Below are positions 1-64,000 of a stretch of 64,000 nt of DNA, in pieces. How positions within the stretch are numbered: the first letter of the stretch is position 1; each line of letters opens with the position of its first letter. Below the pieces are notes generated by a model. It did not search any database and was not told the origin of the DNA. It worked only from the letters and a program-made list of their open reading frames with translations. This DNA is from Rufibacter sp. DG15C. GTDB taxonomy: Bacteria; Bacteroidota; Bacteroidia; Cytophagales; Hymenobacteraceae. A program made the translations under genes and the position numbers. The stretch is from positions 1,426,001-1,490,000 of the forward strand of contig NZ_CP010776.1 of NCBI RefSeq assembly GCF_001577755.1, read 5' to 3'.

Positions 1-789
1 AAAGAGATGCTGATTCCCACTGACCCAGATGACAGCAAGGACATTATCATGGAGATTAGAGCCGGTGCAGGTGGTGATGAAGCCTCTCTGTTTGCCGGTG
101 ACCTGTACCGCATGTACAGCCGTTTTGCGGAGAAGCAAGGCTGGAAAATGGAGGTGATTGACGTGATGGAAGGTACCGCCGGCGGCTACAAAGAAGTGAT
201 TGTAGGCATTAAAGGCGAAGACGTGTATGGCAAGCTCAAGTTTGAGTCGGGTGTCCACCGTGTACAACGCGTACCGGCTACGGAGACGGCGGGTCGTATC
301 CACACTTCGGTGGCTTCTGTGGTAGTTTTACCCGAAGTGGAGGAACTGGACATTGACCTGAACATGAATGACATCCGGAAGGACTTGTTCTGTTCTTCGG
401 GCCCGGGTGGTCAGTCGGTGAACACCACGTATTCTGCCGTACGCTTGACCCACTTACCTACTGGTTTGGTGGCCCAGTGCCAGGACCAGAAATCACAGAT
501 GAAGAACTTTGACAAGGCCCTGGCCGTGTTGCGTTCCCGTATCTATGAGCAGGAGCTGGCCAAGAAAAATGAGATTGAAGGCGCCCAGCGCAAGAGCATG
601 GTGGGCGGTGGTGACCGTTCTGACAAAATCAGAACTTACAACTATCCGCAAGGCCGCGTAAGCGACCACCGCATTGGATTGACTGTGTACAACCTGCCAA
701 CCGTAATGGACGGCGGTATTGACGAGTTTGTGGAACAGCTAAGAATAGCTGAGAACGCCGAACGCTTGAAAGAAGGCGCCCAAGCGTAA
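1..789 (+). CDS. prfA: Peptide chain release factor 1 (5' end cut by window edge)
   Basis: Class I release factor that reads UAA and UAG in the ribosomal A site and triggers hydrolysis of peptidyl-tRNA. The reading frame is open from base 1, so about the first 95 residues of a ~356-residue protein are missing. The visible part carries the PAT tripeptide anticodon (bases 274-282) in the segment [15 protein letters not shown], which marks RF1 rather than RF2, and the catalytic GGQ at bases 406-414 inside [14 protein letters not shown]. The C-terminal stretch [20 protein letters not shown] is typical of the family. A strong terminator follows the stop codon, so this is the last gene of its transcript. 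Family assignment is secure. Confidence 0.97.
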
Positions 790-807
790 GCTCTTATTAT
801 ATAAGGA

Positions 808-836
808 AAGCGCAACCCGTTGGGTTGCGCTTTTTT
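808..836 (+). terminator. Intrinsic terminator of prfA
   Basis: A 9-bp perfect stem (810-818 with 822-830, GCGCAACCC) closes a 3-base loop and is followed by six T residues. It lies 19 bases after the prfA stop codon. Confidence 0.92.
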
Positions 837-844
837 GTTTCTGC

Positions 845-882
845 CGTTTTTGGGCTATTTTTCAGGAAACAGGCTAAAAACG
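845..882. repeat. PR palindrome copy 1
   Basis: Imperfect copy between two genes on the + strand, just after the prfA terminator. The left arm reads CGTTTTTGGGCTATTTT and the right arm AAACAGGCTAAAAACG. Read through in frame it adds a false N-terminus (FGLFFRKQAKN) to the next gene. Confidence 0.85.
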
Positions 883-893
883 AAATCACACCT

Positions 894-1295
894 ATGAGAA
901 AGTCCATTTTTACCAATACTGTCTTTTACTGGACAATAATTTCAATCCTTAGCGCACTATTTCTGTGGAATCTAGTCTTAGTGGTTGGCTACTCGCAGTT
1001 TCTTGGCCTTCTTCCAATAGCAATTCAAGGTACCATACTTGCTTTGGTTGTTAAAAAACATGAATATGCTAGAAGTGGGATAAAAATCTGGGCCATTCTA
1101 TTTCTTATTGTAAGCTCGAGCCTAAAGCTTGTAGGAGGCTTATTTGGGTATGTAGCAGGGTCTGTAACTGGCAACTTGGAGTCCTACAGTCTTAGTGCTG
1201 TATCTATTTTAGTTGGAATTGCGATTGTCTACTACACTAACAAAACAGTTAGAATAGACATAATAACAGATGAACCAGAAGCCAGCTACACATAG
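894..1295 (+). CDS. Hypothetical membrane protein, about four TM segments
   Basis: I do not recognise this 133-residue protein. It shows about four hydrophobic segments (near residues 10-35, 38-55, 62-85 and 95-112) and a short charged C-terminus, so an inner-membrane location is likely. The ATG at 894 (MRKSIFTNTVF) is chosen because the longer frame from 825 only adds residues encoded by PR copy 1. The gene is AT-rich compared with prfA and the lipoprotein gene after it, which may indicate recent acquisition. The following gene starts 20 bp downstream on the same strand. Confidence 0.6.
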   Translation: MRKSIFTNTVFYWTIISILSALFLWNLVLVVGYSQFLGLLPIAIQGTILALVVKKHEYARSGIKIWAILFLIVSSSLKLVGGLFGYVAGSVTGNLESYSLSAVSILVGIAIVYYTNKTVRIDIITDEPEASYT

Positions 1296-1315
1296 TCTGA
1301 TATACACTTAGTAAC

Positions 1316-2728
1316 ATGAATAATCGCCTACCAATAATTGCCTTTTCTCCACTTCGCACCATGGTGCAGGGTTTGGCTATGGTGGCGTTTGCGGTATGGA
1401 GCATTGTTGCCTGCACCCCCCAGGACGAGGAATTCACCCCAAACGCCAGCGCCATCCTCAAGTTTGAGGCAGACACGGTGGTGTTTGACACAGTGTTTAC
1501 CGAGGTGGGCAGCGTGACCAAGCGCCTGAAGGTCTACAACAGCAACCAAAACGCGGTGCGCATCTCTGAGATTAAGGTGGCGGGGATGGGTGCATCACCT
1601 TTTAAGGTGTTTGTGAACGGGAGGCCGGGGCCCTTGCTGGAAAGCGTGGAAGTGCGGGGCGGCGACAGCCTCTTGCTTTTGGTCAAAGCCACCATCAACC
1701 CTACCGCAGACAACCAGCCGTTTCTGGTGAGAGACTCCATCCAGTTCCTAACCAACGGAAACCAACAGCAGGTAATTCTGGAGGCCTACGGGCAGAACGC
1801 GGCCTTCTACAGAAAATACACGGCGGGCTGCGCCGAAACCTGGACGGCCAGCAAGGCGCATGTCATTTATGACTCAGTGACGGTGCCGGCAGGCTGTACC
1901 TTAATTATTGAAAAAGGCGCCCAGATTCATCTGCACAAGAACGCCAAGCTCAAAGTGCTAGGCACGCTTCTAGTACGCGGCGAAGAGAAAGAGCGGGTGC
2001 GCTTTCAGCAGGTTCGGCAGGAAGAAGACTATAGAAACGCCCCCGGCCAATGGCAGGGACTAGAGTTTGGCCCTACCAGCACGGGCAATAAAATGCAGTA
2101 CACCGAGATTAAGAACGCGGTCACGGGCATCTTGCTCACCGCCCAGGGAAACCAAATCCCCTCCATCACGCTGGAACAGACCTTCATTAAAACCATGCTC
2201 CAGTCGGGGGTCTTGAGCCACGGCGGAAATGTGAACCTCATCAACAGCATCATCACCAACTGCGGCGAGTATGCGCTGGCAGGCTTGGGCGGCGGACAGT
2301 ATAAAATCTACTTCAGCACGCTGGCCAATTACGCGAATGATTTCGTGCGCTTTACTCCGTCCTTTGTATTTCAGGAGGATTTGGGGAATACCAGAAAGGC
2401 CCGGTATCAAGTAGAAGTAGTCAATAGCATCCTCTGGGGAAGGCAGGACGAGGAACTCCAGTTCGGACCGGCCACGTTAGGCTCTACCAGAGCCATTCGG
2501 CATTCCTTTGTGAAGACGGTGGCCTACGCCGCTGAACTGGCAGGCAACAACAACCAAATCAACGTGGACCCCAAGTTCAGGGACGCGCCCAAGTTTGATT
2601 TCCAGATCATCAAGCTCTCACCGGCCAACAAAGCGGGCACCCCGCTGGCGGGCATTTTGCTGGATTATGAGGCCAAAGAGCGCGACAAGACCACGCCAGA
2701 CGTAGGCGCCTTAGAAGTTATAGACTAA
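1316..2728 (+). CDS. Surface or periplasmic lipoprotein with right-handed beta-helix region
   Basis: This 470-residue protein starts with a hydrophobic signal ending in a lipobox (SIVACTPQ, Cys at about residue 33), so it is probably lipid-anchored. After an N-terminal beta-sandwich-like part (residues 40-160) comes a segment rich in short repeated beta-strand turns and Asn/Gly, ending in SPANKAGTPL and TTPDVGALE. That ending is characteristic of Bacteroidota parallel beta-helix proteins of the choice-of-anchor Q type. The substrate is unknown; carbohydrate or cell-surface binding is a guess. An internal ATG at 1361 (MVQGLAMVAF) is a possible alternative start. YjbQ follows after 9 bp, suggesting co-transcription. 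Confidence 0.72.
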   Translation: MNNRLPIIAFSPLRTMVQGLAMVAFAVWSIVACTPQDEEFTPNASAILKFEADTVVFDTVFTEVGSVTKRLKVYNSNQNAVRISEIKVAGMGASPFKVFVNGRPGPLLESVEVRGGDSLLLLVKATINPTADNQPFLVRDSIQFLTNGNQQQVILEAYGQNAAFYRKYTAGCAETWTASKAHVIYDSVTVPAGCTLIIEKGAQIHLHKNAKLKVLGTLLVRGEEKERVRFQQVRQEEDYRNAPGQWQGLEFGPTSTGNKMQYTEIKNAVTGILLTAQGNQIPSITLEQTFIKTMLQSGVLSHGGNVNLINSIITNCGEYALAGLGGGQYKIYFSTLANYANDFVRFTPSFVFQEDLGNTRKARYQVEVVNSILWGRQDEELQFGPATLGSTRAIRHSFVKTVAYAAELAGNNNQINVDPKFRDAPKFDFQIIKLSPANKAGTPLAGILLDYEAKERDKTTPDVGALEVID

Positions 2729-2737
2729 TCCCTACCC

Positions 2738-3160
2738 ATGAAGTGGTTTCAGAAATCCATTAGGCTCCCGGCCGTTAAGCGCGGCTTTCATCTCATCACC
2801 GACCTGCTGGAGGCGCAGCTTCCCGAACTTGAGGATTTTGACATAGGTTTGGCGCATGTGTTCATTCAGCACACCTCGGCGGGGCTTTGCATCAATGAGA
2901 ACGCAGACCCTACCGTGCGGCATGACTTTGAACAGCATTTCAATAAGATGGTGCCCGAAAACGCGCCGTATTATCGGCACACCTTAGAAGGACCCGATGA
3001 CATGCCCGCGCACATCAAAGCCGCTTTACTGGGTTCCTCTGTCACCATTCCCATCACCAACGGCCGTCTGGCCTTAGGCACTTGGCAAGGCGTTTACCTG
3101 TGTGAGCACCGGGACCACGGCGGCAAGAGAACAGTGGTAGTGACCTTGCAGGGACAGTAA
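2738..3160 (+). CDS. YjbQ family protein (UPF0047, secondary thiamine-phosphate synthase type)
   Basis: This 140-residue cytoplasmic protein matches the YjbQ family along its whole length. Visible signatures are QHTSAGLCINENADP, a DMPAHIKAALLG stretch and LGTWQGVYLCEHRD, with conserved His and Glu residues forming the putative active site. YjbQ proteins have weak thiamine-phosphate synthase activity in vitro; the true cellular substrate is not settled. The gene lies 9 bp after the beta-helix lipoprotein and ends 2 bp from the stop of a convergent gene, leaving no room for a separate terminator. Confidence 0.92.
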   Translation: MKWFQKSIRLPAVKRGFHLITDLLEAQLPELEDFDIGLAHVFIQHTSAGLCINENADPTVRHDFEQHFNKMVPENAPYYRHTLEGPDDMPAHIKAALLGSSVTIPITNGRLALGTWQGVYLCEHRDHGGKRTVVVTLQGQ

Positions 3161-3162
3161 TT

Positions 3163-3750
3163 CTAGCGCACTATCTCACCCTGCACCCCGTAACGCTCAG
3201 AGTTGGAGAACAGCAGCGTCTGTGACTCATCCAGGCTGTAGGCTTGCAATGCCGGTGTGGCTCCAGGCTGGGCCTTTACCACCAATTGCTTGTGCGTAGT
3301 GAACAGGAAATTCTTCTGGAGCATGGTGGCCTTAAACTGCACCAATCGCCCCTGCTCGTCTAAAACATAAGTAGCTTCCTTGACGATGGCGTCTGCGTCT
3401 TCTTTGGCGGTGTAGTGGTGCACCTGCTGGCCTTGGGCGTTGGTGGTCTTCTCAATCGCAAAGAGCCCAAGCAAGGCGGGCTTGTTCAGGTCTGCATCGG
3501 CGAAGGTGCCTAACTCTTGCGGCCAGTCTATGCTTTGCAGCACCTTGGTCTCTTTCACCTGCCCGTCCTCCAGCACTGTCTTCTTTACCTTGGCATTGCT
3601 TTGGCTTAAAGCCTGAGCTTCTCGGTCCAGAAACCCGACCAAGTCAAACGCCTGGCCCGTAGAGCGCGCGGCTTTGGGCATGGGCTGGTCCTGGCAAGAA
3701 ACCATGGACAAAGAAACAGCAAGGCCAAGCAGAAGAGAGGATTTCCTCAT
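3163..3750 (-). CDS. Hypothetical lipoprotein
   Basis: The product (195 residues) begins with a signal peptide ending in the lipobox SMVSCQ (Cys at about residue 19). The mature part is mixed alpha/beta with segments such as VKETKVLQSIDWPQEL and FLFTTHKQLVVKAQPG, and matches no family I can name. An ATG start at 3750 follows no visible ribosome-binding site, as usual in this phylum. It converges on YjbQ with a 2-bp gap. PR copy 2 lies upstream, between it and gpmI. Confidence 0.65.
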   Translation of the reverse strand: MRKSSLLLGLAVSLSMVSCQDQPMPKAARSTGQAFDLVGFLDREAQALSQSNAKVKKTVLEDGQVKETKVLQSIDWPQELGTFADADLNKPALLGLFAIEKTTNAQGQQVHHYTAKEDADAIVKEATYVLDEQGRLVQFKATMLQKNFLFTTHKQLVVKAQPGATPALQAYSLDESQTLLFSNSERYGVQGEIVR

Positions 3751-3795
3751 AGAGGTAGGAATAAAAGATAAAGGCTGAATGCTCCGTGAAACAAG

Positions 3796-3843
3796 ATTTC
3801 TGTTTTTGGCCTCTTTTCTGGGAAAGAGGCCAAAAACAGAAAT
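3796..3843. repeat. PR palindrome copy 2, extended arms
   Basis: The arms extend beyond the usual core: 3796-3816 pairs perfectly with 3823-3843 (21 bp). Relative to consensus this copy has CTGTTTTT instead of CCGTTTTT and CTCTTT instead of CTGTTT, each with the matching change in the other arm. It lies between two minus-strand genes. Confidence 0.9.
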
Positions 3844-3869
3844 ACGCGTTCCGGTGTGGGTAAGATGCT

Positions 3870-5405
3870 TTAGACTAAATGCGGCGTGAGCAGAGACGTG
3901 CCCGTCATGTCGGCGGGGGCTTGCAGGCCCATGAGCGCCAAGATGGTGGGGGCAATGTCGCCCAGCTTCCCGTCCAAGAGTTCGCCTTTGTAGGCTTCGT
4001 CAGCCAGGATGAACGGCACCAGGTTGGTGGTGTGCGCTGTGTTAGGCGTGCCGTCTGGGTTGCGCATGATGTCGGCGTTGCCATGGTCCGCGATGATGAT
4101 GCTGGCGTAGCCATGGGCCAAGGCGGCAGTCACTACGGCTTGTGCGCATTGGTCAACGGTCTCCACGGCTTTGATGGCCGCTTCAAATACGCCCGTGTGG
4201 CCTACCATGTCTGGGTTGGCAAAGTTAAGGCAGATAAAATCAGCGCTCTCAGCATTAATCTCTGGTACAATGGCGTCCCTTATGTCAAAGGCACTCATCT
4301 CAGGCTGCAGGTCATAAGTAGCCACCTTGGGTGAAGGGCACATGAGGCGTTTCTCCCCGTTGAACGGCAGCTCGCGGCCACCCGAGAAGAAGAAGGTCAC
4401 GTGCGGGTATTTCTCCGTTTCGGCTATGCGTATCTGGGTTTTACCGGCGTGCTCTAGGACTTCGCCCAGAGTATTGGCAAGGTTGTCTTTGTCAAAGATG
4501 GCCTGAACACCCACAAAGGTATCGTCATAGTTGGTGAGCGTGTAGTAGCGCAAGGACAAGGGGTACATGTCCTGCTCCGGGAACTCGCGCTGGGTGAGGG
4601 CCTGGGTAATCTCGCGGCCGCGGTCCGTCCTGAAGTTAAAGCAAATCACCACGTCGCCTTCTTTGATTTTAGCCATGGCCTCGCCGTTCTCATTCAGGCA
4701 CACAATGGGCTGCAGGAACTCATCGGTCACGGCATTGTCATAGGACTCCTGTACGGCTTCGCGCCAGTTCACAGAGGCCCTTCCGTTGCCGTGCACCATC
4801 AGGTCATAGGCCAACTTCACGCGCTCCCAGCGGTTGTCGCGGTCCATGGCGTAGTAGCGGCCAATGATGGAGGCGATTTTACCAGTACTTTTATCTAAGT
4901 GGTTTTGTAAATCAGTCAAATAGTCCAGGCCGCCTTTGGGGTCGGTGTCCCGGCCATCGGTGAAGGCATGGATGAAGACATCTGACAAACCTTGTTCATG
5001 GGCAAGAGAGCAAAGGCCTTTCAAATGGTTGATATGCGAGTGCACGCCGCCTTCAGAGACCAATCCAATCAAATGCACGGGCTTGCCATTCTCACGGGCG
5101 TAGGTGAAGGCATCCTGCAAGACAGGGTTCTGGCCAAGGGTCTTCTCTCTGATGGCTACGTTGATGCGCACCAAGTCCTGGTACACCACGCGGCCGGCGC
5201 CCAGGTTCATGTGGCCCACTTCAGAGTTTCCCATCTGGCCTTCGGGCAGGCCCACGGCCTCTCCGGACGCCTCCAGGCGGGCATGCGGAAAACGCTCAAA
5301 CATTGAATCTATAAAGGGCGTGTGGGCGTGCGCAATGGCAGACACGGTTGGGTCGGTGCCCAATCCCCATCCGTCCAGAATCATTAAAAGTACCTTCTTG
5401 CTCAT
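3870..5405 (-). CDS. gpmI: 2,3-bisphosphoglycerate-independent phosphoglycerate mutase
   Basis: Interconverts 3- and 2-phosphoglycerate in glycolysis through a phosphoserine intermediate with two Mn2+ ions. The 511-residue length is normal. The metal ligand Asp11 lies in LMILDGWGLG and the nucleophile Ser61 in QMGNSEVGHMNLGAGR. Further signatures are FTDGRDTDPKGG, NFRTDRGREITQ, FFFSGGRE, HTGVFEAAIKAVE and IIADHGNADIM. The ATG at 5405 (MSKKVLL) is chosen over a TTG fifteen bases upstream, because the latter overlaps a promoter-like TATCTTTA. The gene appears monocistronic, bounded by PR copy 2 downstream and a divergent gene upstream. Confidence 0.97.
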   Translation of the reverse strand: MSKKVLLMILDGWGLGTDPTVSAIAHAHTPFIDSMFERFPHARLEASGEAVGLPEGQMGNSEVGHMNLGAGRVVYQDLVRINVAIREKTLGQNPVLQDAFTYARENGKPVHLIGLVSEGGVHSHINHLKGLCSLAHEQGLSDVFIHAFTDGRDTDPKGGLDYLTDLQNHLDKSTGKIASIIGRYYAMDRDNRWERVKLAYDLMVHGNGRASVNWREAVQESYDNAVTDEFLQPIVCLNENGEAMAKIKEGDVVICFNFRTDRGREITQALTQREFPEQDMYPLSLRYYTLTNYDDTFVGVQAIFDKDNLANTLGEVLEHAGKTQIRIAETEKYPHVTFFFSGGRELPFNGEKRLMCPSPKVATYDLQPEMSAFDIRDAIVPEINAESADFICLNFANPDMVGHTGVFEAAIKAVETVDQCAQAVVTAALAHGYASIIIADHGNADIMRNPDGTPNTAHTTNLVPFILADEAYKGELLDGKLGDIAPTILALMGLQAPADMTGTSLLTPHLV

Positions 5406-5469
5406 GATGTAAAGATACAAGACCTAGGTGAAAAAGCGTGGCTTCCTATCTGTTTCTATAGATTTCATG

Positions 5470-5477
5470 TATCTTTG
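5470..5477 (+). promoter_or_regulatory. Candidate -7 box upstream of the DUF4783 gene
   Basis: TATCTTTG matches the Bacteroidota -7 consensus TAnnTTTG in the gap between divergent gpmI and the DUF4783 gene. No convincing -33 TTG is seen at 19-21 bp, so this is a partial match only. Confidence 0.45.
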
Positions 5478-5545
5478 TAACATCCAATCTTGGTGGTGTT
5501 TGGCATAGTTTTGGCTACCTACCTGTAAACTGGAGACTAGAAGCG

Positions 5546-5947
5546 ATGAAAAATATGAAACGAGTGCTGGCAATGGTGGTGGTGATGTTGGGGATGCTGG
5601 TAGGCGCCGGACAAGTGGCCGCTCAGTCAGATGTGGTGGCCGGTGTGAAGTCCGCCATCAAGTCGGGCTCTTCGCGCAGCTTGGCTCAATACCTGAACAC
5701 CAAAGTACAGGTGAGCATTGACGGTGACAACGCCAGCTATAGCCAAAGCCAGGCAGAGATGGTGTTGCGCAACTTTTTCAGCAAGAACGCCCCGCTGAGC
5801 TTTGATTTTGAGCACCAAGGCGGTTCTGAGGACGGACAGCGCTACGCCATTGGTAAATATGCCCACAAAGGCGGCCGTTACACGGTGCTGGTACGCATGA
5901 AGAAGTACGGTGACGCCTACAAGATTGACACCATAGAATTCAAGTAA
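5546..5947 (+). CDS. DUF4783 domain-containing secreted protein
   Basis: The product (133 residues) has a cleavable signal peptide (hydrophobic core about residues 5-24, ending AAQSD) and a compact alpha+beta domain matching DUF4783: an N-terminal ALAQYLN-like helix, VQVSIDGDNASYSQSQAE, a KNAPLSFDFEHQG strand and a final DAYKIDTIEFK strand. The fold resembles the NTF2-like superfamily and the function is unknown. It lies directly before nadC, an arrangement I recall in other Bacteroidota, but a terminator separates the two. An in-frame ATG three codons in (5555) could also be the start. Confidence 0.85.
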   Translation: MKNMKRVLAMVVVMLGMLVGAGQVAAQSDVVAGVKSAIKSGSSRSLAQYLNTKVQVSIDGDNASYSQSQAEMVLRNFFSKNAPLSFDFEHQGGSEDGQRYAIGKYAHKGGRYTVLVRMKKYGDAYKIDTIEFK

Positions 5948-6026
5948 GAGACCTGCGTTCTAAGTCACAAGGCGTAAGATTCTTAGATAAATTAAAAATA
6001 TACCGGCTGTTTACAGCGATAGTTTG

Positions 6027-6057
6027 AAAAGGCACCGATTGTTCGGTGCCTTTTTTT
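6027..6057 (+). terminator. Intrinsic terminator of the DUF4783 gene
   Basis: A 7-bp stem GGCACCG (6031-6037) with CGGTGCC (6044-6050) and a 6-base loop is followed by seven T residues. The T-tract runs straight into a -7-like box and the nadC start codon lies 12 bases further on. Confidence 0.9.
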
Positions 6058-6064
6058 ATTTTTG
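6057..6064 (+). promoter_or_regulatory. nadC promoter -7 box overlapping the upstream terminator T-tract
   Basis: TATTTTTG fits TAnnTTTG exactly. Its first T is the last T of the preceding terminator. With initiation 5-8 bases downstream, the transcript would begin at or within a base or two of the GTG at 6070, giving a leaderless or nearly leaderless nadC mRNA. Confidence 0.55.
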
Positions 6065-6069
6065 CACCC

Positions 6070-6927
6070 GTGAAAGCTCCGTACCTAACAGAAGAAAGCA
6101 TACAGGCGTTTATCCGGCAGGCCCTGCAGGAAGACGTAGCCGATGGGGACCACTCCTCTTTAGCGGCTATCCCAGCGGCTGCCACTAACCAGGCCAAGCT
6201 TTTGGTGAAGGATGAAGGCATCTTGGCGGGGGTAGAGTTAGCCGTGGCTATTTTCAAGCAAGTGGACCCAACCCTACGCGTAGAAGTGCTTTTGCAAGAC
6301 GGCACGCCTATCAAATTTGGTGACGTAGCCTTGACCGTACACGGCAAAGCCCAGTCTATTCTAACGGCCGAACGTTTGGTCTTGAACTGCATGCAGCGCA
6401 TGAGTGGCATTGCCACTTACACGAATAGCATTGTCAGACTGATTGAAGGCACCGGCGCCCGTTTACTGGACACCCGCAAAACCACGCCCAACTTCAGGAT
6501 GATGGAGAAGTGGGCGGTTTTAATTGGCGGCGGCACCAACCACCGGTTTGGGCTGTTTGACATGATAATGCTCAAAGACAACCATGTGGACTACGCCGGC
6601 GGCATCAAGCCCGCCATAGAAGCCACGCACGCTTACTTAAAAAAACTGGGCAAAGACCTTAAGATTGAAGTAGAAACCAGAAACATTGACGAAGTACGCC
6701 AGGCACTGGAAGTAGGCGGCATCCATAGAATCATGCTGGACAACTTCCCCGTAGAGAAACTGAAAGAAGCCGTAGAGTTGATAGGCGGCCGGTTTGAGGT
6801 AGAGGCCTCGGGCGGCATCACGGAGAAAACCATCAGGGCCGTGGCTGAGACGGGAGTAGACTTTATCTCTGTGGGCGCGCTTACGCACTCAAATAGAAGC
6901 CTGGACCTGAGCTTGAAAGCGTTTTAG
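6070..6927 (+). CDS. nadC: Nicotinate-nucleotide pyrophosphorylase (carboxylating)
   Basis: Quinolinate phosphoribosyltransferase: makes nicotinate mononucleotide, CO2 and pyrophosphate from quinolinate and PRPP in de novo NAD synthesis. The 285-residue product carries the family signatures LNCMQRMSGIATYT, DTRKTTPNFR, GGGTNHRFGLFDMIMLKDNH, IEVETRN, IMLDNF and EASGGIT. The GTG at 6070 is preferred over a GTG at 6046, because the upstream one is part of the terminator stem of the previous gene and would add nine residues encoded by the stem and T-tract. No nadA or nadB is present in the window. Confidence 0.95.
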   Translation: MKAPYLTEESIQAFIRQALQEDVADGDHSSLAAIPAAATNQAKLLVKDEGILAGVELAVAIFKQVDPTLRVEVLLQDGTPIKFGDVALTVHGKAQSILTAERLVLNCMQRMSGIATYTNSIVRLIEGTGARLLDTRKTTPNFRMMEKWAVLIGGGTNHRFGLFDMIMLKDNHVDYAGGIKPAIEATHAYLKKLGKDLKIEVETRNIDEVRQALEVGGIHRIMLDNFPVEKLKEAVELIGGRFEVEASGGITEKTIRAVAETGVDFISVGALTHSNRSLDLSLKAF

Positions 6928-6932
6928 TCAGA

Positions 6933-6960
6933 CACAAGATTTAAGACGCAAGACATAAGA
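6933..6960 (+). repeat. 7-bp periodic array (unit NNNAAGA), four units
   Basis: Four consecutive heptamers share the form NNNAAGA (CACAAGA, TTTAAGA, CGCAAGA, CATAAGA). A second array at 7013-7040 has four units of the same form on the opposite strand, so the pair is an inverted repeat around about 50 bp of AT-rich DNA before the YcxB-like gene. Confidence 0.8.
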
Positions 6961-7012
6961 CAACAAAACAATAATTTACTTTAGACGGAAGAATCACAGA
7001 ACACTAAGAAAG

Positions 7013-7040
7013 TCTTACATCTTGTGTCTTGTATCTTGCG
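7013..7040 (-). repeat. 7-bp periodic array, inverted partner
   Basis: Read on the minus strand the units are CGCAAGA, TACAAGA, CACAAGA and TGTAAGA. It is the inverted partner of the array at 6933-6960 and ends 22 bp before the start codon at 7063, so a transcript starting upstream could fold the two arrays together. Confidence 0.8.
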
Positions 7041-7062
7041 TCCCATTACCTTTACCAACATT

Positions 7063-7659
7063 ATGCAGCAACCTAATCAAAGAGGAGGATATAGACAGGC
7101 GCAGGGAGCTTCTAATCCATTAGCCATCAAAACAAAGAAGTACCAGTTAGACAAGAACGACTACGCCAAGATGGCTATGGGCCAGGTCTGGAAGAAAGAA
7201 TGGTGGCGGGCCCTTATTCCCCTGGTGCTGTTCTCTTTGCCGGCCGCGTTTGCGTTCTCCTGGTGGTGGGTAGCCGCTGCCGTGTTGGCAACGGTTATCT
7301 TTGTGCTTCTGCGTTCGGCGCAGGTGATGGGCGTGACCCAGATGGAACAGAGCAACCCCTTGTTCCAGCGCGTGAACTATGAGATTGACCAGCGCCAGGT
7401 GTTGTTGAAACTGAACGAGCGCGAAGGCATGAACATTAACTGGGACATGATTGAGAAGGCCGCCAACCAGAAGGATTCTTATATGCTGTGGCTGAAGCAG
7501 CCCAACGCAGACCAGTTGCCGGGCGGTTTCAAAGGATGGTTGGCCCGTACCTTTACCGTTCCCATCTTCTTATTGTTGCCGCACAAGATTTTCAACAGTG
7601 CCAATGACCTTAAGCTGATGGACTCTTTGCTCAAGCGTAAAAACCTTCTGCCCGCGTAA
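7063..7659 (+). CDS. YcxB-like membrane protein
   Basis: This 198-residue protein has a Gln/Asn-rich cytoplasmic N-terminus, two adjacent TM segments (about residues 48-64 and 66-83: ALIPLVLFSLPAAFAFSW, WVAAAVLATVIFVLL) and a C-terminal cytoplasmic domain. The pattern NYEIDQRQVLLKLNEREGMNINWDMIEKA followed by YMLWL and a terminal LLPHKIF resembles the YcxB-like domain. The role is unknown. The ATG at 7063 is chosen over an upstream in-frame start at 7024 that would lie in the heptamer array. The next gene starts 48 bp downstream. Confidence 0.7.
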   Translation: MQQPNQRGGYRQAQGASNPLAIKTKKYQLDKNDYAKMAMGQVWKKEWWRALIPLVLFSLPAAFAFSWWWVAAAVLATVIFVLLRSAQVMGVTQMEQSNPLFQRVNYEIDQRQVLLKLNEREGMNINWDMIEKAANQKDSYMLWLKQPNADQLPGGFKGWLARTFTVPIFLLLPHKIFNSANDLKLMDSLLKRKNLLPA

Positions 7660-7707
7660 GCGTGTATACCTACAACCTTTAGATAGATCCTAATTACTTC
7701 TCAACCG

Positions 7708-7998
7708 ATGATAAAGAACATTCTTTCCGTAATTGCCGTGGCAGGCGCTCTTGCCCTGGCTTCTTGCAGCAGCGAACCGTCTGACCTACGTCCAGGCGCC
7801 AAAGTATCAACAGACACCGTTCCTCCGGGAACACGCAACAACACGTCAAACATTGACAGCGAAGATGACGCCGCCAAGCACCGCCAAGACGTGCAGGTGA
7901 ACCATGATGAGCATGCCACTGACATTGACACCAAGACCCAAGGCACGCCAGCACACGAAGAAACCAAGAAGAAAGAAGCCGTAGAAAACCACAACTAA
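7708..7998 (+). CDS. Small hydrophilic lipoprotein, unknown function
   Basis: The product (96 residues) is a lipoprotein: the signal ends LALASCSS with Cys at about residue 20. The rest is low-complexity and highly charged (Asp, Glu, Lys, His, Thr) with no predicted hydrophobic core, so it is probably disordered in the periplasm. I do not recognise a family. PR copy 3 separates it from a second small lipoprotein gene of similar design. Confidence 0.65.
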   Translation: MIKNILSVIAVAGALALASCSSEPSDLRPGAKVSTDTVPPGTRNNTSNIDSEDDAAKHRQDVQVNHDEHATDIDTKTQGTPAHEETKKKEAVENHN

Positions 7999-8017
7999 GG
8001 CTTACTCACGTTCATAG

Positions 8018-8067
8018 AATACCCGTTTTTGGCTTGTTTTCTGTAAAACAGGCCAAAAACGGGTATT
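8018..8067. repeat. PR palindrome copy 3, extended arms
   Basis: The arms extend outward as AATACCCG and CGGGTATT, matching each other but not the flanks of other copies. The core has one G-T mismatch (GGCTTG against CAGGCC). It lies between two + strand lipoprotein genes. Confidence 0.9.
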
Positions 8068-8086
8068 TGCTGTATAACTTATTTAT

Positions 8087-8356
8087 ATGAGAAGATCATT
8101 TCTAGCTTGGGCCCTGGCGATAGCCATGGTCTCTGTAAGTGCCTGCGACACAACCGCTACCAAAGAGGAGAAGACTTCTACAGAAGCTACTTCCACTACA
8201 AAAGCTGAGGTTCCGGCAGACAGCACGGCCACCACTACCACGCAAATGGCGTATATCTGCCCTATGGAATGTAAGGGTAGCGCCAGCATGGAGCCCGGCA
8301 AGTGCCCCGTGTGCAAAATGGACCTGACCAAGAACCCAGCCTACACCGCACAGTAA
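8087..8356 (+). CDS. Lipoprotein with heavy-metal-binding domain
   Basis: The product (89 residues) has a lipoprotein signal ending SVSACD (Cys at about residue 20), a Thr/Ala/Lys-rich disordered linker (residues 22-53) and a C-terminal heavy-metal-binding domain. The domain shows YICPMECKGSASMEPGKCP followed by VCKMDL: the pattern YxCPM...PGxCPxCxM known from efflux and copper-handling proteins. It probably binds copper or a similar ion in the periplasm. A ZIP transporter lies about 800 bp downstream, but an unrelated methyltransferase gene intervenes, so a shared metal role is only suggestive. Confidence 0.82.
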   Translation: MRRSFLAWALAIAMVSVSACDTTATKEEKTSTEATSTTKAEVPADSTATTTTQMAYICPMECKGSASMEPGKCPVCKMDLTKNPAYTAQ

Positions 8357-8426
8357 TCACACTCCTGTTGACCCAGGCTAGGCGAAGGCCGCTTGGCAAA
8401 CAGGTTTCACCCTTTTGGCAGCACGC

Positions 8427-9161
8427 ATGGAAGTACCCTCAGATTGGTTTAGTACTTGGTTTGATTCGCCGTATTACCACATTTTGTACAAGAACCGAGA
8501 CGCCCATGAGGCCCAGCGGTTCATGGACAACCTGCTGGAGCACCTGCACCCCAAAGCCACCTGCAAATTGCTGGATTTGGCCTGCGGACGGGGAAGGCAT
8601 GCCATCTACTTAAATCAGAAAGGGTATGACGTGACCGGCATTGACCTCTCTGAGCAGAGCATTGCCGTGGCCCAGCAGTCTGAGAATGAGCGTCTGCATT
8701 TTTACGTGCATGACATGCGCAACATCTTCCGGCCAGACCACTTTGACTTTATCTTCAACCTGTTCACCAGCTTCGGGTATTTTCAGGAGGACTATGAGAA
8801 CGTAGTGGCCTTGCGCGCTACTACGGCGTCCATCAAGCCCGGCGGAAAGCTCATCATTGACTTCATGAACACCCAACGCGTCATTGACCGGCTGGTGCTC
8901 CATGAGACCAAAGAAGTGGACGGCATCACCTTTGACATTACCCGGCGCGTAGAGATGGGCTTCATCATCAAGACCATCTCTTTCCAAGACAAGGGCCAGG
9001 ACTTTCATTACCAGGAACGGGTGCGGGCGCTGCGCTATGAGGAGTTTATAGAATACTTCCAGATGTGCCAGCTGCGCCTAGCCGAAGTCTTCGGGGATTA
9101 CCATTTAGGGCCTTTTGACCCTGTAAAAAGTGAACGCATGATTTTCGTGCTGAAAAAGTAA
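8427..9161 (+). CDS. Class I SAM-dependent methyltransferase
   Basis: The 244-residue cytoplasmic protein has a Rossmann methyltransferase fold. Motif I is LLDLACGRGRHAIYL (about residues 47-61), the acidic residue ending strand 2 is in VTGIDLS, and post-motif segments are HDMRN and FDFIFNLFTSFGYF. A later GGKLIIDFMN strand completes the core. The substrate cannot be read from the sequence. The ATG at 8427 (MEVPSDWF) is preferred over a TTG at 8415. The ZIP transporter gene begins 7 bp after the stop, so the two are probably co-transcribed. Confidence 0.85.
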   Translation: MEVPSDWFSTWFDSPYYHILYKNRDAHEAQRFMDNLLEHLHPKATCKLLDLACGRGRHAIYLNQKGYDVTGIDLSEQSIAVAQQSENERLHFYVHDMRNIFRPDHFDFIFNLFTSFGYFQEDYENVVALRATTASIKPGGKLIIDFMNTQRVIDRLVLHETKEVDGITFDITRRVEMGFIIKTISFQDKGQDFHYQERVRALRYEEFIEYFQMCQLRLAEVFGDYHLGPFDPVKSERMIFVLKK

Positions 9162-9168
9162 TGACCTC

Positions 9169-9954
9169 ATGTTGGTAGCTGTCTCTATTCTGTTTTTTAC
9201 CGTCATGCTGGCGGGTTGGCTGGTCAAGTTTCTGCCACAGGGCAACCAGCGCTGGCTTAAGATTCTGCTGGCCTTTAGCGGGGCCTATCTGTTTGCGCTC
9301 ACCATTCTGCATATTCTGCCAGACGTGTTGCTTAGCACCCAGGACCCGCACCGCGTGGGCTTTTACATTCTGGCCGGTTTCTTTCTGCAGTTGATCCTGG
9401 AGGTCTTCTCGCATGGCGTAGAGCACGGACACATTCACGCGCACTCGCATGCCCACGGCCATAGTCACGGCATAGGGGCGGTGCCGGTACTCTTGCTGGT
9501 GTCTCTAATCATCCATTCATTCCTGGAAGGCAGCGTGCTTATCCAGTCCAGGATGGCCGCGCAACAGGCTCATTCTCATTTACACTCACACGCAGCCGTA
9601 GGGGACAACTTCTACCACATTCTGGCAGGTATTGCGTTGCACCATATTCCGGCGGCCATTGCGTTAATGTCTGTGCTGGTGGACCGGTTGCACAACTTCA
9701 AGAAAGCGTTGGCCTACCTTTTCCTGTTTGCCATTGCCTCGCCGCTGGGTCTTTTGTTCAGCAATTATGTAGCGCTGGAGCAACTCTTGACCGGCGAAGT
9801 CTTCACGGTTCTCTCTGGCCTGGTAGTAGGGAATTTCTTGCACATTTCTACCACCATCCTGTTTGAGAGCAGCCCTGAGCACCGGTTCAACCGCGGCAAA
9901 CTCATCGCTACCATTGCCGGGGCCTCCTTGGCCATTGGCGCAGGCTTGCTGTAA
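9169..9954 (+). CDS. ZIP family divalent metal transporter
   Basis: Inner-membrane transporter importing Zn2+ or related metals (261 residues, about eight TM segments). The central TM4-TM5 metal-binding pair is visible as LIIHSFLEG and GIALHHIPAAIAL. A cytoplasmic loop is strongly His-rich (HGHIHAHSHAHGHSHG, about residues 86-101), with a second cluster HSHLHSHA near residue 130. Such loops sense or buffer zinc in ZIP proteins. It follows the methyltransferase after 7 bp. PR copy 4 starts 3 bp after the stop. Confidence 0.93.
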   Translation: MLVAVSILFFTVMLAGWLVKFLPQGNQRWLKILLAFSGAYLFALTILHILPDVLLSTQDPHRVGFYILAGFFLQLILEVFSHGVEHGHIHAHSHAHGHSHGIGAVPVLLLVSLIIHSFLEGSVLIQSRMAAQQAHSHLHSHAAVGDNFYHILAGIALHHIPAAIALMSVLVDRLHNFKKALAYLFLFAIASPLGLLFSNYVALEQLLTGEVFTVLSGLVVGNFLHISTTILFESSPEHRFNRGKLIATIAGASLAIGAGLL

Positions 9955-9956
9955 GT

Positions 9957-9994
9957 CGTTTTTGGGCTGATTCCCAGAAAAGAGGCTAAAAACG
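9957..9994. repeat. PR palindrome copy 4
   Basis: Begins 3 bp after the ZIP transporter stop codon. The left arm has GGGCTG and the right arm AGGCTAAAAACG, so two positions do not pair. It lies between + strand genes. Confidence 0.85.
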
Positions 9995-10095
9995 GATTTC
10001 TGGCGTTGTTACCTTAGCTCTAGTTATATGTTGGGGTTGATTTACGCTTGAGCACTACTGCTAACCTTTTTCACGCATCCTTACCTAAACACCCT

Positions 10096-10770
10096 ATGAA
10101 AAAGCCTTTGCTCTGGATTCTTGTCTTGGTTCTGCTAGCCGCGGGCGGATATTGGTTTTATGACCGATACGTGCAAGGCCCGGAGTACTCCCTCTACCAG
10201 ATTAAGAAGGCCGTAGACGCCCGGGATATGGCAGCCATTGAAAAGTACGTGGACATAACCAGAACTTCCACCAGCCTTTTAGAACAGACTACCCAGGCCG
10301 GCCTAGCCGAGATGTCTGAGACGGACCGTGCCATGGCCGGCTTGTTCATAGGCATGATGATGGCCTCGCAGAAAGACAAAGTGCTGCAAACGCTTCGGGC
10401 AGAACTGGAGCGCTACGTGCGCGAAGGAAAAGCTGGGCAGGGGCCGCCGGCCAACATGAGTCCGCAGGAATGGGAGCAGGTGCAATCCCTCATGCCCTTA
10501 GAGAAAGTGCTTCGTGAAAGCCAGCTGGAGAATAGTCAGTTAGAGGACATTGCTTACGTGAACCAACAAGACTCCCTGGCAGTGGTAGGGCTGGAGCTGC
10601 GCGTACCCTCTAAACAAAACCCCTTGATCTTAGAAGTGCAAATGCTGGACAAAGGCGACCACTGGCAAATAGTAGGCCTGCCCAATGCCGGGGCGTTTTT
10701 AAAAGAACTGGGCGTGCTAGGCTCCCTGCAACAAATCAAGATACCCAAACTGCCTAAACTACGGTTTTAA
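10096..10770 (+). CDS. DUF2939 domain-containing membrane-anchored protein
   Basis: The product (224 residues) has one N-terminal TM segment (about residues 5-23, LLWILVLVLLAAGGYWF) and an extracytoplasmic domain. The start of that domain, GPEYSLYQIKKAVDARDMAAIEKYVD, is the DUF2939 signature, in which a helical pair carries a conserved Tyr-Val-Asp. The function is unknown; in other bacteria the family is annotated only as a periplasmic anchored domain. The ATG at 10096 is chosen over an in-frame TTG at 10048 that lacks a hydrophobic start. Confidence 0.8.
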   Translation: MKKPLLWILVLVLLAAGGYWFYDRYVQGPEYSLYQIKKAVDARDMAAIEKYVDITRTSTSLLEQTTQAGLAEMSETDRAMAGLFIGMMMASQKDKVLQTLRAELERYVREGKAGQGPPANMSPQEWEQVQSLMPLEKVLRESQLENSQLEDIAYVNQQDSLAVVGLELRVPSKQNPLILEVQMLDKGDHWQIVGLPNAGAFLKELGVLGSLQQIKIPKLPKLRF

Positions 10771-10886
10771 GGCATCTCAGTCTTTCTACTAAAATATTCG
10801 TAGAAATACGTAGAGCTTACCCCGCTGCTCTAGCGCCCTGCCTTCTATGTTGGACGCCCTTATCCATCTCTTAGCACCTGTGCCGC

Positions 10887-11405
10887 ATGATTGAACTCTC
10901 CCAACTAGCCGATAAACACCTTCCGTACTTTCTGGAGTGGATCAATGACGAAGAAGTGATCAAATACTCTTTGGCGGCGTTTCATGGGCTTTCGTCTAAG
11001 GCAGAGATCACTGAGTGGTTTGAGGGAGTCCTAGAGGATACGGAGAGCGTGAACCTGGCCATTATTGACTCAGAGACGCAGGAATGCTTGGGCTATGCGG
11101 CTTTAAGCAACATGTCTGAGGCCAGCGACGGCGGCGAGTTCTTCATCTTCATTGGGGACAAAGCGTCTTGGGGCAAAGGCATTGGCACCGAGGTGACCAA
11201 GCAGATGATTGAGAAAGGCTTCACAGAACAAGACCTGCATTGGATTATACTGGTGGTGTCCAAGTCCAATGAAGGCGGCGTAAAAGCCTACCAGCGTGCA
11301 GGCTTCACCATAGAGACTATGTTCAGACAACGGTCCATGGAAGACGGCAAATTGCATGATACGTTCCTCATGTCCATTAGAAGAGAAGAGCAGGAGGCCG
11401 CCTAA
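10887..11405 (+). CDS. GNAT family N-acetyltransferase (RimJ/RimL-like)
   Basis: The 172-residue cytoplasmic protein has the GNAT order of elements: LAIIDSETQECLGYAAL (strands 2-3), FFIFIGDKASWGKGIGTEV with the acetyl-CoA pyrophosphate-binding loop WGKGIGTE (about residues 92-99), and KSNEGGVKAYQRAGFTIE near the C-terminus. It resembles the RimJ/RimL-type Acetyltransf_3 group that modifies protein N-termini or small amines. The actual substrate is not evident. The 116-bp gap before it shows no recognised feature. Confidence 0.88.
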   Translation: MIELSQLADKHLPYFLEWINDEEVIKYSLAAFHGLSSKAEITEWFEGVLEDTESVNLAIIDSETQECLGYAALSNMSEASDGGEFFIFIGDKASWGKGIGTEVTKQMIEKGFTEQDLHWIILVVSKSNEGGVKAYQRAGFTIETMFRQRSMEDGKLHDTFLMSIRREEQEAA

Positions 11406-11411
11406 GTTTCT

Positions 11412-11450
11412 CGTTTTTAGCCTGTTTCTTAAAAATAAAGCCAAAATTTT
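11412..11450. repeat. PR palindrome copy 5, degenerate
   Basis: The left arm is intact (CGTTTTTAGCCTGTTT) but the right arm is decayed (AAAATAAAGCCAAAAT). It lies 7 bp after the acetyltransferase stop, in an AT-rich stretch. Confidence 0.75.
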
Positions 11451-11567
11451 CTTTGCATATTTTTTTTGCATTTCTAATGTCTATATAGTAATATAGGTTT
11501 TTGATTGTATCTATTAGTGCCAAATCCCCCACTGGCGCGGAGTTCTACCTCAATCACAACAACCTTT

Positions 11568-12995
11568 ATGAAAAGCAGACTTCTACTGGTATTCTTCCTT
11601 GTAGTGACTACTTGGGCCCAGGCGCAAAACTCAACTTTCACCATTAAACCCACAAACCCGCAAGCGGGACAAGAGGTTAACATCATCTACAACCCTGCAG
11701 GTACAGTATTGGCTTCGGCTAGTGCCATTACAGCGTTAGCGTATGTATATGATGGCAGTGTGCCAAGGATGCAAGAAATCAAACTACATAAAGTAGGCAA
11801 TAACTGGCAAGGTTGGATTACCCCAGGTGCTACCATTGATGGGGTACTAATCCAGTTCAGGGCAGAGGATGTGTATGAAAATAATGGGGGTAGAGGGTAC
11901 TCATTCTTTATACACACGGCCAAAAAGCAACCAGTACCTGATGCATTGCATGGCTTAGCCGCTGCATATATTGAATGGGGTCCAACAGTTGGCATAAATC
12001 CAGATCCTTCTAAAGGTTTACAACTGATTGAGCAAGAGGTCACCCAATATCCACACCAGGCCAGAGCAGTGATCAAGACTAAACTAACCGGTTTATCTGC
12101 AGTGCATGATGGGGAAGAAAGAAAGCAAAGAATTGCTGCAGAGTTAGAAGCCTTTACCCAATACAAAGGTTTATCTGGCAAAGAATTGCGTATGATGGCA
12201 AATTTTTACAGTGTAATAAATAACCCAGAGAAAGCGGCAGATTATAACTCACGGGCTAAGATTCTTGATCCTAAAGTTGGAACAGAGAATGAGCGCCTGG
12301 ATTTCTTTAACCAAGAAAAAAACCCTGATAAGCGAATTGCCCTAGGCTTAGCTTTTGCGAAAGACTATCCTATTCATCCAGAAGTATCTAACGTTGTTGC
12401 AGCAACAGCTGGCATCTATGCTAAAAAACAGAAATGGGTGGAATTTGAAAACATCTTAAAGCAATACCCATTTCCAAATATGTATGAGGTATACCTTGCT
12501 GCTGCCCAAAGCCTGCATGACACCGGACAAAACACTGCTAAAGCCAAAGAACTGGCTTGGAAGGCCTACCAGTTGGCTATGAATGAAGTAAACGAGCCCA
12601 CCGGAGCCAAAGACAACTTAATCACCAATGCAGATTGGACAATTAAACGCGAATATGCTTTAGGAGAAGTAGCCAATGTATGCGCTGCCATTTTAATCAA
12701 AGAAGGCGACAAAGCAACTGCTACCAAATACATGGCGAAAGCCTATCAATACACCCGTGGCCTTAACTCTAGCATCAATGAGCGATACGTACAAGTTTTA
12801 GCTGCGTCACCCAATAAGATAGAAGCCCAGAAAACCATTGAGTCTATTGTAGCCACTGGTAACACTAACTCTAAGGTGAAGCAACTCTTGAAAGACCTAT
12901 ATGTGTCTTCTGGTAATAATGCTTCTAGCTTTGACGCTTACTGGACCAAGGTAGAAGCCCCCGCCCGTGAAAAAATGAAGACTGCTCTTCAATAG
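11568..12995 (+). CDS. Secreted helical-repeat protein resembling a TlpA-type protein without thioredoxin domain
   Basis: The product (475 residues) has a signal peptide (residues 1-19, ending AQAQ), an N-terminal beta-sandwich (NPQAGQEVNIIYNPAG ... GVLIQFRAED) and then about 330 residues of helical hairpins resembling TPR repeats. I recall the same layout in Bacteroidota TlpA-family disulfide reductases, where a C-terminal thioredoxin domain with WCxxC follows. Here the protein stops after the helical part (SFDAYWTKVEAPAREKM) and no such domain is encoded before the convergent dGTPase gene. It is either a truncated member or a separate family. The gene is more AT-rich than its neighbours. 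The ATG at 11568 is chosen because it starts the signal peptide. Confidence 0.7.
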   Translation: MKSRLLLVFFLVVTTWAQAQNSTFTIKPTNPQAGQEVNIIYNPAGTVLASASAITALAYVYDGSVPRMQEIKLHKVGNNWQGWITPGATIDGVLIQFRAEDVYENNGGRGYSFFIHTAKKQPVPDALHGLAAAYIEWGPTVGINPDPSKGLQLIEQEVTQYPHQARAVIKTKLTGLSAVHDGEERKQRIAAELEAFTQYKGLSGKELRMMANFYSVINNPEKAADYNSRAKILDPKVGTENERLDFFNQEKNPDKRIALGLAFAKDYPIHPEVSNVVAATAGIYAKKQKWVEFENILKQYPFPNMYEVYLAAAQSLHDTGQNTAKAKELAWKAYQLAMNEVNEPTGAKDNLITNADWTIKREYALGEVANVCAAILIKEGDKATATKYMAKAYQYTRGLNSSINERYVQVLAASPNKIEAQKTIESIVATGNTNSKVKQLLKDLYVSSGNNASSFDAYWTKVEAPAREKMKTALQ

Positions 12996-13017
12996 AAGAG
13001 AAACAATTTTGCATGTA

Positions 13018-13067
13018 GGAGCCCGTTTTCGGTCTGTTTTCTAGAAAACAGACCGAAAACGGGCTCC
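13018..13067. repeat. PR palindrome copy 6, perfect 50-bp palindrome
   Basis: Every base of 13018-13042 pairs with 13043-13067. Within the core it departs from consensus at several positions (TTTTCGGTCTG), all compensated on the other arm. The flanks GGAGCC and GGCTCC are specific to this copy. It lies between convergent genes and could act as a terminator in both directions. Confidence 0.95.
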
Positions 13068-13128
13068 TTGTTTTGGATATTACAGTCTTACTTGATCTTA
13101 AGTGGACAAATTTTTATCAGCAATCCCC

Positions 13129-14487
13129 TTAATACATCTTAGGCAGTTCAATCCCTTTAATCTTTCTATACAAGCTAATGGCGGCGCTGTCTGTGAGGCC
13201 AGAAATGAAGTCAGTGATGTTGAGGATGCGCTCATAGGCGTCTGTCACAATCTGCCGGTCGCGCGCCAGGTATTGGTTGGGGATGAGGTCCAGGTACTTT
13301 TTATGGCGGCTCGCTGAGGGATGAAATACCGTTTTTAAGAACGCGTCTAGCAACCCACCTAACACTTCAAACCCAGCAGCTTCAATTTCCAGTACCGGGC
13401 GGTTGCGGTAGATTCTATCAATAGACACCTTCTTAATTTGGTCCAGCGCGGCCTTCTGCTTCACCTCATTGATGATCGGTTGGTCATAGGTGCCGGACAG
13501 AATCTCCTCTTCATGGGCCAAGAAAATATCAGCGCATTCTTTTATGAGGTTACTGATGATGATGGCGCGCCAAAAGCCCAGTTGTTCATGCTGGTCATGA
13601 AACTCCACGCTAGACTTTCTGTTTGGGTCGCGGTTGAGCAAAGGTTGCAACAACTCCTCTGCCTGGTCAAACGGAATCAACCCTAGCTTGCAGCCATCTT
13701 CAAAGTCAATGATGCGGTAACAGATGTCATCAGCGGCTTCTACCAAGAACGCCAGCGGGTGGCGGTGGAAGGCGTTGCTGCCCGCCGGGAGCATGCCCAG
13801 CTTGGTCGCTATTTTGGAGAACTGAGCTTGCTCCGCCTGAAAAAAGCCATACTTCTTCTCACTGGTGCGTTGGGTGCCCTTCACCACCTGGTCAGAAGGC
13901 CTTGGGTATTTGGTGAAGGTGGCCAGGGTGCTGTAGGTCAAGCGCATGCCGCAGGTACCCGAGCTCTGGCCGGGATGCGTGTGCGTGAGTATCCTGAACC
14001 CTGCGGCATTGCCCTCAAAGTTCTGCAGATCGGCTTTCTGGGCCTCAGACAAAGACAACAAAAACGGCTTGGCTTCATCACTTCTAAAGTAAGCAGAAAT
14101 GGCGTCCTCGCCAGAATGCCCGAAGGGTGGGTTCCCGATGTCATGCGCCAGACAGGCAGCCGCCACCATATCCCCAAAGTCGGCGTCTGACAGGTTCTTA
14201 TGTGTTTGCGGAAGGTCTGGATGCCTTTCTAGGATGACTTTGCCCACGGTTCTGCCCAATGAGCGACCCACGCAAGACGCCTCTAAACTGTGCGTGAGGC
14301 GGTTGTGGACAAAATCACTTTCGGGCATGGGCATGACCTGCGTCTTGTTCTGCAAGCGCCTGAACGCCGAGGAAAACACAATACGGTCATAGTCCCGCTG
14401 AAAGTCACCGCGCACGGAGCTGTCTGGGGCAGGAGAATTGGCAGGCGTATCTGAGCGCTCCATGGAGATAAGGCGCTCCCAAGTCAT
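13129..14487 (-). CDS. dgt: Deoxyguanosinetriphosphate triphosphohydrolase (dGTPase)
   Basis: HD-domain enzyme that hydrolyses dGTP (often other dNTPs) to the deoxynucleoside and triphosphate, acting on nucleotide pools. The product (452 residues) shows the family blocks FSSAFRRLQNKTQV, HNRLTHSLE, and the HD metal site AACLAHDIGNPPFGHSGE, then HRHPLAFLVEAADDICYRIIDFEDG. The start at 14487 (MTWERLIS) fits homologues; an ATG three codons upstream (14496) is also possible. A longer frame reaching 14610 should be rejected because it passes through PR copy 7 (ACFAQNRPKT). Confidence 0.95.
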   Translation of the reverse strand: MTWERLISMERSDTPANSPAPDSSVRGDFQRDYDRIVFSSAFRRLQNKTQVMPMPESDFVHNRLTHSLEASCVGRSLGRTVGKVILERHPDLPQTHKNLSDADFGDMVAAACLAHDIGNPPFGHSGEDAISAYFRSDEAKPFLLSLSEAQKADLQNFEGNAAGFRILTHTHPGQSSGTCGMRLTYSTLATFTKYPRPSDQVVKGTQRTSEKKYGFFQAEQAQFSKIATKLGMLPAGSNAFHRHPLAFLVEAADDICYRIIDFEDGCKLGLIPFDQAEELLQPLLNRDPNRKSSVEFHDQHEQLGFWRAIIISNLIKECADIFLAHEEEILSGTYDQPIINEVKQKAALDQIKKVSIDRIYRNRPVLEIEAAGFEVLGGLLDAFLKTVFHPSASRHKKYLDLIPNQYLARDRQIVTDAYERILNITDFISGLTDSAAISLYRKIKGIELPKMY

Positions 14488-14572
14488 TGTAGGCATGGCA
14501 AAGGCTGTAAAGAACCTCAAGCTACACCAACAGAAGATGTCGTGCAAAACAACGGGCAGCAGAATAAAAGAA

Positions 14573-14620
14573 AAATCCGTTTTTGGCCTGTTTTGCGCAA
14601 AACAGGCCAAAAACGGATTT
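14573..14620. repeat. PR palindrome copy 7, perfect 48-bp palindrome
   Basis: 14573-14596 is fully complementary to 14597-14620, with central GCGC and outer flanks AAATCC and GGATTT. It lies between two minus-strand genes, 24 bp from the metalloprotease stop codon. Confidence 0.95.
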
Positions 14621-14643
14621 CCTACTCAATCCTTACAAAGGCG

Positions 14644-16770
14644 TTATTGAATCTTATAGAACCTGAAGGTACCACTCTGGCTGGCGGTCCGCCATCTGAT
14701 GATGTAATACCCCGTCACCAGGTCTGGCAGCTGTACGCCGTAGCGCTTCACCTCGGGCAGAACGTCTACAGAAATTGCTCCATAGAACCGGCCTATAGTG
14801 TCAAAGAACTCTAAGGTCACTACATCCTTCTGGGGAGTGTTGAAGTTGAGGAAGACCTCGCTGCCGCCGGGGTTAGGCGAAATCAAATTGGTAAACTCTG
14901 GACCGGCCACCTGGGCTACCTCAGACAGCTCTGTGGTGTTGTTGTTTTTAAGAATGCGCAGACGGTAATACGTCAAGGTAGGCAAGGGATTCTGGTCTAT
15001 GAACTCATAGGTGCCGCGGCTGGCGGCTGGTACCTGGCCAATCTCTATGTAGTTAATGCCGTCTTCGCTACGCTCTACCACGTAGGTGACCACGTTCTGC
15101 TCATTCTCAATCTCCCAGCGCAGCAAGACCGTGTTGTTGGACTGGTAGGTACCCATTAAGATGACCGTCTCTACCGGAATGGCGCAGGCACTCTGTTGCT
15201 TAGGGATCATGATGGGCTCCTCACAGAACTGCGGCGAGGCATTCTGAGCCATCACGTATTTACCGCCGGCAATGTCGTTTTCGGCGTTTAAGGTTCTGGA
15301 GATCTGCCCGCGGCCTACGGCATAGTGCATCACGGCCTTGGGCAGGATCAAGTGGCTCAATTGATGAGCGTGGCCCAACTCATGCAACGTCACCGACTCA
15401 AAGTCATACTGCACATTGGTGGGCTGGTCTGGGCCGTACTGCCAGACAAAGTTGGGCGCAAACTCCATGTCAATCTCCTCTACCCAGAAGTTCACATCCT
15501 GCCCAATGATACAACCCGAGTAACGACTGATGGTTCTACCCAACACGTTGGCTGGCAATTCTGAAGTGTTAGAGAACCGCACCGAGTTGATGTTGTCATC
15601 TGCCGTTCTGGAAATGTTGGCGCCCGCCTGCGTGTCCCAGTTAATGAGGGTGGCGCAGGACCATTCGTTCATAGAGCGCTTAAAGGCGTACAGTGCAGGC
15701 TTGTTGGCTTCAAAACTCGCCCCAAATCTAAACGTGTAACCACCTCGGCCATTTTGGTTGATATGTTCAGGGCCATAGCTTTTTAAGGGCAGGTTGCGCT
15801 CATCATCGTCATAGCCCACGTTGGAGTAGGCAAAGATAATTAAGAGGTCTGTAGCGGCCGTGGCCGTGGCGGGGTCACTGTTCACCACTCTAAACTTTCC
15901 GGTGCCCGCTGTGCCCCCGTCAATGCCGTAGGTGGGCACCTTTACTTTTATCTGGGTATTGCTCCAGCTGATGTAGTCTGTGTCCAAAGGCTTAATGAAA
16001 CTCTTTCCGCCATCGTCAGCGTCTGGGAACTCCACGTAGCCCGTACCACGCGTAGCGCCAAAGTTGATACCCGTGATGGTTAAGATGTCACTAGTACCAG
16101 CACGCAAACTCTTAGGGGTGAAGTCTGAAATCTGCGGAATGGCCCGGCGCAGTTCCTGGGTTCTTTCTGGGGTTTTGATGGTGCTATCTAAGGCTGGGTT
16201 GGTGCGCAGCACTCGCAAAGAGGCGCCTCTTAATTTGGTGAGGGCCGGGTAGAGTTCCTGTTCAATGGAAGCGTAACGGGCAAAGGGATCTTGCGCAGAT
16301 TTGTTGGCCACCTTGTACTTGATGAAACCCTGCATAGAGCCAAAGACCTTGTACTGTTTAGATGAGTTTTTGCCGCTAGCGCTTTGTAGAAAGAAGACCC
16401 CTTGCTGCTGGGTCTGCAGTTGCAGCGTGGCAGAGTACACGTGCATGTTCAGGCCTACGCGGCCGCCTTCGGTGATGACCTCTACCGTGGTGGGCGAAGC
16501 AGTTCCTTTAAAGACCTTGTAGACTTCTACCTGGTTGACGGTATAGATATTCTCATGGCGGGTATCCCAGAAAGATTTCCGGGCAATGACCTTTCCTTCC
16601 AAGACCAGATCAGCGGCGTTCATGCGTTCCTCCAAAGAGAGCGGCACTAAAGAGGCGTTGTCTACTTGCGCCCACGTTTGGGAAAAGGAAAAGAGCCACA
16701 AACCAACAAATAGGAAGAGTCTTTTAACCCCGGCGTTCTCCGAGGCAACAGGAGAGGAAATGTATTTCAT
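14644..16770 (-). CDS. Secreted zinc metalloprotease with IPT/TIG domain and T9SS sorting tail
   Basis: The product (708 residues) has a signal peptide (hydrophobic core about residues 17-33, ending TWAQ). Domains follow in order: an N-terminal region (35-200), an IPT/TIG immunoglobulin-like domain (ISDFTPKSLRAGTSDILTIT...), a metzincin-like protease domain with the zinc motif HELGHAHQLSH (first His at residue 463), a fibronectin-III-like region (NNTVLLRWEIENEQNVVTY) and a C-terminal beta domain beginning at NLISPNPGG and ending GTFRFYKIQ. That last domain is the type A sorting signal of the type IX secretion system, so the protein is expected to reach the surface or medium. The ATG at 16770 places the signal at the N-terminus; the longer frame adds implausible residues. 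Confidence 0.88.
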   Translation of the reverse strand: MKYISSPVASENAGVKRLFLFVGLWLFSFSQTWAQVDNASLVPLSLEERMNAADLVLEGKVIARKSFWDTRHENIYTVNQVEVYKVFKGTASPTTVEVITEGGRVGLNMHVYSATLQLQTQQQGVFFLQSASGKNSSKQYKVFGSMQGFIKYKVANKSAQDPFARYASIEQELYPALTKLRGASLRVLRTNPALDSTIKTPERTQELRRAIPQISDFTPKSLRAGTSDILTITGINFGATRGTGYVEFPDADDGGKSFIKPLDTDYISWSNTQIKVKVPTYGIDGGTAGTGKFRVVNSDPATATAATDLLIIFAYSNVGYDDDERNLPLKSYGPEHINQNGRGGYTFRFGASFEANKPALYAFKRSMNEWSCATLINWDTQAGANISRTADDNINSVRFSNTSELPANVLGRTISRYSGCIIGQDVNFWVEEIDMEFAPNFVWQYGPDQPTNVQYDFESVTLHELGHAHQLSHLILPKAVMHYAVGRGQISRTLNAENDIAGGKYVMAQNASPQFCEEPIMIPKQQSACAIPVETVILMGTYQSNNTVLLRWEIENEQNVVTYVVERSEDGINYIEIGQVPAASRGTYEFIDQNPLPTLTYYRLRILKNNNTTELSEVAQVAGPEFTNLISPNPGGSEVFLNFNTPQKDVVTLEFFDTIGRFYGAISVDVLPEVKRYGVQLPDLVTGYYIIRWRTASQSGTFRFYKIQ

Positions 16771-16916
16771 AGAAGCAGGTAGAAACGGGTAAACAGCGAC
16801 CTCAAAGGCCCTAGCACAGAGAAATATACACAAGCATGTTGGAACTGCAAAAACTACCTGAATTTACGAGCAATGCCGCCATTTAGATTGAAAAATACCA
16901 AATGCCCCCTAGCTAT

Positions 16917-16955
16917 AAAAAACGAGGCGCCCGTCTACAATAGACAGGCGCCTCG
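16917..16955 (-). terminator. Intrinsic terminator of the YciI-like gene (minus strand)
   Basis: A 9-bp stem (CGAGGCGCC 16923-16931 with GGCGCCTCG 16947-16955), extended inward with mismatches, is followed on the minus strand by a six-base T-tract (16917-16922). It would end transcripts coming from the gene at 17068-17571, about 110 bp upstream. Confidence 0.85.
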
Positions 16956-17027
16956 AACAAGCTAAAAACAGGAACTACTTCTGGGCTTATAACGCTGCCC
17001 AAACTCCCCGTATTGTATATCGTCTTT

Positions 17028-17064
17028 CGTTTTTTGCCTCTTTCCCGAGAAATAGGCAAAAACG
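17028..17064. repeat. PR palindrome copy 8
   Basis: Arms CGTTTTTTGCCTCTTT and AATAGGCAAAAACG with a few mismatches. It ends 3 bp before the stop codon of the YciI-like gene on the minus strand. Confidence 0.82.
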
Positions 17065-17067
17065 GAT

Positions 17068-17571
17068 TTACTGCAGTTTAGCGCCTTTCATGCTGTACCA
17101 TGGGTGCAACTCCATGACCAGTCTTCCGGCTTTTACGGCGGGGTCTGCCTCTGTCAGGGCTTTGGCTTCTTCCATGGTCTTCACATTGAAGATGAAGATG
17201 CCGCGCATCTCACCATCATCCATAAAGGGGCCGGCCATGGTCAGCTTACCGTCGGCGGCCATCTTGTTGATGTGGGCCATGTGCTCGTCCTGGATGCGGG
17301 CGGCGGTTAAGGCGTCATGGCTGCGGTTAGGTCCTTTCTTCAAAATGGCCATGTAATAGGTTTTCATCTCGCCGTCCGCGGGCTCTTTTGCCTCATTGGG
17401 TTTGGCATCAGCTCCTTTAGCCGGAGTGGCAGCTTGCTCGGGCTTCGCATCTGATGGCTTTACCGCCGCTTGCTTGGCCTGTGCTTTTTTGGCTTTGGCG
17501 GGTTTGGTCTGGGCCTGTGCGTTGAAAAGGCAGGCCAGTACCAAGAGGCAGGTGTAAAGAATTCTGTTCAT
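17068..17571 (-). CDS. Secreted YciI-like (YCII-related) domain protein
   Basis: The 167-residue product has a signal peptide (MNRILYTCLLVLACLFNAQAQ at residues 1-21 contains a hydrophobic core and AQAQ cleavage site). A low-complexity Ala/Lys/Pro linker follows (about residues 22-70), then a YCII-related ferredoxin-like domain (MKTYYMAILKKGPNRSHD ... MAGPFMDDGEMRGIFIFNVK). YciI proteins are usually small and cytoplasmic, so the exported, linker-tethered form is unusual. The catalytic-type His seen in YciI may correspond to HDALTAARIQDEHMAHI. The ATG at 17571 is chosen because it creates the signal peptide; the frame extends upstream without homology. Confidence 0.8.
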   Translation of the reverse strand: MNRILYTCLLVLACLFNAQAQTKPAKAKKAQAKQAAVKPSDAKPEQAATPAKGADAKPNEAKEPADGEMKTYYMAILKKGPNRSHDALTAARIQDEHMAHINKMAADGKLTMAGPFMDDGEMRGIFIFNVKTMEEAKALTEADPAVKAGRLVMELHPWYSMKGAKLQ

Positions 17572-17763
17572 ATAGAAGGAGTTACTTGGGATAGACATAC
17601 GCGAAGGAACAATACTACAGATTTTCTGTTGAATTTCTGACAGCGGCACCATAAGGTGTATACCGAAGAACCACCGGCGGCTGTTGCAGCAAAGGGTTGA
17701 CTTTACCAGTAGGGCTGTGCAACTTAGGAGAAACAAACCAAGGCTCACCTAAACACCACTACT

Positions 17764-19947
17764 ATGAAGACCTCGTCTACTTTCCTGTTGGCCAGCGCCC
17801 TTGCGTTAGGGGTGAGCTGCCAAAGCAATAAACCCGCGTCAGGTGCCTCTACCGCTCCAGAAGCAGTAGCCACCCCAGTGCCCACGTTAGACTCCTTGCC
17901 CATGTACCCCCAGACTAAAAAAATCACCCATACTGACACCTACCACGGCACCCAGGTCCCAGACCCCTACCGCTGGCTGGAGGCAGACACGGCCCAGGAC
18001 GTAGCCGAATGGGTGAAAGCCCAGAACCAGGTCACGTTTGACTACCTGGAGAAGATTCCGTTCAGAAACCAAATCAAGGAACGCCTCACCAAGCTCTGGA
18101 ACTACCCCAAATACGGCGCGCCTTTCAGAGAAGGAGACTACTACTACTTCTACAAAAACGACGGGCTCCAGAACCAGGCCGTGCTCTACCGCATGAAAGG
18201 CCTGGACGGTACACCAGAACTGTTCCTGGACCCCAACAAGCTCTCCACGGACGGTACTACTTCTCTAGGGAGTCTGGCCTTCAGCAAGGATGCTAGGTAC
18301 GCGGTCTACACCACCTCTACCGGCGGCTCTGACTGGCGAGATGGCTATGTATTGGACGTGGCCACGGGCAAGAAACTGATGGATGAACTGCACTGGATTA
18401 AGTTCTCGGGCACCAGCTGGCACCAGGACGGTTTCTTCTACAGCCGGTACGCAGAGCCCAAACAAGGCTCCAAGATGGCGAACAAGAACGAGTACCACCA
18501 GGTCTACTACCACAAAGTAGGCACCCCGCAAAGCCAGGATAAACTCATCTGGGAAGCTAAACAACATCCCTTGCGCCTCTTGTTTGCGGGCACAACCGAG
18601 GATGAGAAATACCTGATTTTAACCGCCTCTGAAGGCACCAGCAACAACTCCTTGTATGTAAAGGATTTGAGCAAAGCCAGCAACCCGATTGTGCCCTTGG
18701 TAGAGAGTTTCGGCAAAGAATACGGCGTGGTAGAGAACATAGGCGACAAGCTAATTGTCCTCACCAACCAGGACGCGCCCAAGTACAAGCTTATTGAGAT
18801 TGACCTGAGCCGTCCGCAGAAAGCCAACTGGAAAACGCTGGTCCCAGAAACCGACAACGTGCTCAACTCGGCGGCGTTGGTGGGCGGCAAATTGGTGCTA
18901 AACTACATGAAGGACGCGGCCACGCTGGTGCGTGTGCATGACACCGCCGGCAAATGGCTCCATGACGTCAAGCTCCCAACTTTGGGCACGGCCAGTGGCT
19001 TCAGTGGCAAGAAAGCCGACAAGACCGTCTTCTACACCTTCACCTCGTTCACGTATCCCAGTGCCATCTACCAGTATGACGTGGCCAGCAACGCCTCCAC
19101 ACTCTACAAGAAAGCCGAGATAGACGTGAACATGGATGCCTATGAAACCAGGCAGGTCTTCTACCCCAGCAAGGACGGCACCAAGATTCCTATGTTCATC
19201 ACGCACAAAAAAGGCCTGAAACTGGATGGCAACAATCCCACCTACCTGTATGCCTACGGCGGCTTCAACGCGTCAATGACACCTTACTTTAGCGTGAGTA
19301 ACATGCTGTGGCTGGAGAACGGCGGCGTGCTGGCCATTGCCAATATTAGGGGCGGCGGCGAGTACGGCGAGGACTGGCACAAAGCGGGCATGACACCTAA
19401 CAAGCAGAACGTGTTTGACGACTTTATTGCCGCCGCTGAGCACTTGATTGCCCAGAAATACACCTCCTCCCAGAAGCTGGCCATTGCCGGTGGCTCTAAC
19501 GGGGGCTTGCTCATCGGCGCCGTGGTTAACCAGCGCCCCGAACTCTTCAAAGTGGCCTTGCCCGCCGTGGGCGTGATGGACATGCTGCGCTTCCACAAAT
19601 TTACCATTGGCTGGGCTTGGGTGCCGGAGTACGGCTCCTCAGATGACGCGAAGCAGTTCCAGAACCTGATGGCCTTCTCGCCTATCCACAACCTTAAAGA
19701 CGGCGTGAACTATCCGGCCACCCTGGTCACCACCGCTGACCATGACGACCGCGTGGTGCCGGCGCACTCGTTCAAGTACATCGCCACTTTGCAGGAGGAA
19801 GGCGCCGGCTTCAACCCCTATTTGATACGGGTAGACGTGAAAGCGGGCCACGGCGCGGGCAAATCCACCACCGCTCAAATTGCCGAGGCCGCGGATGTCT
19901 GGTCTTTTGTCTATGAGAACATGGGCGTGAACCCGTACCAGAAGTAA
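17764..19947 (+). CDS. Prolyl oligopeptidase family serine peptidase (S9A)
   Basis: Serine peptidase cleaving after proline in short peptides. The 727-residue protein has a lipoprotein-type signal (LALGVSCQS, Cys at about residue 19), so it probably acts in the periplasm. After a linker, PYRWLEADTAQDVAEWV starts the family N-terminus, a seven-bladed propeller occupies about residues 120-440, and the alpha/beta-hydrolase domain has the triad Ser578 (GGSNGG), Asp662 (DHDDRV) and His696 (AGHGAGKST). A clear terminator follows, so the gene appears monocistronic. Confidence 0.95.
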   Translation: MKTSSTFLLASALALGVSCQSNKPASGASTAPEAVATPVPTLDSLPMYPQTKKITHTDTYHGTQVPDPYRWLEADTAQDVAEWVKAQNQVTFDYLEKIPFRNQIKERLTKLWNYPKYGAPFREGDYYYFYKNDGLQNQAVLYRMKGLDGTPELFLDPNKLSTDGTTSLGSLAFSKDARYAVYTTSTGGSDWRDGYVLDVATGKKLMDELHWIKFSGTSWHQDGFFYSRYAEPKQGSKMANKNEYHQVYYHKVGTPQSQDKLIWEAKQHPLRLLFAGTTEDEKYLILTASEGTSNNSLYVKDLSKASNPIVPLVESFGKEYGVVENIGDKLIVLTNQDAPKYKLIEIDLSRPQKANWKTLVPETDNVLNSAALVGGKLVLNYMKDAATLVRVHDTAGKWLHDVKLPTLGTASGFSGKKADKTVFYTFTSFTYPSAIYQYDVASNASTLYKKAEIDVNMDAYETRQVFYPSKDGTKIPMFITHKKGLKLDGNNPTYLYAYGGFNASMTPYFSVSNMLWLENGGVLAIANIRGGGEYGEDWHKAGMTPNKQNVFDDFIAAAEHLIAQKYTSSQKLAIAGGSNGGLLIGAVVNQRPELFKVALPAVGVMDMLRFHKFTIGWAWVPEYGSSDDAKQFQNLMAFSPIHNLKDGVNYPATLVTTADHDDRVVPAHSFKYIATLQEEGAGFNPYLIRVDVKAGHGAGKSTTAQIAEAADVWSFVYENMGVNPYQK

Positions 19948-19966
19948 GGCAATCCCTTAAAGACAG

Positions 19967-20001
19967 AAAGGCCGATGCTCCTTTGACATCGGCCTTTTTT
20001 A
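19967..20001 (+). terminator. Intrinsic terminator of the prolyl oligopeptidase gene
   Basis: A 9-bp perfect stem (AGGCCGATG 19969-19977 with CATCGGCCT 19987-19995) is followed by a run of six T residues. Confidence 0.93.
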
Positions 20002-20062
20002 TTGCGCTCGGTTTGCCATATCTTGCTCCTAGTATTCTAACCTGATTTTACCTTTAAACCAT

Positions 20063-20539
20063 ATGAGCCTTACCGTCTCCATTAGAAAAGGAACGCCCAC
20101 TGACCTGGCCGCTGTGCACGCACTAATTGTAGAACTGGCCGTCTATGAGAAAGCGCCCAATGAGGTAACCAACACCTTGGAAGACATGCAACGGGACGGT
20201 TTCGGGGAGCAGCCCATCTTTGAGTTCTATGTAGCCGATTCTGAAGAGGAGGGTATTGTAGGCATTGCCTTGTATTACACCGCCTACTCCACCTGGAAAG
20301 GCAAGATGCTCTTTCTGGAAGACATTGTGGTGACGGAGCGCCACCGCCGGAAGGGCATTGGCCGGTTGTTGTTCACCGCGGTGGTAGAGGCCGCCAAGGC
20401 CGGCAAGTACAAGCGCATGAAATGGCAGGTACTGGATTGGAACGAGCCCGCCATCAACTTCTACCGCAGCATTGGCGCCAACCTGGACGGCGAATGGATT
20501 AACTGCAACCTCTCAGAGGAACAACTGTTACAGCACTAA
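20063..20539 (+). CDS. GNAT acetyltransferase of the diamine N-acetyltransferase type
   Basis: This 158-residue cytoplasmic enzyme has the GNAT fold: VSIRKGTPTDLAAVHALI at the N-terminus, MLFLEDIVVTERHRRKGIGR with the acetyl-CoA loop RRKGIGR (about residues 95-101), and WQVLDWNEPAINFYRSIGA near the end. The order and the WNEPAINFY motif resemble spermidine/spermine N-acetyltransferases, which modify polyamines or thialysine-like amines. The substrate is inferred from family resemblance only. It is followed by a fused terminator-PR structure. Confidence 0.88.
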   Translation: MSLTVSIRKGTPTDLAAVHALIVELAVYEKAPNEVTNTLEDMQRDGFGEQPIFEFYVADSEEEGIVGIALYYTAYSTWKGKMLFLEDIVVTERHRRKGIGRLLFTAVVEAAKAGKYKRMKWQVLDWNEPAINFYRSIGANLDGEWINCNLSEEQLLQH

Positions 20540-20556
20540 ACACTACCCGCTCAAAC

Positions 20557-20598
20557 AAAACAGCCCGAAGACGACACCAAGTGTTTTCGGGCTGTTTT
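20557..20598 (+). terminator. Terminator hairpin whose right arm is also the left arm of PR copy 9
   Basis: AAAACAGCCCGAA (20557-20569) pairs perfectly with TTCGGGCTGTTTT (20586-20598), and an inner ACAC/GTGT stem can extend the loop. The right arm is simultaneously the left arm of the PR palindrome, so two mutually exclusive hairpins are possible. It follows the acetyltransferase gene and faces a convergent gene. Confidence 0.82.
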
Positions 20599-20619
20599 CA
20601 TGAAAAGAGGCCAAAAACG
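20583..20619. repeat. PR palindrome copy 9, fused to terminator
   Basis: The left arm GTTTTCGGGCTGTTTT is shared with the preceding terminator stem. The right arm GAAAAGAGGCCAAAAACG is closer to the PR consensus than the left. Confidence 0.82.
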
Positions 20620-20634
20620 AATCTGGCCACTTTC

Positions 20635-20669
20635 TCACTGTTTACTTCTTACTGCTACCTGTTCACTGC
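20635..20669 (+). repeat. 7-bp periodic array (unit TNACTGY-like), five units
   Basis: Five heptamers in register: TCACTGT, TTACTTC, TTACTGC, TACCTGT, TCACTGC. The array runs up to the stop codon of the convergent DUF4286 gene. Confidence 0.75.
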
Positions 20670-20974
20670 TAGGCCACTACTTCCAGCACCGTCCTGAAGG
20701 CGGCGTACTTGCCGGGGAACTTCGCCTGCATTTTGCCCTGCATGGTTTTGTCATGGTCGTGGTGGTATTCCAATAGGTCATCCATGTGGCGGGCATAGTA
20801 CTGCACGGCGTAGGTAGTGCCGCCGTTGTCTTCGTCTTCCATCACTTTGGCAATCTGGAATTTTATGAAAAACGTGGTGGCCATAACCTCGGGTACATGC
20901 GTCTCCTGCATCCACTGTAACCACTCTTCGGCTACAGCATTCTCAATACTCACGGTCTCGTTGAAAAGAATCAT
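20669..20974 (-). CDS. DUF4286 family protein
   Basis: The 101-residue cytoplasmic protein matches DUF4286 over its full length: MILFNETVSIENAVAEEWLQ at the start, then MQETHVPEVMATTFFIKFQI, and TYAVQYYARHMDDLLEYH. The family looks like a small alpha+beta ferredoxin-like (dimeric alpha-beta barrel) fold with no assigned function. The ATG at 20974 is preferred over a TTG two codons upstream. It is divergent from the TonB/MORN gene across a 105-bp gap. Confidence 0.85.
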   Translation of the reverse strand: MILFNETVSIENAVAEEWLQWMQETHVPEVMATTFFIKFQIAKVMEDEDNGGTTYAVQYYARHMDDLLEYHHDHDKTMQGKMQAKFPGKYAAFRTVLEVVA

Positions 20975-20990
20975 CCTCAAAATTAGTGCT

Positions 20991-20998
20991 TATCTTTG
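20991..20998 (+). promoter_or_regulatory. Candidate -7 box for the TonB/MORN gene
   Basis: TATCTTTG matches TAnnTTTG, 82 bp before the start codon at 21080. No -33 TTG is seen at the expected 19-21 bp. Confidence 0.4.
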
Positions 20999-21079
20999 AT
21001 AACAGAAATTAGTGAGAGAAAGGTGCCTTGAAACTCTCTGTTATTCACCCAGCTTCTTAAATCATAACTCCTTGCCTGA

Positions 21080-21892
21080 ATGAGAATCTTGCTTTGCTTT
21101 CTCTTGCTTTCTTTTGGATGCATAATTACTTCTTTTGCTCAAACAGATTCTTTAGAATACCTGAATGAACATAGAATCAGGGTATATTCTAAGGAAGGGG
21201 CCACGTACTATAAAGTAAAACATTGGGAGGGAGTCGCCAAGGGGAAAGGATCAGAATCCATCTATTACATGTCGGGAGAAAAAGAAAGCTTTATTCCATA
21301 CGCCATCATGGATTCTGTGAAAGAGGGAATGTCTGCCAGCTGGTACAAGACCGGGCAGATGAGCGAGAAGAAGTTCTACCACAAAGATAACGTTCATGGC
21401 ATCACAGAGAAATGGTTTGAAGACGGCCGACGAAAAGCCTTGGCTATTTACTGGCAAGATACCCTGCACGGCACCGTAAAAACATTTTACCCTTCTGGCG
21501 CTTTGAAACGGCTGGATATGTATGAAAAAGGGAAGCTAAAGGAGGGACACTGTTATGCGGCAGATAGCACCGAGATAGCCTATTATCCTTATCAAGTAGA
21601 AGCAAAGTTTAAAGGCGGATCAGAAGGTTTATATAAGTACATTGTCTCAAAAGTACAGGTACCTGAGCTAGCCTTGATGACAGGCATAGGTGGAAACGTT
21701 TTGGCCGAGTTTATTATTGACTCCTATGGAGATGTGCAGAGTGTTCATGTGAGGAAGGCCTCATATAAGGAGTTTGCAGACGAGGTAGCTAGAGTCCTTA
21801 AAAAAATGCCTAAATGGGAGCCCGCCAGTTTAGACGGTGAGAAGGTTTCCACCAAATACACTGTCCCTGTGAAATTTAGCATCAAAGAATAA
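21080..21892 (+). CDS. MORN-repeat protein with TonB C-terminal domain
   Basis: The 270-residue product has a signal peptide (hydrophobic about residues 3-20, ending SFAQT). Three or four MORN/YwqK-like repeats follow (GMSASWYKTGQMSEKKFYH, GITEKWFEDGRRKALAIY, GTVKTFYPSGALKRLDMYE; about residues 75-155). A TonB C-terminal domain ends the protein (about residues 180-268: GGNVLAEFIIDSYGDVQSV ... VARVLKKMPKWEPA). TonB-type domains contact outer-membrane receptors, but here there is no visible ExbB/D-linked TM anchor beyond the signal, so energy transduction is uncertain. Such MORN-TonB fusions are common in Bacteroidota and their role is unknown. Confidence 0.82.
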   Translation: MRILLCFLLLSFGCIITSFAQTDSLEYLNEHRIRVYSKEGATYYKVKHWEGVAKGKGSESIYYMSGEKESFIPYAIMDSVKEGMSASWYKTGQMSEKKFYHKDNVHGITEKWFEDGRRKALAIYWQDTLHGTVKTFYPSGALKRLDMYEKGKLKEGHCYAADSTEIAYYPYQVEAKFKGGSEGLYKYIVSKVQVPELALMTGIGGNVLAEFIIDSYGDVQSVHVRKASYKEFADEVARVLKKMPKWEPASLDGEKVSTKYTVPVKFSIKE

Positions 21893-21898
21893 TGATAA

Positions 21899-21936
21899 CG
21901 TTTTTGGCCTGTTTCCACCAAAACAAGCCAAAAACG
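21899..21936. repeat. PR palindrome copy 10
   Basis: Arms CGTTTTTGGCCTGTTT and AAACAAGCCAAAAACG (one C-A mismatch). It starts 7 bp after the TonB/MORN gene and ends 5 bp before the stop codon of the convergent MFS gene. Confidence 0.9.
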
Positions 21937-21941
21937 AAACC

Positions 21942-23183
21942 TCAATGCTCTTCCAAGTAATCCAACTCCTTGCCGTAGCTTTCTGACAAGGTGAGGATGG
22001 CCACCAGCGCAATGCTCAAGGCAATGACGCCCAAGATGCCTGCCGTCTGTATGAGCCCGAACTCCTCTTTGAACGCACTGAAGGAAAGCGTAAGCGGAAT
22101 GACGGCGCCCCGTACAAAATTAGGAACGGTGGTAGTGACGGTGGCGCGAATGTTGGTGCCAAACTGCTCAGCGGCGATGGTCACGAAAACGGCCCAGTAA
22201 CCACTGCAGAAACCAAGTGCCACGCACAGGCCATAAAAATAGGCCTCAGAGGCATTGGTGGCCAATAGGTACAGTGCAATGACACCTGCCAGCATGAAGA
22301 GGAAGACCACCACCACGCGCTTCCGGCTTTTCATCTGCTGACTCAGCAGACCGCTGGCCACGTCTCCCAGACTCAGCCCGAAGTATGAGAAGCCAATGGC
22401 CTTGGCCACCGAGACAACCACTGGCACGCCCAAGGCTTGGGCAAACTCTGGGGAGAAGGTGATGAGCACGCCAATCACAAACCAGATGGGCACGCCAATC
22501 AAGATGCATTTGAGGTATTTCATAAATCTAGTCCCGTTGGTGAACAGGCTCAGGAAGTTGCCGCGCTTTACTTCTTCGCGCTGGGACCGCTCAAACATGC
22601 CAGACTCAAACACGCCAATCCGCAACAGCAACAAGAGCAGACCCAAGCCACCGCCTACAAAATAAGCGGTCCGCCAATGGAAGTACTCGCCAATGATACC
22701 GGCCAGAATAGCCCCTGAAATGCCCACCGAGGCCACAATGGTGGTCCCATAGCCGCGCTTTTCTTTGGGTAACACCTCAGAGACCAAGGTAATACCAGCG
22801 CCTAATTCGCCGGCTAAGCCTACTCCGGCTACAAACCGCAGCCAGGCATAGGCATCAATGTTTGTCACGAACCCATTGGCCAAGTTAGCGGCAGAATACA
22901 AAAAGATAGACCCAAACAATACTGAGATTCGGCCTTTTTTGTCTCCTAACACCCCCCAAAAGATGCCCCCAAGCAGCATACCAGCCATTTGCATATTTAT
23001 AAGACGCACGCCTTGATCCAGCAGGTCTGCGGGATTGGAAACACCTAGCTCCTTTAGACTGGCAATTCTGACTATACTAAATAAAACCAAGTCATAGATG
23101 TCTACAAAGTAGCCTAGGGCCGCTACGATCACTGCCGTGTTCAGCAATTTTACATGGGTGGTGGGCAAAACAGGTGTGCTCAT
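21942..23183 (-). CDS. Major facilitator superfamily transporter
   Basis: The product (413 residues) is an inner-membrane protein with about 12 TM segments. The loop 2-3 signature appears as GVLGDKKGRISVLFGSI (consensus GxLaDrxGrkxxl), and the loop after TM4 contains LVSEVLPKEKRGYGTT, as in the metabolite:H+ symporter group (sugar or organic-acid carriers). The first TM includes GYFVDIYDLVLFS, an acidic motif typical of this subgroup. The substrate is not evident and no catabolic gene adjoins it. It converges on the TonB/MORN gene with PR copy 10 between. Confidence 0.9.
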   Translation of the reverse strand: MSTPVLPTTHVKLLNTAVIVAALGYFVDIYDLVLFSIVRIASLKELGVSNPADLLDQGVRLINMQMAGMLLGGIFWGVLGDKKGRISVLFGSIFLYSAANLANGFVTNIDAYAWLRFVAGVGLAGELGAGITLVSEVLPKEKRGYGTTIVASVGISGAILAGIIGEYFHWRTAYFVGGGLGLLLLLLRIGVFESGMFERSQREEVKRGNFLSLFTNGTRFMKYLKCILIGVPIWFVIGVLITFSPEFAQALGVPVVVSVAKAIGFSYFGLSLGDVASGLLSQQMKSRKRVVVVFLFMLAGVIALYLLATNASEAYFYGLCVALGFCSGYWAVFVTIAAEQFGTNIRATVTTTVPNFVRGAVIPLTLSFSAFKEEFGLIQTAGILGVIALSIALVAILTLSESYGKELDYLEEH

Positions 23184-23357
23184 GCTACGATAGATGTTGG
23201 AACATTAATTGTAAATTTCAAATAAGGTGGTGTCATTCTCTAAATATTCAGAAAAAACTATAATTACTTTGTTTACAGATATTTATATTTTTTCAATATA
23301 TTTATAATCCAGAGCGAAATAGTGAGGTTGATTTTACTTCAGGACAAAAAAATCTTA

Positions 23358-23365
23358 TATTTTTG
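23358..23365 (+). promoter_or_regulatory. Candidate -7 box for the TraB-like gene
   Basis: TATTTTTG (TAnnTTTG) lies 24 bp before the start at 23390, in an AT-rich 206-bp gap between divergent genes. The rest of that gap shows no other feature. Confidence 0.5.
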
Positions 23366-23389
23366 TTAAGAATTTGTAACCTTGCTCCT

Positions 23390-24274
23390 ATGAACTCGTA
23401 TAAGGCTGCCGCTTTCGCATTGCTTCTCTTGCTAGTAACTGGTTTAGGTTTGTCCTCACCAGTTATGGCGGCTGACGCACCTACCGTTGCCAAGCAGTCT
23501 CTGCTCTGGAAAGTAAGCGGCAAAGGAATCAAGACATCGTATGTCTTCGGTACCTTTCACCTTGTTCCAAAAGACCAGTTCTCTCTGCCTAGTAAGGTAA
23601 AACAAAAACTTATCAAATCCGAGACGGTGGTATTTGAGGTAGACCTGGACAGCCCAGAGTTGACAAGAGGCATGACGCACGCCATGCGCATGGCCAAACC
23701 CTTGGAGAGCCTCATGACCCCGCAAGACTACAACTGGCTGGCCCAGTTTGTGCATGACAGCCTAGAGCGCAACATGCAGTTCTTTAGATACATCAAGCCA
23801 GGCTTTTTGGGACAGATGTTGTTGTACCCTAAGATGCTAGGCTACAACCCAGAGTCATATGACTTGGCGCTGTTGGACCTGGCTAAGAAATGGCACAAGT
23901 CTGTGTACACGCTAGAGACCCCTGCCGAGCAGATTGCCCTTTTCGACCAGATTAACCTGGAAACCCAGACCCAGCAGTTTTTGAACAGCGTAAAGCAGTT
24001 TGACCGTCAGCGCAAGCTCATGAAACAAATGCTCACCCTGTACCACCAAGAAGACTTGAATGGCCTGTATGCCCTTATCAACTCAGAAAGCGGCCCTGAC
24101 AACCAAGACTTTTTACTAGATGAGCGCAATGAGCGCTGGCTTAATCCATTGATTAAGAAGATGAAGAAAAGCCCTTCTTTTATTGCCGTTGGCGCCGCGC
24201 ATTTACCGGGTGAATATGGCTTGTTAGAAATGCTGAAAGCCAAGGGCTACAAGGTGGAGCCTGTATTTGACTAA
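23390..24274 (+). CDS. TraB/GumN family protein
   Basis: The 294-residue exported protein has a signal peptide (about residues 3-28, ending PVMAAD). The TraB/GumN pattern is clear: SLLWKVSGKGIKTSYVFGTFHLVPKD near the start with the conserved G(T)xH, an ETVVFEVDL strand, and at the end FIAVGAAHLPGEYGLLEMLK, which carries the second conserved GAxHLxGxxG motif. Family members are thought to be metal-dependent hydrolases or proteases (Tiki-like) acting outside the cytoplasm. The ATG at 23390 is chosen because the upstream frame lacks a signal. A terminator follows. Confidence 0.9.
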   Translation: MNSYKAAAFALLLLLVTGLGLSSPVMAADAPTVAKQSLLWKVSGKGIKTSYVFGTFHLVPKDQFSLPSKVKQKLIKSETVVFEVDLDSPELTRGMTHAMRMAKPLESLMTPQDYNWLAQFVHDSLERNMQFFRYIKPGFLGQMLLYPKMLGYNPESYDLALLDLAKKWHKSVYTLETPAEQIALFDQINLETQTQQFLNSVKQFDRQRKLMKQMLTLYHQEDLNGLYALINSESGPDNQDFLLDERNERWLNPLIKKMKKSPSFIAVGAAHLPGEYGLLEMLKAKGYKVEPVFD

Positions 24275-24314
24275 AATTTACATCAACGTTTATAGACACA
24301 ATATTTACTATACT

Positions 24315-24360
24315 AAAGCAAAGAGGCCTGCTCCACCATGAGCTGGCCTCTTTGCTTTTA
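24315..24360 (+). terminator. Intrinsic terminator of the TraB-like gene
   Basis: A 14-bp perfect stem (AAAGCAAAGAGGCC 24315-24328 with GGCCTCTTTGCTTT 24345-24358) encloses a 16-base loop. The A-rich 5' and T-rich 3' arms allow action in both directions. The 130 bp after it hold nothing recognised until the next hairpin. Confidence 0.88.
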
Positions 24361-24487
24361 CTCCTGTTCTTGCTTAAGTCATCCAACTAAAATGCCCCAT
24401 TTGTGAGCAGATGAATACCTGGCTTGGAGAAGGATGATTATAAGTAGCAATTGGCCACACTATCCAACACCCAGTAAAGTCATCTGT

Positions 24488-24535
24488 AAAACGGAACCGC
24501 CTCCTTGAAGTATTTCAAGGAGGCGGTTCCGTTTT
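24488..24535 (+). terminator. 22-bp hairpin joined to PR copy 11
   Basis: 24488-24509 pairs perfectly with 24514-24535 around a GTAT loop. The right arm ends CCGTTTT, which is the beginning of the PR left arm, so the PR T-tract serves as the terminator U-tract. It lies at the junction of two convergent genes. Confidence 0.85.
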
Positions 24536-24568
24536 TGGCTTAGTTTCGCCAAAACAGGTCAAAAACGG
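24529..24568. repeat. PR palindrome copy 11, fused to terminator
   Basis: Left arm CCGTTTTTGGCTTAGTTT, right arm AAAACAGGTCAAAAACGG. Its first seven bases belong to the preceding hairpin stem and it ends 1 bp before the stop codon of the TonB receptor gene. Confidence 0.88.
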
Positions 24569-24569
24569 C

Positions 24570-26993
24570 TTACCCGAAAGGCACCACCAGTTTAAAGCTG
24601 ACATTGCGGCCCATGTTGTACACGCCGGTTCTGCCCGTCACCTCATTCACAGGGGCATATTTCAAGCGGCTTAGATGGCTTTGATAGGCTTTGTCCAACA
24701 CGTTATTGGCGGTAATATACAGAGACGCAAAGGTCTTACCCGCTGCATTGGTCAGGTTGGCACCCACGCCCAGGTTTAGCAGACTGTAGCCCGGCGTAGG
24801 CGTCTCGGTGTCAAAAGCGGTGTACACGCGGTCTTGCTTGAAGTAGTTTTCCAGCTCGGCCTTGGCGTACCAGTTGCGCACGTGACTACCCGCTGTCGGG
24901 AAACTGATTTGCAGCTCGGTGTCTAGCCTTGGGCCCGGCGTGAAGGGCAGGTATTTCATATCTTCGGGCACGTCTTTCTGGATAGAGCGCACCCAAGAGA
25001 AGGAGTTCTCCAAGTGCAGCCAGTCCAGCGGGTGCGGATGGAAGTCAATGGTCACCTCGCCGCCATAGATGAAAGCATTGCCTTGCACATATTTAAAGGT
25101 GGGCGCCAAATCATCCTCCTCGCCAGACAAAGAATCACCACCCAACACGCTGCTCAGTTTCTGCGCGAAGATGTAGTTCTGGATGTTGTTTCTAAAACCG
25201 TTTAGGCCCAAGGTCACGTGCTTGCTGTCATAAGTCACTCCGGCGTCTAGCTGAAAACTGGTTTCTGGGTCCAGGTCCAGATTCCCGAGCTCATACCTGA
25301 ACGTGCCTTCATGCCTTCCGTTAGAAGCCAGCTCTGCCAAGTTAGGCGCCCTGAACCCCCGGGAGATGTTACCCTTCACGCTTAACTGCTCATTGAAGCT
25401 GTACGTGGCACCAATGCTACCCGAGACATTGGAGAAGTTGGTTTTGAATGCGTCAAACTTAGTTTCGGCGGCCTCGGCGGGGTTGGTGGTGAATTCATCT
25501 TCCTCGGTGACATACAGGGCGTCCCCGTTCACGCGCCGCAGGTCAAACCGAAGGCCACCGCTCACGTTCAGAGCCCCAAACTCACGCTTGGCAAAGGCAA
25601 AGACACCCGCGTCAAAGGTGCGGTACTCTGGGATGAGCACTTCTTCGCCTTCGTTCTGGTTTTGTTGCCACATGCCGTTGACGCCAATGGTAGGTTCCCA
25701 GTTAGCTACATGCGGCAGAAAATACTTCACGTCATAGTTGAAGGTGTGCAGGCGCATGGCAATCTCTTCTTCGTTTACATCCAGCGGGTTGCCGTATTCG
25801 CGGCGCAGGTTTTGCTGCCACGCCAAGTTGAACGCCAGCCTGGATTGGTTAAAGATGAGGTTGTTCTGCGAGGCGACTCTAAAGTGGTTGATGCGCTGCT
25901 GCGGAATGTCTAGGTCATAGCCGGCCAAATCCTCTTCAGTGACGGGCTGCTCCTCTACTTCGCCGTTCACCGGCACCAGTTTCAGAAACGTGCCGTTCTC
26001 ATCGCGCTCGCCTTCCACCAGCCCTACCTGCTGGTTAAATGTGCTGAATGCCAAGTGCGAGTAGCCCCAGCTTTTGTTGAGACCCACGTAGCCGTTCGCG
26101 TTGATCTCCCTGAAACCCGAGTTGTGCACTTTGCCGTCATACTTGTTCTGGTAGTTGCCGGCAAATTTCTGGCTTAGGCGTGCCGCCCAGTTAAAGCCGT
26201 TCAGGTTTCCCGCGTTGTAAGCCGAGTAGCCCAAGAGGTTGTTGTTAGTCTGGTAATTGGTAGCAATGGAGCCGATGACTTTGCCTTCCTCCACAGGATC
26301 TGGCGTCAAAAAGTTGATGACGCCAGCTATCCCGTCAGAGCCGTACATCAAGCTGCCAGGGCCTTTCACTACCTCGGCGCGCTCTACAGAATACTCGTCA
26401 ATCTCAATGCCGTGCTCATCGCCCCACTGCTGGCCTTCTTGCTTAATGCCGTCATTGAGCGTGATGATGCGGTTAAAGCCCAAGCCCCTGATGACCGGCT
26501 TAGAGATGCCCGCCCCAGTAGAAATTTGAGATACGCCCGGCGTTTTGGCAATGGCGTCAATGATGTTGGTGGCGCTGTTGCGGTTCAACTGCTCCTGACC
26601 AATCACGGTGGTAGGCACGGGGTTCAGGCGAGCCTCTGTAGAAGAGGAGACGCCGGTCACCACCACGGCCTGCAGCTCTGTCACAGAAGGGGCCAATTTA
26701 AAATTAAGCGTAGTGGCTCCGTTGATCTGAATTGGTCTGGCTTGGGTAATGTAGCCCACGTACCGCACCTGCGCCAAGAACTTGCCCTTGGGCAAATCTT
26801 GCAGCGTGTAGGCGCCATTGGCATCTGTAGAGACGGCGCGTTTCAAATCTGGGAAATAGATGCTGGCGCCAATCAAGGCCGTACCGTTGTTGGCATCTGT
26901 AATAGTGCCCGAAAGGGAATTAGAAGTCTGGGCAAAGGCGCTGCTAAAAACAAGGAACAGGCCTGCCACTAGAAAAAATCTATAAAGTGACAT
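24570..26993 (-). CDS. TonB-dependent outer-membrane receptor
   Basis: The 807-residue beta-barrel receptor imports a scarce ligand using TonB energy. A signal peptide (ending SAFAQT) is followed by a CarboxypepD_reg-like domain (SLSGTITDANNGTALIGASIYF), a plug domain (PVPTTVIGQEQLNRNSATNI ... GSLMYGSDGIAGVINFLTPD) and a 22-strand-type barrel ending in FKLVVPFG. The ligand is not read directly. The upstream His-rich gene suggests a metal such as zinc or copper, an inference from context. The ATG at 26993 (MSLYRFFLVAG) is chosen because it starts the signal peptide. Confidence 0.93.
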   Translation of the reverse strand: MSLYRFFLVAGLFLVFSSAFAQTSNSLSGTITDANNGTALIGASIYFPDLKRAVSTDANGAYTLQDLPKGKFLAQVRYVGYITQARPIQINGATTLNFKLAPSVTELQAVVVTGVSSSTEARLNPVPTTVIGQEQLNRNSATNIIDAIAKTPGVSQISTGAGISKPVIRGLGFNRIITLNDGIKQEGQQWGDEHGIEIDEYSVERAEVVKGPGSLMYGSDGIAGVINFLTPDPVEEGKVIGSIATNYQTNNNLLGYSAYNAGNLNGFNWAARLSQKFAGNYQNKYDGKVHNSGFREINANGYVGLNKSWGYSHLAFSTFNQQVGLVEGERDENGTFLKLVPVNGEVEEQPVTEEDLAGYDLDIPQQRINHFRVASQNNLIFNQSRLAFNLAWQQNLRREYGNPLDVNEEEIAMRLHTFNYDVKYFLPHVANWEPTIGVNGMWQQNQNEGEEVLIPEYRTFDAGVFAFAKREFGALNVSGGLRFDLRRVNGDALYVTEEDEFTTNPAEAAETKFDAFKTNFSNVSGSIGATYSFNEQLSVKGNISRGFRAPNLAELASNGRHEGTFRYELGNLDLDPETSFQLDAGVTYDSKHVTLGLNGFRNNIQNYIFAQKLSSVLGGDSLSGEEDDLAPTFKYVQGNAFIYGGEVTIDFHPHPLDWLHLENSFSWVRSIQKDVPEDMKYLPFTPGPRLDTELQISFPTAGSHVRNWYAKAELENYFKQDRVYTAFDTETPTPGYSLLNLGVGANLTNAAGKTFASLYITANNVLDKAYQSHLSRLKYAPVNEVTGRTGVYNMGRNVSFKLVVPFG

Positions 26994-27133
26994 GGTATAT
27001 CTAAGGTATAAAATGAGGAAAACAGCTGCGTAACGCAACTACAGATGCCTGACAAATAAAAGAAGCAGACACTCCGGCTCCCTCGCTATGGCCCTAGTCA
27101 ATGGGACAAGCAGGAGAGGCAAGAAAGATTAGA

Positions 27134-27460
27134 TTATACCAAAGCAGGCGGGCCCCGCGGCGAAGCCGTGTGCGGGTAACTGAACTTCCAGATGAACGCA
27201 AAACCCTCTTGGTACCTGTCAACCAACAAAAGTGGCGAAGGGAATTGTACCAGATGCTCTGACAGCTGAAAAGGCGTGTCAAAGAGTTCGGCGGTAGGAC
27301 AGTGGGTGTGCTTGTTGTCTAAGTGCGGCTTGCTCTCATCATGCACCTTGTGTTGGGTGTGCGCGTGGGCGTGCAAAGTCACCAGCACCTTTTCAGGCAC
27401 CATCACCCGCATAAACAGTAGGAGCAACAAATAAGCACTTAGGTTTCTTAAGGCGCGCAC
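27134..27460 (-). CDS. Small His-rich protein upstream of a TonB receptor
   Basis: The product (108 residues) has an N-terminal hydrophobic segment (about residues 8-29, YLLLLLFMRVMVPEKVLVTL) serving as signal or anchor. A metal-ligand-rich stretch follows at residues 30-54 with nine His and one Cys (HAHAHTQHKVH, then HTHC). The C-terminal half contains LFDTPFQLSEHLVQF and FIWKFSY. I recall similar small His-rich proteins beside Bacteroidota TonB receptors. It lies 140 bp before the receptor gene on the same strand, so an operon with a shared metal-related role is plausible. A GTG start at 27460 is used; no ATG gives a full signal segment. Confidence 0.65.
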   Translation of the reverse strand: MRALRNLSAYLLLLLFMRVMVPEKVLVTLHAHAHTQHKVHDESKPHLDNKHTHCPTAELFDTPFQLSEHLVQFPSPLLLVDRYQEGFAFIWKFSYPHTASPRGPPALV

Positions 27461-27580
27461 TTACAACAAGTTAATTCACAAATATAACAGCGTCTTCCAA
27501 TTTACAATACCAATGCCCTATTCTACCGAAAGGATCCAATTCCATGATGCTAAAATGAAATACAGATACGTACATGATTT

Positions 27581-27617
27581 AGTTTTGACCTATTTCCTGG
27601 AAAACAAGCCAAAAACG
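27581..27617. repeat. PR palindrome copy 12, degenerate left arm
   Basis: The right arm GAAAACAAGCCAAAAACG is well conserved; the left arm (AGTTTTGACCTATTTC) has drifted. It lies in the 829-bp gap between the divergent His-rich gene and htpG. Confidence 0.8.
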
Positions 27618-27646
27618 AAAGACTATTGCTAATAATTGACTGCTTA

Positions 27647-27681
27647 TTGTCAATTGTTGATTGTCAATTGTTGATTGTTAG
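27647..27681 (+). repeat. 7-bp periodic array (unit TTGTYRA), five units
   Basis: Units TTGTCAA and TTGTTGA alternate twice and end with TTGTTAG. It lies inside the repeat-filled gap before htpG. Confidence 0.85.
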
Positions 27682-27693
27682 TTGAATACTTGC

Positions 27694-27740
27694 TCATGTA
27701 AACACCCCTTCGCCTCTCAAAGTGAGAATTTACTTTAAGT
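27694..27740 (+). repeat. Second dispersed element, copy A
   Basis: Starts CATGTAAACACCCCT, then a CTCTCAAAGTGAGAAT mini-hairpin. The reverse complement of 40734-40781 aligns with it (ATGTAAACACCCCT then CTCCCCTCAAGGGGAG), so the same element occurs in inverse orientation there. Confidence 0.7.
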
Positions 27741-27749
27741 AAAGGCTGT

Positions 27750-28005
27750 TACTACTGGCACCCAATCCAGTCTTTCCGGCGAGTCGCCTAAGCAGGTTGC
27801 CGCCTCTGACAGGATAGCGTTTACGACAGAGCGAAGTTGGTTCATGAAGCGGGAAAGTAACCATGCAGCAGAGGCAAGCTGGTACAGCGCGAGGCGGGAA
27901 GACGGGCCCCCGCGGCCGTGAGCGCTTTGCGGTGAAGATGAAACAGGGGAGCATAAGGGCACCGGGAGGAAGAGCTTTCTCAGGAACAGCCAATTGCGTG
28001 CACAA
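27750..28005. other. GC-rich block of unknown nature
   Basis: About 250 bp of GC-rich DNA sits in an otherwise AT-rich gap between PR copies 12 and 13. It is open in two overlapping minus-strand frames (76 and 92 codons), rich in Arg, Pro, Leu and Ser with no hydrophobic core or signal that I recognise. Two competing open frames and the odd composition suggest a relic or non-coding repeat rather than a gene. The remainder of the 829-bp gap holds PR12, a heptamer array, element copy A, PR13 and the htpG leader. Confidence 0.4.
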
Positions 28006-28100
28006 AAACAGTTATAGAAAGTAGTATAGCTTAAGTAGCAGTCTGGGTCGTGGTGATAACACCAACAACGGAGGTTGTTCTTTTAAAGAACAATCAAATC

Positions 28101-28137
28101 CATTTTCCGCCTAATTCCCAGAAAACAAGCCAAAATG
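28101..28137. repeat. PR palindrome copy 13, degenerate
   Basis: Both outer ends are decayed (CATTTTCCGCCTAATT and GAAAACAAGCCAAAATG). It lies about 150 bp upstream of htpG. Confidence 0.7.
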
Positions 28138-28289
28138 AAATCTTAGTCAGCTTAACCTTTCAAATTGGCATTGTATAAACCCAAACAAACTCCTTCTTCC
28201 TGCCATCCTGTCACTAATCATGCTCTGGAACAGCTTTTGCCAAGCCTCTTCTACAAAAAGCAACACACATCATTTTATAGATATAGGAA

Positions 28290-30116
28290 ATGGAAGAAAA
28301 AGGCACGATTTCGATTCACACCGAGAACATTTTCCCCATCATCAAGAAGTTCTTGTACTCAGACCACGAGATTTTCTTGCGCGAACTAGTATCCAACGCC
28401 GTTGACGCCACCCAGAAAGCCAAAAGCCTCTCCAGCATCAGTGAGCTGAAAGGCGACCTAGGCGAGTTGAAGGTGACTGTGAAGGTGGACAAGGAGAAGA
28501 AGCAGATCATCATCTCTGACAACGGGATAGGGATGACCGCCGAGGAGATCAAGAAATACATCAACCAGATTGCCTTCTCGGGTGCCACGGAGTTTGTGGA
28601 GCGCTACAAAGACACCAACGCAGACAAGAGCCAGATCATTGGGCAGTTCGGTTTAGGGTTTTACTCGGCGTTTATGGTGGCCAGCACCGTAGAGATTGAC
28701 ACTTTGTCGCACCAAGACGGCGCAGAGCCGGCGCATTGGACCTGTGACGGTTCTACGGAGTTCACTATCACAAAAGGCACCCGCACCGAGCGTGGTACCG
28801 ATGTGATTCTGAACATCGCCGAAGATTCTGAGGAGTTCCTAGAAGAGGCCCGCATCCAGACCATCTTGAACAAATACTGCAAGTTCTTACCAATCCCGGT
28901 AGAGTTCAACGGAGAAATCATCAACAACCCGAACCCTATCTGGACCAAGTCGCCGTCTGATTTGACCGATGAGGACTACAAGAACTTCTACAAAGAACTG
29001 TATCCGTTCTCTGAGGACCCATTGTTCTGGATTCACCTCAACGTGGACTATCCGTTCAACTTGACCGGTATCCTGTACTTCCCTAAGGTGAAGAACGAGT
29101 TCGATTTCCAGAAAAACAAAATCCAGTTGTACAGCCGCCAGGTGTTCATCACCGACGAGGTGAAAGACGTGGTGCCGGAGTTCCTGATGCTGTTACACGG
29201 CGTGATTGACTCCCCGGACATTCCGTTGAACGTGAGCCGCTCGTTCTTGCAGGCAGATGCCAACGTGAAGAAAATCAACACCTACATTACCCGTAAGGTG
29301 GCGGACAAACTAAACGAAATCTACAAGAAAGACCGCACCGCCTACGAAGAGAAGTGGAATGACATTGCCGTATTTGTGAAGTACGGCATGCTCTCAGATG
29401 ACAAGTTCTATGAGAAAGCCAAGGACTTCGCGTTGCTGGAAAACACCGAGGGGAAATTCTCTACCTTAGAGGAATACCGCAACTTGGTGCAGGCCAACCA
29501 AACCGACAAAGACGGCAACTTGGTCATCTTGTACACCACTGATGTGGAGAAGCAGCACGCCTTCATTGAGACCGCCCAGAACCGCAACTACGACGTGGTG
29601 AAACTGGACACCATGATTGACCCGCACTTCATCGGGCAGTTGGAGCAGAAGCTGGAGAAGACCACGCTGAAGCGCGTAGACGCCGATACCATTGACAAGC
29701 TCATCCAGACGGATGCCAAGCCGGAGAGCGTATTGTCTGAGGAAGAGACCACGCGTCTGAAGGAGATGTTTGAGAAAGCCATTGACAACCAGAGCATGAC
29801 CGTGGGCGTGGAAGCTCTGAGCGTAGATGACCAACCGGTGATTATCACCCTGCCTGAGTTCATGCGCCGGATGAAGGACATGAACCGCATGGGCGGTGGC
29901 GGTATGATGATGATGGGCAACTTACCCGACATGTACAACGTGACCATCAACGCGAACCACCCTATCAACCACCGCATCTTAAAAGCCAAGGATGACCGCG
30001 GTGAGAAGATCGCCAAGCAGGCTTATGATTTAGCGTTGCTATCGCAGAATATGCTTTCGGGCGCGGCGTTAACGGCCTTCGTGAAGCGTAGCGTGGAACT
30101 GATTGACAAAGAGTAG
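28290..30116 (+). CDS. htpG: Molecular chaperone HtpG (Hsp90)
   Basis: Cytosolic ATP-dependent chaperone of the Hsp90 family, 608 residues. The GHKL ATPase domain is clear: FLRELVSNAVDATQK (catalytic Glu and Asn), IIISDNGIGMTAEEI, GVTEF-like FSGATEFVERY, and the lid motif IGQFGLGFYSAFMVA. The middle domain contains LYSRQVFITDEVKDVVPEFL and GVIDSPDIPLNVSRS with the conserved Arg. A Gly/Met-rich stretch (MGGGGMMMMGN) lies in the C-terminal dimerisation region. The ATG at 28290 fits the family start. A strong terminator follows, so the gene is probably monocistronic. No heat-shock element was recognised upstream. Confidence 0.97.
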   Translation: MEEKGTISIHTENIFPIIKKFLYSDHEIFLRELVSNAVDATQKAKSLSSISELKGDLGELKVTVKVDKEKKQIIISDNGIGMTAEEIKKYINQIAFSGATEFVERYKDTNADKSQIIGQFGLGFYSAFMVASTVEIDTLSHQDGAEPAHWTCDGSTEFTITKGTRTERGTDVILNIAEDSEEFLEEARIQTILNKYCKFLPIPVEFNGEIINNPNPIWTKSPSDLTDEDYKNFYKELYPFSEDPLFWIHLNVDYPFNLTGILYFPKVKNEFDFQKNKIQLYSRQVFITDEVKDVVPEFLMLLHGVIDSPDIPLNVSRSFLQADANVKKINTYITRKVADKLNEIYKKDRTAYEEKWNDIAVFVKYGMLSDDKFYEKAKDFALLENTEGKFSTLEEYRNLVQANQTDKDGNLVILYTTDVEKQHAFIETAQNRNYDVVKLDTMIDPHFIGQLEQKLEKTTLKRVDADTIDKLIQTDAKPESVLSEEETTRLKEMFEKAIDNQSMTVGVEALSVDDQPVIITLPEFMRRMKDMNRMGGGGMMMMGNLPDMYNVTINANHPINHRILKAKDDRGEKIAKQAYDLALLSQNMLSGAALTAFVKRSVELIDKE

Positions 30117-30136
30117 TAATTAAGTTTAGTTGTTTG

Positions 30137-30168
30137 GAAGAGGCCGGAGAGATTCGGCCTCTTTTTTT
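30137..30168 (+). terminator. Intrinsic terminator of htpG
   Basis: An 8-bp stem (AGAGGCCG 30139-30146 with CGGCCTCT 30155-30162) is followed by seven T residues. Confidence 0.93.
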
Positions 30169-30182
30169 GTGGAGTCTCTGCT

Positions 30183-31130
30183 TTAACTAAATAAATCCAA
30201 TTGACCCTTATTATCTGAAATTGAAATGCTGACAAACTTAATTCTAGGCCTCTTTTCACTTATTTTCCCAAATTTATCAGATCTATCTACTACTCCTTTA
30301 ACTATACAATTTGTGTAGTGAGCATTTCGATAATCTTTTATAGATCCTTTTTCTGGGAAGCATGTTAAAACATGATTTTTATATTGGAAGCCAAGGTCGT
30401 TTGACTTCTCGTTACCTCTAGTAATATGGCCTTCAAGTTCAACATAGGCATTGTGTTCTAATTCTGGAAATAGAATCTCTTGTTCATCTTCCTCATTTAA
30501 GAAAATAAACTTATTCTTATAATTTACCCTTGCTTGCTCTTTTACTTGTGGGTCGTTATAACCGATCACAAACTCTCTCTCTTCCTCTACTATTTTAATC
30601 AAGTTCTTAAACAGGCCTTCAGGGCAGTCAGCATATTGTTCTAAAAACTCTACAGGGAACCAAATGATTTCACCTTGCGCATTCTTTAATCCTATAAATT
30701 GATTGTCAGGTGAGAATATAAAACCGTCTAAAGACTTTTTACTTAATGACCCTAAATGAACGGCGGCTTTAATAACCCAAGTCATAGCCTTAAATGCACG
30801 TTGAAAAATATCTTTAAACCCTATTTCCTTAAAGTCATTCTTGGCCATTTCCCCTAAAGCTGATTCAAGGTACTTTTTAGCGCTAAAGGCTATTAATCCT
30901 TTAATTAAGAGTTCATTAAAATTTTCAGGAAAAAACGCTTCCCAACTTCCTTTCCTTATACTTACAGGTAGCTCAAAATCTATCTTTTCTAAGTCTGAGT
31001 TCTCCTTGTATAGGAAATACCTTAATGCTCCATCAAGCCCAGAAAGTACTCCCGCAGTCTTTTTAGCATCTAAATATCCATCCTTAACAAGCTCACCTTC
31101 ATATTTTATGTAAGCTATAACTGGTTCCAT
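30183..31130 (-). CDS. Hypothetical protein, AT-rich orphan
   Basis: I do not recognise this 315-residue soluble protein with confidence. The first 70 residues (YEGELVKDGYLDAKKTAGVLSG ... SIRKGSWEAFF) resemble, from memory, N-terminal domains of uncharacterised proteins that pair a hydrophilic LD-x-Lys helix with a R-x-G-S-x-E strand. The central part is helical with the amphipathic segment FQRAFKAMTWVIKAAVHLG, and the C-terminal third (HAYVELEGHITRGNE, KNHVLTCFPEKGSIKDYR) is beta-rich. Codon use is much more AT-rich than in htpG or the next gene, suggesting acquisition by transfer. The stop is 14 bp from the htpG terminator. Confidence 0.6.
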   Translation of the reverse strand: MEPVIAYIKYEGELVKDGYLDAKKTAGVLSGLDGALRYFLYKENSDLEKIDFELPVSIRKGSWEAFFPENFNELLIKGLIAFSAKKYLESALGEMAKNDFKEIGFKDIFQRAFKAMTWVIKAAVHLGSLSKKSLDGFIFSPDNQFIGLKNAQGEIIWFPVEFLEQYADCPEGLFKNLIKIVEEEREFVIGYNDPQVKEQARVNYKNKFIFLNEEDEQEILFPELEHNAYVELEGHITRGNEKSNDLGFQYKNHVLTCFPEKGSIKDYRNAHYTNCIVKGVVDRSDKFGKISEKRPRIKFVSISISDNKGQLDLFS

Positions 31131-31228
31131 TCAATTTTATATAATTTAATCTAAGTCATCTGTACTCAGAAGACGTGAGAGTATTTGTGTTATATATTTA
31201 TAAAGACATGAATGTAGAAAATGAAAAT

Positions 31229-31266
31229 CGTTTTTAGTCTATTTCCGCCAAAACAAGCCAAAAAAG
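31229..31266. repeat. PR palindrome copy 14
   Basis: Left arm CGTTTTTAGTCTATTT, right arm AAACAAGCCAAAAAAGG. It ends 3 bp before the stop codon of the minus-strand serine hydrolase. Confidence 0.82.
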
Positions 31267-31269
31267 GCA

Positions 31270-32367
31270 TTACTTCTTTATCACCGCATTCACCTTCTTC
31301 CAGAGGTCATTCAAGAAAACCACCGGTACCTCATTGTCATCTGGGTTGTCACCCATGCGCACGAGGATAAGGTTCTGGCTGGGGACGATGTTAAGGAACT
31401 GACCGTTTTTGCCCATGGCGGCAATCATATCTACAGGGGCATCGGGCACGGCGCTACCGGAGAAGACCATTTGCGAGGTGGGAAGCATGAAGGAAGACTG
31501 ACCGTTGAGCCACCAGAGGTAGCCATAGGAGCGGTTCAGGTTTTGCGAAGGGCTGGTCATGGCTTTGAAGAACTCGGTGTCTTTGAGTACTACAGTTTTG
31601 TCCCAGGTTCCTTTGTTGAGCATGAGCAAGCCAAATCGGGCCATGGCGCGCGCCGTACTGAAGTACACATAATCATCGCCTAGGGTCATCCAGAAACCTC
31701 CCATGCCAATCTTGTCGGCTAACTGGGTTTTAAAGTAGGTGTCAAAGTCTTGTTTGGTGGCTTTTTCGGTTACTTGGGTGAGTAGGGTGTAGGGCCCGTT
31801 GTGGTAGGCCCAACGGGTACCGGCATCAGCTTTGTACGTAAGGCAACTGGGTGTGTAGCAATGGTGGTTGGGCACTAGGTCGTTCAGGCCAGTGGTCATG
31901 GTGAGTTGGTGCCGAATGGTGATTTTGTCTTCCTGCGCGGGGGTGAGGCTGGTCCAACCGGCGCCCAAGTACTTAGACGTTTTGTCCTGAATGGAAAGAT
32001 GGCCGTCTTCCTGGGCCTTGCCAATAAGAAAAGCGTTCAAGGTCTTCCCCGCCGAGGCCCAGTACCAGTTACTGTTGGCCGTGAACGTGGTGCCATTGGC
32101 CGCTTTGCCGTTGTAATACTCAATGACAATCTTACCATCCTTGAGTAAGAGGAAAGCCCGGGTATTGCTCTGGTTCAAAAATTCATCTAATGCCGCAGCA
32201 CCCGTCGCACTCCAACCCAGACTTTCTGGTGTAGATGTCTCCCAGATAGAAGAACCCACCGCCGGGAAGTACAGGTTCTGGGCGGTGGGCGCTGGAGTGA
32301 CCTCGTCTTTTTTACAGGATAGCAGGCTAAGGCAAATGAAGGCAAACGCGAGAACAGTTCTTTTCAT
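31270..32367 (-). CDS. Serine hydrolase, class C beta-lactamase-like fold (lipoprotein)
   Basis: The 365-residue product has a lipoprotein signal (LSLLSCKK, Cys at about residue 18) and a penicillin-binding-protein-like transpeptidase fold. The nucleophile motif SxxK appears as SAGKT (about residues 105-108) and the YxN motif as YHNGPY. The third motif is less certain (FSGSAVPDAPV region). Such family members act as esterases, D-aminopeptidases or unassigned hydrolases rather than true beta-lactamases. It probably works in the periplasm. It follows the DoxX-like gene on the same strand with a 162-bp gap that holds nothing recognised. Confidence 0.88.
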   Translation of the reverse strand: MKRTVLAFAFICLSLLSCKKDEVTPAPTAQNLYFPAVGSSIWETSTPESLGWSATGAAALDEFLNQSNTRAFLLLKDGKIVIEYYNGKAANGTTFTANSNWYWASAGKTLNAFLIGKAQEDGHLSIQDKTSKYLGAGWTSLTPAQEDKITIRHQLTMTTGLNDLVPNHHCYTPSCLTYKADAGTRWAYHNGPYTLLTQVTEKATKQDFDTYFKTQLADKIGMGGFWMTLGDDYVYFSTARAMARFGLLMLNKGTWDKTVVLKDTEFFKAMTSPSQNLNRSYGYLWWLNGQSSFMLPTSQMVFSGSAVPDAPVDMIAAMGKNGQFLNIVPSQNLILVRMGDNPDDNEVPVVFLNDLWKKVNAVIKK

Positions 32368-32529
32368 AGAAGAAAGTCAGTTTATGCTTTGATGCCGCTG
32401 CCAGAGAAAAGTTAAATCTAGCAGCGGCACCTGGTAACAACCAACCGTAAAACTATAAAAATAGCAATTACTCTATATTCAAAATTCTATCACTGAAATC
32501 AGGTTTGCCTGTACTTGCTACTGTCAAAG

Positions 32530-33282
32530 TTAAACGGCAGCCAACACCTGCTTCTGACGGGTAGACAGCCACATCTGCACAAGTAGCAACAGCAGAATTC
32601 CGGCGCTGCATATGCCAATGATTACATGTGTGTAGGGTAGTTTCATGCCCAGCGTCAACAAGCACATGTTAGCCACCGCCAGCAACACAATCACCTTCTG
32701 CAGCTTAGTGAGCGCAATAGGTAAAATCACTGTTGCCCCGGCCAGTAGAAACGTCAACAGCCCAGCGGCGTTGGTCAACGGGTAGTTAAATCTAGAAAGG
32801 CCCAGTGTTAGTAAGGCGCCCCCTATTACTGCCCAAGGCAGACTTCCAGCTCTAAACGTATCTAAAGCATAAGGCGCAACGGGTAGGGCAGGTTCTGTAG
32901 AAAACAGAAATTTAAAGCGTCTCCATTCGTACAGCAACATGGCCAGGTTCATCACTAAAAATACGGCATTGACATACGGCGTACCTGTCCAGTTCTGAGA
33001 AATGGTCACCGCTATAATAGCAATGTTCATGGGCACCAGCATCACCGCCCCTAGCAAACTAAACCGCTGCGTGAACAGCAAGGTACCCAGCACTACCTGG
33101 CACACCGCCACCACCTGCGCAAAAAACGCCAAACCATGTTTGGCTAGCGCCTCTTCCAGCCACGGCGGCCCAATCAACTGCCCAAAGTTGCCGTGCGTGA
33201 GTTTGCAGACGCCGGCTGAGAAAAACACATAGCCCAAGAAGAGCCGAATGAGCAGCACCAGAAAGTCTTTGTTTTGGATCAT
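32530..33282 (-). CDS. DoxX/MauE-like membrane protein
   Basis: The product (250 residues) is an inner-membrane protein with about seven hydrophobic segments. The first half (LIRLFLGYVFFSAGVCKLTHGNFGQ) shows the DoxX-type start, where R-x(7)-F-x-x-G-x-x-K in TM1 is conserved, followed by FFAQVVAVCQVVLGTLLF. Family members are linked to quinone or thiosulfate metabolism and to methylamine dehydrogenase maturation, but most are uncharacterised. No redox partner gene is adjacent, so the role cannot be specified. Confidence 0.8.
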   Translation of the reverse strand: MIQNKDFLVLLIRLFLGYVFFSAGVCKLTHGNFGQLIGPPWLEEALAKHGLAFFAQVVAVCQVVLGTLLFTQRFSLLGAVMLVPMNIAIIAVTISQNWTGTPYVNAVFLVMNLAMLLYEWRRFKFLFSTEPALPVAPYALDTFRAGSLPWAVIGGALLTLGLSRFNYPLTNAAGLLTFLLAGATVILPIALTKLQKVIVLLAVANMCLLTLGMKLPYTHVIIGICSAGILLLLLVQMWLSTRQKQVLAAV

Positions 33283-33424
33283 AGTTGTAGCGGTTTAGGT
33301 GATCAGAAGAACAGCAATTTTGCATTACCTAACCCTAAGGTCGTGAAGCGCTTGCACTCCAGAAAATCTTTTAGACCAACCGCCACTGCACCTAGACCAA
33401 CCAGCCAAATCCCTAGAAAACGAG

Positions 33425-33470
33425 AATCCGTTTTTGGCCTGATTCTTAGGAAACAGGCCAAAAACGGATC
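33425..33470. repeat. PR palindrome copy 15, extended arms
   Basis: Flanks ATCCG and CGGAT are symmetric outside a near-consensus core with one mismatch in the centre. It lies between two minus-strand genes. Confidence 0.9.
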
Positions 33471-33496
33471 CTCAACTCCAGAGCATGAGGGATTAC

Positions 33497-34375
33497 TTAC
33501 GCCCCAATCTTCACCGAGGTCATGGTCAAGGAACCGCCTACCATCTTGTCATTGAAGAAGGAAGTTTCTTCGTGTTTGCCTTGCAAGCCCAAGGTGTACA
33601 GAAGCGGCAAATAATGTTCTACCGTGGGTATGGCCAGCAGCGCTTCTTTGCCCATGGTCTGGTAGTTGATTAAGGGCTGGTGGTCACGGTTAGAGATCAG
33701 GTCCTTGAACTTCTCATTCATGGTTTGGGTCCAGTCATAGCCGCCGCCATTGATCAGGTTCCAGTCCATCATGCGCAGGTTGTGCACCATGTTGCCGCTT
33801 CCCATAATCAAAACACCTTTCTTGCGCAGCGCCTGCAGTTCTTTGGCTAGGTCATAGTGGTATTGCGGACCCTTGGTGTAGTCAATGCTCAACTGCAAGA
33901 CCGGTACGTTGGCGTCTGGGTACATGTGGCGCACAATGGTCCAGGTGCCGTGGTCCAGGCCCCAGTCATGGTCCAGTTCCACGTGGGTAGATTTGATGAG
34001 GTCTACGGTTCCTTTGGCAATGGCCGCATCTCCGGGCGCCGGGTACTGCACGGCAAACAATTCCTGCGGGAAGCCCCCGAAGTCATGAATGGTCTTCGGG
34101 AAGTCCATGGCCGTAATCTTGGTACCTTTGGTAAACCAGTGCGCCGAAATCACCAGCACCGCTTTGGGCACCGGAATGTCTTGGGCCAGCTTCTTCCAGC
34201 GCTGACTGAACTCGTTGTCCTCTATGCCGTTCATAGGCGAGCCGTGCCCTACAAACAGCACTGGCATGGTATAGTCTTGCGGCGCTAGGCCGTCAGTAAA
34301 TTTCTTGAATGCGCTTAAACTTGTCATGGCGAGTCCTCCTGTTACAGCTAGTTTAATGAAGTTTCTTCTTTCCAC
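33497..34375 (-). CDS. ygiD: Extradiol ring-opening dioxygenase (YgiD/LigB family, 4,5-DOPA dioxygenase type)
   Basis: Non-heme metal dioxygenase of the class III extradiol family (292 residues). Motifs: VLFVGHGSPMNGIEDN with the metal His, VLVISAHWFTKGTK, FGGFPQELFAVQYPAPGD, DHDWGLDHGTWTIVRHMYPD and IMGSGNMVHNLR. Unlike E. coli YgiD, this protein has an N-terminal MERRNFIKLAVTGG leader, a twin-arginine (Tat) signal, implying export in folded form with its metal. The natural substrate is unknown. The Crp-like regulator gene ends 132 bp upstream on the same strand, so regulation by it is conceivable but unproven. Confidence 0.9.
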   Translation of the reverse strand: MERRNFIKLAVTGGLAMTSLSAFKKFTDGLAPQDYTMPVLFVGHGSPMNGIEDNEFSQRWKKLAQDIPVPKAVLVISAHWFTKGTKITAMDFPKTIHDFGGFPQELFAVQYPAPGDAAIAKGTVDLIKSTHVELDHDWGLDHGTWTIVRHMYPDANVPVLQLSIDYTKGPQYHYDLAKELQALRKKGVLIMGSGNMVHNLRMMDWNLINGGGYDWTQTMNEKFKDLISNRDHQPLINYQTMGKEALLAIPTVEHYLPLLYTLGLQGKHEETSFFNDKMVGGSLTMTSVKIGA

Positions 34376-34506
34376 GGTGAGTGTGTTTTTGGTGAAGAAT
34401 TCTAGGCTAAACCTTTCCGTAGCAACCAGTACTTCATAACGGCGTTGCTACCTCAGATTTATAATACAAAGGTCGGGAAGACGGGTGCCGAAAAGAATAA
34501 GGTACC

Positions 34507-35097
34507 TTAAGAAATGGCCTGCTGGTAGAGGTCCAGCCCTTCAGACTTGATGGTGCTGAAGAACTCGGGTGTGATGCCCAGATAAGAAGCGATGTGGTAC
34601 TGCGGAATACGCTGGCTCAGGTCAGGGAACTTGAGGAGGAAATCGCGGTAATTTTCGGCGGCGGTCTGGGTCATGCCCGACAGCATGCGCTTCTTAAACG
34701 CGAAGTAGCCGTTTTGGAGCAGTTTCCGGTAAAACAGGTTAAAAACGGGATGTTGTTGCGTGAGGGCCTCAAAGGCATTCACGTTGATTTGTACGTACTG
34801 CGTGGCCTCCAAGGCTTGAATGGAAAGCAACGCCGGTTTATGGAAGGCCACATCACTTATCCAGTACCGCTCCACGGCAAACTCCAAGTTCACCTCTTTG
34901 CCGCTCTGGTCAATGATAAACGACCGCAGACAGCCGCTCTGCACAAAATACAGGTAGTGGTTCTGTTCCCCGGTGCGCAACAGAAACTCCTTCTTCTTCG
35001 CCTCCTTGGCCTCACAGATAGCCAGAAAAGCCTCCTCTTCCTCTGGCGTGAGGGAGACATGCTGGTGCAAGGCGATTAGAATAAGGTCTTGTGCCAA
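34507..35097 (-). CDS. Crp/Fnr family transcriptional regulator
   Basis: The 196-residue regulator has an N-terminal cyclic-nucleotide-binding-type beta roll (KKKEFLLRTGEQNHYLYFVQ, GCLRSFIIDQSGKEVNLEFA, about residues 34-75). A dimer helix follows, then a C-terminal helix-turn-helix (RIPQYHIASYLGITPEFFSTI, about residues 163-183). The PETAA nucleotide signature is absent, as in most Bacteroidota members, so the effector is unknown. The start is a TTG at 35097; there is no ATG that preserves the N-terminal helix. The coding sequence contains a PR-like stretch at 34709-34748. Confidence 0.88.
   Translation of the reverse strand: MAQDLILIALHQHVSLTPEEEEAFLAICEAKEAKKKEFLLRTGEQNHYLYFVQSGCLRSFIIDQSGKEVNLEFAVERYWISDVAFHKPALLSIQALEATQYVQINVNAFEALTQQHPVFNLFYRKLLQNGYFAFKKRMLSGMTQTAAENYRDFLLKFPDLSQRIPQYHIASYLGITPEFFSTIKSEGLDLYQQAIS
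34709..34748 (-). repeat. PR-like sequence inside the Crp-like gene
   Basis: Read on the minus strand, 31 of 40 bases match the PR consensus without gaps (left arm CCGTTTTTAACCTGTTTT). It encodes VFNLFYRKLLQNG in the regulator, close to the VFGLFSGKQAKNG that a consensus PR would encode in the same frame. No length change relative to homologues is apparent, so it may be coincidence or partial sequence conversion. Confidence 0.45.
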
Positions 35098-35188
35098 ACA
35101 GTTAGGAATTGCTTTGGTGTAAATGAGTACAGGTTTCAGAGAGGATCTGCATTCATATGATTATTGAGGCTGGCTTCCCTCTCTTCTT

Positions 35189-35335
35189 TTTGTCATCCTG
35201 AAAGGACCTTGTGGGCGAGCTAGGCAAGTGGTGGCTATAGTACGGAATACTATGGTTTAAGCATCTATTTTAGACGGCTTCTCACTTAGTATCAGTCTTT
35301 ACAACTTGCCCACAAGGTCCTTTCAGGATGACAAA
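35189..35335. repeat. MITE-like element with 28-bp perfect inverted ends
   Basis: 35189-35216 and 35308-35335 are perfect inverted repeats containing GTCATCCTGAAAGGACC. They enclose 91 bp with an internal ATAGTA/TACTAT hairpin and no ORF. No target-site duplication is obvious. It fills the 301-bp gap between the Crp-like and SRPBCC genes; the rest of that gap holds nothing recognised. The core motif is one I recall as dispersed in other bacterial genomes. Confidence 0.75.
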
Positions 35336-35398
35336 GAGGAAATTAATTCGGCATTAGTAATTGGAATTGAGTCAAGCTACTTCATCATAGCCTTGTCT

Positions 35399-35827
35399 TT
35401 ACTTCTGCGACTCGGCATGCTTTTTAAAATTATCCAAGATGGCTTGCCAGCCGTTTCTTTGCAGTTCAATGGTGTTCACGTCTTCTACCTCAAACACTTC
35501 GGTGACTTTGGTCTGGTCCCCTAAGCTGTCAAATGTGATGCGTACCTGACGGCCGTCGTCCAACTTGAGCACAATGCTTTTGTGAGGGACTACCTGCTCA
35601 TAGGTACCAGCATAGTCAAAACCCACGCTTCCGTCCCTGGCTTCCATGCGCCACACAAACCGACCGCCGCGTTGCAGGTCATTGGTTGCGGCAGGACACT
35701 GCCATGATTCATGCGCGAAATTCCATTGGGTAATATGTTCTGGTGTTGCCCACAGCTCCCATACTTTTTCTACCGGTTGTTGAACAGTGGTCTCTACGGT
35801 AAGGGTGGGCTTGTCTTTCGTTTCCAT
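35399..35827 (-). CDS. SRPBCC family protein (AHSA1-like)
   Basis: The 142-residue cytoplasmic protein has an AHSA1/START-like hydrophobic-cavity fold: LTVETTVQQPVEKVWELWATPEHITQWNFAHESW at the start, GGRFVWRMEARDGSVGFDYAGTY in the middle, and a long C-terminal helix GWQAILDNFKKHAES. The ligand or partner is unknown. The ATG at 35827 (METKDKP) is preferred over a TTG six codons upstream. The next gene on the same strand lies 71 bp away. Confidence 0.9.
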   Translation of the reverse strand: METKDKPTLTVETTVQQPVEKVWELWATPEHITQWNFAHESWQCPAATNDLQRGGRFVWRMEARDGSVGFDYAGTYEQVVPHKSIVLKLDDGRQVRITFDSLGDQTKVTEVFEVEDVNTIELQRNGWQAILDNFKKHAESQK

Positions 35828-35898
35828 AGGGTATTGTTTGGTCAATAAGTTCTCTGCAAAAGCGTCAATAACTTGTGTGTTTGATGGCTAGCCAAGGC

Positions 35899-36843
35899 TT
35901 ACCATTCATTGCAAAACTTCTTCTTGGCATCTAGAAACTCCTGCCACATTTCCTGCACAATCTCGCCGGCAGGTTGAATGCGGTCCACAATGGCAGCGGC
36001 CTGACCAATCTCCAGTTCGCCTTCCTCCAAATCGCCTTCATACATGCCGCGCTTGGCACGCCTGGAGCCCAGCAGTTCGGCTAGTTCCTGGGTGCTGGCA
36101 CCTCTTGACTCGGCTAACTTTACGTCCTGGTAGAACTTGTTTTTGAGCAGGCGTACGGGCGTGAGCTGTTTCAGAGACAGTTCTGTGTCTCCTTCCTGTG
36201 CGTTCACCACCATGTCTTTAAAACTCTGGTGAGCGCTGGATTCTAGGCTGGCTACAAAGCGGCTACCTACCTGCGCCCCGTCGGCGCCCAAAGCAAACGC
36301 CCCGAAGATGCCTGCTCCGGTGGCGATTCCGCCAGCGGCAATCAAAGGCAGGTTCACCGCGGCACGCACCATGGGAATCAAGCAGAACGTAGTGGTTTCC
36401 TCGCGTCCATTATGACCGCCAGCCTCAAAACCCTCGGCCACAATAGCATCAACGCCAGCTTCCTCACACTTCTTCGCGAACTTGACGTTGCTCACCACGT
36501 GGATCACTTTTGCGCCGTTGTCCTGCAATAGCTTGGTCCAAGTCTTCGGGTTACCCGCCGAGGTCACCACTACCGGCACTTTCTCCTCCATGATAATCTG
36601 GAAATGCTGCTCCAAGTCTGGGTACAACAAGGGCACGTTCACGCCAAAGGGTTTGTCCGTGGCCGCCTTGCATTTCTGGATGTGTTCGCGCAAAATATCT
36701 GGGTACATGGAGCCGGCGCCAATGAGGCCCAACCCACCAGCATTGCTCACCGCCGAGGCCAATTCCCAGCCGCTGCACCAAATCATGCCGGCCTGTACAA
36801 TGGGGTATTCTATGTTAAGGAGTTCGGTAATTCTATTGTTCAT
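35899..36843 (-). CDS. Nitronate monooxygenase family protein (NMO/2-nitropropane dioxygenase-like)
   Basis: The 314-residue FMN-dependent TIM-barrel protein has a start (LLNIEYPIVQAGMIWCSGWELASAVSNAGGLG) and core (PVVVTSAGNP, GVDAIVAEGFEAGGHNG, PLIAAGGIATGAGIFGAFALGADGAQVGSRF) that match the NMO/FabK-like group. The His in AGGHNG is the usual catalytic base. Enzymes of this group oxidise nitronates or reduce enoyl-ACP; nothing nearby decides between them. Upstream of its start lies a heptamer array. Confidence 0.9.
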   Translation of the reverse strand: MNNRITELLNIEYPIVQAGMIWCSGWELASAVSNAGGLGLIGAGSMYPDILREHIQKCKAATDKPFGVNVPLLYPDLEQHFQIIMEEKVPVVVTSAGNPKTWTKLLQDNGAKVIHVVSNVKFAKKCEEAGVDAIVAEGFEAGGHNGREETTTFCLIPMVRAAVNLPLIAAGGIATGAGIFGAFALGADGAQVGSRFVASLESSAHQSFKDMVVNAQEGDTELSLKQLTPVRLLKNKFYQDVKLAESRGASTQELAELLGSRRAKRGMYEGDLEEGELEIGQAAAIVDRIQPAGEIVQEMWQEFLDAKKKFCNEW

Positions 36844-36845
36844 GG

Positions 36846-36873
36846 TATCAAGTATCAGGTAGCAAGTATCAAG
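36846..36873 (+). repeat. 7-bp periodic array (unit TATCAAG), four units
   Basis: Units TATCAAG, TATCAGG, TAGCAAG, TATCAAG in perfect register, immediately before the start codon of the nitronate monooxygenase gene, within its probable 5' leader. Confidence 0.85.
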
Positions 36874-36974
36874 ATTTCCTTGAGTTGTCTGTCTGAGGTT
36901 GAGGGTAAATATAAACTTGTTATACTGTCCGGCCCCGTTAGAAAAGATTGAATCCGCCAGCTGAAATTGTTGGT

Positions 36975-37352
36975 TTATTTTAATGCTTTGGACAAATGAA
37001 TGTATTCTTCTGATTTAATAAAGTTGATGCAGTCTTCTAGTAATTTCCTGAGACTTTCTTTTTCTTCCTCTTTGATTCCAGCACCCCAATTCGCTCTGTG
37101 AATTGCTTCTAATACCTCTTTCTCAACTAATGACCTAATTTCAACTTCTTTTCTGTTTAGCATAAGGCTTCCTGGCCTAGGATGGCCAGCATATCTTTTT
37201 AGAGCTACTTTTTGCACAAACTCAACTTCGCAAGTTTGTGAATTATGGTCTGTCAGAATCAGAGTTACTGTTCCTCCATCCATCCAGAGTTTAACTTCTT
37301 CTATTGTTATATTACCCTTAATGTTGAACACTGTTTCTAACTCTGAAACCAC
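36975..37352 (-). CDS. Hypothetical protein co-transcribed with the sugar nucleotidyltransferase
   Basis: The 125-residue protein matches no family I can name. The N-terminal half is beta-rich (VFNIKGNITIEEVKLWMDGG, TVTLILTDHNSQTCEVEFVQ), and the C-terminal half helical and charged (KEEEKESLRKLLEDCINFIKSEEY). The GTG start at 37352 lies 5 bp after the stop of the upstream nucleotidyltransferase gene on the same strand, implying translational coupling. Base composition is AT-richer than in its operon partner, which hints at later insertion behind it. Confidence 0.6.
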   Translation of the reverse strand: MVSELETVFNIKGNITIEEVKLWMDGGTVTLILTDHNSQTCEVEFVQKVALKRYAGHPRPGSLMLNRKEVEIRSLVEKEVLEAIHRANWGAGIKEEEKESLRKLLEDCINFIKSEEYIHLSKALK

Positions 37353-37357
37353 GCCTC

Positions 37358-38356
37358 TTAACTACTAAAATCTATCTCCGTGCTGTCGCCAATGTTCAGG
37401 CGTTGGCTTTGCCCTTTGAGTGCTGAGTCTGAGCCAACCAGAGATTCTTGCAAGACGGCGTAGGCCAGTTCTGAGTAGCCGCCAATGATGGAGTCGCGCA
37501 CAATGGTGTAATTGAGAATGGCCCGCTCGCCAATGGCCACGTTGGGCCCGATGATGGAATTGCTGATTTGCGCGTCCTTGCCAATGCTCACCGGCGGAAT
37601 GATGATGGTGTTCGGGAACTCTGGATAGTCCGTGTGCTTGAATTCAGGACGGTTGAGCAGGGTGGCGTTGGCGTGCAGGAGCGTTTCCTTTCTTCCGCAG
37701 TCAAACCAGTTGTCCACGTCATAGGTGAGCATGGGCTCGCCGTTCTGGATCATGTGCATGAGCGCATCGGTGAGATGGTACTCGTTCTGGGTGCGTATGT
37801 CCTGGGCAATGATGTATTCCAGCGCCTCGGCTAAGCCTTTGGGGTTGTTGATTTTATAGAGGCCCACCAAGGCAAGGTTGGACTTCGGGATTTTGGGCTT
37901 TTCCACCACCTTAGTGATATGCGCGTCTGGCCCAACCTCAGTAATCCCAAATAGGGTAGGCACTTTCACTTTCTTCACGGCCAGCACGGTTTGATCAGAG
38001 GCCAGAATGGCTTCCATGTTCACATCCACAATGGTATCGCCTAACTGGATGAGCACCTCTTTTTCGTTCCGGAAGGTCTCACGCGCCGTCCAGAGGGCGT
38101 GGCCCAGGCCTTCGCGCGGCTGCTGCACAATGAACTCCATCTCCAAGTCTGGGTATTTTTTCTGCACATAGTGCATGATTTTTTCGCCTAGGTAGCCCAC
38201 CACAAACACAAACTGCTTGATGCCCGCCTCCTGCAAACGTTCAATGATGTGCCCCAGAATAGCCTTGCCCGCAATGGGCACCAAAGATTTGGGTTGGGTA
38301 TGCGTATGCGGCCGAAGGCGCGCGCCCATGCCTGCCACTGGTATAATTGCCTTCAT
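37358..38356 (-). CDS. Sugar-1-phosphate nucleotidyltransferase with beta-helix C-terminus
   Basis: Activates a sugar 1-phosphate to an NDP-sugar for cell-surface polysaccharides. The 332-residue enzyme has the nucleotide-binding signature PVAGMGARLRPHTHTQPKSL (residues 6-25, with the catalytic Arg and Lys), a GLGHALWTA motif, the metal Asp in IQLGDTIVD and FGITEVGPD. Its C-terminal third (about residues 245-330) is a left-handed beta-helix of hexapeptides (ISNSIIGPNVAIGERAILN). It resembles glucose-1-phosphate thymidylyl/uridylyltransferases; the specific sugar is not decided by sequence alone. Confidence 0.9.
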   Translation of the reverse strand: MKAIIPVAGMGARLRPHTHTQPKSLVPIAGKAILGHIIERLQEAGIKQFVFVVGYLGEKIMHYVQKKYPDLEMEFIVQQPREGLGHALWTARETFRNEKEVLIQLGDTIVDVNMEAILASDQTVLAVKKVKVPTLFGITEVGPDAHITKVVEKPKIPKSNLALVGLYKINNPKGLAEALEYIIAQDIRTQNEYHLTDALMHMIQNGEPMLTYDVDNWFDCGRKETLLHANATLLNRPEFKHTDYPEFPNTIIIPPVSIGKDAQISNSIIGPNVAIGERAILNYTIVRDSIIGGYSELAYAVLQESLVGSDSALKGQSQRLNIGDSTEIDFSS

Positions 38357-38477
38357 AAGTACCTCCTTGAAAAGCTAAAATAACGAAATTGTGGCACCCT
38401 TGGTGTTTTTCTGGAAGAAGGCTCGCACTAAGGCTTGAAAAGCAGACGATTCCCTTCTCCGCCTTAGATTTTGGGCA

Positions 38478-38524
38478 TACGCGTTTTTGGCCTGTTTTCT
38501 AAGAATTAGACCAAAAACGCATAT
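38478..38524. repeat. PR palindrome copy 16, divergent gap
   Basis: Flanks ATACGC and GCATAT are nearly symmetric; the inner right arm has decayed (AATTAGACC). It lies between divergent genes, where neither gene needs a terminator. Confidence 0.85.
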
Positions 38525-38623
38525 TTTTATGTGAATGTGCGTAAGAGGATTACCCGAACCCAAAACGTGCGGTTAAACGGTAAAAGAACTATATTACACG
38601 CTAGATAAAACTACCCTACAACT

Positions 38624-39202
38624 ATGAAAAAATTAATGCTTTACTTCTTCGGGCTGGTGGTGTTACTCTCCCAGTCTTCTTGCGGCTACAACGACATGGT
38701 GACCTTGGATGAGCAAGTGTCTGGCCAATGGGGACAGGTACAGAACGCCTACCAACGCCGCGCCGACCTCATCCCTAACCTAGTGAACACCGTGAAGGGC
38801 GCCGCCAACTTTGAGAAATCTACGCTGGAGGCCGTTATCAATGCCCGTGCAAAGGCGTCTAGCATCAACATCAGCGCAGATGACCTTACCCCAGAGAACA
38901 TTGCCAAATATCAAGAGGCGCAAAGCGAATTGAGCGGTTCTTTGTCTAGGTTAATGGCCACCGTAGAAGCCTACCCAGACCTGAAATCTAACCAGAACTT
39001 CCTGGAGTTGCAGGCCCAGCTAGAGGGCACTGAGAACCGCATCTCTGTGGAGCGTAACAAATTCAACCAGACGGTTCAGCAGTACAACACCTACATCAGG
39101 TCGTTCCCGCGCAACATCTACGCCGGCTGGTTTGACTTTGAGAAGAAAGGCTACTTTGAGGCCGAAGCCGGTGCCCAAAAAGCCCCTACAGTTCAGTTCT
39201 AA
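38624..39202 (+). CDS. LemA family lipoprotein
   Basis: The 192-residue product begins with a signal ending QSSCGY (Cys at about residue 20), so it is lipid-anchored, whereas classical LemA uses a TM anchor. The helical LemA domain is clear: LDEQVSGQWGQVQNAYQRRADLIPNLVNTVKGAANFEKSTLEAV, then LEGTENRISVERNKFNQTVQQYN and FPRNIYAGWF. It heads a three-gene unit with two TPM-domain proteins, an arrangement common in Bacteroidota and thought to act in envelope or photosystem-like protein turnover. The exact function is unknown. Confidence 0.93.
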   Translation: MKKLMLYFFGLVVLLSQSSCGYNDMVTLDEQVSGQWGQVQNAYQRRADLIPNLVNTVKGAANFEKSTLEAVINARAKASSINISADDLTPENIAKYQEAQSELSGSLSRLMATVEAYPDLKSNQNFLELQAQLEGTENRISVERNKFNQTVQQYNTYIRSFPRNIYAGWFDFEKKGYFEAEAGAQKAPTVQF

Positions 39203-39208
39203 TAAAGA

Positions 39209-39236
39209 CGCAAGATATAAGACACAAGACGTAGGA
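39209..39236 (+). repeat. 7-bp periodic array (unit NNNAAGA)
   Basis: Units CGCAAGA, TATAAGA, CACAAGA, CGTAGGA follow the lemA stop codon. A shorter array in the same style at 39334-39354 (CTCGAGA, CTCAGAA, CGCAAGA) lies on the other side of PR copy 17. The sequence is the same family as the arrays near 7 kb. Confidence 0.82.
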
Positions 39237-39279
39237 CTTTCAAAGCCCTCGCTCTCTGTCCTTGCACAAACCATCTTAT

Positions 39280-39317
39280 CGTTTTCGGCCTGTTTTACCC
39301 AAAACAGGCCGAAAACG
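39280..39317. repeat. PR palindrome copy 17, perfect arms
   Basis: Arms CGTTTTCGGCCTGTTTT and AAAACAGGCCGAAAACG are fully complementary. The change T to C at the sixth base of the left arm is matched by A to G in the right arm. It lies between lemA and the first TPM gene. Confidence 0.95.
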
Positions 39318-39363
39318 CATTTTCTAAAAATCACTCGAGACTCAGAACGCAAGACTCATCAAC

Positions 39364-39828
39364 ATGCCGCGCGACATCATTACCCCAGCAGACGAGGCCG
39401 TCATTGTAGCGGCCATTGAGGAAGCCGAGACCAACACCTCTGGCGAAGTGCGCGTGCACTTTGAGAACACCTGTGAGATTGAAGTGCTGGACCGAGCCAC
39501 GCAAGTGTTTGCCGCCCTGCACATGCATGAGACCAAGCTGCGCAACGGCGTGCTGTTCTACGTGGCCCTTAAAAGCCACAAGTTTGCCGTGCTGGGAGAC
39601 GGTGGCATCAATGCCGTGGTTCCGCCGCATTTCTGGGAAGACATCACCCAGCAAGTAGTGGCAGATTTCAAGCTAGAAAAGTATTCTGAAGGCTTGGCCA
39701 AAGGCATTAAAATGGCCGGCGAGCAACTCAAAAGCTACTTCCCGTACGCTGGTGCGCACAAAGACATTAACGAGCTGGCAGACCACGTCTCGTTTGGAAC
39801 TACCTCTAAAGAAGACCCTACCTCATGA
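39364..39828 (+). CDS. TPM domain-containing protein, soluble form
   Basis: The 154-residue protein has a single TPM (Psb32/MOLO-1-like) domain: ITPADEAVIVAAIEEAETNTSGEVRVHFENT, then KLRNGVLFYVALKSHKFAVLGDGGIN and the FWEDITQQVVADFKLEKYSEGL helix. There is no signal peptide or TM segment, so this copy is cytoplasmic or exported by an unknown route. Its stop overlaps the next gene by 4 bp (ATGA), so translation of the two is coupled. TPM proteins occur with LemA in many genomes. Confidence 0.9.
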   Translation: MPRDIITPADEAVIVAAIEEAETNTSGEVRVHFENTCEIEVLDRATQVFAALHMHETKLRNGVLFYVALKSHKFAVLGDGGINAVVPPHFWEDITQQVVADFKLEKYSEGLAKGIKMAGEQLKSYFPYAGAHKDINELADHVSFGTTSKEDPTS

Positions 39829-40625
39829 AAAAATACTTCTGGCTTCTAGGGTTGCTTTGGATTACGTCATTTACCCTTTTTGCTCAAATCCAGGACAAGG
39901 ATTTCCCGCCGAGGCCTACGCCCCCGCGGTTGGTCAATGACCTGGCAGATATTCTGAGTCCGCAGGAAGAGGCGGCGCTGGAGCAGAAGCTGGTAGCCTA
40001 CAGTGACAGTACCTCTACTCAGATTGCCATTGTCAACATCACCTCCATTGGCGGGTATGACATCTCTGACTATGCCTTCAGGCTAGGTGAGCAGTGGGGC
40101 ATTGGCCAGAAGGACAACGACAACGGCATTCTCATACTCACCGCGGTTAATGAGCGGAAGGTCTACATTGCCACCGGTTACGGTATGGAAGGCGTTTTGC
40201 CAGACGCCATTGCCAAACGCCTCACAGAGGGCACGCTTAAACCCAACTACCAAAAACAGCAATTTTACCAAGGCTTAGACCAAGCCACCACGCAAATCAT
40301 TACCCGCGCGGCCGGTGAGTACAAGGCAGACCCCAAACAACAGCGCCAAGGCCAGGGCGAAGAAGGCATTCCTACGCTGTGGATTATCATTGGCATCATG
40401 ATTCTCATCTTCATCATCAGTCGTAGAGGCGGTGGTGGCAGGGGCGGCAGACGTGGCATGGGTGGCATGGGAGGACCTTTCATTCCACCTATCATCTTCG
40501 GAGACTTCTCTGGCGGACGCGGCATCTTTGGCGGCGGAGGCGGTGGCTTTGGAGGAGGCGGAGGTGGTTTCGGCGGCTTCGGGGGCGGTAGCTTTGGAGG
40601 CGGCGGGGCTGGCTCAGATTGGTAA
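39825..40625 (+). CDS. TPM domain-containing membrane protein with Gly-rich tail
   Basis: The 266-residue protein has a signal peptide (ending FAQIQ), a periplasmic TPM domain (about residues 30-165: PPRLVNDLADILSPQEEAALEQ, STSTQIAIVNITSIGGYDI, GILILTAVNERKVYIATGYG), one TM segment (LWIIIGIMILIFIISR, about 183-199), and a cytoplasmic tail of some 65 residues made almost only of Gly with Phe and Arg, ending GGGGAGSDW. Such Gly tails are usual in this group. It overlaps the preceding TPM gene by 4 bp and closes the lemA operon. Confidence 0.92.
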   Translation: MKKYFWLLGLLWITSFTLFAQIQDKDFPPRPTPPRLVNDLADILSPQEEAALEQKLVAYSDSTSTQIAIVNITSIGGYDISDYAFRLGEQWGIGQKDNDNGILILTAVNERKVYIATGYGMEGVLPDAIAKRLTEGTLKPNYQKQQFYQGLDQATTQIITRAAGEYKADPKQQRQGQGEEGIPTLWIIIGIMILIFIISRRGGGGRGGRRGMGGMGGPFIPPIIFGDFSGGRGIFGGGGGGFGGGGGGFGGFGGGSFGGGGAGSDW

Positions 40626-40659
40626 CAGTATAGCTTTCACTTATACAGGATTTTTGAAG

Positions 40660-40703
40660 AAGCGTTTTTGGCTTGTTTTCCAGGAAACAGGCCGAAAACG
40701 CTT
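40660..40703. repeat. PR palindrome copy 18, extended arms
   Basis: Outer bases AAGCG and CGCTT match each other. The core has two G-T type mismatches (left GGCTTG, right CAGGCCG). It follows the TPM operon. Confidence 0.88.
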
Positions 40704-40733
40704 TTCTGTTTCCCATTGCTACTGCTGACATTC

Positions 40734-40781
40734 AAAGCGGATTCTCCCCTTGAGGGGAGCGTAGAGGGGTGTTTACATATG
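40734..40781 (-). repeat. Second dispersed element, copy B
   Basis: On the minus strand it reads ATGTAAACACCCCT followed by an 8-bp hairpin CTCCCCTC/AAGGGGAG. It is the inverse of copy A at 27694-27740 and lies in the promoter region of the lipoprotein gene at 40838. Confidence 0.7.
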
Positions 40782-40837
40782 CAGGTAATATTTATGGAAA
40801 ATGCATATTGCTTGCATCCTACTTAAAACACAAGTCA

Positions 40838-41461
40838 ATGCGCAGACTAATCCTTTCTTCCCTAGCTCTTATCCTCCTTATTTCTTGTAATCAAGATAGA
40901 AATAGTGATTTCAAAATACCCTCTGAAAAAAATGTTCAAGCCATTGTACTGGCAGTTATAAAGCAGGATAGTTTACCTGTAATATCCGGAAAATCGCCAC
41001 ACTATCCTGTAAGCTCAGAAACACAATCTTACCGGCTATCATTCTTAGAATCTAATATGCCACCCACCATGCCAGGTTTAGGAATTAGACTGAGAGACCT
41101 ACTATCTGTAAAGACGGACTCCACAGGTGATGAACTTCTATTTTCAAAAACCGACACAGCATACTTTAGATTTCTTGACACAAAGTGGTCTAGCAGACCT
41201 TATGTAATTCAACGACTTAGAAGTCAAGGAATTTTCTTTAAAGCCAAACAGACACTTTTTGACGAATTATGGAAAACACGCCAAGCAGAAAAATCATTTT
41301 ATGTATTCTCGAATCCTATTGTTTCTGAGGACCAAAGCCGGGCCTATATTGAAGTAGCTTTTGCATGCGATAGATTATGCGGATATGGGCACGCATATAG
41401 TTTGTTAAAAAAGAAAGGGAAATGGCGTGTAACAAATGAGGTAATAACATACTTTGAGTAA
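40838..41461 (+). CDS. Hypothetical lipoprotein
   Basis: The product (207 residues) has a lipoprotein signal (LALILLISCNQD, Cys at about residue 17). The mature part contains RLSFLESNMPPTMPGLGIRL, YFRFLDTKWSSRPYVIQRLR and, near the end, YIEVAFACDRLCGYGHAYSLL followed by KKKGKWRVTNEVI. The final Cys-rich CDRLCGYG and W-x-V-x-x-E pattern occur in other Bacteroidota hypothetical lipoproteins. The function is unknown. The gene is AT-rich. The ATG at 40838 is chosen because upstream codons overlap repeat element B and lack a signal. Confidence 0.68.
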   Translation: MRRLILSSLALILLISCNQDRNSDFKIPSEKNVQAIVLAVIKQDSLPVISGKSPHYPVSSETQSYRLSFLESNMPPTMPGLGIRLRDLLSVKTDSTGDELLFSKTDTAYFRFLDTKWSSRPYVIQRLRSQGIFFKAKQTLFDELWKTRQAEKSFYVFSNPIVSEDQSRAYIEVAFACDRLCGYGHAYSLLKKKGKWRVTNEVITYFE

Positions 41462-41463
41462 CC

Positions 41464-41496
41464 AAAAAAGCCGGCCCCTTAGGACCGGCTTTCTCT
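41464..41496. terminator. Bidirectional terminator between the lipoprotein gene and fbaA
   Basis: An 8-bp perfect stem (AAAGCCGG 41467-41474 with CCGGCTTT 41485-41492) has A residues before and T residues after, so it can act for both convergent genes. It sits 3 bp after the + strand stop. Confidence 0.85.
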
Positions 41497-41521
41497 ATAA
41501 ATTAAACATCAGCACCTTAAA

Positions 41522-42589
41522 CTATGCGTTGCGGTTGATGCAGTTCAGGTCTTCGAAGGCTTCTTTCAAGCGGGTGATGAAGGCCTCTTCGCCTTTGCGT
41601 AACCAAACGCGTGGGTCGTAGTGCTTTTTGTTCGGGCTGTCTTCGCCGTCTGGGTTACCGATTTGGCCTTGCAGATAGTCGCGCTTGCCTTCGTAGTAGT
41701 TCTTCACACCATCCCAGAATGCCCATTGCATGTCTGTGTCAATGTTCATCTTGATGGCACCGTACTCAATGGCTTCTCTGATTTTCTCTTTCTCAGAGCC
41801 AGAACCGCCGTGGAATACAAAGTCAACCGGGTTAGGGCCTGTACCTAGTTTCTCCTGAATGTACTCTTGTGAGTTCTTCAAGATTTCTGGACGAAGCTCT
41901 ACGTTTCCAGGCTTGTACACACCGTGCACGTTCCCGAAGGCGGCGGCCACGGTAAAGCGGTTGCTTACTTTGTTAAGCTCCGTATAAGCGTGGGCTACGT
42001 GCTCAGGCTGGGTGTACAAGTGGGCGCTGTCTACGTCAGAATTGTCTACGCCGTCTTCCTCACCACCGGTGACGCCAAGCTCAATTTCAATGGTCATGCC
42101 TAGCTTGTTCATGCGCTCCAAATAGATAACACAAGTGCTCACGTTCTCTTCCAATTCTTCTTCAGAAAGGTCCAACATGTGCGAGCTGAACAATGGCTTG
42201 CCGTTTTGCTTAAAGTATTTCTCACCAGCGTCTAGCAAACCATCAATCCAAGGAAGGAGTTTACGGGCGGCGTGGTCAGTGTGCAACACAACTGGTACAC
42301 CGTAAGCCTCGGCCATAAGGTGTACGTGCTGAGCGCCCGAGATGGCACCTGCAATGGCGGCGGCCTGTCCGTCGTTGTTCAAGCCTTTTCCGGCGAAGAA
42401 CTGGGCACCGCCCTGTGAGAACTGGATGATAACGGGGGAATTTACTGCCTTGGCGGTTTCCAGGACAGCGTTGACGGAGTTGGTGCCAATCACGTTGACG
42501 GCTGGCAATGCAAAGTTATTGTCGTTTGCGTACTTGAATAGTTCCTGCACTTCGTCGCCGTGCAGAACACCAGATCTAAATTTAGGCAT
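41522..42589 (-). CDS. fbaA: Class II fructose-bisphosphate aldolase
   Basis: Zn2+-dependent aldolase of glycolysis and gluconeogenesis, cleaving fructose 1,6-bisphosphate to dihydroxyacetone phosphate and glyceraldehyde 3-phosphate. The 355-residue length fits the longer (type A) class II group. Motifs: VVLHTDHAARKLLPWIDG with metal His and catalytic Asp, MTIEIELGVTGGEEDGV, AAFGNVHGVYKPGNVEL with a metal His, FVFHGGSGSEKEKI, and KMNIDTDMQWAFW. The ATG at 42589 follows a TAnnTTTG promoter 24 bp upstream. It is the second glycolytic enzyme in the window after gpmI, but the two are 36 kb apart. Confidence 0.97.
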   Translation of the reverse strand: MPKFRSGVLHGDEVQELFKYANDNNFALPAVNVIGTNSVNAVLETAKAVNSPVIIQFSQGGAQFFAGKGLNNDGQAAAIAGAISGAQHVHLMAEAYGVPVVLHTDHAARKLLPWIDGLLDAGEKYFKQNGKPLFSSHMLDLSEEELEENVSTCVIYLERMNKLGMTIEIELGVTGGEEDGVDNSDVDSAHLYTQPEHVAHAYTELNKVSNRFTVAAAFGNVHGVYKPGNVELRPEILKNSQEYIQEKLGTGPNPVDFVFHGGSGSEKEKIREAIEYGAIKMNIDTDMQWAFWDGVKNYYEGKRDYLQGQIGNPDGEDSPNKKHYDPRVWLRKGEEAFITRLKEAFEDLNCINRNA

Positions 42590-42612
42590 GGGTTGGCTTT
42601 TTGGTCTTTGGA

Positions 42613-42620
42613 CAAAACTA
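42613..42620 (-). promoter_or_regulatory. Candidate -7 box for fbaA
   Basis: On the minus strand this reads TAGTTTTG (TAnnTTTG), 24 bp upstream of the fbaA start codon. A clear -33 element is not seen. Confidence 0.5.
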
Positions 42621-42694
42621 ACTAATTATTGCTTAGCTTCTAAGGTTTCTTCTGCGGGATTAGAGCGTATGGGCTTTGAAATAAAGGGGAGCTT

Positions 42695-42732
42695 CGTTTT
42701 AAGCCTACTTTCTGGAAAACAAGCCAAAAACG
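42695..42732. repeat. PR palindrome copy 19, divergent gap
   Basis: Left arm CGTTTTAAGCCTACTTT is degenerate; the right arm GAAAACAAGCCAAAAACG is near consensus. It lies between the divergent fbaA and helicase genes. Confidence 0.82.
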
Positions 42733-42833
42733 GTTTCTATAGCGATACCACTATCAGGCTAAAAAACTTACTTTTTCTCAGGCAGGCTCCAAAATAAGTA
42801 GTACTTTCAAAGTTGAGTTAGTTTGCGCCTGCC

Positions 42834-45776
42834 ATGAAAGTCTATACCACACAGCCTTTTCAGATTATTTACTCTTTGCTAGAGCATGAATATCTGGGCT
42901 ATCTGTTTGAGTCTTTCGTGATTCAGGTCAACTCCAAGAAACAGCTCACGCTCCAGCACCAGAACATCTCGGCTAAGAACGCCGACGAGTTTGCCGCCCG
43001 CTTAGATGAGACCGATTTCCAGCTCATCAAGCTCATAGACCAGATTCAGCAGGAGGCGGTCTTCAAGAAGTTCGCGGTCAAGAAAGGCACGCTGGCCGAT
43101 TTCTTTCTGAAGACCTATGACCCTGTAAAAGGCGACAAGCTCTTGCAGGAGAACATCTTGCATTATGTGCAGTCCCGCATGGCCAAGATTCTGGCTTTGT
43201 TGCAGAACAAGATGACGTTCATCATGGGCAAGGACGGCGAGCCAACCTGGAAACGTATTGAATCTGCCACTGAGAAAGCCACGGTGCTGTTCCACTTTGT
43301 GCGCAACCCAGACAATACCCATTACTTTCCTACCATCAAGTACCAGGGCGAGCGGATAGACTTCCAGTACAAGGACGCGGTACTGGTGTGCCATGAGCCG
43401 GCCTGGCTTCTGCTAAATGACACGCTCTACAGCTTTGAGAAAGAAGTGGACGGCAAGAAGCTTCAGCCGTTTTTGAACAAGCGCTTTATTGTAGTGCCCC
43501 GTAACGTGGAGGACAGCTACTACCGCAAGTTTGTGGCCCCGCTGGTAGAGCAGTTTGACGTCTATGCCCGTGGCTTCTTGATAAAATCTGAGCGTTTTAC
43601 GCCACAACCGCAGATTGTCTTCTCAGAATTGGCGGTGGCAGAAACCTCGGTGGCTTTGTTCACGGCGGGCGGTGAAATGCTGGAAGAAGAGGAAGTGGTA
43701 CAGCCGTCGGGCGCCGAGAAGATGGTGTTTCAACTGAACTTCCAGTACGGCACTTATAATTTGCCCATGCAGGACGCCAAAAGGATGAGCGTGAGCGTGG
43801 AGAAAACGACTGATTCTTACATCTTCCACAGAGTGCACCGCGACCTGGAGCAGGAGCGCCATTTTGTGCGCGAGCTGGCTAGTCGGGGTTTGGAGATTAG
43901 GAACGGGAAAGCGGTGCTGGACAAGGCCTCGGCGTTCAGTTGGCTGAACCAGTATGCGAGTGCGCTGGAGGAACTGGGCTTCTCTCTAAAGCAGAACCAA
44001 TCAGACAAGAACTACTTCATCGGGGAGACCAGCGTAAATATAGGCATCAACGAAAACAACGACTGGTTTGACATTTACGGGACGGTGCGCTTCGGGCCGT
44101 ATGAGATTCCGTTTATCAAGCTCAGGAACCATATTTTGACCAAACGGCGCGAGTACAAACTGCCCAACGGCCAGATTGCCATCATCCCCGAGGAATGGTT
44201 TACGCAGTACCTGGAGCTCTTCGCGTTTGCCGAGGGTGAGGACGATGAACTGAAACTGCGCAAGCACCATTTGGCGCTGGTGAGTGACCTGCAGAACGGC
44301 AACCTGGCTACCGTCACCATGACCCGCAAGCTGGAGAAGCTCCGCGAGTTTGAAACCGTGGAAGACAAACCCCTGCCCGAGGGCTTCAAAGGAGAGTTGC
44401 GTCCGTACCAAAAGGCGGGCTACAACTGGCTCCATTTTGTGCAGGACTATCACTTCGGGGGCTGTCTGGCAGATGACATGGGTTTGGGGAAGACCGTGCA
44501 GACCTTGGCCATGCTCCAACATCGCAAGGAGAATGGCGCGCAGAGTGCCTCGTTGCTAGTCATGCCTACTTCCTTGATTTACAACTGGCTCGCTGAGGCG
44601 CAGAAATTTACCCCACACCTGCGTATTCTAGTCTACACAGGCACGTACCGCACTAAAAACGTATCGCAGTTCAAGCATTATGACGTGGTCTTGACGTCGT
44701 ATGGCATTGTGCGCCTGGACTCAGAGCTTCTGCAGAAATACTACTTTGACTACATCATTCTGGATGAGAGCCAGGCCATCAAAAACCCGAACTCCAATAC
44801 CTCAGAAGCCATACGGGAGCTTAAATCCAAGCATCGGCTGATTTTGACGGGTACGCCCGTGGAGAACAGCATCATGGACCTCTGGAGCCAGATGTCCTTT
44901 ATTAATCCGGGTTTGCTGGGCACGCAGGCGTTCTTTAAAAAGGAGTTCTTGAAGCCCATTGAGAAGCTCAAAGACGAGCACAAGACCAAGCGCCTGCACG
45001 CCCTCATCAAGCCATTTATCCTCCGCCGGCATAAAAGCCAGGTGGCCCGTGAACTGCCCGAAAAGATTGAGCAGATCACCTACTGCAAAATGACCGAGGA
45101 GCAGGAGCATGCCTATGAGGAGACCAAGTCTTTCTACCGCAACAAAATCCTGAAGACCATTGAGGAGCAGGGCGCAGCCAAAAGCCAGTTCATGCTCTTG
45201 CAGGGCTTGATGAAGCTACGCCAGATTGCCAACCACCCGCGCATGGCCGACCCGTCCTATGAGGCAGAGTCTGGCAAGCTGGGCGAGGTGATGCGCCTGA
45301 CCAAGACGGTGGTCAGCAAAGGGCACAAGGTATTAATCTTCAGTCAGTTTGTGAAGCACCTGGACATTGTGCGCGCCTCACTGGACGAGCGCAAGATCAA
45401 GTACGCCTACCTGGACGGCTCCACCAAAGACCGCCAGGCACAGGTGAACACCTTCCAGAACGACCCCAACTTGCCAGTCTTCTTAATCTCTTTGAAAGCC
45501 GGGGGTGTAGGCCTTAACCTCACCGCCGCCGATTATGTCTTTATCCTGGATCCCTGGTGGAACCCCGCCGTGGAAGCCCAGGCCGTGGACCGCGCTCACC
45601 GCATTGGCCAGCAGAACACCGTCTTCACCTACAAGTTCATCACCAAGAACAGCGTAGAAGAGAAGATTCTGGCCCTGCAAGACAAGAAACTCCAACTAGT
45701 CTCAGACCTTATTTCCACGGACGAAGCCGTCATTAAGAACCTCACCAAAGAGGATATTGAAAGCTTGCTGAGTTAA
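42834..45776 (+). CDS. SNF2-family DEAD/DEAH-box helicase
   Basis: ATP-dependent DNA translocase of the Swi2/Snf2 type (980 residues). The N-terminal half (1-500) is a bacterial SNF2-associated region without a zinc-finger SWIM motif that I can see. The helicase core starts at about residue 515 with LRPYQKAGYNWLHF (Q motif), then motif I LADDMGLGKT with Lys553, Ia LLVMPTSLIYNW, motif II DESQ (usually DEAQ/DEAH), III LTGTPVENS, IV KVLIFSQFVKHLD, V GGVGLNLTAADYV and VI AVDRAHRIGQ. Bacterial members act in transcription recycling or DNA repair; the role here is not established. Confidence 0.95.
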   Translation: MKVYTTQPFQIIYSLLEHEYLGYLFESFVIQVNSKKQLTLQHQNISAKNADEFAARLDETDFQLIKLIDQIQQEAVFKKFAVKKGTLADFFLKTYDPVKGDKLLQENILHYVQSRMAKILALLQNKMTFIMGKDGEPTWKRIESATEKATVLFHFVRNPDNTHYFPTIKYQGERIDFQYKDAVLVCHEPAWLLLNDTLYSFEKEVDGKKLQPFLNKRFIVVPRNVEDSYYRKFVAPLVEQFDVYARGFLIKSERFTPQPQIVFSELAVAETSVALFTAGGEMLEEEEVVQPSGAEKMVFQLNFQYGTYNLPMQDAKRMSVSVEKTTDSYIFHRVHRDLEQERHFVRELASRGLEIRNGKAVLDKASAFSWLNQYASALEELGFSLKQNQSDKNYFIGETSVNIGINENNDWFDIYGTVRFGPYEIPFIKLRNHILTKRREYKLPNGQIAIIPEEWFTQYLELFAFAEGEDDELKLRKHHLALVSDLQNGNLATVTMTRKLEKLREFETVEDKPLPEGFKGELRPYQKAGYNWLHFVQDYHFGGCLADDMGLGKTVQTLAMLQHRKENGAQSASLLVMPTSLIYNWLAEAQKFTPHLRILVYTGTYRTKNVSQFKHYDVVLTSYGIVRLDSELLQKYYFDYIILDESQAIKNPNSNTSEAIRELKSKHRLILTGTPVENSIMDLWSQMSFINPGLLGTQAFFKKEFLKPIEKLKDEHKTKRLHALIKPFILRRHKSQVARELPEKIEQITYCKMTEEQEHAYEETKSFYRNKILKTIEEQGAAKSQFMLLQGLMKLRQIANHPRMADPSYEAESGKLGEVMRLTKTVVSKGHKVLIFSQFVKHLDIVRASLDERKIKYAYLDGSTKDRQAQVNTFQNDPNLPVFLISLKAGGVGLNLTAADYVFILDPWWNPAVEAQAVDRAHRIGQQNTVFTYKFITKNSVEEKILALQDKKLQLVSDLISTDEAVIKNLTKEDIESLLS

Positions 45777-45778
45777 GC

Positions 45779-45816
45779 CGTTTTTGGGCTGGTTTGTGGG
45801 AAGGAGGTCAAAAACG
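45779..45816. repeat. PR palindrome copy 20, degenerate centre
   Basis: Begins 3 bp after the helicase stop. Left arm CGTTTTTGGGCTGGTTT, right arm AAGGAGGTCAAAAACG; several positions no longer pair. Confidence 0.8.
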
Positions 45817-45933
45817 ACATCTTTCCCTATCTCCTTATTTATTTAAGCGCATGCGCTTACCTCCCTTCTATTTCCGCTATTAAACTATCACATACTTCAT
45901 CCTACTAATCTATCTCTATTAAATCCCTTTATC

Positions 45934-46554
45934 ATGAACATCAAATCTTTGGCCGCCATCAAACAACTGCTAGTATGGTGTCTTCTTGTTGGCACCTTGT
46001 CTTCCTGCGGAAAGGACGAAGACCCAACTCCATTAGCTGAATTGGATTACCAACCTGTCAGCGCTGGCTCTACTTGGTCGTATGGTGGCTATAAAACATA
46101 TACACAAACATCTCTAGGCTCAACCAAAAATATGGATGGTAAAACTTATAATGAGTTTGAGACGAAACAAGGTTCAACCACTACTGTAGGCTACATTCAT
46201 AAGAATGCGGGTATATATACTACTAAGGGCCAAGACCCAACCATGGCAAATGTGGAGCTTACCTACTTAAAAGAGAATGAGCCTACTGGTGCCACTTGGG
46301 AACACACACTGGTAGTAAATGGCATTTCAACTAAGTATAAATTTACCTTAGTAGCTAAAAATTTAACTAAAACAGTAGAGGCCAACGAATACAAAGAAGT
46401 CATCCAAATTAAACTTGAGTCTACCTTTTATGTGATGGGACAAACTATACCAGGACCTCCTGCTAATTATTTTTATGCCAAAGGAGTTGGATTGATTCTC
46501 AGCGACTTTGGTAGTATGGGTAAAATCTCTTTAAAATCTTATACCATCAAATAA
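45934..46554 (+). CDS. Hypothetical lipoprotein
   Basis: The 206-residue product has a lipoprotein signal (LVGTLSSCGKDEDP, Cys at about residue 25). The mature protein is beta-rich and Thr/Lys-rich, starting YQPVSAGSTWSYGGYKTY, an opening I recall in Bacteroidota surface lipoproteins whose first strand carries W-x-Y. Later segments are KYKFTLVAKNLTKTVEANEY and YFYAKGVGLILSDFG, the last resembling the end of proteins that report total content of a bound species. Function unknown. The gene is AT-rich. Confidence 0.68.
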   Translation: MNIKSLAAIKQLLVWCLLVGTLSSCGKDEDPTPLAELDYQPVSAGSTWSYGGYKTYTQTSLGSTKNMDGKTYNEFETKQGSTTTVGYIHKNAGIYTTKGQDPTMANVELTYLKENEPTGATWEHTLVVNGISTKYKFTLVAKNLTKTVEANEYKEVIQIKLESTFYVMGQTIPGPPANYFYAKGVGLILSDFGSMGKISLKSYTIK

Positions 46555-46603
46555 TTTGTTTTTTAGAGTGCCCCTCCCTAATCTATGGGCAACATAATTC
46601 TAC

Positions 46604-46646
46604 AAGTAGAAGCCCCATCAATTTAAAGTTGATGGGGCTTCTACTT
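46604..46646 (+). terminator. 18-bp perfect hairpin after the lipoprotein gene
   Basis: 46604-46621 pairs perfectly with 46629-46646 around a 7-base loop. There is no clear T-run after it, so it may be a weak terminator or a stabilising 3' structure. The remaining 130 bp before the next gene show nothing recognised. Confidence 0.7.
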
Positions 46647-46780
46647 GCCAAGGAAATTGAATGTTTGTTAAAGTGAAGTTTGCCACCGAATGAACAGTGA
46701 CTTTCAGTTAAATTATAAAGCCGCAATAGCTTCAAATCTTTTAAATGACACTAAGTAAAACCCTCAACAAGCCCTCATAA

Positions 46781-47296
46781 ATGATTGAAATAGAAACCCC
46801 CAGTAGCCCATTGGCAGATTCTATAAAAGAAGTATTTGAGGCATGCTCACTCCACATGACAGACTTTGAAGTAGAGCCAGAAAGCCAGAAATACAAAGCT
46901 TGTCGGTTTAGGGTAAATGGAGCGGTAGTTATAGGCAGAGACGCCAAGGTAACGCCCAAGAAGGTGGGGCAATTTGTGACCTTTTGGAAAAGGAATGAAA
47001 AAGGCATCATTGTGCCTTTCTTCGAGACTGACCCGATTGACTATTACACGGTGAACGTGAGGACGGAGAATCGCTTCGGGCAGTTTGTGTTTCCCAAAGC
47101 GGTGCTCATCAAAAGGGGCATCGTCTCTACAGAGCAAAAAGAAGGGAAGAGGGCGTTTAGGGTATATCCGCCGTGGGATGTGGTACATAGCAAGCAAGCA
47201 GAGCAATCACAGAAATGGCAGCTACAGTACTTCTCAGACTTGGACCCGGCTACAGACAGAACTCGCGCGAAGAAGTTATACACGAACCACCTGTAA
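46781..47296 (+). CDS. MepB family protein
   Basis: The 171-residue cytoplasmic protein matches MepB over its length: VEPESQKYKACRFRVNGAVVIGRDAKVTPKKVGQFVTFWKR, then PFFETDPIDYYTVNVRTENRFGQFVFPKAVLIKRGIVST, and near the end FRVYPPWDVVHSKQAEQSQKWQLQYF. MepB is encoded with the MepA efflux pump and MepR regulator in staphylococci, but its function is unknown and no efflux pump is seen here. PR copy 21 follows. Confidence 0.88.
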   Translation: MIEIETPSSPLADSIKEVFEACSLHMTDFEVEPESQKYKACRFRVNGAVVIGRDAKVTPKKVGQFVTFWKRNEKGIIVPFFETDPIDYYTVNVRTENRFGQFVFPKAVLIKRGIVSTEQKEGKRAFRVYPPWDVVHSKQAEQSQKWQLQYFSDLDPATDRTRAKKLYTNHL

Positions 47297-47302
47297 TCAA
47301 TT

Positions 47303-47340
47303 CGATTTTAGCTTATTTCCTGGAAAACAGGCCAAAAACG
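47303..47340. repeat. PR palindrome copy 21
   Basis: Left arm CGATTTTAGCTTATTTC is degenerate; right arm GAAAACAGGCCAAAAACG is consensus. It lies between + strand genes, 7 bp after the MepB-like stop. Confidence 0.84.
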
Positions 47341-47493
47341 GAAGCCCAGCCACTAGTAATGGATGGGCTTTTTCATACTTGGAAAAGGTTAATGTTTTGT
47401 TAAAGGTGAGGCGGGTGTTAGCTGTGCTGTCATTGTTTTGGTAACTAGAAGGTATTGCATCACTTTACCTTACATACCGCCAAAAATCTAGCT

Positions 47494-48108
47494 ATGAGAA
47501 ATTCTATCCTTACCATCATCTTTCTCTTCACACTCACCGTTGCCCAAGCCAAAGAAATCACCGCGCACATCATCTTTGAGAACCGAACCGCAAAACAGCT
47601 CACGGCGGGTAAGTTCTACATCAAGGAACTTGAGAAAACGTTAGACATCACCTCCACAGAAACCTTCACGGTGACCTTGCCGGAGAAAGGGAAATACAGC
47701 TTCGGGTTTAGGGCAGATGAGTTTGAGGCCTATACCATGTACCCCGCCAGAATCACGGAGAATAACAATATCATCACCATCCGGTTAGAGGCCAAATACT
47801 CAAAAATTGTCCCTAAGATAGAAATGCTGACTCCGGTCATAACCCACTTGACTAATGAGCAGCTAGACGCGTTGGTTACACGGGGAGAAGTCAATTTTAT
47901 CTTCCACTGCCTCTATAAACTTAACTTAGACTTCACGGCGTTCCGAGCGACGTATGGCGTGGGGTACACAGCCAAAAACTGCGTCATTGACCCCGTTACT
48001 TTAAAGTATACTTCTGAGCATAATAAAAGGCTAGAGGAATACCTAACCCAGAAGTACGGCGAGGGCTGGAAGCAGGACTTGCCGGCGCATCCATTGGGAA
48101 TTAAATAG
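47494..48108 (+). CDS. Secreted hypothetical protein
   Basis: The product (204 residues) has a signal peptide (about residues 4-20, ending AQAKE). The mature part starts with a beta-sandwich-like region (ITAHIIFENRTAKQLTAGKFYIKELEKTLDITSTETFTVTLPEKGKYSF). The C-terminal half is more helical (LTNEQLDALVTRGEVNFIFHCLYKLNLDFTAFRATYG) and contains two Cys. It resembles no family I can name. The ATG at 47494 is chosen because it starts the signal; the stop overlaps PR copy 22 by one base. Confidence 0.65.
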   Translation: MRNSILTIIFLFTLTVAQAKEITAHIIFENRTAKQLTAGKFYIKELEKTLDITSTETFTVTLPEKGKYSFGFRADEFEAYTMYPARITENNNIITIRLEAKYSKIVPKIEMLTPVITHLTNEQLDALVTRGEVNFIFHCLYKLNLDFTAFRATYGVGYTAKNCVIDPVTLKYTSEHNKRLEEYLTQKYGEGWKQDLPAHPLGIK

Positions 48109-48145
48109 CGTTTCGGCTTGATTTCCAGAAAACAGGCCAAAAACG
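48109..48145. repeat. PR palindrome copy 22, fused to terminator
   Basis: Left arm CGTTTCGGCTTGATTTC is partly decayed, right arm GAAAACAGGCCAAAAACG is consensus. In the minus direction it directly follows the hairpin at 48142-48186. Confidence 0.85.
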
Positions 48146-48186
48146 CAGAAGCCCCGTCCAGTAGAAATGGGCGGGGCTTCTGCGTT
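48142..48186 (-). terminator. Terminator hairpin of the lipoprotein gene, joined to PR copy 22
   Basis: A 15-bp stem (AACGCAGAAGCCCCG 48142-48156 with CGGGGCTTCTGCGTT 48172-48186) is followed, on the minus strand, by the T-rich arm of PR copy 22 (GTTTTTGGCC). It lies 17 bp after the minus-strand stop codon at 48203. Confidence 0.85.
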
Positions 48187-48202
48187 CTACATTCACGTTT
48201 CA

Positions 48203-48880
48203 TTACACCTTCAACTTGCCGTAGGGGATTCTTTTGGCGGCCTTGCGGGTGATGGCTTTGGTGATGGTGTTGGTGTCACTGCCCAGGTAGCGTTCCAGGG
48301 CTTTCTCGTAGTTCCAAAGCAGACTTCCGGTGGCGCCGTCATAAATCTTCATGACCGTAATGCCGGTGTTGGTAGGAGCGCCCAAGGATATGTTGGGGGT
48401 AGCCAACAGCTCATAGATGGCCATGGCAGCGGCCACTCCGTTAGAGAAGGGCTTATCAGTGGTAAGGGAGCCCATCATGACGGCGTCTACACCCAGCATT
48501 TGCGCCAGCTCAGCAGGTGTGTACTTGGTCAGTTCCTCGGGCTGGATGTCTTGCTCCAGCAAGATGGCGTTGGTGGTGGCAATGTCTTGCACTTTTACCT
48601 TTTCCCTTTTCTTGTTGATGGTCTGCAAGAAGTGTACTTGCAAAGCCCCTTGGATGGCACGCCCGTGCTGGCGTTCTAGTTCATAATGACGCTCCTCGCT
48701 GAGGTCCCGCATCTCATTCGGCCGAAGGCCTATTTTCACATCAAAGGGCAGGATGGCAATGGTCTTGTGCTGCTTGGCCACCGCCGTAAAAGATGGATTG
48801 GTGTACACAGATGGGCTACAGCTCTGGAGACTGCAGGCGGCGGCCACTACTGCCACCAAGAAAAAATGCTTCGGTTTCAT
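48203..48880 (-). CDS. Lipoprotein with CsgG/TolB-N-like fold (paralogue 1)
   Basis: The 225-residue lipoprotein has a signal ending SLQSCSP (Cys at about residue 21). The mature part opens KTIAILPFDVKIGLRP, then contains VQDIATTNAILLEQDI, ELAQMLGVDAVMMGSLTTDKPF and ITVMKIYDGATGSLLWNYE. That order (IAILPF strand, helix, GxDxxxxG, then a strand) resembles the anticodon-binding-like fold of CsgG and TolB N-terminal domains. Periplasmic adaptor or assembly functions are possible but not shown. A related gene follows upstream in tandem (49172-49831). The ATG at 48880 is used. Confidence 0.75.
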   Translation of the reverse strand: MKPKHFFLVAVVAAACSLQSCSPSVYTNPSFTAVAKQHKTIAILPFDVKIGLRPNEMRDLSEERHYELERQHGRAIQGALQVHFLQTINKKREKVKVQDIATTNAILLEQDIQPEELTKYTPAELAQMLGVDAVMMGSLTTDKPFSNGVAAAMAIYELLATPNISLGAPTNTGITVMKIYDGATGSLLWNYEKALERYLGSDTNTITKAITRKAAKRIPYGKLKV

Positions 48881-49076
48881 AGTATGGGTTTGCTTAAATA
48901 GTAACAAGAGATAGACCATCCAACCTTAAAGACTGGGGATTCTTCAAAGGCTTTTCTTGGTCTGGGTATAGGCAAGATGCGTGGGGGAGGAGAATGGTTG
49001 CCTACGTATAAATAGATGGGTAAACCTGCCTTTACCCCTATGCACCGCTGGCTAAAAGATTTAAGAAAGGAGCAAG

Positions 49077-49114
49077 CGTTTTTGGCCTGATTTCCAGAAA
49101 ACAGCCTAAAAACG
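49077..49114. repeat. PR palindrome copy 23
   Basis: Arms CGTTTTTGGCCTGATTTC and GAAAACAGCCTAAAAACG; two positions do not pair. It separates the two CsgG-like paralogues, which share strand. The rest of this 290-bp gap holds nothing recognised. Confidence 0.87.
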
Positions 49115-49171
49115 GACCGCGCCTGCCAGAGATCTCCAGCAGGCCCGGCCTTGGTGCAAAAGGACTGTTCC

Positions 49172-49831
49172 TTATGACTTGATCTTTGAATACGGGAATT
49201 GTCTAGACGCTTTGCGCATGATGGTTGTGATGATGGTGCTGGTGTCGCTGCCCAGGCCGCGGGCCAGGCTCTTTTCATACTTCCAAAGCAGGTCACCGGT
49301 AGAACCGTCATAGATGTTGATGGTGGTCTTGCCAGAGTTGGTAGCTCCGTAGAAACCCACGGCTAAGCCCAAGGCCAATGAAGCACCGTCAGACATAGGC
49401 TTGTCTGTGGTGAACGTGCCCATAATCACGCCGTCTACGCCCAGAACCTTAGAAAGCTCAGCAGGCGTGAACGTTTTAATGTTCTCAGCAGTGATGTTAT
49501 TCTTCAACAAAAGGGCGTTAGTGGTGTTGGCATCCTGGAACGAAACGGTAAAGTCGTCTTTGCCTTGCTCTTTTAAGAAATACGTTTGCAGGGCGCTTTG
49601 TACGGCCAGGCCTTCGTTCTTCTCCATTTCCTTCATGCGCTCCGGCGTCATGGCCTTCATTTGGTTAGGACGAAGACCGATGGTAGCTTGAAAAGGCAGA
49701 ATGGCCAGGGTCTTGTGCTCTTTGGCCAAGGTGGAGAAGGCAGGATTGGTGTAGATTTCTCTGTTTTGGGCCATGCCGGTCACGCTCAGGAACAGAAGGG
49801 CCATGGCTGCTAGTAAATGTTTTGTTTTCAT
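49172..49831 (-). CDS. Secreted protein with CsgG/TolB-N-like fold (paralogue 2)
   Basis: The 219-residue protein is a tandem paralogue of the gene at 48203: EHKTLAILPFQATIGLRPNQM, VSFQDANTTNALLLKNNI, ELSKVLGVDGVIMGTFTTDKPM and INIYDGSTGDLLWKYEKS align with it in order. It differs in its N-terminus: the signal ends SVTGMAQNRE without a lipobox Cys, so it is predicted to be released to the periplasm while its paralogue is lipid-anchored. Both may belong to one system whose function is not known. Confidence 0.75.
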   Translation of the reverse strand: MKTKHLLAAMALLFLSVTGMAQNREIYTNPAFSTLAKEHKTLAILPFQATIGLRPNQMKAMTPERMKEMEKNEGLAVQSALQTYFLKEQGKDDFTVSFQDANTTNALLLKNNITAENIKTFTPAELSKVLGVDGVIMGTFTTDKPMSDGASLALGLAVGFYGATNSGKTTINIYDGSTGDLLWKYEKSLARGLGSDTSTIITTIMRKASRQFPYSKIKS

Positions 49832-49958
49832 AAAGGGTTAAAAGGTTAGGAATGTGATGCTTAATAAGATGAAAACCACAAAGGTTAATTAAAAATAACA
49901 AAAGGATTCTCAACTTAATACCATGTAGACAGTTATACATACAGAAAACCCTATATCC

Positions 49959-50399
49959 TTGAAAATTTCTCTGCAAACCCGCGTCGCTCAAGACTACCTA
50001 TCCGTGCTAGACCAGTTCAACTTGGACTTGTTCACCGCCTTGGCCCCGGCGTTCCCCAAAATGAAAGTGCTCAGGTTTGACGGAAGCTTTCCGGGCGACA
50101 GGGTAGAGATTGAATTGCAGGTAGGCCCTGTAAAAAGACGCTGGACCAGCCTTATCACCGAACGGCACATTACCGACCAAGAAGCTTGGTTTGTAGACGA
50201 AGGCCAGGAACTACCCGCCCCGCTCACCTACTGGCGGCACCAACACCTCATCACGCATCACGGCACTTACAGCATCATCCATGACTTGATTGAGTTCAGG
50301 ACGAAGAACAGGGTGCTGGATTACCTGGTCTACCCTGTGCTGTACGCCCAGTTTGCCCTGCGCGGACCGGTGTACCAGCGGCTCTTCGGGAAAGCGTAG
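49959..50399 (+). CDS. SRPBCC family protein upstream of the carotenoid genes
   Basis: The 146-residue cytoplasmic protein is a START-like ligand-binding fold: MKISLQTRVAQDYLSVLDQFNLDLFTALAPAFPKMKVLRFDG, then VEIELQVGPVKRRWTSLITER and the final helices RVLDYLVYPVLYAQFALRGPVYQRLF. The TTG at 49959 is the start, supported by the family-like opening MKISLQT; no ATG fits. Genes of this type lie beside carotenoid genes in related Bacteroidota, so a role in handling a hydrophobic pigment is a reasonable guess. PR copy 24 separates it from crtD. Confidence 0.75.
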   Translation: MKISLQTRVAQDYLSVLDQFNLDLFTALAPAFPKMKVLRFDGSFPGDRVEIELQVGPVKRRWTSLITERHITDQEAWFVDEGQELPAPLTYWRHQHLITHHGTYSIIHDLIEFRTKNRVLDYLVYPVLYAQFALRGPVYQRLFGKA

Positions 50400-50405
50400 G
50401 TAATG

Positions 50406-50443
50406 CGTTTTTAGCCTATTTTCTGGAAAACAACCCAAAAGCG
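50406..50443. repeat. PR palindrome copy 24
   Basis: Left arm CGTTTTTAGCCTATTTTC, right arm GAAAACAACCCAAAAGCG. It begins 7 bp after the SRPBCC stop and lies 88 bp before crtD. Confidence 0.83.
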
Positions 50444-50530
50444 AATGACCAGCACCAGCTTGCCGCAAAACATTCTGAAGCCGGCAAGGGTTATGCCCAC
50501 AAAAAGCGGGAAACTGCGTAGATTGGCAAC

Positions 50531-52018
50531 ATGGCAAAAGCGGTCATCATTGGTTCTGGGATTGGGGGCATTGCTGCGTCTATACGGCTGGCCGTGAAAG
50601 GCTATGACGTGACTGTGCTGGAGGCCAACGCCAGCTTTGGCGGCAAGATGACGCAGTTCACCTTGCCCGGCGGCTACCGCTTTGATGCCGGCCCATCCTT
50701 GTTCACGCTTCCGCATTTGGTAGATGAGCTCTTCACCCTGGCCGGCCGTAACCCGAAGGACTATTTCAACTACCAGCGCCTACCCGTAGTCACCGAGTAC
50801 TTCTGGCCAGACGACACCCGCTTGACCGCCCATGCCAACACCCAGCACTTTGCCCAAGAAGTAGAGAACAAGCTGCAAGTGCCGCAAGAGAAAGTACTGG
50901 CGCACCTCAAGAAAGTAGCCCGCCTGTACCATGCCACCGAGGCCACCTTCCTGCACAAGTCGCTGCACAAGCTGAGTACTTTCCTGAGCCCAGACGTGTT
51001 GAAAACTTTGCCGGCTCTACCCGAGCTGGGCCTCATGACCACCATGCACGCCGCCAACGCCAAGGCCTTCACAGATGCGCGCCTGGTGCAACTCCTGGAC
51101 CGCTACGCCACCTACAACGGCTCAGACCCGTATCAGGCCCCCGGCACCTTGAACCTCATTCCGCACCTGGAATTCAACATCGGCGCGTTTTACCCCGAGG
51201 GCGGCATCTATGCCATTGCCCAGAGTTTGGTAAAGTTGGCGGAGGAGCTGGGTGTGACGTTTAAGTACCAGGAACCGGTGCAGGAGATTCTGGTGGAAGG
51301 CCAACAAGCCATAGGGGTGAGAACGGCGAAGGCTACATATCCAGCGGAGGTGGTGGTCAGCAACATGGACATCATGCCCACTTACAGGAAACTGCTGCCC
51401 ACGCAGCCCGCCCCTGAAACTACGTTGAAGCAGCCGCGCAGCAGCAGTGCCTTGATTTTCTATTGGGGTATTTCGCGCAGTTTTCCACAGCTGGACTTGC
51501 ACAACATCTTCTTCAGCGGGGATTACCAAAAGGAGTTTGCGCACATCTTTAAGCAGAAAACCGTGAGCCCAGACCCAACGGTCTATGTAAACATCACCTC
51601 TAAATACACACCCTCAGACGCGCCCGCTGGTCATGAAAACTGGTTTGTGATGGTGAACGTGCCGCACAACGAGGGCCAGGATTGGGAGGACTTATCCACA
51701 TACACCAGACAGGCGGTCTTGCAGAAAGTGAGCAAGGCACTGGGCGTAGAGATAGAGCCTTTGATCACCACAGAACGCGTTTGGACGCCTGTGGGGATTG
51801 AAGCCGATACCTCGTCGTTTGCGGGCGCTTTGTACGGCAGCAGCTCTAACAATAAAATGGCGGCTTTCCTGCGGCATCCCAATTTCACTTCAAAAATAAA
51901 GGGGCTTTACTTTGTGGGCGGCAGCGTCCATCCGGGCGGCGGCATACCGCTGTGCCTGCTATCGGCTAAGATTGTGGGTGATCTGGCCCCGGCTTCTTCA
52001 AATCTCGTGTCATCATGA
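50531..52018 (+). CDS. crtD: Phytoene desaturase-family carotenoid 3,4-desaturase (CrtD-like)
   Basis: FAD-dependent carotenoid desaturase of the CrtI superfamily, 495 residues. The FAD-binding motif is AVIIGSGIGGIAASIRLAVKGYDVTVLEA (GxGxxG at residues 8-13) and the C-terminal signature is GLYFVGGSVHPGGGIPLCLLSAKIV. The sequence resembles CrtD (1-hydroxycarotenoid 3,4-desaturase) more than the bacterial phytoene desaturases. Its coupling to CruF fits the route to 1-hydroxy-3,4-didehydro carotenoids such as flexixanthin-type pigments. The CruF gene overlaps its last codons. Activity on a particular carotenoid is inferred, not visible. Confidence 0.88.
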   Translation: MAKAVIIGSGIGGIAASIRLAVKGYDVTVLEANASFGGKMTQFTLPGGYRFDAGPSLFTLPHLVDELFTLAGRNPKDYFNYQRLPVVTEYFWPDDTRLTAHANTQHFAQEVENKLQVPQEKVLAHLKKVARLYHATEATFLHKSLHKLSTFLSPDVLKTLPALPELGLMTTMHAANAKAFTDARLVQLLDRYATYNGSDPYQAPGTLNLIPHLEFNIGAFYPEGGIYAIAQSLVKLAEELGVTFKYQEPVQEILVEGQQAIGVRTAKATYPAEVVVSNMDIMPTYRKLLPTQPAPETTLKQPRSSSALIFYWGISRSFPQLDLHNIFFSGDYQKEFAHIFKQKTVSPDPTVYVNITSKYTPSDAPAGHENWFVMVNVPHNEGQDWEDLSTYTRQAVLQKVSKALGVEIEPLITTERVWTPVGIEADTSSFAGALYGSSSNNKMAAFLRHPNFTSKIKGLYFVGGSVHPGGGIPLCLLSAKIVGDLAPASSNLVSS

Positions 52019-52683
52019 TTTCAACGCTTATCTCCACGTCTTCCAAAGATTTCAGGGAACGCTTTCTCCCATTGGGAATTGGAGTATTGTTCCTGTTCTA
52101 TGCGGTGGGGTTCTGGGGATTGGGTTTTAGCGCCCATGAGCCTTGGTTCCAAGCCTTGGTGCCGTTCAACCTACTCTTAACCAACACCATTCTGTTTCTT
52201 TTCCACCGGGGCTGGACAAGGTCTTTCTTTCTGTTTGCCTTTACTGCCTGGGCTGCTGGTTTTCTGTTTGAATGGATTGGCGTTCATACTGGCCTTTTAT
52301 TTGGTGAGTACAGCTACGGGGCAGCACTGGGGTTTAAAGTGGATCATATTCCGCTGTTGATAGGATTGAACTGGCTGATGCTGGTGTACAGTTCGGGGCA
52401 TTTGGTGCAGCGCTGGATTTCTCATTGGCTGGTACGGGCATTTTTAGGCGCGCTACTCATGGTAAGCCTGGATGTGCTGATTGAGCCGGTAGCCGTTCGG
52501 TTTGACTTTTGGTCCTGGCACCAGAACCAGATTCCGTTCTCTAATTTCCTGGGCTGGTTTGGGGTGGCGCTGCTGTTGCAGGTCTACTTTCATAAAGCCG
52601 ATTTCAGGAAAGACAATCCCATGGCGCCGTGGGTATTTGTGGTGCAGGTGCTGTTTTTCCTGGGCCTGTGGCTGGTTATCTGA
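52015..52683 (+). CDS. cruF: Carotenoid 1,2-hydratase (CruF family membrane protein)
   Basis: Adds water across the psi end of a carotenoid to give a 1-hydroxy group, in the membrane. The 222-residue protein has about six to seven TM segments and matches the CruF carotenoid biosynthesis family: AWAAGFLFEWIGVHTGLLFGEYSYG, FKVDHIPLLIGLNWLMLVYSS and SLDVLIEPVAVRFDFWSWHQ, with the conserved Glu-Trp and Asp residues. It overlaps crtD by 4 bp, so hydration and 3,4-desaturation are translationally coupled. No crtB or crtY is in the window. Confidence 0.88.
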   Translation: MISTLISTSSKDFRERFLPLGIGVLFLFYAVGFWGLGFSAHEPWFQALVPFNLLLTNTILFLFHRGWTRSFFLFAFTAWAAGFLFEWIGVHTGLLFGEYSYGAALGFKVDHIPLLIGLNWLMLVYSSGHLVQRWISHWLVRAFLGALLMVSLDVLIEPVAVRFDFWSWHQNQIPFSNFLGWFGVALLLQVYFHKADFRKDNPMAPWVFVVQVLFFLGLWLVI

Positions 52684-52716
52684 AACAATTGGTACCTTCG
52701 GGTTTAGACTGTCCTG

Positions 52717-54129
52717 TTGTTGAAAACGCTAAGAGAAGCCCTTCCTGTTGTCCTCCCGTTCTGGGTCTTGGCCTTGCTGCTTACGTGGTGGCTACGGCAC
52801 AACGGCTTCTTCTGGGACAGCATTCTGCTGGGCTCTACTTACGGCCAATGGTACTACACCACTAACTTTTCCACAGTCTTTGTCCCGCAGGAGATAGCTG
52901 GCTATCCACCCTTGTTTGGCATGTATCTGGCCGCCGGGTGGAAGCTCTTCGGGAAGACCCTTCCCGTCAGTCACTTCTTGATGCTCCCACTACTGCTGGG
53001 AACCGTTTGGCAAGTCTATTTACTGGCCAAGCGCTATCTGCCCAAATCCTGGCTACTGGTTGGGTTATTATTAGTCTTTCTGGATCCTACGCTGCTAGCC
53101 CAGAGTTCTCAGATGGCGCCAGATAGTGTATTGGTCTTTCTGTACCTGCTGGCCCTTAATTCACTTCTCAAAAAGAACAATGTCCTGCTGGCTATTGCTC
53201 TGGTATTCTTAGTGTTGCTCAGCCCTAGAGGGCAGATTATGGCGGTTTCCTTGTTTCTGACTAACCTGGTTATCCACAGGCTCTATCAGGGGAGTTTCAC
53301 GGCTGACTACCTGGTGCGCTTACTGAAAAGGTACTTGCCCGCAGGATTGATGCTAGGGGGATGGCTGGCTCTGCATTACCAGGAGTTTGGGTGGATAGGC
53401 TTTAACCGGTCCTCTGACTGGGGAGCATATGCCGCGGTGGTGGACCCTATGGGCTTCGCTAGAAACATAGGATTGATCATTTGGCGCCTCCTAGACTTTG
53501 GACGGGTCCTGCTATGGCTGACAGTGTTTGTGCTATTGTGGCAAGGCAGAAAGCACCTTTCCAAAGAAGTCAAGGAACTGATTCTCCTTTTGTTGGTGCC
53601 GCTGCTTACGGTAAGCATGGTTTTGGTGTGGTTTACTAATCCTATCGCTCACCGGTATTGGCTAGTTGTCTACGTGTTTCTGGGGCTGTTGACGGCCAGG
53701 CTGCTTCTGGAGGTACAAAGCAAACCCGTTCGTTTTTCTGTGGTGGGGCTGTTGGTTGCCTCCCTGCTAAGTGGGCATTTCTGGGTTTATCCACAGCGGG
53801 TGGCCAAAGGCTGGGATGCCACGCTGGCGCACTTGCCTTATTATGAGTTGAAGAAAGAGATGCTCACTTATTTAGACCAGCAGCGCATTCCCTGGCAGCA
53901 GGTAGGTACAGACTTCCCTAATCTAGCCTCTTTGGCAAGCACTGATTTGACCAATGATACACGTACCCTGGCCAACAAAGACCTAACCCGACAATCTTAT
54001 ATCTTGTACTCCAATGTGTTCAACGACTTCACAGACCAGGAACTGGAGGCGTTGGCCTCTGATGATTGGACAGTAGTAAAAGAAGTGCGCCAAGGCCAGG
54101 TTTACATGCAACTATTCAAAAGGAAATAA
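52717..54129 (+). CDS. GT39/ArnT-like membrane glycosyltransferase
   Basis: The 470-residue integral membrane protein has about 11-12 TM segments and a C-terminal soluble tail. The first periplasmic loop carries WDSILLGSTYGQWYYTTNFS with an acidic residue typical of polyisoprenyl-phosphate-sugar dependent transferases, then GYPPLFGMYLAAGWKLFGK, which is the usual PPL-x-Y-L-L motif. Such enzymes move a sugar from a lipid-linked donor to lipid A, protein or a glycan; the acceptor is unknown. It starts with TTG (52717) 33 bp after cruF, so it may be in the carotenoid operon, but a carotenoid glycosyl role is not indicated by the fold. Confidence 0.78.
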   Translation: MLKTLREALPVVLPFWVLALLLTWWLRHNGFFWDSILLGSTYGQWYYTTNFSTVFVPQEIAGYPPLFGMYLAAGWKLFGKTLPVSHFLMLPLLLGTVWQVYLLAKRYLPKSWLLVGLLLVFLDPTLLAQSSQMAPDSVLVFLYLLALNSLLKKNNVLLAIALVFLVLLSPRGQIMAVSLFLTNLVIHRLYQGSFTADYLVRLLKRYLPAGLMLGGWLALHYQEFGWIGFNRSSDWGAYAAVVDPMGFARNIGLIIWRLLDFGRVLLWLTVFVLLWQGRKHLSKEVKELILLLLVPLLTVSMVLVWFTNPIAHRYWLVVYVFLGLLTARLLLEVQSKPVRFSVVGLLVASLLSGHFWVYPQRVAKGWDATLAHLPYYELKKEMLTYLDQQRIPWQQVGTDFPNLASLASTDLTNDTRTLANKDLTRQSYILYSNVFNDFTDQELEALASDDWTVVKEVRQGQVYMQLFKRK

Positions 54130-54223
54130 GAACGAAGTCTATCAGGTACCTACGGTTTGACCTAAAAGCTACTTTCTGCTAAATAATTACCCAATTCAAC
54201 ATAGTAGAAAACATATATATTTA

Positions 54224-54254
54224 TTTGCTATTCTAAGAGAAAGGGTTATTTTTG
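54224..54254 (+). promoter_or_regulatory. Promoter of the TetR-like gene with both boxes
   Basis: TTTG at 54224-54227 and TATTTTTG at 54247-54254 are separated by 19 bp, the best full match in the window to the Bacteroidota -33/-7 promoter (TTTG, 19-21 bp, TAnnTTTG). Transcription would start about 54260, giving a leader of roughly 15 bases to the ATG at 54276. Confidence 0.75.
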
Positions 54255-54275
54255 TTTAAGCCCAACTTCTAGGAT

Positions 54276-54914
54276 ATGCAGCACTCCCGAAGCAAAGAAG
54301 AGCTTTTACGACACGCCATGCGGTTTTTTTGTGCCAACGGCATCAAAGAAATCTCTCAACGCAGTATCCTGCGCGAGTTCGGGTTGAGTCCTGAGGAGTT
54401 TCAGCTTTCTTTCGTGGACAAAGAGGATTTCATACGGCAGGCAGTGGAGCTGTATTTGACAGAGCACACGGCAGAACAGACTTCGCTACAAGCCCAGAGT
54501 CATCATCCCTTAGCTGAGCTGGTGCTCATGATCCGGCACCATATTCTACAGCTGCAGCAGATCAATCCCAACTTCTTCATCCAGATCCAATACCTCTACC
54601 CGCGCGTCTGGATGCTATACCTACGCCATGTGCAAATTCACTCCTATTACATGTTCTATGATTTGCTCAACAAGTGCATAGAGCATAAATACCTTCGGCC
54701 CGACCTGAACATTGAGATTGTCACCAAGGTGCTATTAGAGCAGGTAAACATGCTGTTAAACCAGAACCTGTTTCCCAGCAATCGCTATAATCCTACAGAG
54801 GTCTTCAGGGGCATCTTCAAATATTACCTAAGAGGCTTATCCACGGACAAAGGGAATCTCTCCTTAGAAAACTTACTCTCTGAGGTTAACCTTCACGCTG
54901 AACAAATCAACTAA
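54276..54914 (+). CDS. TetR/AcrR family transcriptional regulator
   Basis: The 212-residue regulator has an N-terminal helix-turn-helix of TetR type (SKEELLRHAMRFFCANGIKEISQRSILREFGLSPEEF, about residues 6-43, with the recognition helix near SPEEFQLSF). A helical ligand domain follows that is rich in aromatic and His residues (YLYPRVWMLYLRHVQIHSYYM). The DNA-binding tripeptide of other TetR proteins (K-x-x-LY) is replaced by SFVDKEDFI. The ligand is unknown. It is transcribed from its own promoter and could regulate the neighbouring carotenoid or redox genes, but no operator was identified. Confidence 0.85.
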   Translation: MQHSRSKEELLRHAMRFFCANGIKEISQRSILREFGLSPEEFQLSFVDKEDFIRQAVELYLTEHTAEQTSLQAQSHHPLAELVLMIRHHILQLQQINPNFFIQIQYLYPRVWMLYLRHVQIHSYYMFYDLLNKCIEHKYLRPDLNIEIVTKVLLEQVNMLLNQNLFPSNRYNPTEVFRGIFKYYLRGLSTDKGNLSLENLLSEVNLHAEQIN

Positions 54915-55020
54915 CCCGCAGCTTTAGCGCACTTTTAGCTTAAGTTATCCACAGGCTTAACATGGAGGTGGGTTGGATACTTAAAATCTAAAAAGCTAGT
55001 CCCACTTTTACATTTAGTCT

Positions 55021-55058
55021 CGTTTTTAGCCTGCTTTCTGAGAAATAGCCCAAAAACG
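55021..55058. repeat. PR palindrome copy 25
   Basis: Left arm CGTTTTTAGCCTGCTTTC, right arm GAAATAGCCCAAAAACG. It lies between the TetR-like gene and the convergent DUF6952 gene, close to the DnaA-box pair. Confidence 0.83.
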
Positions 55059-55115
55059 GATATTCTCATTGATAAGCCAGAAACAGCAGTTTTGCTTCCA
55101 ATCAATCAGAAAAAC

Positions 55116-55148
55116 AAAAAGCCTGTCCGTTTAGAGGACAGGCTTTTT
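55116..55148. terminator. Bidirectional terminator between the TetR-like and DUF6952 genes
   Basis: A 13-bp perfect stem (AAAAAGCCTGTCC 55116-55128 with GGACAGGCTTTTT 55136-55148) has A and T runs on both sides and can act for both converging genes. Confidence 0.93.
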
Positions 55149-55175
55149 GCTGTGGATAAGTAAGTGTTTTATCTC

Positions 55176-55418
55176 TTAGTTGATGGAGACTCTCACCTTT
55201 TGAGTGAACTCTCTTAAAGCGGTTTTAAAATCAGAACCGTTGTCCTCCATGTGGTTGAGGATGTAGATGGCGCCAAACACGTGGGTAAGTTTTTCGCCCT
55301 CGTCTTCGCCAACAATCTCAAAGGCAGGGTTTTCTTCGTTTAGCAATTGCTCTTCGGCGGCGCGCAGGCTGTCAATGGTCTGCGTCTCTACCAGTTGTTT
55401 AATAGCAGGTATCTTCAT
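55176..55418 (-). CDS. DUF6952 family protein
   Basis: The 80-residue protein is a small conserved Bacteroidota family: MKIPAIKQLVETQTIDSLRAAEEQLLNEENPAFEI, then GEKLTHVFGAIYILNHMEDNGSDF and a final helix TALREFTQKVRVSIN. It has no signal or TM segment. The adjacent thioredoxin gene lies 7 bp upstream on the same strand, and I recall the two being linked in related genomes, so a redox-related role is plausible. Function unknown. Confidence 0.8.
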   Translation of the reverse strand: MKIPAIKQLVETQTIDSLRAAEEQLLNEENPAFEIVGEDEGEKLTHVFGAIYILNHMEDNGSDFKTALREFTQKVRVSIN

Positions 55419-55425
55419 GTTCTTG

Positions 55426-55743
55426 TTAAGCTATTTTACGAACCATCTCTAACACGTACTCTTCTTTGCTGGTGGCAGAGCCTTCAACTAGTTCACCGTT
55501 CTTGAACACCGCGAAGAACGGCAGGTTGGTCACCCCGGCCAGCTTGCGGGCCTCTGGGCTAGTCTCTGCGTTCACGTCAACAAAAGAAACACCGGCAAAC
55601 TCTTCATTAGCGGCCATGCGCTTAAATTTGGGAGTGAACAGGCGGCAGTTACCGCACCAGTCGGCGTAATACTTTACCACCACGCGCTCATTGCTTTCTA
55701 GCACGTTCTTAAAATCAGCGTCACTTGCTTGGATGATAGCCAT
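55426..55743 (-). CDS. Thioredoxin family protein
   Basis: The 105-residue cytoplasmic thioredoxin has the redox motif WCGNC (Cys30 and Cys33) in VVVKYYADWCGNCRLFTPKF, and later VNAETSPEARKLAGVTNLPFFAVF with the cis-Pro. The Asn in place of the usual Pro in CGPC is unusual and should change the redox potential. The ATG at 55743 fits the family length; the longer frame from 55794 is rejected because it lacks homology. It is 7 bp from the DUF6952 gene on the same strand. The 191 bp upstream of it hold nothing recognised. Confidence 0.92.
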   Translation of the reverse strand: MAIIQASDADFKNVLESNERVVVKYYADWCGNCRLFTPKFKRMAANEEFAGVSFVDVNAETSPEARKLAGVTNLPFFAVFKNGELVEGSATSKEEYVLEMVRKIA

Positions 55744-55934
55744 ATCTTGGATAGAAAATTTAAAATGGATACGTTTTGTCTTTGAGCAAACCAACAGGCC
55801 TGCCTAATGTTTAAAAGCATTTTGTATAAAATCGCCTTCAAAACGCAAAATTACCACAGAAAGTTTGGTTATGCTATGCCTTGCCTGCAATTGAGGTCAC
55901 TTGGAGTATACCGCTGGCCTTGGTCTAGCGTGGG

Positions 55935-56549
55935 TTACTGTTGAAAACCCTGTTTAGGGAAATGAATGACCCACAAGCCTATGATGGTACCAATCTCATA
56001 GCCTTCGGGTTTGCCTTGGGCAGAGAACACGCGCAATTGGTCCAAGTCGGTGGCCATGAAGTTGAGAAGGCTGGGTTCTTCACAGCTGGCACAGTTACGC
56101 CGCTTGACCTGGATGGGCTTTTGATACACCAAGAAAGCAGTGGTTTCTTTGATTTTGGCTTGGGCATTAGGTGTCTTAGCGAACAAAGAGAAAGGCCGTT
56201 TCCATTGCTTTTCCTCCTTCTTGTTGAAAGGCTTTCTTTCTAGCTGGGCATGGTAGCGCTGCAACAGCTCTTGAACGGCCGGCAATTTGTCTGGCTGGGC
56301 CACAAAGAGGGCCTGCGCGCGGGGCTGGCTTTCGGCTAACTGCAAGAAAGAACCTTCCACTAGATGCACAATGGAGTCTCCTACGGCCGTGGCCAAGGCG
56401 TTTAACTGCTCAGAATCTACCGCGGAGGCAGCCGGGCGTTTATGGTCAGAGACGCTGCCGGGCGGAATCTCGGGCCTGGGGGTATCTGTACAAGCACACA
56501 TCAGCCCCAACAGCCCTACTGCCAATACCCGCTTGTAGATGTTCACCAT
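55935..56549 (-). CDS. Lipoprotein with DUF3365/Tll0287-like domain
   Basis: The 204-residue product has a lipoprotein signal (VGLLGLMCACTDTP, Cys at about residue 20). The C-terminal half resembles Tll0287-like heme domains: KPIQVKRRNCASCEEPSLLN at the usual heme site and EGYEIGTIIGLWVIHFPKQ at the end. The heme site here is CASCE, so the CxxCH His is missing and covalent heme attachment is not expected. It may bind another ligand, or be a degenerate copy. An N-terminal helical region (residues 40-130) precedes. It appears monocistronic. Confidence 0.62.
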   Translation of the reverse strand: MVNIYKRVLAVGLLGLMCACTDTPRPEIPPGSVSDHKRPAASAVDSEQLNALATAVGDSIVHLVEGSFLQLAESQPRAQALFVAQPDKLPAVQELLQRYHAQLERKPFNKKEEKQWKRPFSLFAKTPNAQAKIKETTAFLVYQKPIQVKRRNCASCEEPSLLNFMATDLDQLRVFSAQGKPEGYEIGTIIGLWVIHFPKQGFQQ

Positions 56550-56637
56550 TTGGTTGTTAGATTGCTAGAGACTCCCTTTGAGACAAAGATGGGATGCAAG
56601 TTGTTCATTCACAACGTAACGTGTTTGCCGAGATTCT

Positions 56638-56675
56638 GTTTTTGCCCTGATTCCTGGAAAACAGCCCAAAAACGA
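56638..56675. repeat. PR palindrome copy 26
   Basis: Left arm CTGTTTTTGCCCTGATTC, right arm GGAAAACAGCCCAAAAACG. It lies in the gap between divergent genes, about 90 bp upstream of the lipoprotein gene at 56549. The 544-bp gap 56550-57093 holds this copy, a minus-strand terminator, PR copy 27 and the promoter of the small membrane gene. Confidence 0.82.
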
Positions 56676-56683
56676 AGGACATA

Positions 56684-56712
56684 AAAAAACCCCGACGCTT
56701 TTTGCGCCGGGC
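56684..56712 (-). terminator. Intrinsic terminator, minus strand
   Basis: On the minus strand a stem of about 9 bp (56691-56699 with 56704-56712, one G-U pair) is followed by a seven-base T-tract (56684-56690). It could end transcripts from the nuclease-inhibitor gene about 570 bp upstream, before the next minus-strand gene. Confidence 0.75.
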
Positions 56713-56932
56713 TTTCCACACACAACGTTAAAATTTACTCTATCTCTAGCTTTTCACCGCCTACAGATAACAGCTGCGTTGAAAGCCAACCTAGCGGCGG
56801 CCCCAGCACATATCCATTAGTAGCTAAGATCCAGGCTTTCTTACAAGCTGGCAGGGAGAAAAGTTAACGTTGGTAAAAAGAGGAAAGCGGGCACAAAGCC
56901 GATGCCCGAAAAAGCATGACTTCGATTTTAGG

Positions 56933-56968
56933 CTATCGTTTTTGGCCAAAACAGGCCAAAAACGATAG
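56933..56968. repeat. PR palindrome copy 27, shortened and nested
   Basis: CTATCGTTTTTGGCC (56933-56947) pairs perfectly with GGCCAAAAACGATAG (56954-56968) around AAAACA. The inner part of the left arm is missing. Just before it stands CGATTTTAGGCTAT, which looks like an older, degenerate left arm of the same repeat, so the present left arm may be a fresh copy of the right arm. Confidence 0.85.
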
Positions 56969-57013
56969 CTGCTTGCAAGAAGAAGGAGGGATGTGAAAAT
57001 TTGGAAGCCGGCC

Positions 57014-57064
57014 TTGGCTTTTACAGCAGGAAAGGTAATTTTGGTAGACCCTTAGGTATCTTTG
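57014..57064 (+). promoter_or_regulatory. Promoter region of the 54-residue membrane protein
   Basis: TTG at 57014-57016 and TAATTTTG at 57036-57043 are 19 bp apart, a full -33/-7 match. A second -7 box, TATCTTTG, lies at 57057-57064. Either start would give a leader of 25-45 bases to the ATG at 57094. Confidence 0.6.
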
Positions 57065-57093
57065 AATAATCACCTCATCCACATCTCCTGTTC

Positions 57094-57258
57094 ATGAAAA
57101 ACAGATGGGCCATCTCCATTCTCTTCACGGTAGCCGCCGTGCTGGCGTTCATTTCTTTGGGCATCACCTACTATACCACCGGTAGAATAGAATGGGTTCC
57201 CTTGCTTACCGTGATGGTCTCAGGAGGCTTGGCCTACATCATCTCTAACAAAAAGTAA
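57094..57258 (+). CDS. Small membrane protein, 54 residues, two TM segments
   Basis: An ATG at 57094 opens a frame of 54 codons ending TAA at 57256-57258. It encodes MKNRWAISILFTVAAVLAFI, a first hydrophobic helix (about residues 6-23), a polar hairpin (TTGRIEW) and a second helix (VPLLTVMVSGGLAYIIS, about 35-51) ending NKK. The positive-inside rule places both ends in the cytoplasm. I do not recognise a family. Support comes from a well-placed promoter upstream, third-position bias towards C/G and a clean hydrophobic pattern. It converges on the inhibitor gene with 26 bp between. Confidence 0.6.
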   Translation: MKNRWAISILFTVAAVLAFISLGITYYTTGRIEWVPLLTVMVSGGLAYIISNKK

Positions 57259-57284
57259 GTTCTGCTGAGCTGGCATTACGGCGC

Positions 57285-57674
57285 TTAGGTTTCAATCAAG
57301 GTGGTTTTCACGCCCATCCAAGTTTGGTCTGTCGCCTTGCCTACCACGTAGGCTTGCACTTGGGTCTGCCCAATCCTATATACCTTTACGTCTTGCAGGT
57401 TTTTTTCCAGCCACTGCTGCAAGGCCGTAAACTTCTGGGCATTCTCCTGCTGCACAGCATCTCCTTCTGAGGTTCTTACCATGTTCCGGAAGAAATGCGC
57501 CAAGGTCACTTCCTCTACGGGCTGCCCTGACTGCCCCAACGCCTGCAGAAAGCCACTTGCGTCTTGCGCCGTGGCGCCCGCGGGCAAAGTAAACGGCTCT
57601 AGCGGGTATTCACTCTCACTGATGAACAACAGGCCCTGGCTCAGCTGCTCTAGTTCTTGGTATAAAGTAGACAT
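57285..57674 (-). CDS. nuiA: Nuclease A inhibitor-like protein (NuiA family)
   Basis: The protein of about 129 residues resembles the NuiA nuclease inhibitor of Anabaena in length (about 135) and layout: LYQELEQLSQGLLFISESEYPLEPFTLPAG, then VEEVTLAHFFRNMVRTSEGD and the C-terminal strands VKVYRIGQTQVQAYVVGKA, TWMGVKTTLIET. NuiA binds and blocks the sugar-nonspecific nuclease NucA. Here the nonspecific endonuclease gene lies 67 bp upstream on the same strand, so it is very probably the cognate inhibitor. The protein has no signal peptide and would guard the cytoplasm. ATG starts at 57674 and 57683 are both possible. Confidence 0.82.
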   Translation of the reverse strand: MSTLYQELEQLSQGLLFISESEYPLEPFTLPAGATAQDASGFLQALGQSGQPVEEVTLAHFFRNMVRTSEGDAVQQENAQKFTALQQWLEKNLQDVKVYRIGQTQVQAYVVGKATDQTWMGVKTTLIET

Positions 57675-57683
57675 AGACACCAT

Positions 57684-57727
57684 AAAAAAAGCGGGGCCAC
57701 TTTCCCGGTCAAGAAAAGTAGCCCCGC
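57684..57727 (-). terminator. Terminator between the nuclease and inhibitor genes
   Basis: On the minus strand GCGGGGC (57721-57727) pairs with GCCCCGC across an extended stem that includes ACTTT/AAAGT, and seven T residues (57684-57690) end directly at the inhibitor start region. It should end most nuclease transcripts before the inhibitor gene, or set their ratio. Confidence 0.85.
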
Positions 57728-57740
57728 AAATGAGATAAAC

Positions 57741-58613
57741 TTATTGCGTTGGACCAGAATCTACCCGTGACTCAATGGTGGCCTGCACCGTTGAGGACAC
57801 GTTAGACAAGATGTTATAGCCCGTAGCGGCTTCAATGGCGTCTACCGTGGTGCGGTAAGAGCCCCATGTGCTGCTGATGCTGGTGGTGTTGGGGGTGTTC
57901 ACGGCAATCACGCGGGTGCTGGTAGTCACGCGGGCGGCGTCACCGGTACCGTTAGGCAATACCACAATCACCTTCCAGATGCGGTTAGGCACGGTCACTT
58001 TGCCGCCGGCAATGGTTTCTTTGTAACCAGCGCTGCCGGTTCCGCCCACGCCGTAGCTGCCCATGATGATGTAAAGCTCGTTTCCGGCGTTGATCAAGGT
58101 ACGGCAGTAGTTCTCCAAGCCCGCCCAAGTCTGTTGGTTGTTAGGACCCGCCTGCGGAATCATGTTTGACATCAAGAACGTGGCCGAGTTATCCGTCACG
58201 GTCAAGGTGCGGTCAGCAGAAGGGCAGTTATGGCCCCGGTCAAAGCCGCTTCCGGTGTAGTCAGAAGACGTTACTTTGTAGAAAGCCGCTGGCAATGACG
58301 TGTCTGCCCTAAAGTCATCCTGGCGCGGCGTGCTGCCTACCCAAGCGCTGCTCAAATGCCAGCTTACCCAGTTGGGCGTGCCGCGGTAGCTGTTGTAGGA
58401 CATCACGTACTGTGATTTGCTCACCAGGTAATTGCTGTAGCTGGTGCCTGCACTGCTGGGATTGCCCATAGTCAGGTGTGAGTCTTTGGTGGCGGTAGCA
58501 TCTTCAGTCCCAGTCACACTGGGGGATTGATTGGGCTCTACGTCTTCTGTAGAACAAGACACACTAAAGCCTACCAGCAAAGCCAGTACCAACGGACGAT
58601 AAAATTTTTTCAT
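57741..58613 (-). CDS. DNA/RNA non-specific endonuclease (NucA-like lipoprotein)
   Basis: Sugar-nonspecific nuclease of the beta-beta-alpha-metal family, 290 residues. A lipoprotein signal ends GFSVSCST (Cys20), so it is exported and anchored. The active site is DRGHNCPSADRT (residues 125-136, DRGH with the general-base His), and the metal Asn is in FLMSNMIPQAGPNNQQTWAG. A low-complexity stretch (21-50) links anchor and enzyme. It probably degrades extracellular or periplasmic DNA and RNA. The start at 58613 (MKKFYRPLV) is used, because the frame running to 59015 is an artefact passing through PR copy 28. Confidence 0.93.
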   Translation of the reverse strand: MKKFYRPLVLALLVGFSVSCSTEDVEPNQSPSVTGTEDATATKDSHLTMGNPSSAGTSYSNYLVSKSQYVMSYNSYRGTPNWVSWHLSSAWVGSTPRQDDFRADTSLPAAFYKVTSSDYTGSGFDRGHNCPSADRTLTVTDNSATFLMSNMIPQAGPNNQQTWAGLENYCRTLINAGNELYIIMGSYGVGGTGSAGYKETIAGGKVTVPNRIWKVIVVLPNGTGDAARVTTSTRVIAVNTPNTTSISSTWGSYRTTVDAIEAATGYNILSNVSSTVQATIESRVDSGPTQ

Positions 58614-58745
58614 GGATAGGGGTTTGGGGTTGGTTGAAAGTTCTAGAAATATAAGCCCTAACCGTCTAATACAAAACAAAATATAGCCAAACCCTATATT
58701 ATTTTTTTGGCAATCGATTTCCCTAAAACCTTCTTCTAGGATTTT

Positions 58746-58783
58746 CGTTTTTGCCCTCTTTTCTGGAAAGTAGGCCAAAAACG
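58746..58783. repeat. PR palindrome copy 28, divergent gap
   Basis: Left arm CGTTTTTGCCCTCTTTTC, right arm GGAAAGTAGGCCAAAAACG, with outer A/T flanks roughly symmetric. It lies between the divergent nuclease and GHL10 genes; the remainder of the 249-bp gap is AT-rich without another feature. Confidence 0.85.
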
Positions 58784-58862
58784 AAATGGCGTGAAAGAAA
58801 GGTTGGAAGAAACCTAAAAAGGCGGTTACTTGCCTGCTTTGCTGCTTACTTCCTTTTAGCTT

Positions 58863-60398
58863 ATGCTTTTCTTTCCCCGTCCCCAATCGCTGCTCTTCAT
58901 CGTCATTTTTTGTTGGTTCTATTCCTTTCAACTGCACGCCCAAATAGCTCCCAAACGCGAGTTCAGGGGCGTCTGGATTGCCACCGTGTCCAACATTGAC
59001 TGGCCCAGCCAGCAAGGGCTTTCGCCGGTTACGCAGATGGAGGAGTTCAGGTACATTCTAGACGAGCACCAGAAAAACGGCATCAACGCCCTGGTGGTAC
59101 AGGTACGGCCCACCACAGACGCGCTCTACCGCAGCAGCAGGGAGCTGTGGTCACACTGGCTGTCGGGTAAGCAGGGCGAGGCCCCCAATCCGCCGTATGA
59201 CCCGTTGGCGTTCCAGATAGAGGAGGCGCACAAGCGGGGCATGGAGTTTCATGCCTGGTTCAATCCGTATCGGGCCATCCATGACACCATCAGCGCCAAC
59301 ATCGCGCCCAACCACATCACCAAGACCCGGCCCGAGTGGTTTGTCACCTACGCCGGCAAGAAATACTTTAAGCCCGGCCTGCCCGAAGTACGCGAATACA
59401 TTGTGGGCATCATCCTGGACGTGGTGCAGCGCTATGACGTAGACGCCATTCACTTTGACGACTATTTCTACCCATACCCCACCAGAGACACGTTCCCAGA
59501 CGACGACGACTTCGCTCAATACGGTGCCGGTTTTGTCAACAAGGATGATTGGCGCCGCCATAACGTAGACGAGGTGATACGCGTCTTGTCTGACAGCATC
59601 AAAGCGGTCAAGCCCCATGTCAAGTTTGGCATCAGTCCGTTTGGCATCTGGCGAAACAAGAAGGAAGACCCGCGAGGCTCAGACACCAACGGCCTCACCA
59701 ACTACGGCCAACTCTACGCCGACATCAGGGGCTGGCTGGAGAAAGGCTGGATTGACTACAACGTGCCGCAGCTGTATTTCAACATCGGCTACCAAGTGGC
59801 AGACTACGCCAAGCTGCTGGACTGGTGGAGCAAAAACAACTTCGGGAAGCATCTCTACATTGGTCAAGGTACCTACCGCGTGAACACAGACGCCCGGGTC
59901 AAAGAATGGTACAACCCTTTGGAGACCGGCAACCAGCTGCGCCTCAACCGCCAGACGCCCAACGTGCAGGGGAGCGTGTTCTTCAGCTCCAAGTCTGTCA
60001 TGAGCAACCCATTGGGCGTGCAGGACACGCTCAGAAAAGACTTCTACAAATACCCCGCGCTGGTGCCTGCCATGCCTTGGCTGGATGATGTGGCCCCGCT
60101 GGCCCCTACAGAACTAAAAGCTACCTCCACGCTAGACGGCATCCATTTGGCCTGGAAAGCACCGGCCAAAGCGCCAGACGGGGAGATGGCTCGCTATTAT
60201 GTGGTGTACCGCACGCCCAAAGGCACAGATATTGACGTGGAAAACCCGGCGCACATCTTGAGAATCCACCATGGCGGGCCTGCTTATCTGGACCAATCCG
60301 CGGTTTCTGGCCAGCGCTATACCTACCTAGTCACGGCTGTGGACCGGTTGCACAATGAAAGCAGGCCCTCAGAAACGGTGAAAGCCAAGCGAAAGTAA
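58863..60398 (+). CDS. Glycosyl hydrolase-like family 10 protein (GHL10) with Fn3 domain
   Basis: The product (511 residues) is exported: signal peptide about residues 8-26 (LLFIVIFCWFYSFQLHAQ). A TIM-barrel GHL10 domain (about residues 32-400) shows KREFRGVWIATVSNIDWPS, QKNGINALVVQVRPTTDALY, EFHAWFNPYRA and VDAIHFDDYFYPYP, the family hallmarks, with acidic residues in the last motif as candidate catalytic or ligand residues. A fibronectin-III-like domain (PTELKATSTLDGIHLAWKAP ... YVVYRT) ends it. The substrate is unknown; cell-wall glycans are a guess for this group. Confidence 0.92.
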   Translation: MLFFPRPQSLLFIVIFCWFYSFQLHAQIAPKREFRGVWIATVSNIDWPSQQGLSPVTQMEEFRYILDEHQKNGINALVVQVRPTTDALYRSSRELWSHWLSGKQGEAPNPPYDPLAFQIEEAHKRGMEFHAWFNPYRAIHDTISANIAPNHITKTRPEWFVTYAGKKYFKPGLPEVREYIVGIILDVVQRYDVDAIHFDDYFYPYPTRDTFPDDDDFAQYGAGFVNKDDWRRHNVDEVIRVLSDSIKAVKPHVKFGISPFGIWRNKKEDPRGSDTNGLTNYGQLYADIRGWLEKGWIDYNVPQLYFNIGYQVADYAKLLDWWSKNNFGKHLYIGQGTYRVNTDARVKEWYNPLETGNQLRLNRQTPNVQGSVFFSSKSVMSNPLGVQDTLRKDFYKYPALVPAMPWLDDVAPLAPTELKATSTLDGIHLAWKAPAKAPDGEMARYYVVYRTPKGTDIDVENPAHILRIHHGGPAYLDQSAVSGQRYTYLVTAVDRLHNESRPSETVKAKRK

Positions 60399-60423
60399 AG
60401 GCAACAGAGGAAGTTCTATCAGC

Positions 60424-60461
60424 CGTTTTTGGGCTGTTTTCCAGAAAATAAGCCAAAAACG
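60424..60461. repeat. PR palindrome copy 29
   Basis: Left arm CGTTTTTGGGCTGTTTTC, right arm GAAAATAAGCCAAAAACG; the flanking CC and GG also match. It lies 25 bp after the GHL10 stop, before fumC on the same strand. Confidence 0.87.
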
Positions 60462-60499
60462 GAAGTCTTCAATCGCGCGCGCTTTTTATAATTATTGCG

Positions 60500-60507
60500 T
60501 AGTTTTG
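60500..60507 (+). promoter_or_regulatory. Candidate -7 box for fumC
   Basis: TAGTTTTG (TAnnTTTG) lies 35 bp before the fumC start. No matching -33 element is seen at 19-21 bp. Confidence 0.45.
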
Positions 60508-60542
60508 AGGCATCTACAGTATTCACTTTATTCTTATAAGAC

Positions 60543-61940
60543 ATGAGCATACGCATAGAGAAAGACACCATGGGTCCGGTAGAGGTACCCGCAGATAAAT
60601 ACTGGGGCGCCCAGACGCAACGCTCTAAAGAAAACTTCACCATTGGCGGCCAGTTGATGCCCACCGAGGTGATTGAAGCCTTCGCCATCCTGAAGAAGGC
60701 CGCCGCTTACACCAACGCTGAACTAGGCGTTCTATCTCAGGACAAAGCCGAAATCATTGGCCGCGTATGCGATGAAATCTTGGCTGGTGACTTAGCCGAC
60801 CAGTTCCCGCTGGTGGTGTGGCAGACCGGTTCTGGCACGCAGAGCAACATGAACGTGAACGAAGTGGTGGCCAACCGCGCACACGTATTGCTGGGCGGCG
60901 ACCTGATGGACGAGAAAAAGCAGATTCACCCGAATGATGACGTGAACAAGTCCCAGTCCTCTAATGACACTTTCCCGACGGCCATGCACATTGCCGGCTA
61001 CAGAATTGTGGCTGAGCACACCCTGCCTATGATTCAGAAGCTGCGCGACACGCTGCATGCCAAGTCACAGGAGTACATGAACGTGGTAAAGATTGGCCGT
61101 ACGCACTTAATGGATGCCACGCCGTTGACGCTGGGCCAAGAGTTGTCGGGTTACGTGTCGCAGCTGGACCACGGCATGCGCGCCCTTAGAAATACCCTAG
61201 ACCACCTCAGCGAACTAGCCTTGGGCGGTTCTGCCGTAGGAACTGGTTTGAATACCCCGCAAGGCTACGCTGAATTAGTAGCAAAGAAAATCTCTGAGTT
61301 CTCTGGCTTGCCCTTGAAAACCGCTGAGAACAAGTTTGAGTCTTTGGCCGCCCATGACGCCATTGTGGAAACCTCTGGTGCCTTGAAGCAGATTGCCGTG
61401 AGCTTGATGAAGATTGCCAATGACATTCGTTTGCTGGCCTCTGGACCACGTTCAGGTATTGGTGAAATCATCATCCCAGAAAATGAGCCGGGTTCTTCTA
61501 TCATGCCGGGCAAAGTAAACCCAACCCAGGCCGAGGCCATGACTATGGTCTGCGCGCAGGTGATTGGCAATGACGTGGCCATCTCGGTGGGCGGCATGAA
61601 CGGTCACTTTGAGCTGAACGTGTTCAAGCCGGTGATGATCTTCAACCTATTGATGAGCGCCCGTTTATTAGGTGATGCCTGTGATTCTTTTGACAAGCAC
61701 TGCGCCGTGGGCATTGAGCCGAACTACGAGGTGATCAAGCGCCAGCTGGAGAACTCTCTGATGCTGGTAACTGCTTTGAACCCGCACGTAGGGTATGACA
61801 ACGCCGCCAAGATTGCCAAGAAAGCCCACAAAGAAGGCACTACCCTTCGTCAGGCCGCTTTGGACTTGGGTCTGTTAACAGATGAGCAGTTCACGGAGTG
61901 GGTGAGACCAGAAGACATGATTGGATCATTGAAAGGATAA
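60543..61940 (+). CDS. fumC: Class II fumarate hydratase
   Basis: Converts fumarate to malate in the TCA cycle without an iron-sulfur cluster, as a homotetramer (465 residues). Motifs: [24 protein letters not shown] at the start, [40 protein letters not shown], and the signature [16 protein letters not shown] with the mobile catalytic Ser loop, followed by [12 protein letters not shown]. The ATG at 60543 fits homologues. Terminators in both orientations lie downstream. Confidence 0.97.
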
Positions 61941-61942
61941 GC

Positions 61943-61980
61943 CGTTTTTGGCCTCTTTTGGCAAAAACAGGCCAAAAACG
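61943..61980. repeat. PR palindrome copy 30, next to a terminator
   Basis: Left arm CGTTTTTGGCCTCTTTTG, right arm CAAAAACAGGCCAAAAACG. It starts 3 bp after fumC. The terminator hairpin of the convergent side abuts it within 2 bp. Confidence 0.88.
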
Positions 61981-61981
61981 A

Positions 61982-62015
61982 AAGCCCTTCTGCTCACAAG
62001 CGGAAGGGCTTTTTT
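61982..62015. terminator. Terminator abutting PR copy 30, usable in both directions
   Basis: AAGCCCTTC (61982-61990) pairs with GAAGGGCTT (62003-62011). In the + direction a T-run follows (fumC side); in the minus direction the hairpin is followed by the T-rich arm of PR copy 30 (CGTTTTTGG). Confidence 0.87.
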
Positions 62016-62034
62016 GCGATGTGAAAATCAAATA

Positions 62035-62069
62035 AAAACAAAGGCCGCCCTGTAACAAGGCGGCCTTTG
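62035..62069 (-). terminator. Terminator of the SusE/F-like gene
   Basis: CAAAGGCCGCC (62039-62049) pairs perfectly with GGCGGCCTTTG (62059-62069). On the minus strand a T-rich run follows. It lies about 27 bp after the minus-strand stop codon at 62096. Confidence 0.9.
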
Positions 62070-62095
62070 TGGTTTTAGTGCTTATTGGTTTAGAA

Positions 62096-63331
62096 CTACA
62101 GATACTTGTAATCCATGGTAACGGTGGCACCTGTTTCTGTGCGATTAATAGCCGTCACTTTGAAGATGACATAGTTGTCTGTACCCACCAGTTTGGCAAT
62201 GTAGACGTCACCTACCAACAGGTCGGCAATGGAGGTCACCACGGCAGTAGGCACGGCATTGGCACCTGCGTAATACGCCTGACGCACGCTAGAGAAAGTA
62301 GCTGACGTATAAGCGGCGGCAGTGGACTTCACAAAGGCTGTGGTATTTTCTGCCTTCACAGCCACCTTGTTTCCGGCCACGCTAGTTACGGTGATGTCCT
62401 TGTTAGCGATGACATCAGTCCCTGCGTTGGTTCTGGCCACAAAGTTGAAAGACGCTGCATTGGCATCACCGTTCAAACCAATGGTAGCCGTGCTGGTTCC
62501 CGTAAAGGCTGTTGCCGCACTAGGCGTAACTGGCGCAGAGCTCACAGAGGCTGCTAACTTAGGAGACACTGACTTCGCCTCGAAACGGAAAATCACTTCC
62601 TGGCCGGCAGAGCTGGCAGGAACCGTCACGTCTACGTTTCTGGTTAAAGCCGCACCAGACTTAGTCAAGGCAATTCGTTGCACGCGGGTTTCAGCGGCTG
62701 CGCCTACTTTAGCATACACGTTCAAGCTGTCCAAGTCTTTGTACAGAATGGCGGTGGCAGGCGTAGTTGCGGTCACCGAGGTCACGCCGCCTTCGTTTAA
62801 GACCAATTCATACCGGATCACATCATTGGCTGCATTACCATACTGGGCCGTAGCGGTACGGTTGCTCACGCTTTTGATTCTGATAGTTGGCATGGCTTCG
62901 GCTACTCTAAAACTCACGCTTCTGGTCTTGGTGCTGTTGTTGAAACCAACACCTTTGGCGTCTAGCCGCACCGTTGCTTTGTTTGCCAAAGCAGGCACCA
63001 CGTACTCTACTACCAGCGTGTCTGCCTTCTTTCTAACAGAGTAAGCCCCCTGTGCCGGAATAGTTTTCACTACAGTAGAGTCCTGGGTATCAATCTTCTG
63101 AAGAAGTACTATCTCCTTGATGTCAGACTTGTTGTACACCAACTCCATTTTCACGGTTTCCCCGGCGGCATATTTTGCAGCCACTGGCAACGTACCCGTA
63201 GCCTGTAATAGCTGGAAGGAGTCTTCGGTGATTTGATATTGGGGCTCATAGTCCTCTTCACAAGAGACAGCGGTCAAGCCCACCAAGGCAAGAACCGGCA
63301 AAGCCAGATATTTATTTAAAATGCGTTTCAT
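62096..63331 (-). CDS. SusE/SusF-like outer-membrane lipoprotein
   Basis: The 411-residue lipoprotein has a signal ending LTAVSCEEDYEP (Cys at about residue 24). The mature part consists of two or three Ig-like or DUF-type beta repeats rich in Thr, Ala and Val (FVARTNAGTDVIANKDITVTS; SVSFRVAEAMPTIRIKSV) and contains no catalytic motif. It lies 29 bp after a SusD-like gene on the same strand, the usual place of SusE/F-type glycan-binding lipoproteins, so surface binding is likely. The ligand is not known. Confidence 0.78.
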   Translation of the reverse strand: MKRILNKYLALPVLALVGLTAVSCEEDYEPQYQITEDSFQLLQATGTLPVAAKYAAGETVKMELVYNKSDIKEIVLLQKIDTQDSTVVKTIPAQGAYSVRKKADTLVVEYVVPALANKATVRLDAKGVGFNNSTKTRSVSFRVAEAMPTIRIKSVSNRTATAQYGNAANDVIRYELVLNEGGVTSVTATTPATAILYKDLDSLNVYAKVGAAAETRVQRIALTKSGAALTRNVDVTVPASSAGQEVIFRFEAKSVSPKLAASVSSAPVTPSAATAFTGTSTATIGLNGDANAASFNFVARTNAGTDVIANKDITVTSVAGNKVAVKAENTTAFVKSTAAAYTSATFSSVRQAYYAGANAVPTAVVTSIADLLVGDVYIAKLVGTDNYVIFKVTAINRTETGATVTMDYKYL

Positions 63332-63360
63332 GTCTTTGAATTAAATGCGTTTGACGTTGC

Positions 63361-64000
63361 TTACTGCTGATCCCACCACACCGGAAGGGTCACATAGTCT
63401 GGAGCGCCCCAGCCCATTCTGGCAACTTCGGCGGGGTTGTACTGGGTTTCTGTCTGCGCTGGAGGCAGTCTGCGCACCATCTTTCCACCTAGGTTAGGGT
63501 TCACACCTGTAGGCACCACAAACTCTGGATAAATGGCTGGATCAAAGTCAAAGCGGCGCATGTCTGACCAAGACTCTGGGTTCAGGAACATGGCAATGTA
63601 CTTCTGCTCCATGATGTTCTTCAGGGTCAAGGTGGCCTCACTCTGCGCCACGGCCGCACTAGCCATATATGCAGTTTGAGCCGCCGCAGCCACTCCCAGC
63701 TTGGTCATGTGCGCGGTAATCCCGGCTTTGTAGGCTGTAAAGGCGCGGCTTTTGTCATTCTTCCGGAAGGCAGCCTCTGCTTCAATAAAGCGCATCTCAG
63801 AGTTAGTCACCAACGGGAACGGGCTGTTGTCTGTAGAATACCAGCCGCCATAGAAATCTGTCACAGCCGGCGCCGCCGTCTGACCGGCTCCTGGTATGGC
63901 ACCGTTGCTCAAGGTAGGGGAGATGATGGCGAAGCGTGGATCATCTGCTGCGGTGGCATCACCTAAAAGAGTGGTCCCGTTCAAGTAGTTCACAAACATT
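63361..64000 (-). CDS. SusD/RagB-like lipoprotein, C-terminal part (cut by window edge)
   Basis: Only the last 212 or so residues are in the window; the start lies beyond the right edge. The segment shows SusD-like_2 features: PLVTNSEMRFIEAEAAFRKNDKSRAFTAYKAGITAHM (helical TPR-like part), TLTLKNIMEQKYIAMFLNPESWSDMRRFDF, and the C-terminal NPNLGGKMVRRLPPAQTETQYNP. SusD-like proteins form the lid of a SusC-type TonB transporter that imports oligosaccharides or peptides, so a SusC gene is expected just beyond the window. Confidence 0.9.
   Translation of the reverse strand, partial: MFVNYLNGTTLLGDATAADDPRFAIISPTLSNGAIPGAGQTAAPAVTDFYGGWYSTDNSPFPLVTNSEMRFIEAEAAFRKNDKSRAFTAYKAGITAHMTKLGVAAAAQTAYMASAAVAQSEATLTLKNIMEQKYIAMFLNPESWSDMRRFDFDPAIYPEFVVPTGVNPNLGGKMVRRLPPAQTETQYNPAEVARMGWGAPDYVTLPVWWDQQ

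What the first reader, a model, noticed from the sequence alone, without database searches (positions are those of the whole stretch)
845..61980. Dense family of one short palindrome (PR): 30 intergenic copies in 64 kb
Seen directly: 30 copies of a ~38-bp inverted repeat with left arm close to CGTTTTTGGCCTGTTTT and right arm close to AAAACAGGCCAAAAACG, roughly one per 2.1 kb. All lie between genes: 16 in tandem gaps, 7 in convergent gaps and 7 in divergent gaps. The divergent ones cannot all be gene terminators, so a simple terminator role does not cover the family. Known classes such as REP/BIME, ERIC or RAYT-linked repeats are possible parallels, but I do not recognise this sequence as a described family and no RAYT transposase is present here. 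If the density holds, a 5-Mb genome would carry over two thousand copies.
Basis: seen in the sequence. Interest (0 to 1): 0.9.

Follow-up and report, generated by a model that had tools for sequence, protein, structure and literature searches.

The report
Genus-wide palindrome marking gene-unit borders
Bacteria of the genus Rufibacter carry hundreds to about two thousand copies of one 36-letter mirror-image DNA site, mostly between genes; single copies largely stay in place from species to species and evolve more like protein landing sites than like jumping repeats or RNA hairpins, which points to an unrecognised system marking the borders of gene units.

Summary
The window has 30 copies scoring >=24/34 plus one variant; the 4.14-Mb chromosome has 1229 at <=3/24 mismatches, reversed control 0. 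All 16 Rufibacter genomes searched carry 254-1984; 104 other genomes of the family carry 0-4 each.

It does not behave as a mobile REP. Between two species, 133 of 138 orthologous gaps agree on having or lacking a copy (mean 88 by permutation), at almost the same offset; ten T/A core positions are 97-100% identical while flanks fall to 44-66%. No RAYT was detected in the window genome.

Most copies are not hairpins: in 282 copies outside 16-60 nt after a stop codon the arms vary independently (3631 pairs, 3653 expected); the 141 copies at 16-60 nt covary (2020 vs 1926), some as terminator-like stems. Copies occupy 86% of convergent gaps >=80 nt, 62% of tandem gaps >=120 nt and 39% of divergent gaps >=200 nt.

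Best reading: a dyad site for an unidentified DNA-binding protein at transcription-unit borders. Protein and function are inferred, not shown.

The parts
845..882 (.). PR copy, 30/34, tandem gap
3801..3838 (.). PR copy, 29/34, tandem gap, 31 nt after the stop of the - gene
8024..8061 (.). PR copy, 33/34, tandem, 25 nt after a stop; extended stem; copy at the same offset in G009
9957..9994 (.). PR copy, 29/34, tandem, 2 nt after a stop; copy in G009
11412..11449 (.). PR copy, 26/34, tandem, 6 nt after a stop; no copy called in the orthologous G009 gap
13024..13061 (.). PR copy, 30/34, convergent; perfect 26-bp arms 13017-13068
14578..14615 (.). PR copy, 34/34, tandem, 28 nt after a stop; both arms changed together in G009
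17028..17065 (.). PR copy, 26/34, tandem, 2 nt after a stop; copy in G009
20582..20619 (.). PR copy, 30/34, convergent; copy in G009 and G006
21899..21936 (.). PR copy, 32/34, convergent, 5-6 nt from both stops
24530..24567 (.). PR copy, 30/34, convergent, 2 nt after the stop of the - gene; abuts a terminator-like hairpin
24488..24535 (+). intrinsic-terminator-like hairpin whose T-tail is the left arm of the PR copy at 24530
   Evidence: a matching hairpin in G009 (L091 1051-1099)
27580..27617 (.). PR copy, 27/34, divergent; same offset (168) in G009
28101..28138 (.). PR copy, 24/34, divergent; offset 689 vs 681 in G009
31229..31266 (.). PR copy, 28/34, convergent, 3 nt after a stop; copy in G009
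33429..33466 (.). PR copy, 31/34, tandem, 30 nt after a stop
34710..34747 (.). PR-like copy, 27/34, inside the coding frame 34507-35097 (-)
38482..38519 (.). PR copy, 30/34, divergent; offset 153 vs 155 in G009
39280..39317 (.). PR copy, 32/34, tandem; copy in G009 and G006
40663..40700 (.). PR copy, 31/34, convergent; copy in G009 and G006
42695..42732 (.). PR copy, 29/34, divergent; copy in G009
45779..45816 (.). PR copy, 28/34, tandem, 2 nt after a stop; only a 22/34 match in G009
47303..47340 (.). PR copy, 29/34, tandem, 6 nt after a stop; copy at the same offset in G009
48108..48145 (.). PR copy, 28/34, convergent; overlaps the last base of a stop codon by 1 nt
48142..48186 (-). terminator-like hairpin abutting the PR copy at 48108; on the - strand the PR arm is its T-tail
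   Evidence: sequence printed
49077..49114 (.). PR copy, 31/34, tandem
50406..50443 (.). PR copy, 29/34, tandem, 6 nt after a stop; copy in G009 and G006
55021..55058 (.). PR copy, 29/34, convergent
56637..56674 (.). PR copy, 29/34, divergent; offset 88 vs 89 in G009
56932..56969 (.). PR variant: perfect 16-bp inverted repeat that lacks the inner TGTTTT arm
58746..58783 (.). PR copy, 30/34, divergent; offset 133 vs 130 in G009
60424..60461 (.). PR copy, 31/34, tandem, upstream of the fumarase gene; match at 117-122 nt before the aligned fumarase start in 10 of 11 congeners (two of them weak)
61943..61980 (.). PR copy, 33/34, 2 nt after the fumarase stop (convergent); match in 4 of 4 congeners with both flanking genes, one of them weak (5/24 mismatches)
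61981..62012 (.). terminator-like hairpin directly adjoining the PR copy at 61943 (followed by TTTTTT on the + strand, by the PR arm on the - strand)
   Evidence: sequence printed

Best explanation
PR is a two-fold-symmetric DNA recognition site (core GTTTnnGGnCTnnTTTnnnnAAAnnAGnCCnnAAAC) for an unidentified sequence-specific protein of the genus Rufibacter, probably a homodimer or dimer of dimers. 254 to 1984 sites per genome stand at the borders of transcription units: after stop codons, between convergent units and upstream of promoter regions. Bound protein would act from both sides as a boundary, stopping read-through and antisense transcription and/or pinning transcription-driven supercoils. 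In the third of copies that lie 16-60 nt after a stop codon the symmetric site has, in part of them, also been built into a terminator stem; elsewhere its T-tract is sometimes shared with a hairpin that abuts it. Shown: the site, its density, symmetry, border placement, genus limit, site-by-site orthology, base-specific constraint, independence of the arms outside the terminator zone and covariation inside it. Inferred: that a protein binds, and the boundary role.
For: Orthologous copies: 68 gaps with a copy in both species, 5 discordant, 65 with none, of 138; concordance 133/138 against a mean of 88.4 and maximum of 103 in 2000 permutations within orientation and length classes; of 76 G000 copies in the shared gaps 75 have a G009 partner within 60 nt, 70 of the 75 within 5 nt, 9% expected for random placement. 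Ten T/A core positions 97-100% identical between orthologues, flanks 44-66%. A more distant congener (median protein identity 79%): 26 shared, 7 discordant, 24 neither of 57 gaps; and 46/13/37 of 96. Arms independent outside the terminator zone: 3631 pairs against 3653.5 (sd 15.5; n=282); copies <=15 nt after a stop 1902 against 1900; covariation at 16-60 nt: 2020 against 1926 (sd 10.4), flank pairs 573 against 329. Border placement: convergent gaps >=80 nt 102/119, tandem >=120 nt 196/318, divergent >=200 nt 43/110, tandem <45 nt 1/133. No significant replication-strand or transcription-strand bias of the TG/CA centre (p=0.10, 0.31) and no ori-ter gradient. Species consensus shifts alike in left and right arms, and at orthologous sites with T/A in the source both sides changed to G/A and C/T in G006 in 16 of 22 (G000) and 35 of 44 (G009).
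Against: No protein identified and none tested. Copies matching the skeleton best (0-1 mismatches) covary at variable positions in all six sequence sets (z 2.2-5.6), so pairing matters for some copies; in G000 this is mainly the terminator-zone class, but a weak signal remains elsewhere (z 2.1). Taken over all 423 copies the core pairs exceed the permutations (5651 against 5578, none of 1000 reaching it), and flanks of copies outside the zone pair more than chance (718 against 648.5). Skeleton offset 5 covaries in four of five species sets. 20 compensatory double changes between orthologues against a shuffled mean of 9.9, maximum 22. Separate terminators are somewhat rarer at convergent ends with PR (117/212, plus 37 where the PR stem itself is the hairpin) than without (35/50), so PR may partly replace them. 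28 of 465 copies overlap called genes. One 20-kb stretch of ordinary GC has no copy (L050). The gene caller is home-made. A boundary role is read from position only.
Confidence: 0.5

Rival explanations
1. PR is a genus-specific strong binding/cleavage site for a type II topoisomerase (gyrase or topo IV), a symmetric enzyme with a 4-bp stagger (recalled), placed to remove supercoils at ends of transcription units. Needs no new protein.
For: Convergent > tandem > divergent gradient as twin-domain supercoiling predicts; dyad of 36 bp with a 4-bp centre; independent arms; gyrase is said to target E. coli REPs (passage of PMC3733652).
Against: Gyrase is universal, yet the site stops sharply at the genus border and its consensus shifts between congeners; A+T content outside the arms peaks only near offsets 2-4 and 9-14 and then is flat. 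Divergent gaps are conserved too (11 shared, 1 discordant).
Confidence: 0.18
2. PR is an RNA hairpin (bidirectional terminator or mRNA 3'-end protector).
For: 141 copies at 16-60 nt after stops covary and extend into paired flanks; 30% of 178 gene ends at that distance have a stem extension >=3 with T>=4 in the next 8 nt, against 3% of 152 ends at <=15 nt. Best-matching copies covary in all six sequence sets.
Against: The other 282 copies do not covary as a group, including the 145 lying within 15 nt after a stop; 48 of 465 copies are in divergent gaps. Many ends with PR also have a hairpin that is not the PR stem (117/212 convergent, 66/205 tandem).
Confidence: 0.13
3. REP/REPIN-like mobile element family spread by a transposase.
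For: Genus restriction, high copy number, intergenic bias; RAYT-like genes in 15 of 15 other congeners.
Against: No RAYT detected in the window genome although it has 1229 copies; around 30 RAYT-like loci PR is no denser than elsewhere (44 hits in 97 kb, 0.45 per kb, 15 of 30 loci with one within 500 nt), while several of them carry unrelated flanking palindromes; individual sites are orthologous with matching offsets and position-specific constraint; four low-GC stretches have 1-2 copies per 20 kb.
Confidence: 0.06
4. Operator of one global transcription factor acting on promoters in the ordinary way.
For: The copy upstream of fumarase keeps 117-122 nt to the aligned start in 10 of 11 congeners while the distance to the upstream gene varies.
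Against: 286 of 423 copies lie within 60 nt after a stop codon (145 + 141), many of them in convergent gaps, which have no promoter for either flanking gene.
Confidence: 0.08
5. DNA uptake, methylation or replication-orientation signal (DUS, HIP1, KOPS-like).
For: High copy number and palindromy.
Against: No significant strand bias and no ori-ter gradient; 437 of 465 copies do not overlap a called gene by 12 nt or more; a 36-bp degenerate dyad is unlike a short methylase site (inference).
Confidence: 0.03

Closest known systems
REP / BIME / REPIN repeats (GTAG and CGTC families)
   Same: 20-40 bp palindromes, many copies, mostly intergenic, between tandem and convergent genes (passages of PMC3733652)
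   Different: No GTAG or CGTC end in the PR consensus; no RAYT detected in the window genome; copies orthologous between species; arms independent outside the terminator zone. CGTC repeats, too, are said to lack a transposase
Intrinsic bidirectional terminators
   Same: Position after stops and between convergent genes; the 16-60 nt class has covarying stems
   Different: The other two thirds of copies do not covary as a group; other hairpins are often present beside PR
Roadblock termination: LacI in E. coli, Reb1 in yeast (review PMC10310618, passages read; Reb1 seen only as a reference title there)
   Same: A sequence-specific DNA-bound protein that stops RNA polymerase is the mechanism proposed here
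   Different: No protein known for PR; no genome-wide bacterial system of this kind was among the titles listed (12 of 61; 8 of 11)
Sequence-specific chromosome-organising sites (matS, Noc sites, parS; recalled, not looked up)
   Same: Dyad-symmetric sites dispersed on the chromosome
   Different: PR copies are far more numerous, sit at gene-unit borders and show no ori-ter gradient
HIP1 of cyanobacteria (start of the abstract of PMC4390886 seen in the listing)
   Same: A lineage-linked over-represented palindrome
   Different: HIP1 is the octamer GCGATCGC discussed with orphan methyltransferases; PR is a 36-bp degenerate dyad at gene borders

Membership tests
REP/REPIN with RAYT | palindrome ends in GTAG or CGTC | tested here: not met
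   consensus ends C-GTTT and AAAC-G with no strongly conserved bases outside
REP/REPIN with RAYT | Y1 tyrosine transposase in the genome, flanked by the repeat | tested here: not met
   no PF01797 match at E<=0.001 in the window genome; PR not denser around 30 RAYT-like loci of congeners than elsewhere (0.45 per kb)
REP/REPIN with RAYT | copies differ in position between related genomes (mobility) | tested here: not met
   133/138 gaps concordant between two species; strains of one species not tested
Intrinsic terminator | stem maintained by base pairing | tested here: inconclusive
   met for copies 16-60 nt after a stop, not met for the other 282 as a group
Intrinsic terminator | located only at 3' ends of genes | tested here: not met
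   48 of 465 copies in divergent gaps
Rfam-described RNA | match above gathering score | tested here: not met
   0 matches in the window
Operator of a symmetric DNA-binding protein | dyad with base-specific constraint in each arm independent of pairing | tested here: met
   for copies outside the terminator zone; near-independence of the whole core in five species sets
Operator of a symmetric DNA-binding protein | a protein that binds it | not testable with these tools
   no candidate found
Topoisomerase II hot spot | cleavage at the dyad centre | not testable with these tools
   only the indirect position gradient
DNA uptake or KOPS-like signal | strand orientation relative to replication (KOPS) | tested here: not met
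   TG 109 vs CA 136, p=0.10; uptake itself not tested

The most novel reading that the evidence does not exclude
Rufibacter evolved a bacterial boundary (insulator) system: a genus-specific abundant DNA-binding protein occupies a 36-bp dyad at most borders of transcription units, isolating neighbouring units from read-through, antisense transcription and supercoil spread, and its recognition sequence has been re-tuned in concert over hundreds to more than a thousand orthologous sites between species.
Probability: 0.3. Interest if true: 0.95.

Novelty: new variant of a known kind. Interest (0 to 1): 0.83.

Why it matters
Abundant intergenic palindromes are usually read as mobile REPs or as hairpins. 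This family is a case where both readings can be tested and mostly fail: site-by-site orthology, arm independence in most copies and concerted consensus drift instead suggest a protein that reads many hundreds of borders of gene units. If true it would be a bacterial counterpart of eukaryotic boundary or roadblock factors, and it makes the old question of what REP-like elements at gene ends do directly testable, since copies can be deleted and the binding partner fished out.

Tried and rejected
Mobile-element reading: RAYT search, surroundings of RAYT-like loci, orthology. Hairpin-only reading: covariation tests by distance class and by match quality. Directional signal: no significant bias. 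Gyrase wrapping: no extended periodic A+T pattern seen by eye in the profile. Rfam: nothing in the window. Finding the protein: not achieved; no gene-presence screen was run.

Early reading corrected: first suggested that the core does not covary; splitting by flank pairing and by distance to a stop showed a covarying subclass. One search used a skeleton with one spacer base too many and is discarded; one search repeats it correctly. The same note gives convergent gaps >=80 nt as 89/100; with gaps of 400 nt and more it is 102/119.

Filters: the G009 comparison used gaps of 45-1200 nt (up to 1800 in G009) between neighbouring genes with a match of >=55% identity over >=60% of the protein; copies more than 60 nt apart were not paired. 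The G006 comparison used >=50% identity and both genes adjacent. Terminator counts used gaps of 45-600 nt and only the best hairpin per strand; hairpin-distance counts gaps of 45-700 nt. Context tests left out 28 copies overlapping genes and 14 at stretch ends, of 465. Copies were picked by match score, which can slightly bias arm correlations; permutations keep the picked set.

Literature: searches; lists were capped (12 of 61; 12 of 42; 8 of 11). One search found no paper; (Rufibacter + palindrom) found two, with one mention of each term, not opened. Passages were read of PMC3733652 and PMC10310618; other papers only as listings.

Full report
OBSERVATION. The palindrome is real, dense and far above chance: 30 copies at >=24/34 and one variant in the window, half-sites 53 against 1.3 expected. 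The window is 1426001-1490000 of a 4.14-Mb single-contig genome that holds 429 copies at <=3 mismatches to the consensus, reversed control 0. A 1.244-Mb sample (59 stretches of 20 kb and the window) holds 465 copies, 0 in mononucleotide-shuffled sequence. Exact copies in a collection of 84,980 species occurred only in Rufibacter records (24 stretches; R. immobilis, R. ruber, R. sediminis, R. sp. XAAS-G3-1; records of the window genome may be left out). The unnamed congeners G003 and G011 have contigs of the same lengths as those R. immobilis and R. ruber records, so I infer that the genus is Rufibacter, Hymenobacteraceae (lineage).

DISTRIBUTION. The degenerate skeleton at <=3 of 24 mismatches gives 254-1984 copies in 16 of 16 genomes of the genus, reversed control 0 in each. 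In 104 other genomes of the family 13 have 1-4 hits (18 in all; the reversed pattern gives 4). At <=1 mismatch, 4 of 4 sampled genomes of the genus and 0 of 287 other genomes of the order have a match; with the window consensus, 15 of 16 genomes of the genus (all but G001, which has 473 by skeleton) and 0 of 134 other-genus genomes of the family. The border is abrupt. One of 2.9 million viral contigs matched a skeleton exactly, its copy directly after a terminator-like hairpin.

POSITION. Of 465 sampled copies 248 are tandem, 127 convergent, 48 divergent, 28 overlap a called gene and 14 lie at stretch ends. Of gaps >=45 nt, 114/145 convergent, 232/474 tandem and 47/148 divergent hold a copy. 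By length: convergent >=80 nt 102/119, tandem >=120 nt 196/318, divergent >=200 nt 43/110, tandem <45 nt 1/133. In tandem gaps 59 copies lie 0-9 nt after the upstream stop against about 22 for uniform placement, with a second excess at 20-29 nt (37 against 17). Thirty gaps have two copies, several of them with one just after a stop and another just before the next start or stop. Five stretches have 0-2 copies per 20 kb: four are low in GC (L059, L085 0.42, L035 0.46, L045 0.47), as expected of newly acquired DNA (inference), but L050, with none, has ordinary GC (0.51).

EVOLUTION. Against G009, 138 orthologous gaps: convergent 24 both/0 discordant/3 neither, tandem 33/4/45, divergent 11/1/17. 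In 75 paired copies the ten positions 3-5, 14-15, 22-23 and 32-34 (of 0-37) are 97-100% identical, the others 60-92%, flanks 44-66%. Permutation within orientation and length classes gives 88.4 concordant gaps, maximum 103, observed 133. Against G006 (median protein identity 79%): 26/7/24 of 57 gaps for G000 and 46/13/37 of 96 for G009. There the base before GG differs: of shared sites with T/A in the source, both sides became G or A and C or T in 16 of 22 (G000) and 35 of 44 (G009). Pooled arms show a constant core GTTT..GG.CT..TTT with species-specific bases at other positions, and left and right arms carry the same preferences in five species (only 16 copies for G003). Upstream of fumarase a match is found in 10 of 11 congeners with both genes (eight at <=4 of 24 mismatches, two at 5-6; G001 none), at 117-122 nt before the aligned start although the gap runs from 136 to 707 nt.

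STRUCTURE OR DYAD. Permuting right arms among copies: 282 copies not at 16-60 nt after a stop form 3631 core pairs against 3653.5 (sd 15.5); copies <=15 nt after a stop 1902 against 1900.3; divergent 588 against 599.2; >60 nt 1141 against 1155.8. The 141 copies at 16-60 nt form 2020 against 1926.0 (sd 10.4), and their flanks 573 against 328.7; because of them the whole set of 423 also exceeds its permutations (5651 against 5578). Uninterrupted helices of >=19 bp occur in 27% of copies 26-40 nt after a stop, 12% at 16-25, 5% at 41-60, 3% at <=15, 2% of divergent copies and 0% beyond 60 nt. G009, G006, G014 and the pooled other congeners also show near-independence in the core as a whole, except at skeleton offset 5 (z above 2 in four of five sets), while copies with 0-1 skeleton mismatches covary at variable positions in all six sets (z 2.2-5.6). 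I read this as one DNA site in all copies, with terminator stems built on some where a terminator belongs. Terminator-like hairpins also abut PR, using its T-tract: in 28 of 106 convergent gaps on both strands (that finder requires a T-tail, which favours such places). Without that requirement 63 perfect stems of >=9 bp cluster near PR edges, for example 12 against 2.4 expected at 8-11 nt and 9 against 1.4 overlapping the edge by 5-6 nt. At convergent ends with PR 117/212 have a hairpin that is not the PR stem and 37 more the PR stem itself, against 35/50 without PR; at tandem ends 66 and 35 of 205, against 64/218. So PR mostly accompanies terminators and partly is one.

MECHANISM. Independence of arms with strict per-base constraint is the signature of direct reading by a symmetric protein (inference). 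The border pattern suggests a two-sided boundary; that DNA-bound proteins can stall and terminate RNA polymerase is reviewed in PMC10310618 (passages read). A topoisomerase is the strongest rival. The protein is unknown.

KNOWN KINDS. REP families are palindromes with GTAG or CGTC ends, the GTAG ones often tied to RAYTs (passages of PMC3733652). PR lacks the ends, a RAYT in the window genome (no PF01797 match; the 15 other genomes have 1-6) and positional turnover. Around 30 RAYT-like loci PR is as dense as elsewhere (0.45 per kb; 15 of 30 loci have one within 500 nt), and several of those loci carry unrelated short palindromes. PR has no Rfam match (window only). A description of this family was not seen in the searches, some with capped lists, over open-licence full texts only.

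LIMITS. Genes were called with my own hexamer caller; start sites are approximate. About 30% of the genome was read; genome-wide counts come from pattern searches. Binding and function are untested.

Noticed in passing
L141, L142, L156, L159 (congeners): Loci with RAYT-like Y1 transposase genes and a short REP-like palindrome (GTGGTTCGGGATTGGTAAATCCCGAACAGC or its complement) unrelated to PR; L136, L138, L157, L158 carry a second type (ATGGCGCGGAAGTTACTTCCGTGCCTT and close forms)..
   Followed up: partly
L129 (G013) 2008-2040, 4217-4249, 10896-10928: A different palindrome (AAACCTGTGAGGTCT and complement) occurs three times in 20 kb.
   Followed up: no
L224 1275-1310: A viral contig carries one PR copy of the GGGCC type directly after a terminator-like hairpin.
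   Followed up: no
L148 (G011), seven hits between 351 and 2337: Seven PR matches at <=4 mismatches within about 2 kb around a RAYT-like gene, far denser than usual.
   Followed up: no
G015 and G001: PR counts are lowest here (254 and 473) and the consensus in the few fetched copies (8 and 5) looks looser, as if the system were eroding.
   Followed up: no
window 34710-34747: A PR-like dyad inside a coding frame; 37 of 38 bases are the same in G009, whose protein is 94% identical.
   Followed up: no
PR centre, positions 18-19 of 0-37: The central step is TG, CA or TA in 303 of 423 copies while CG is rare (12), although C is common at the first and G at the second of the two positions.
   Followed up: no
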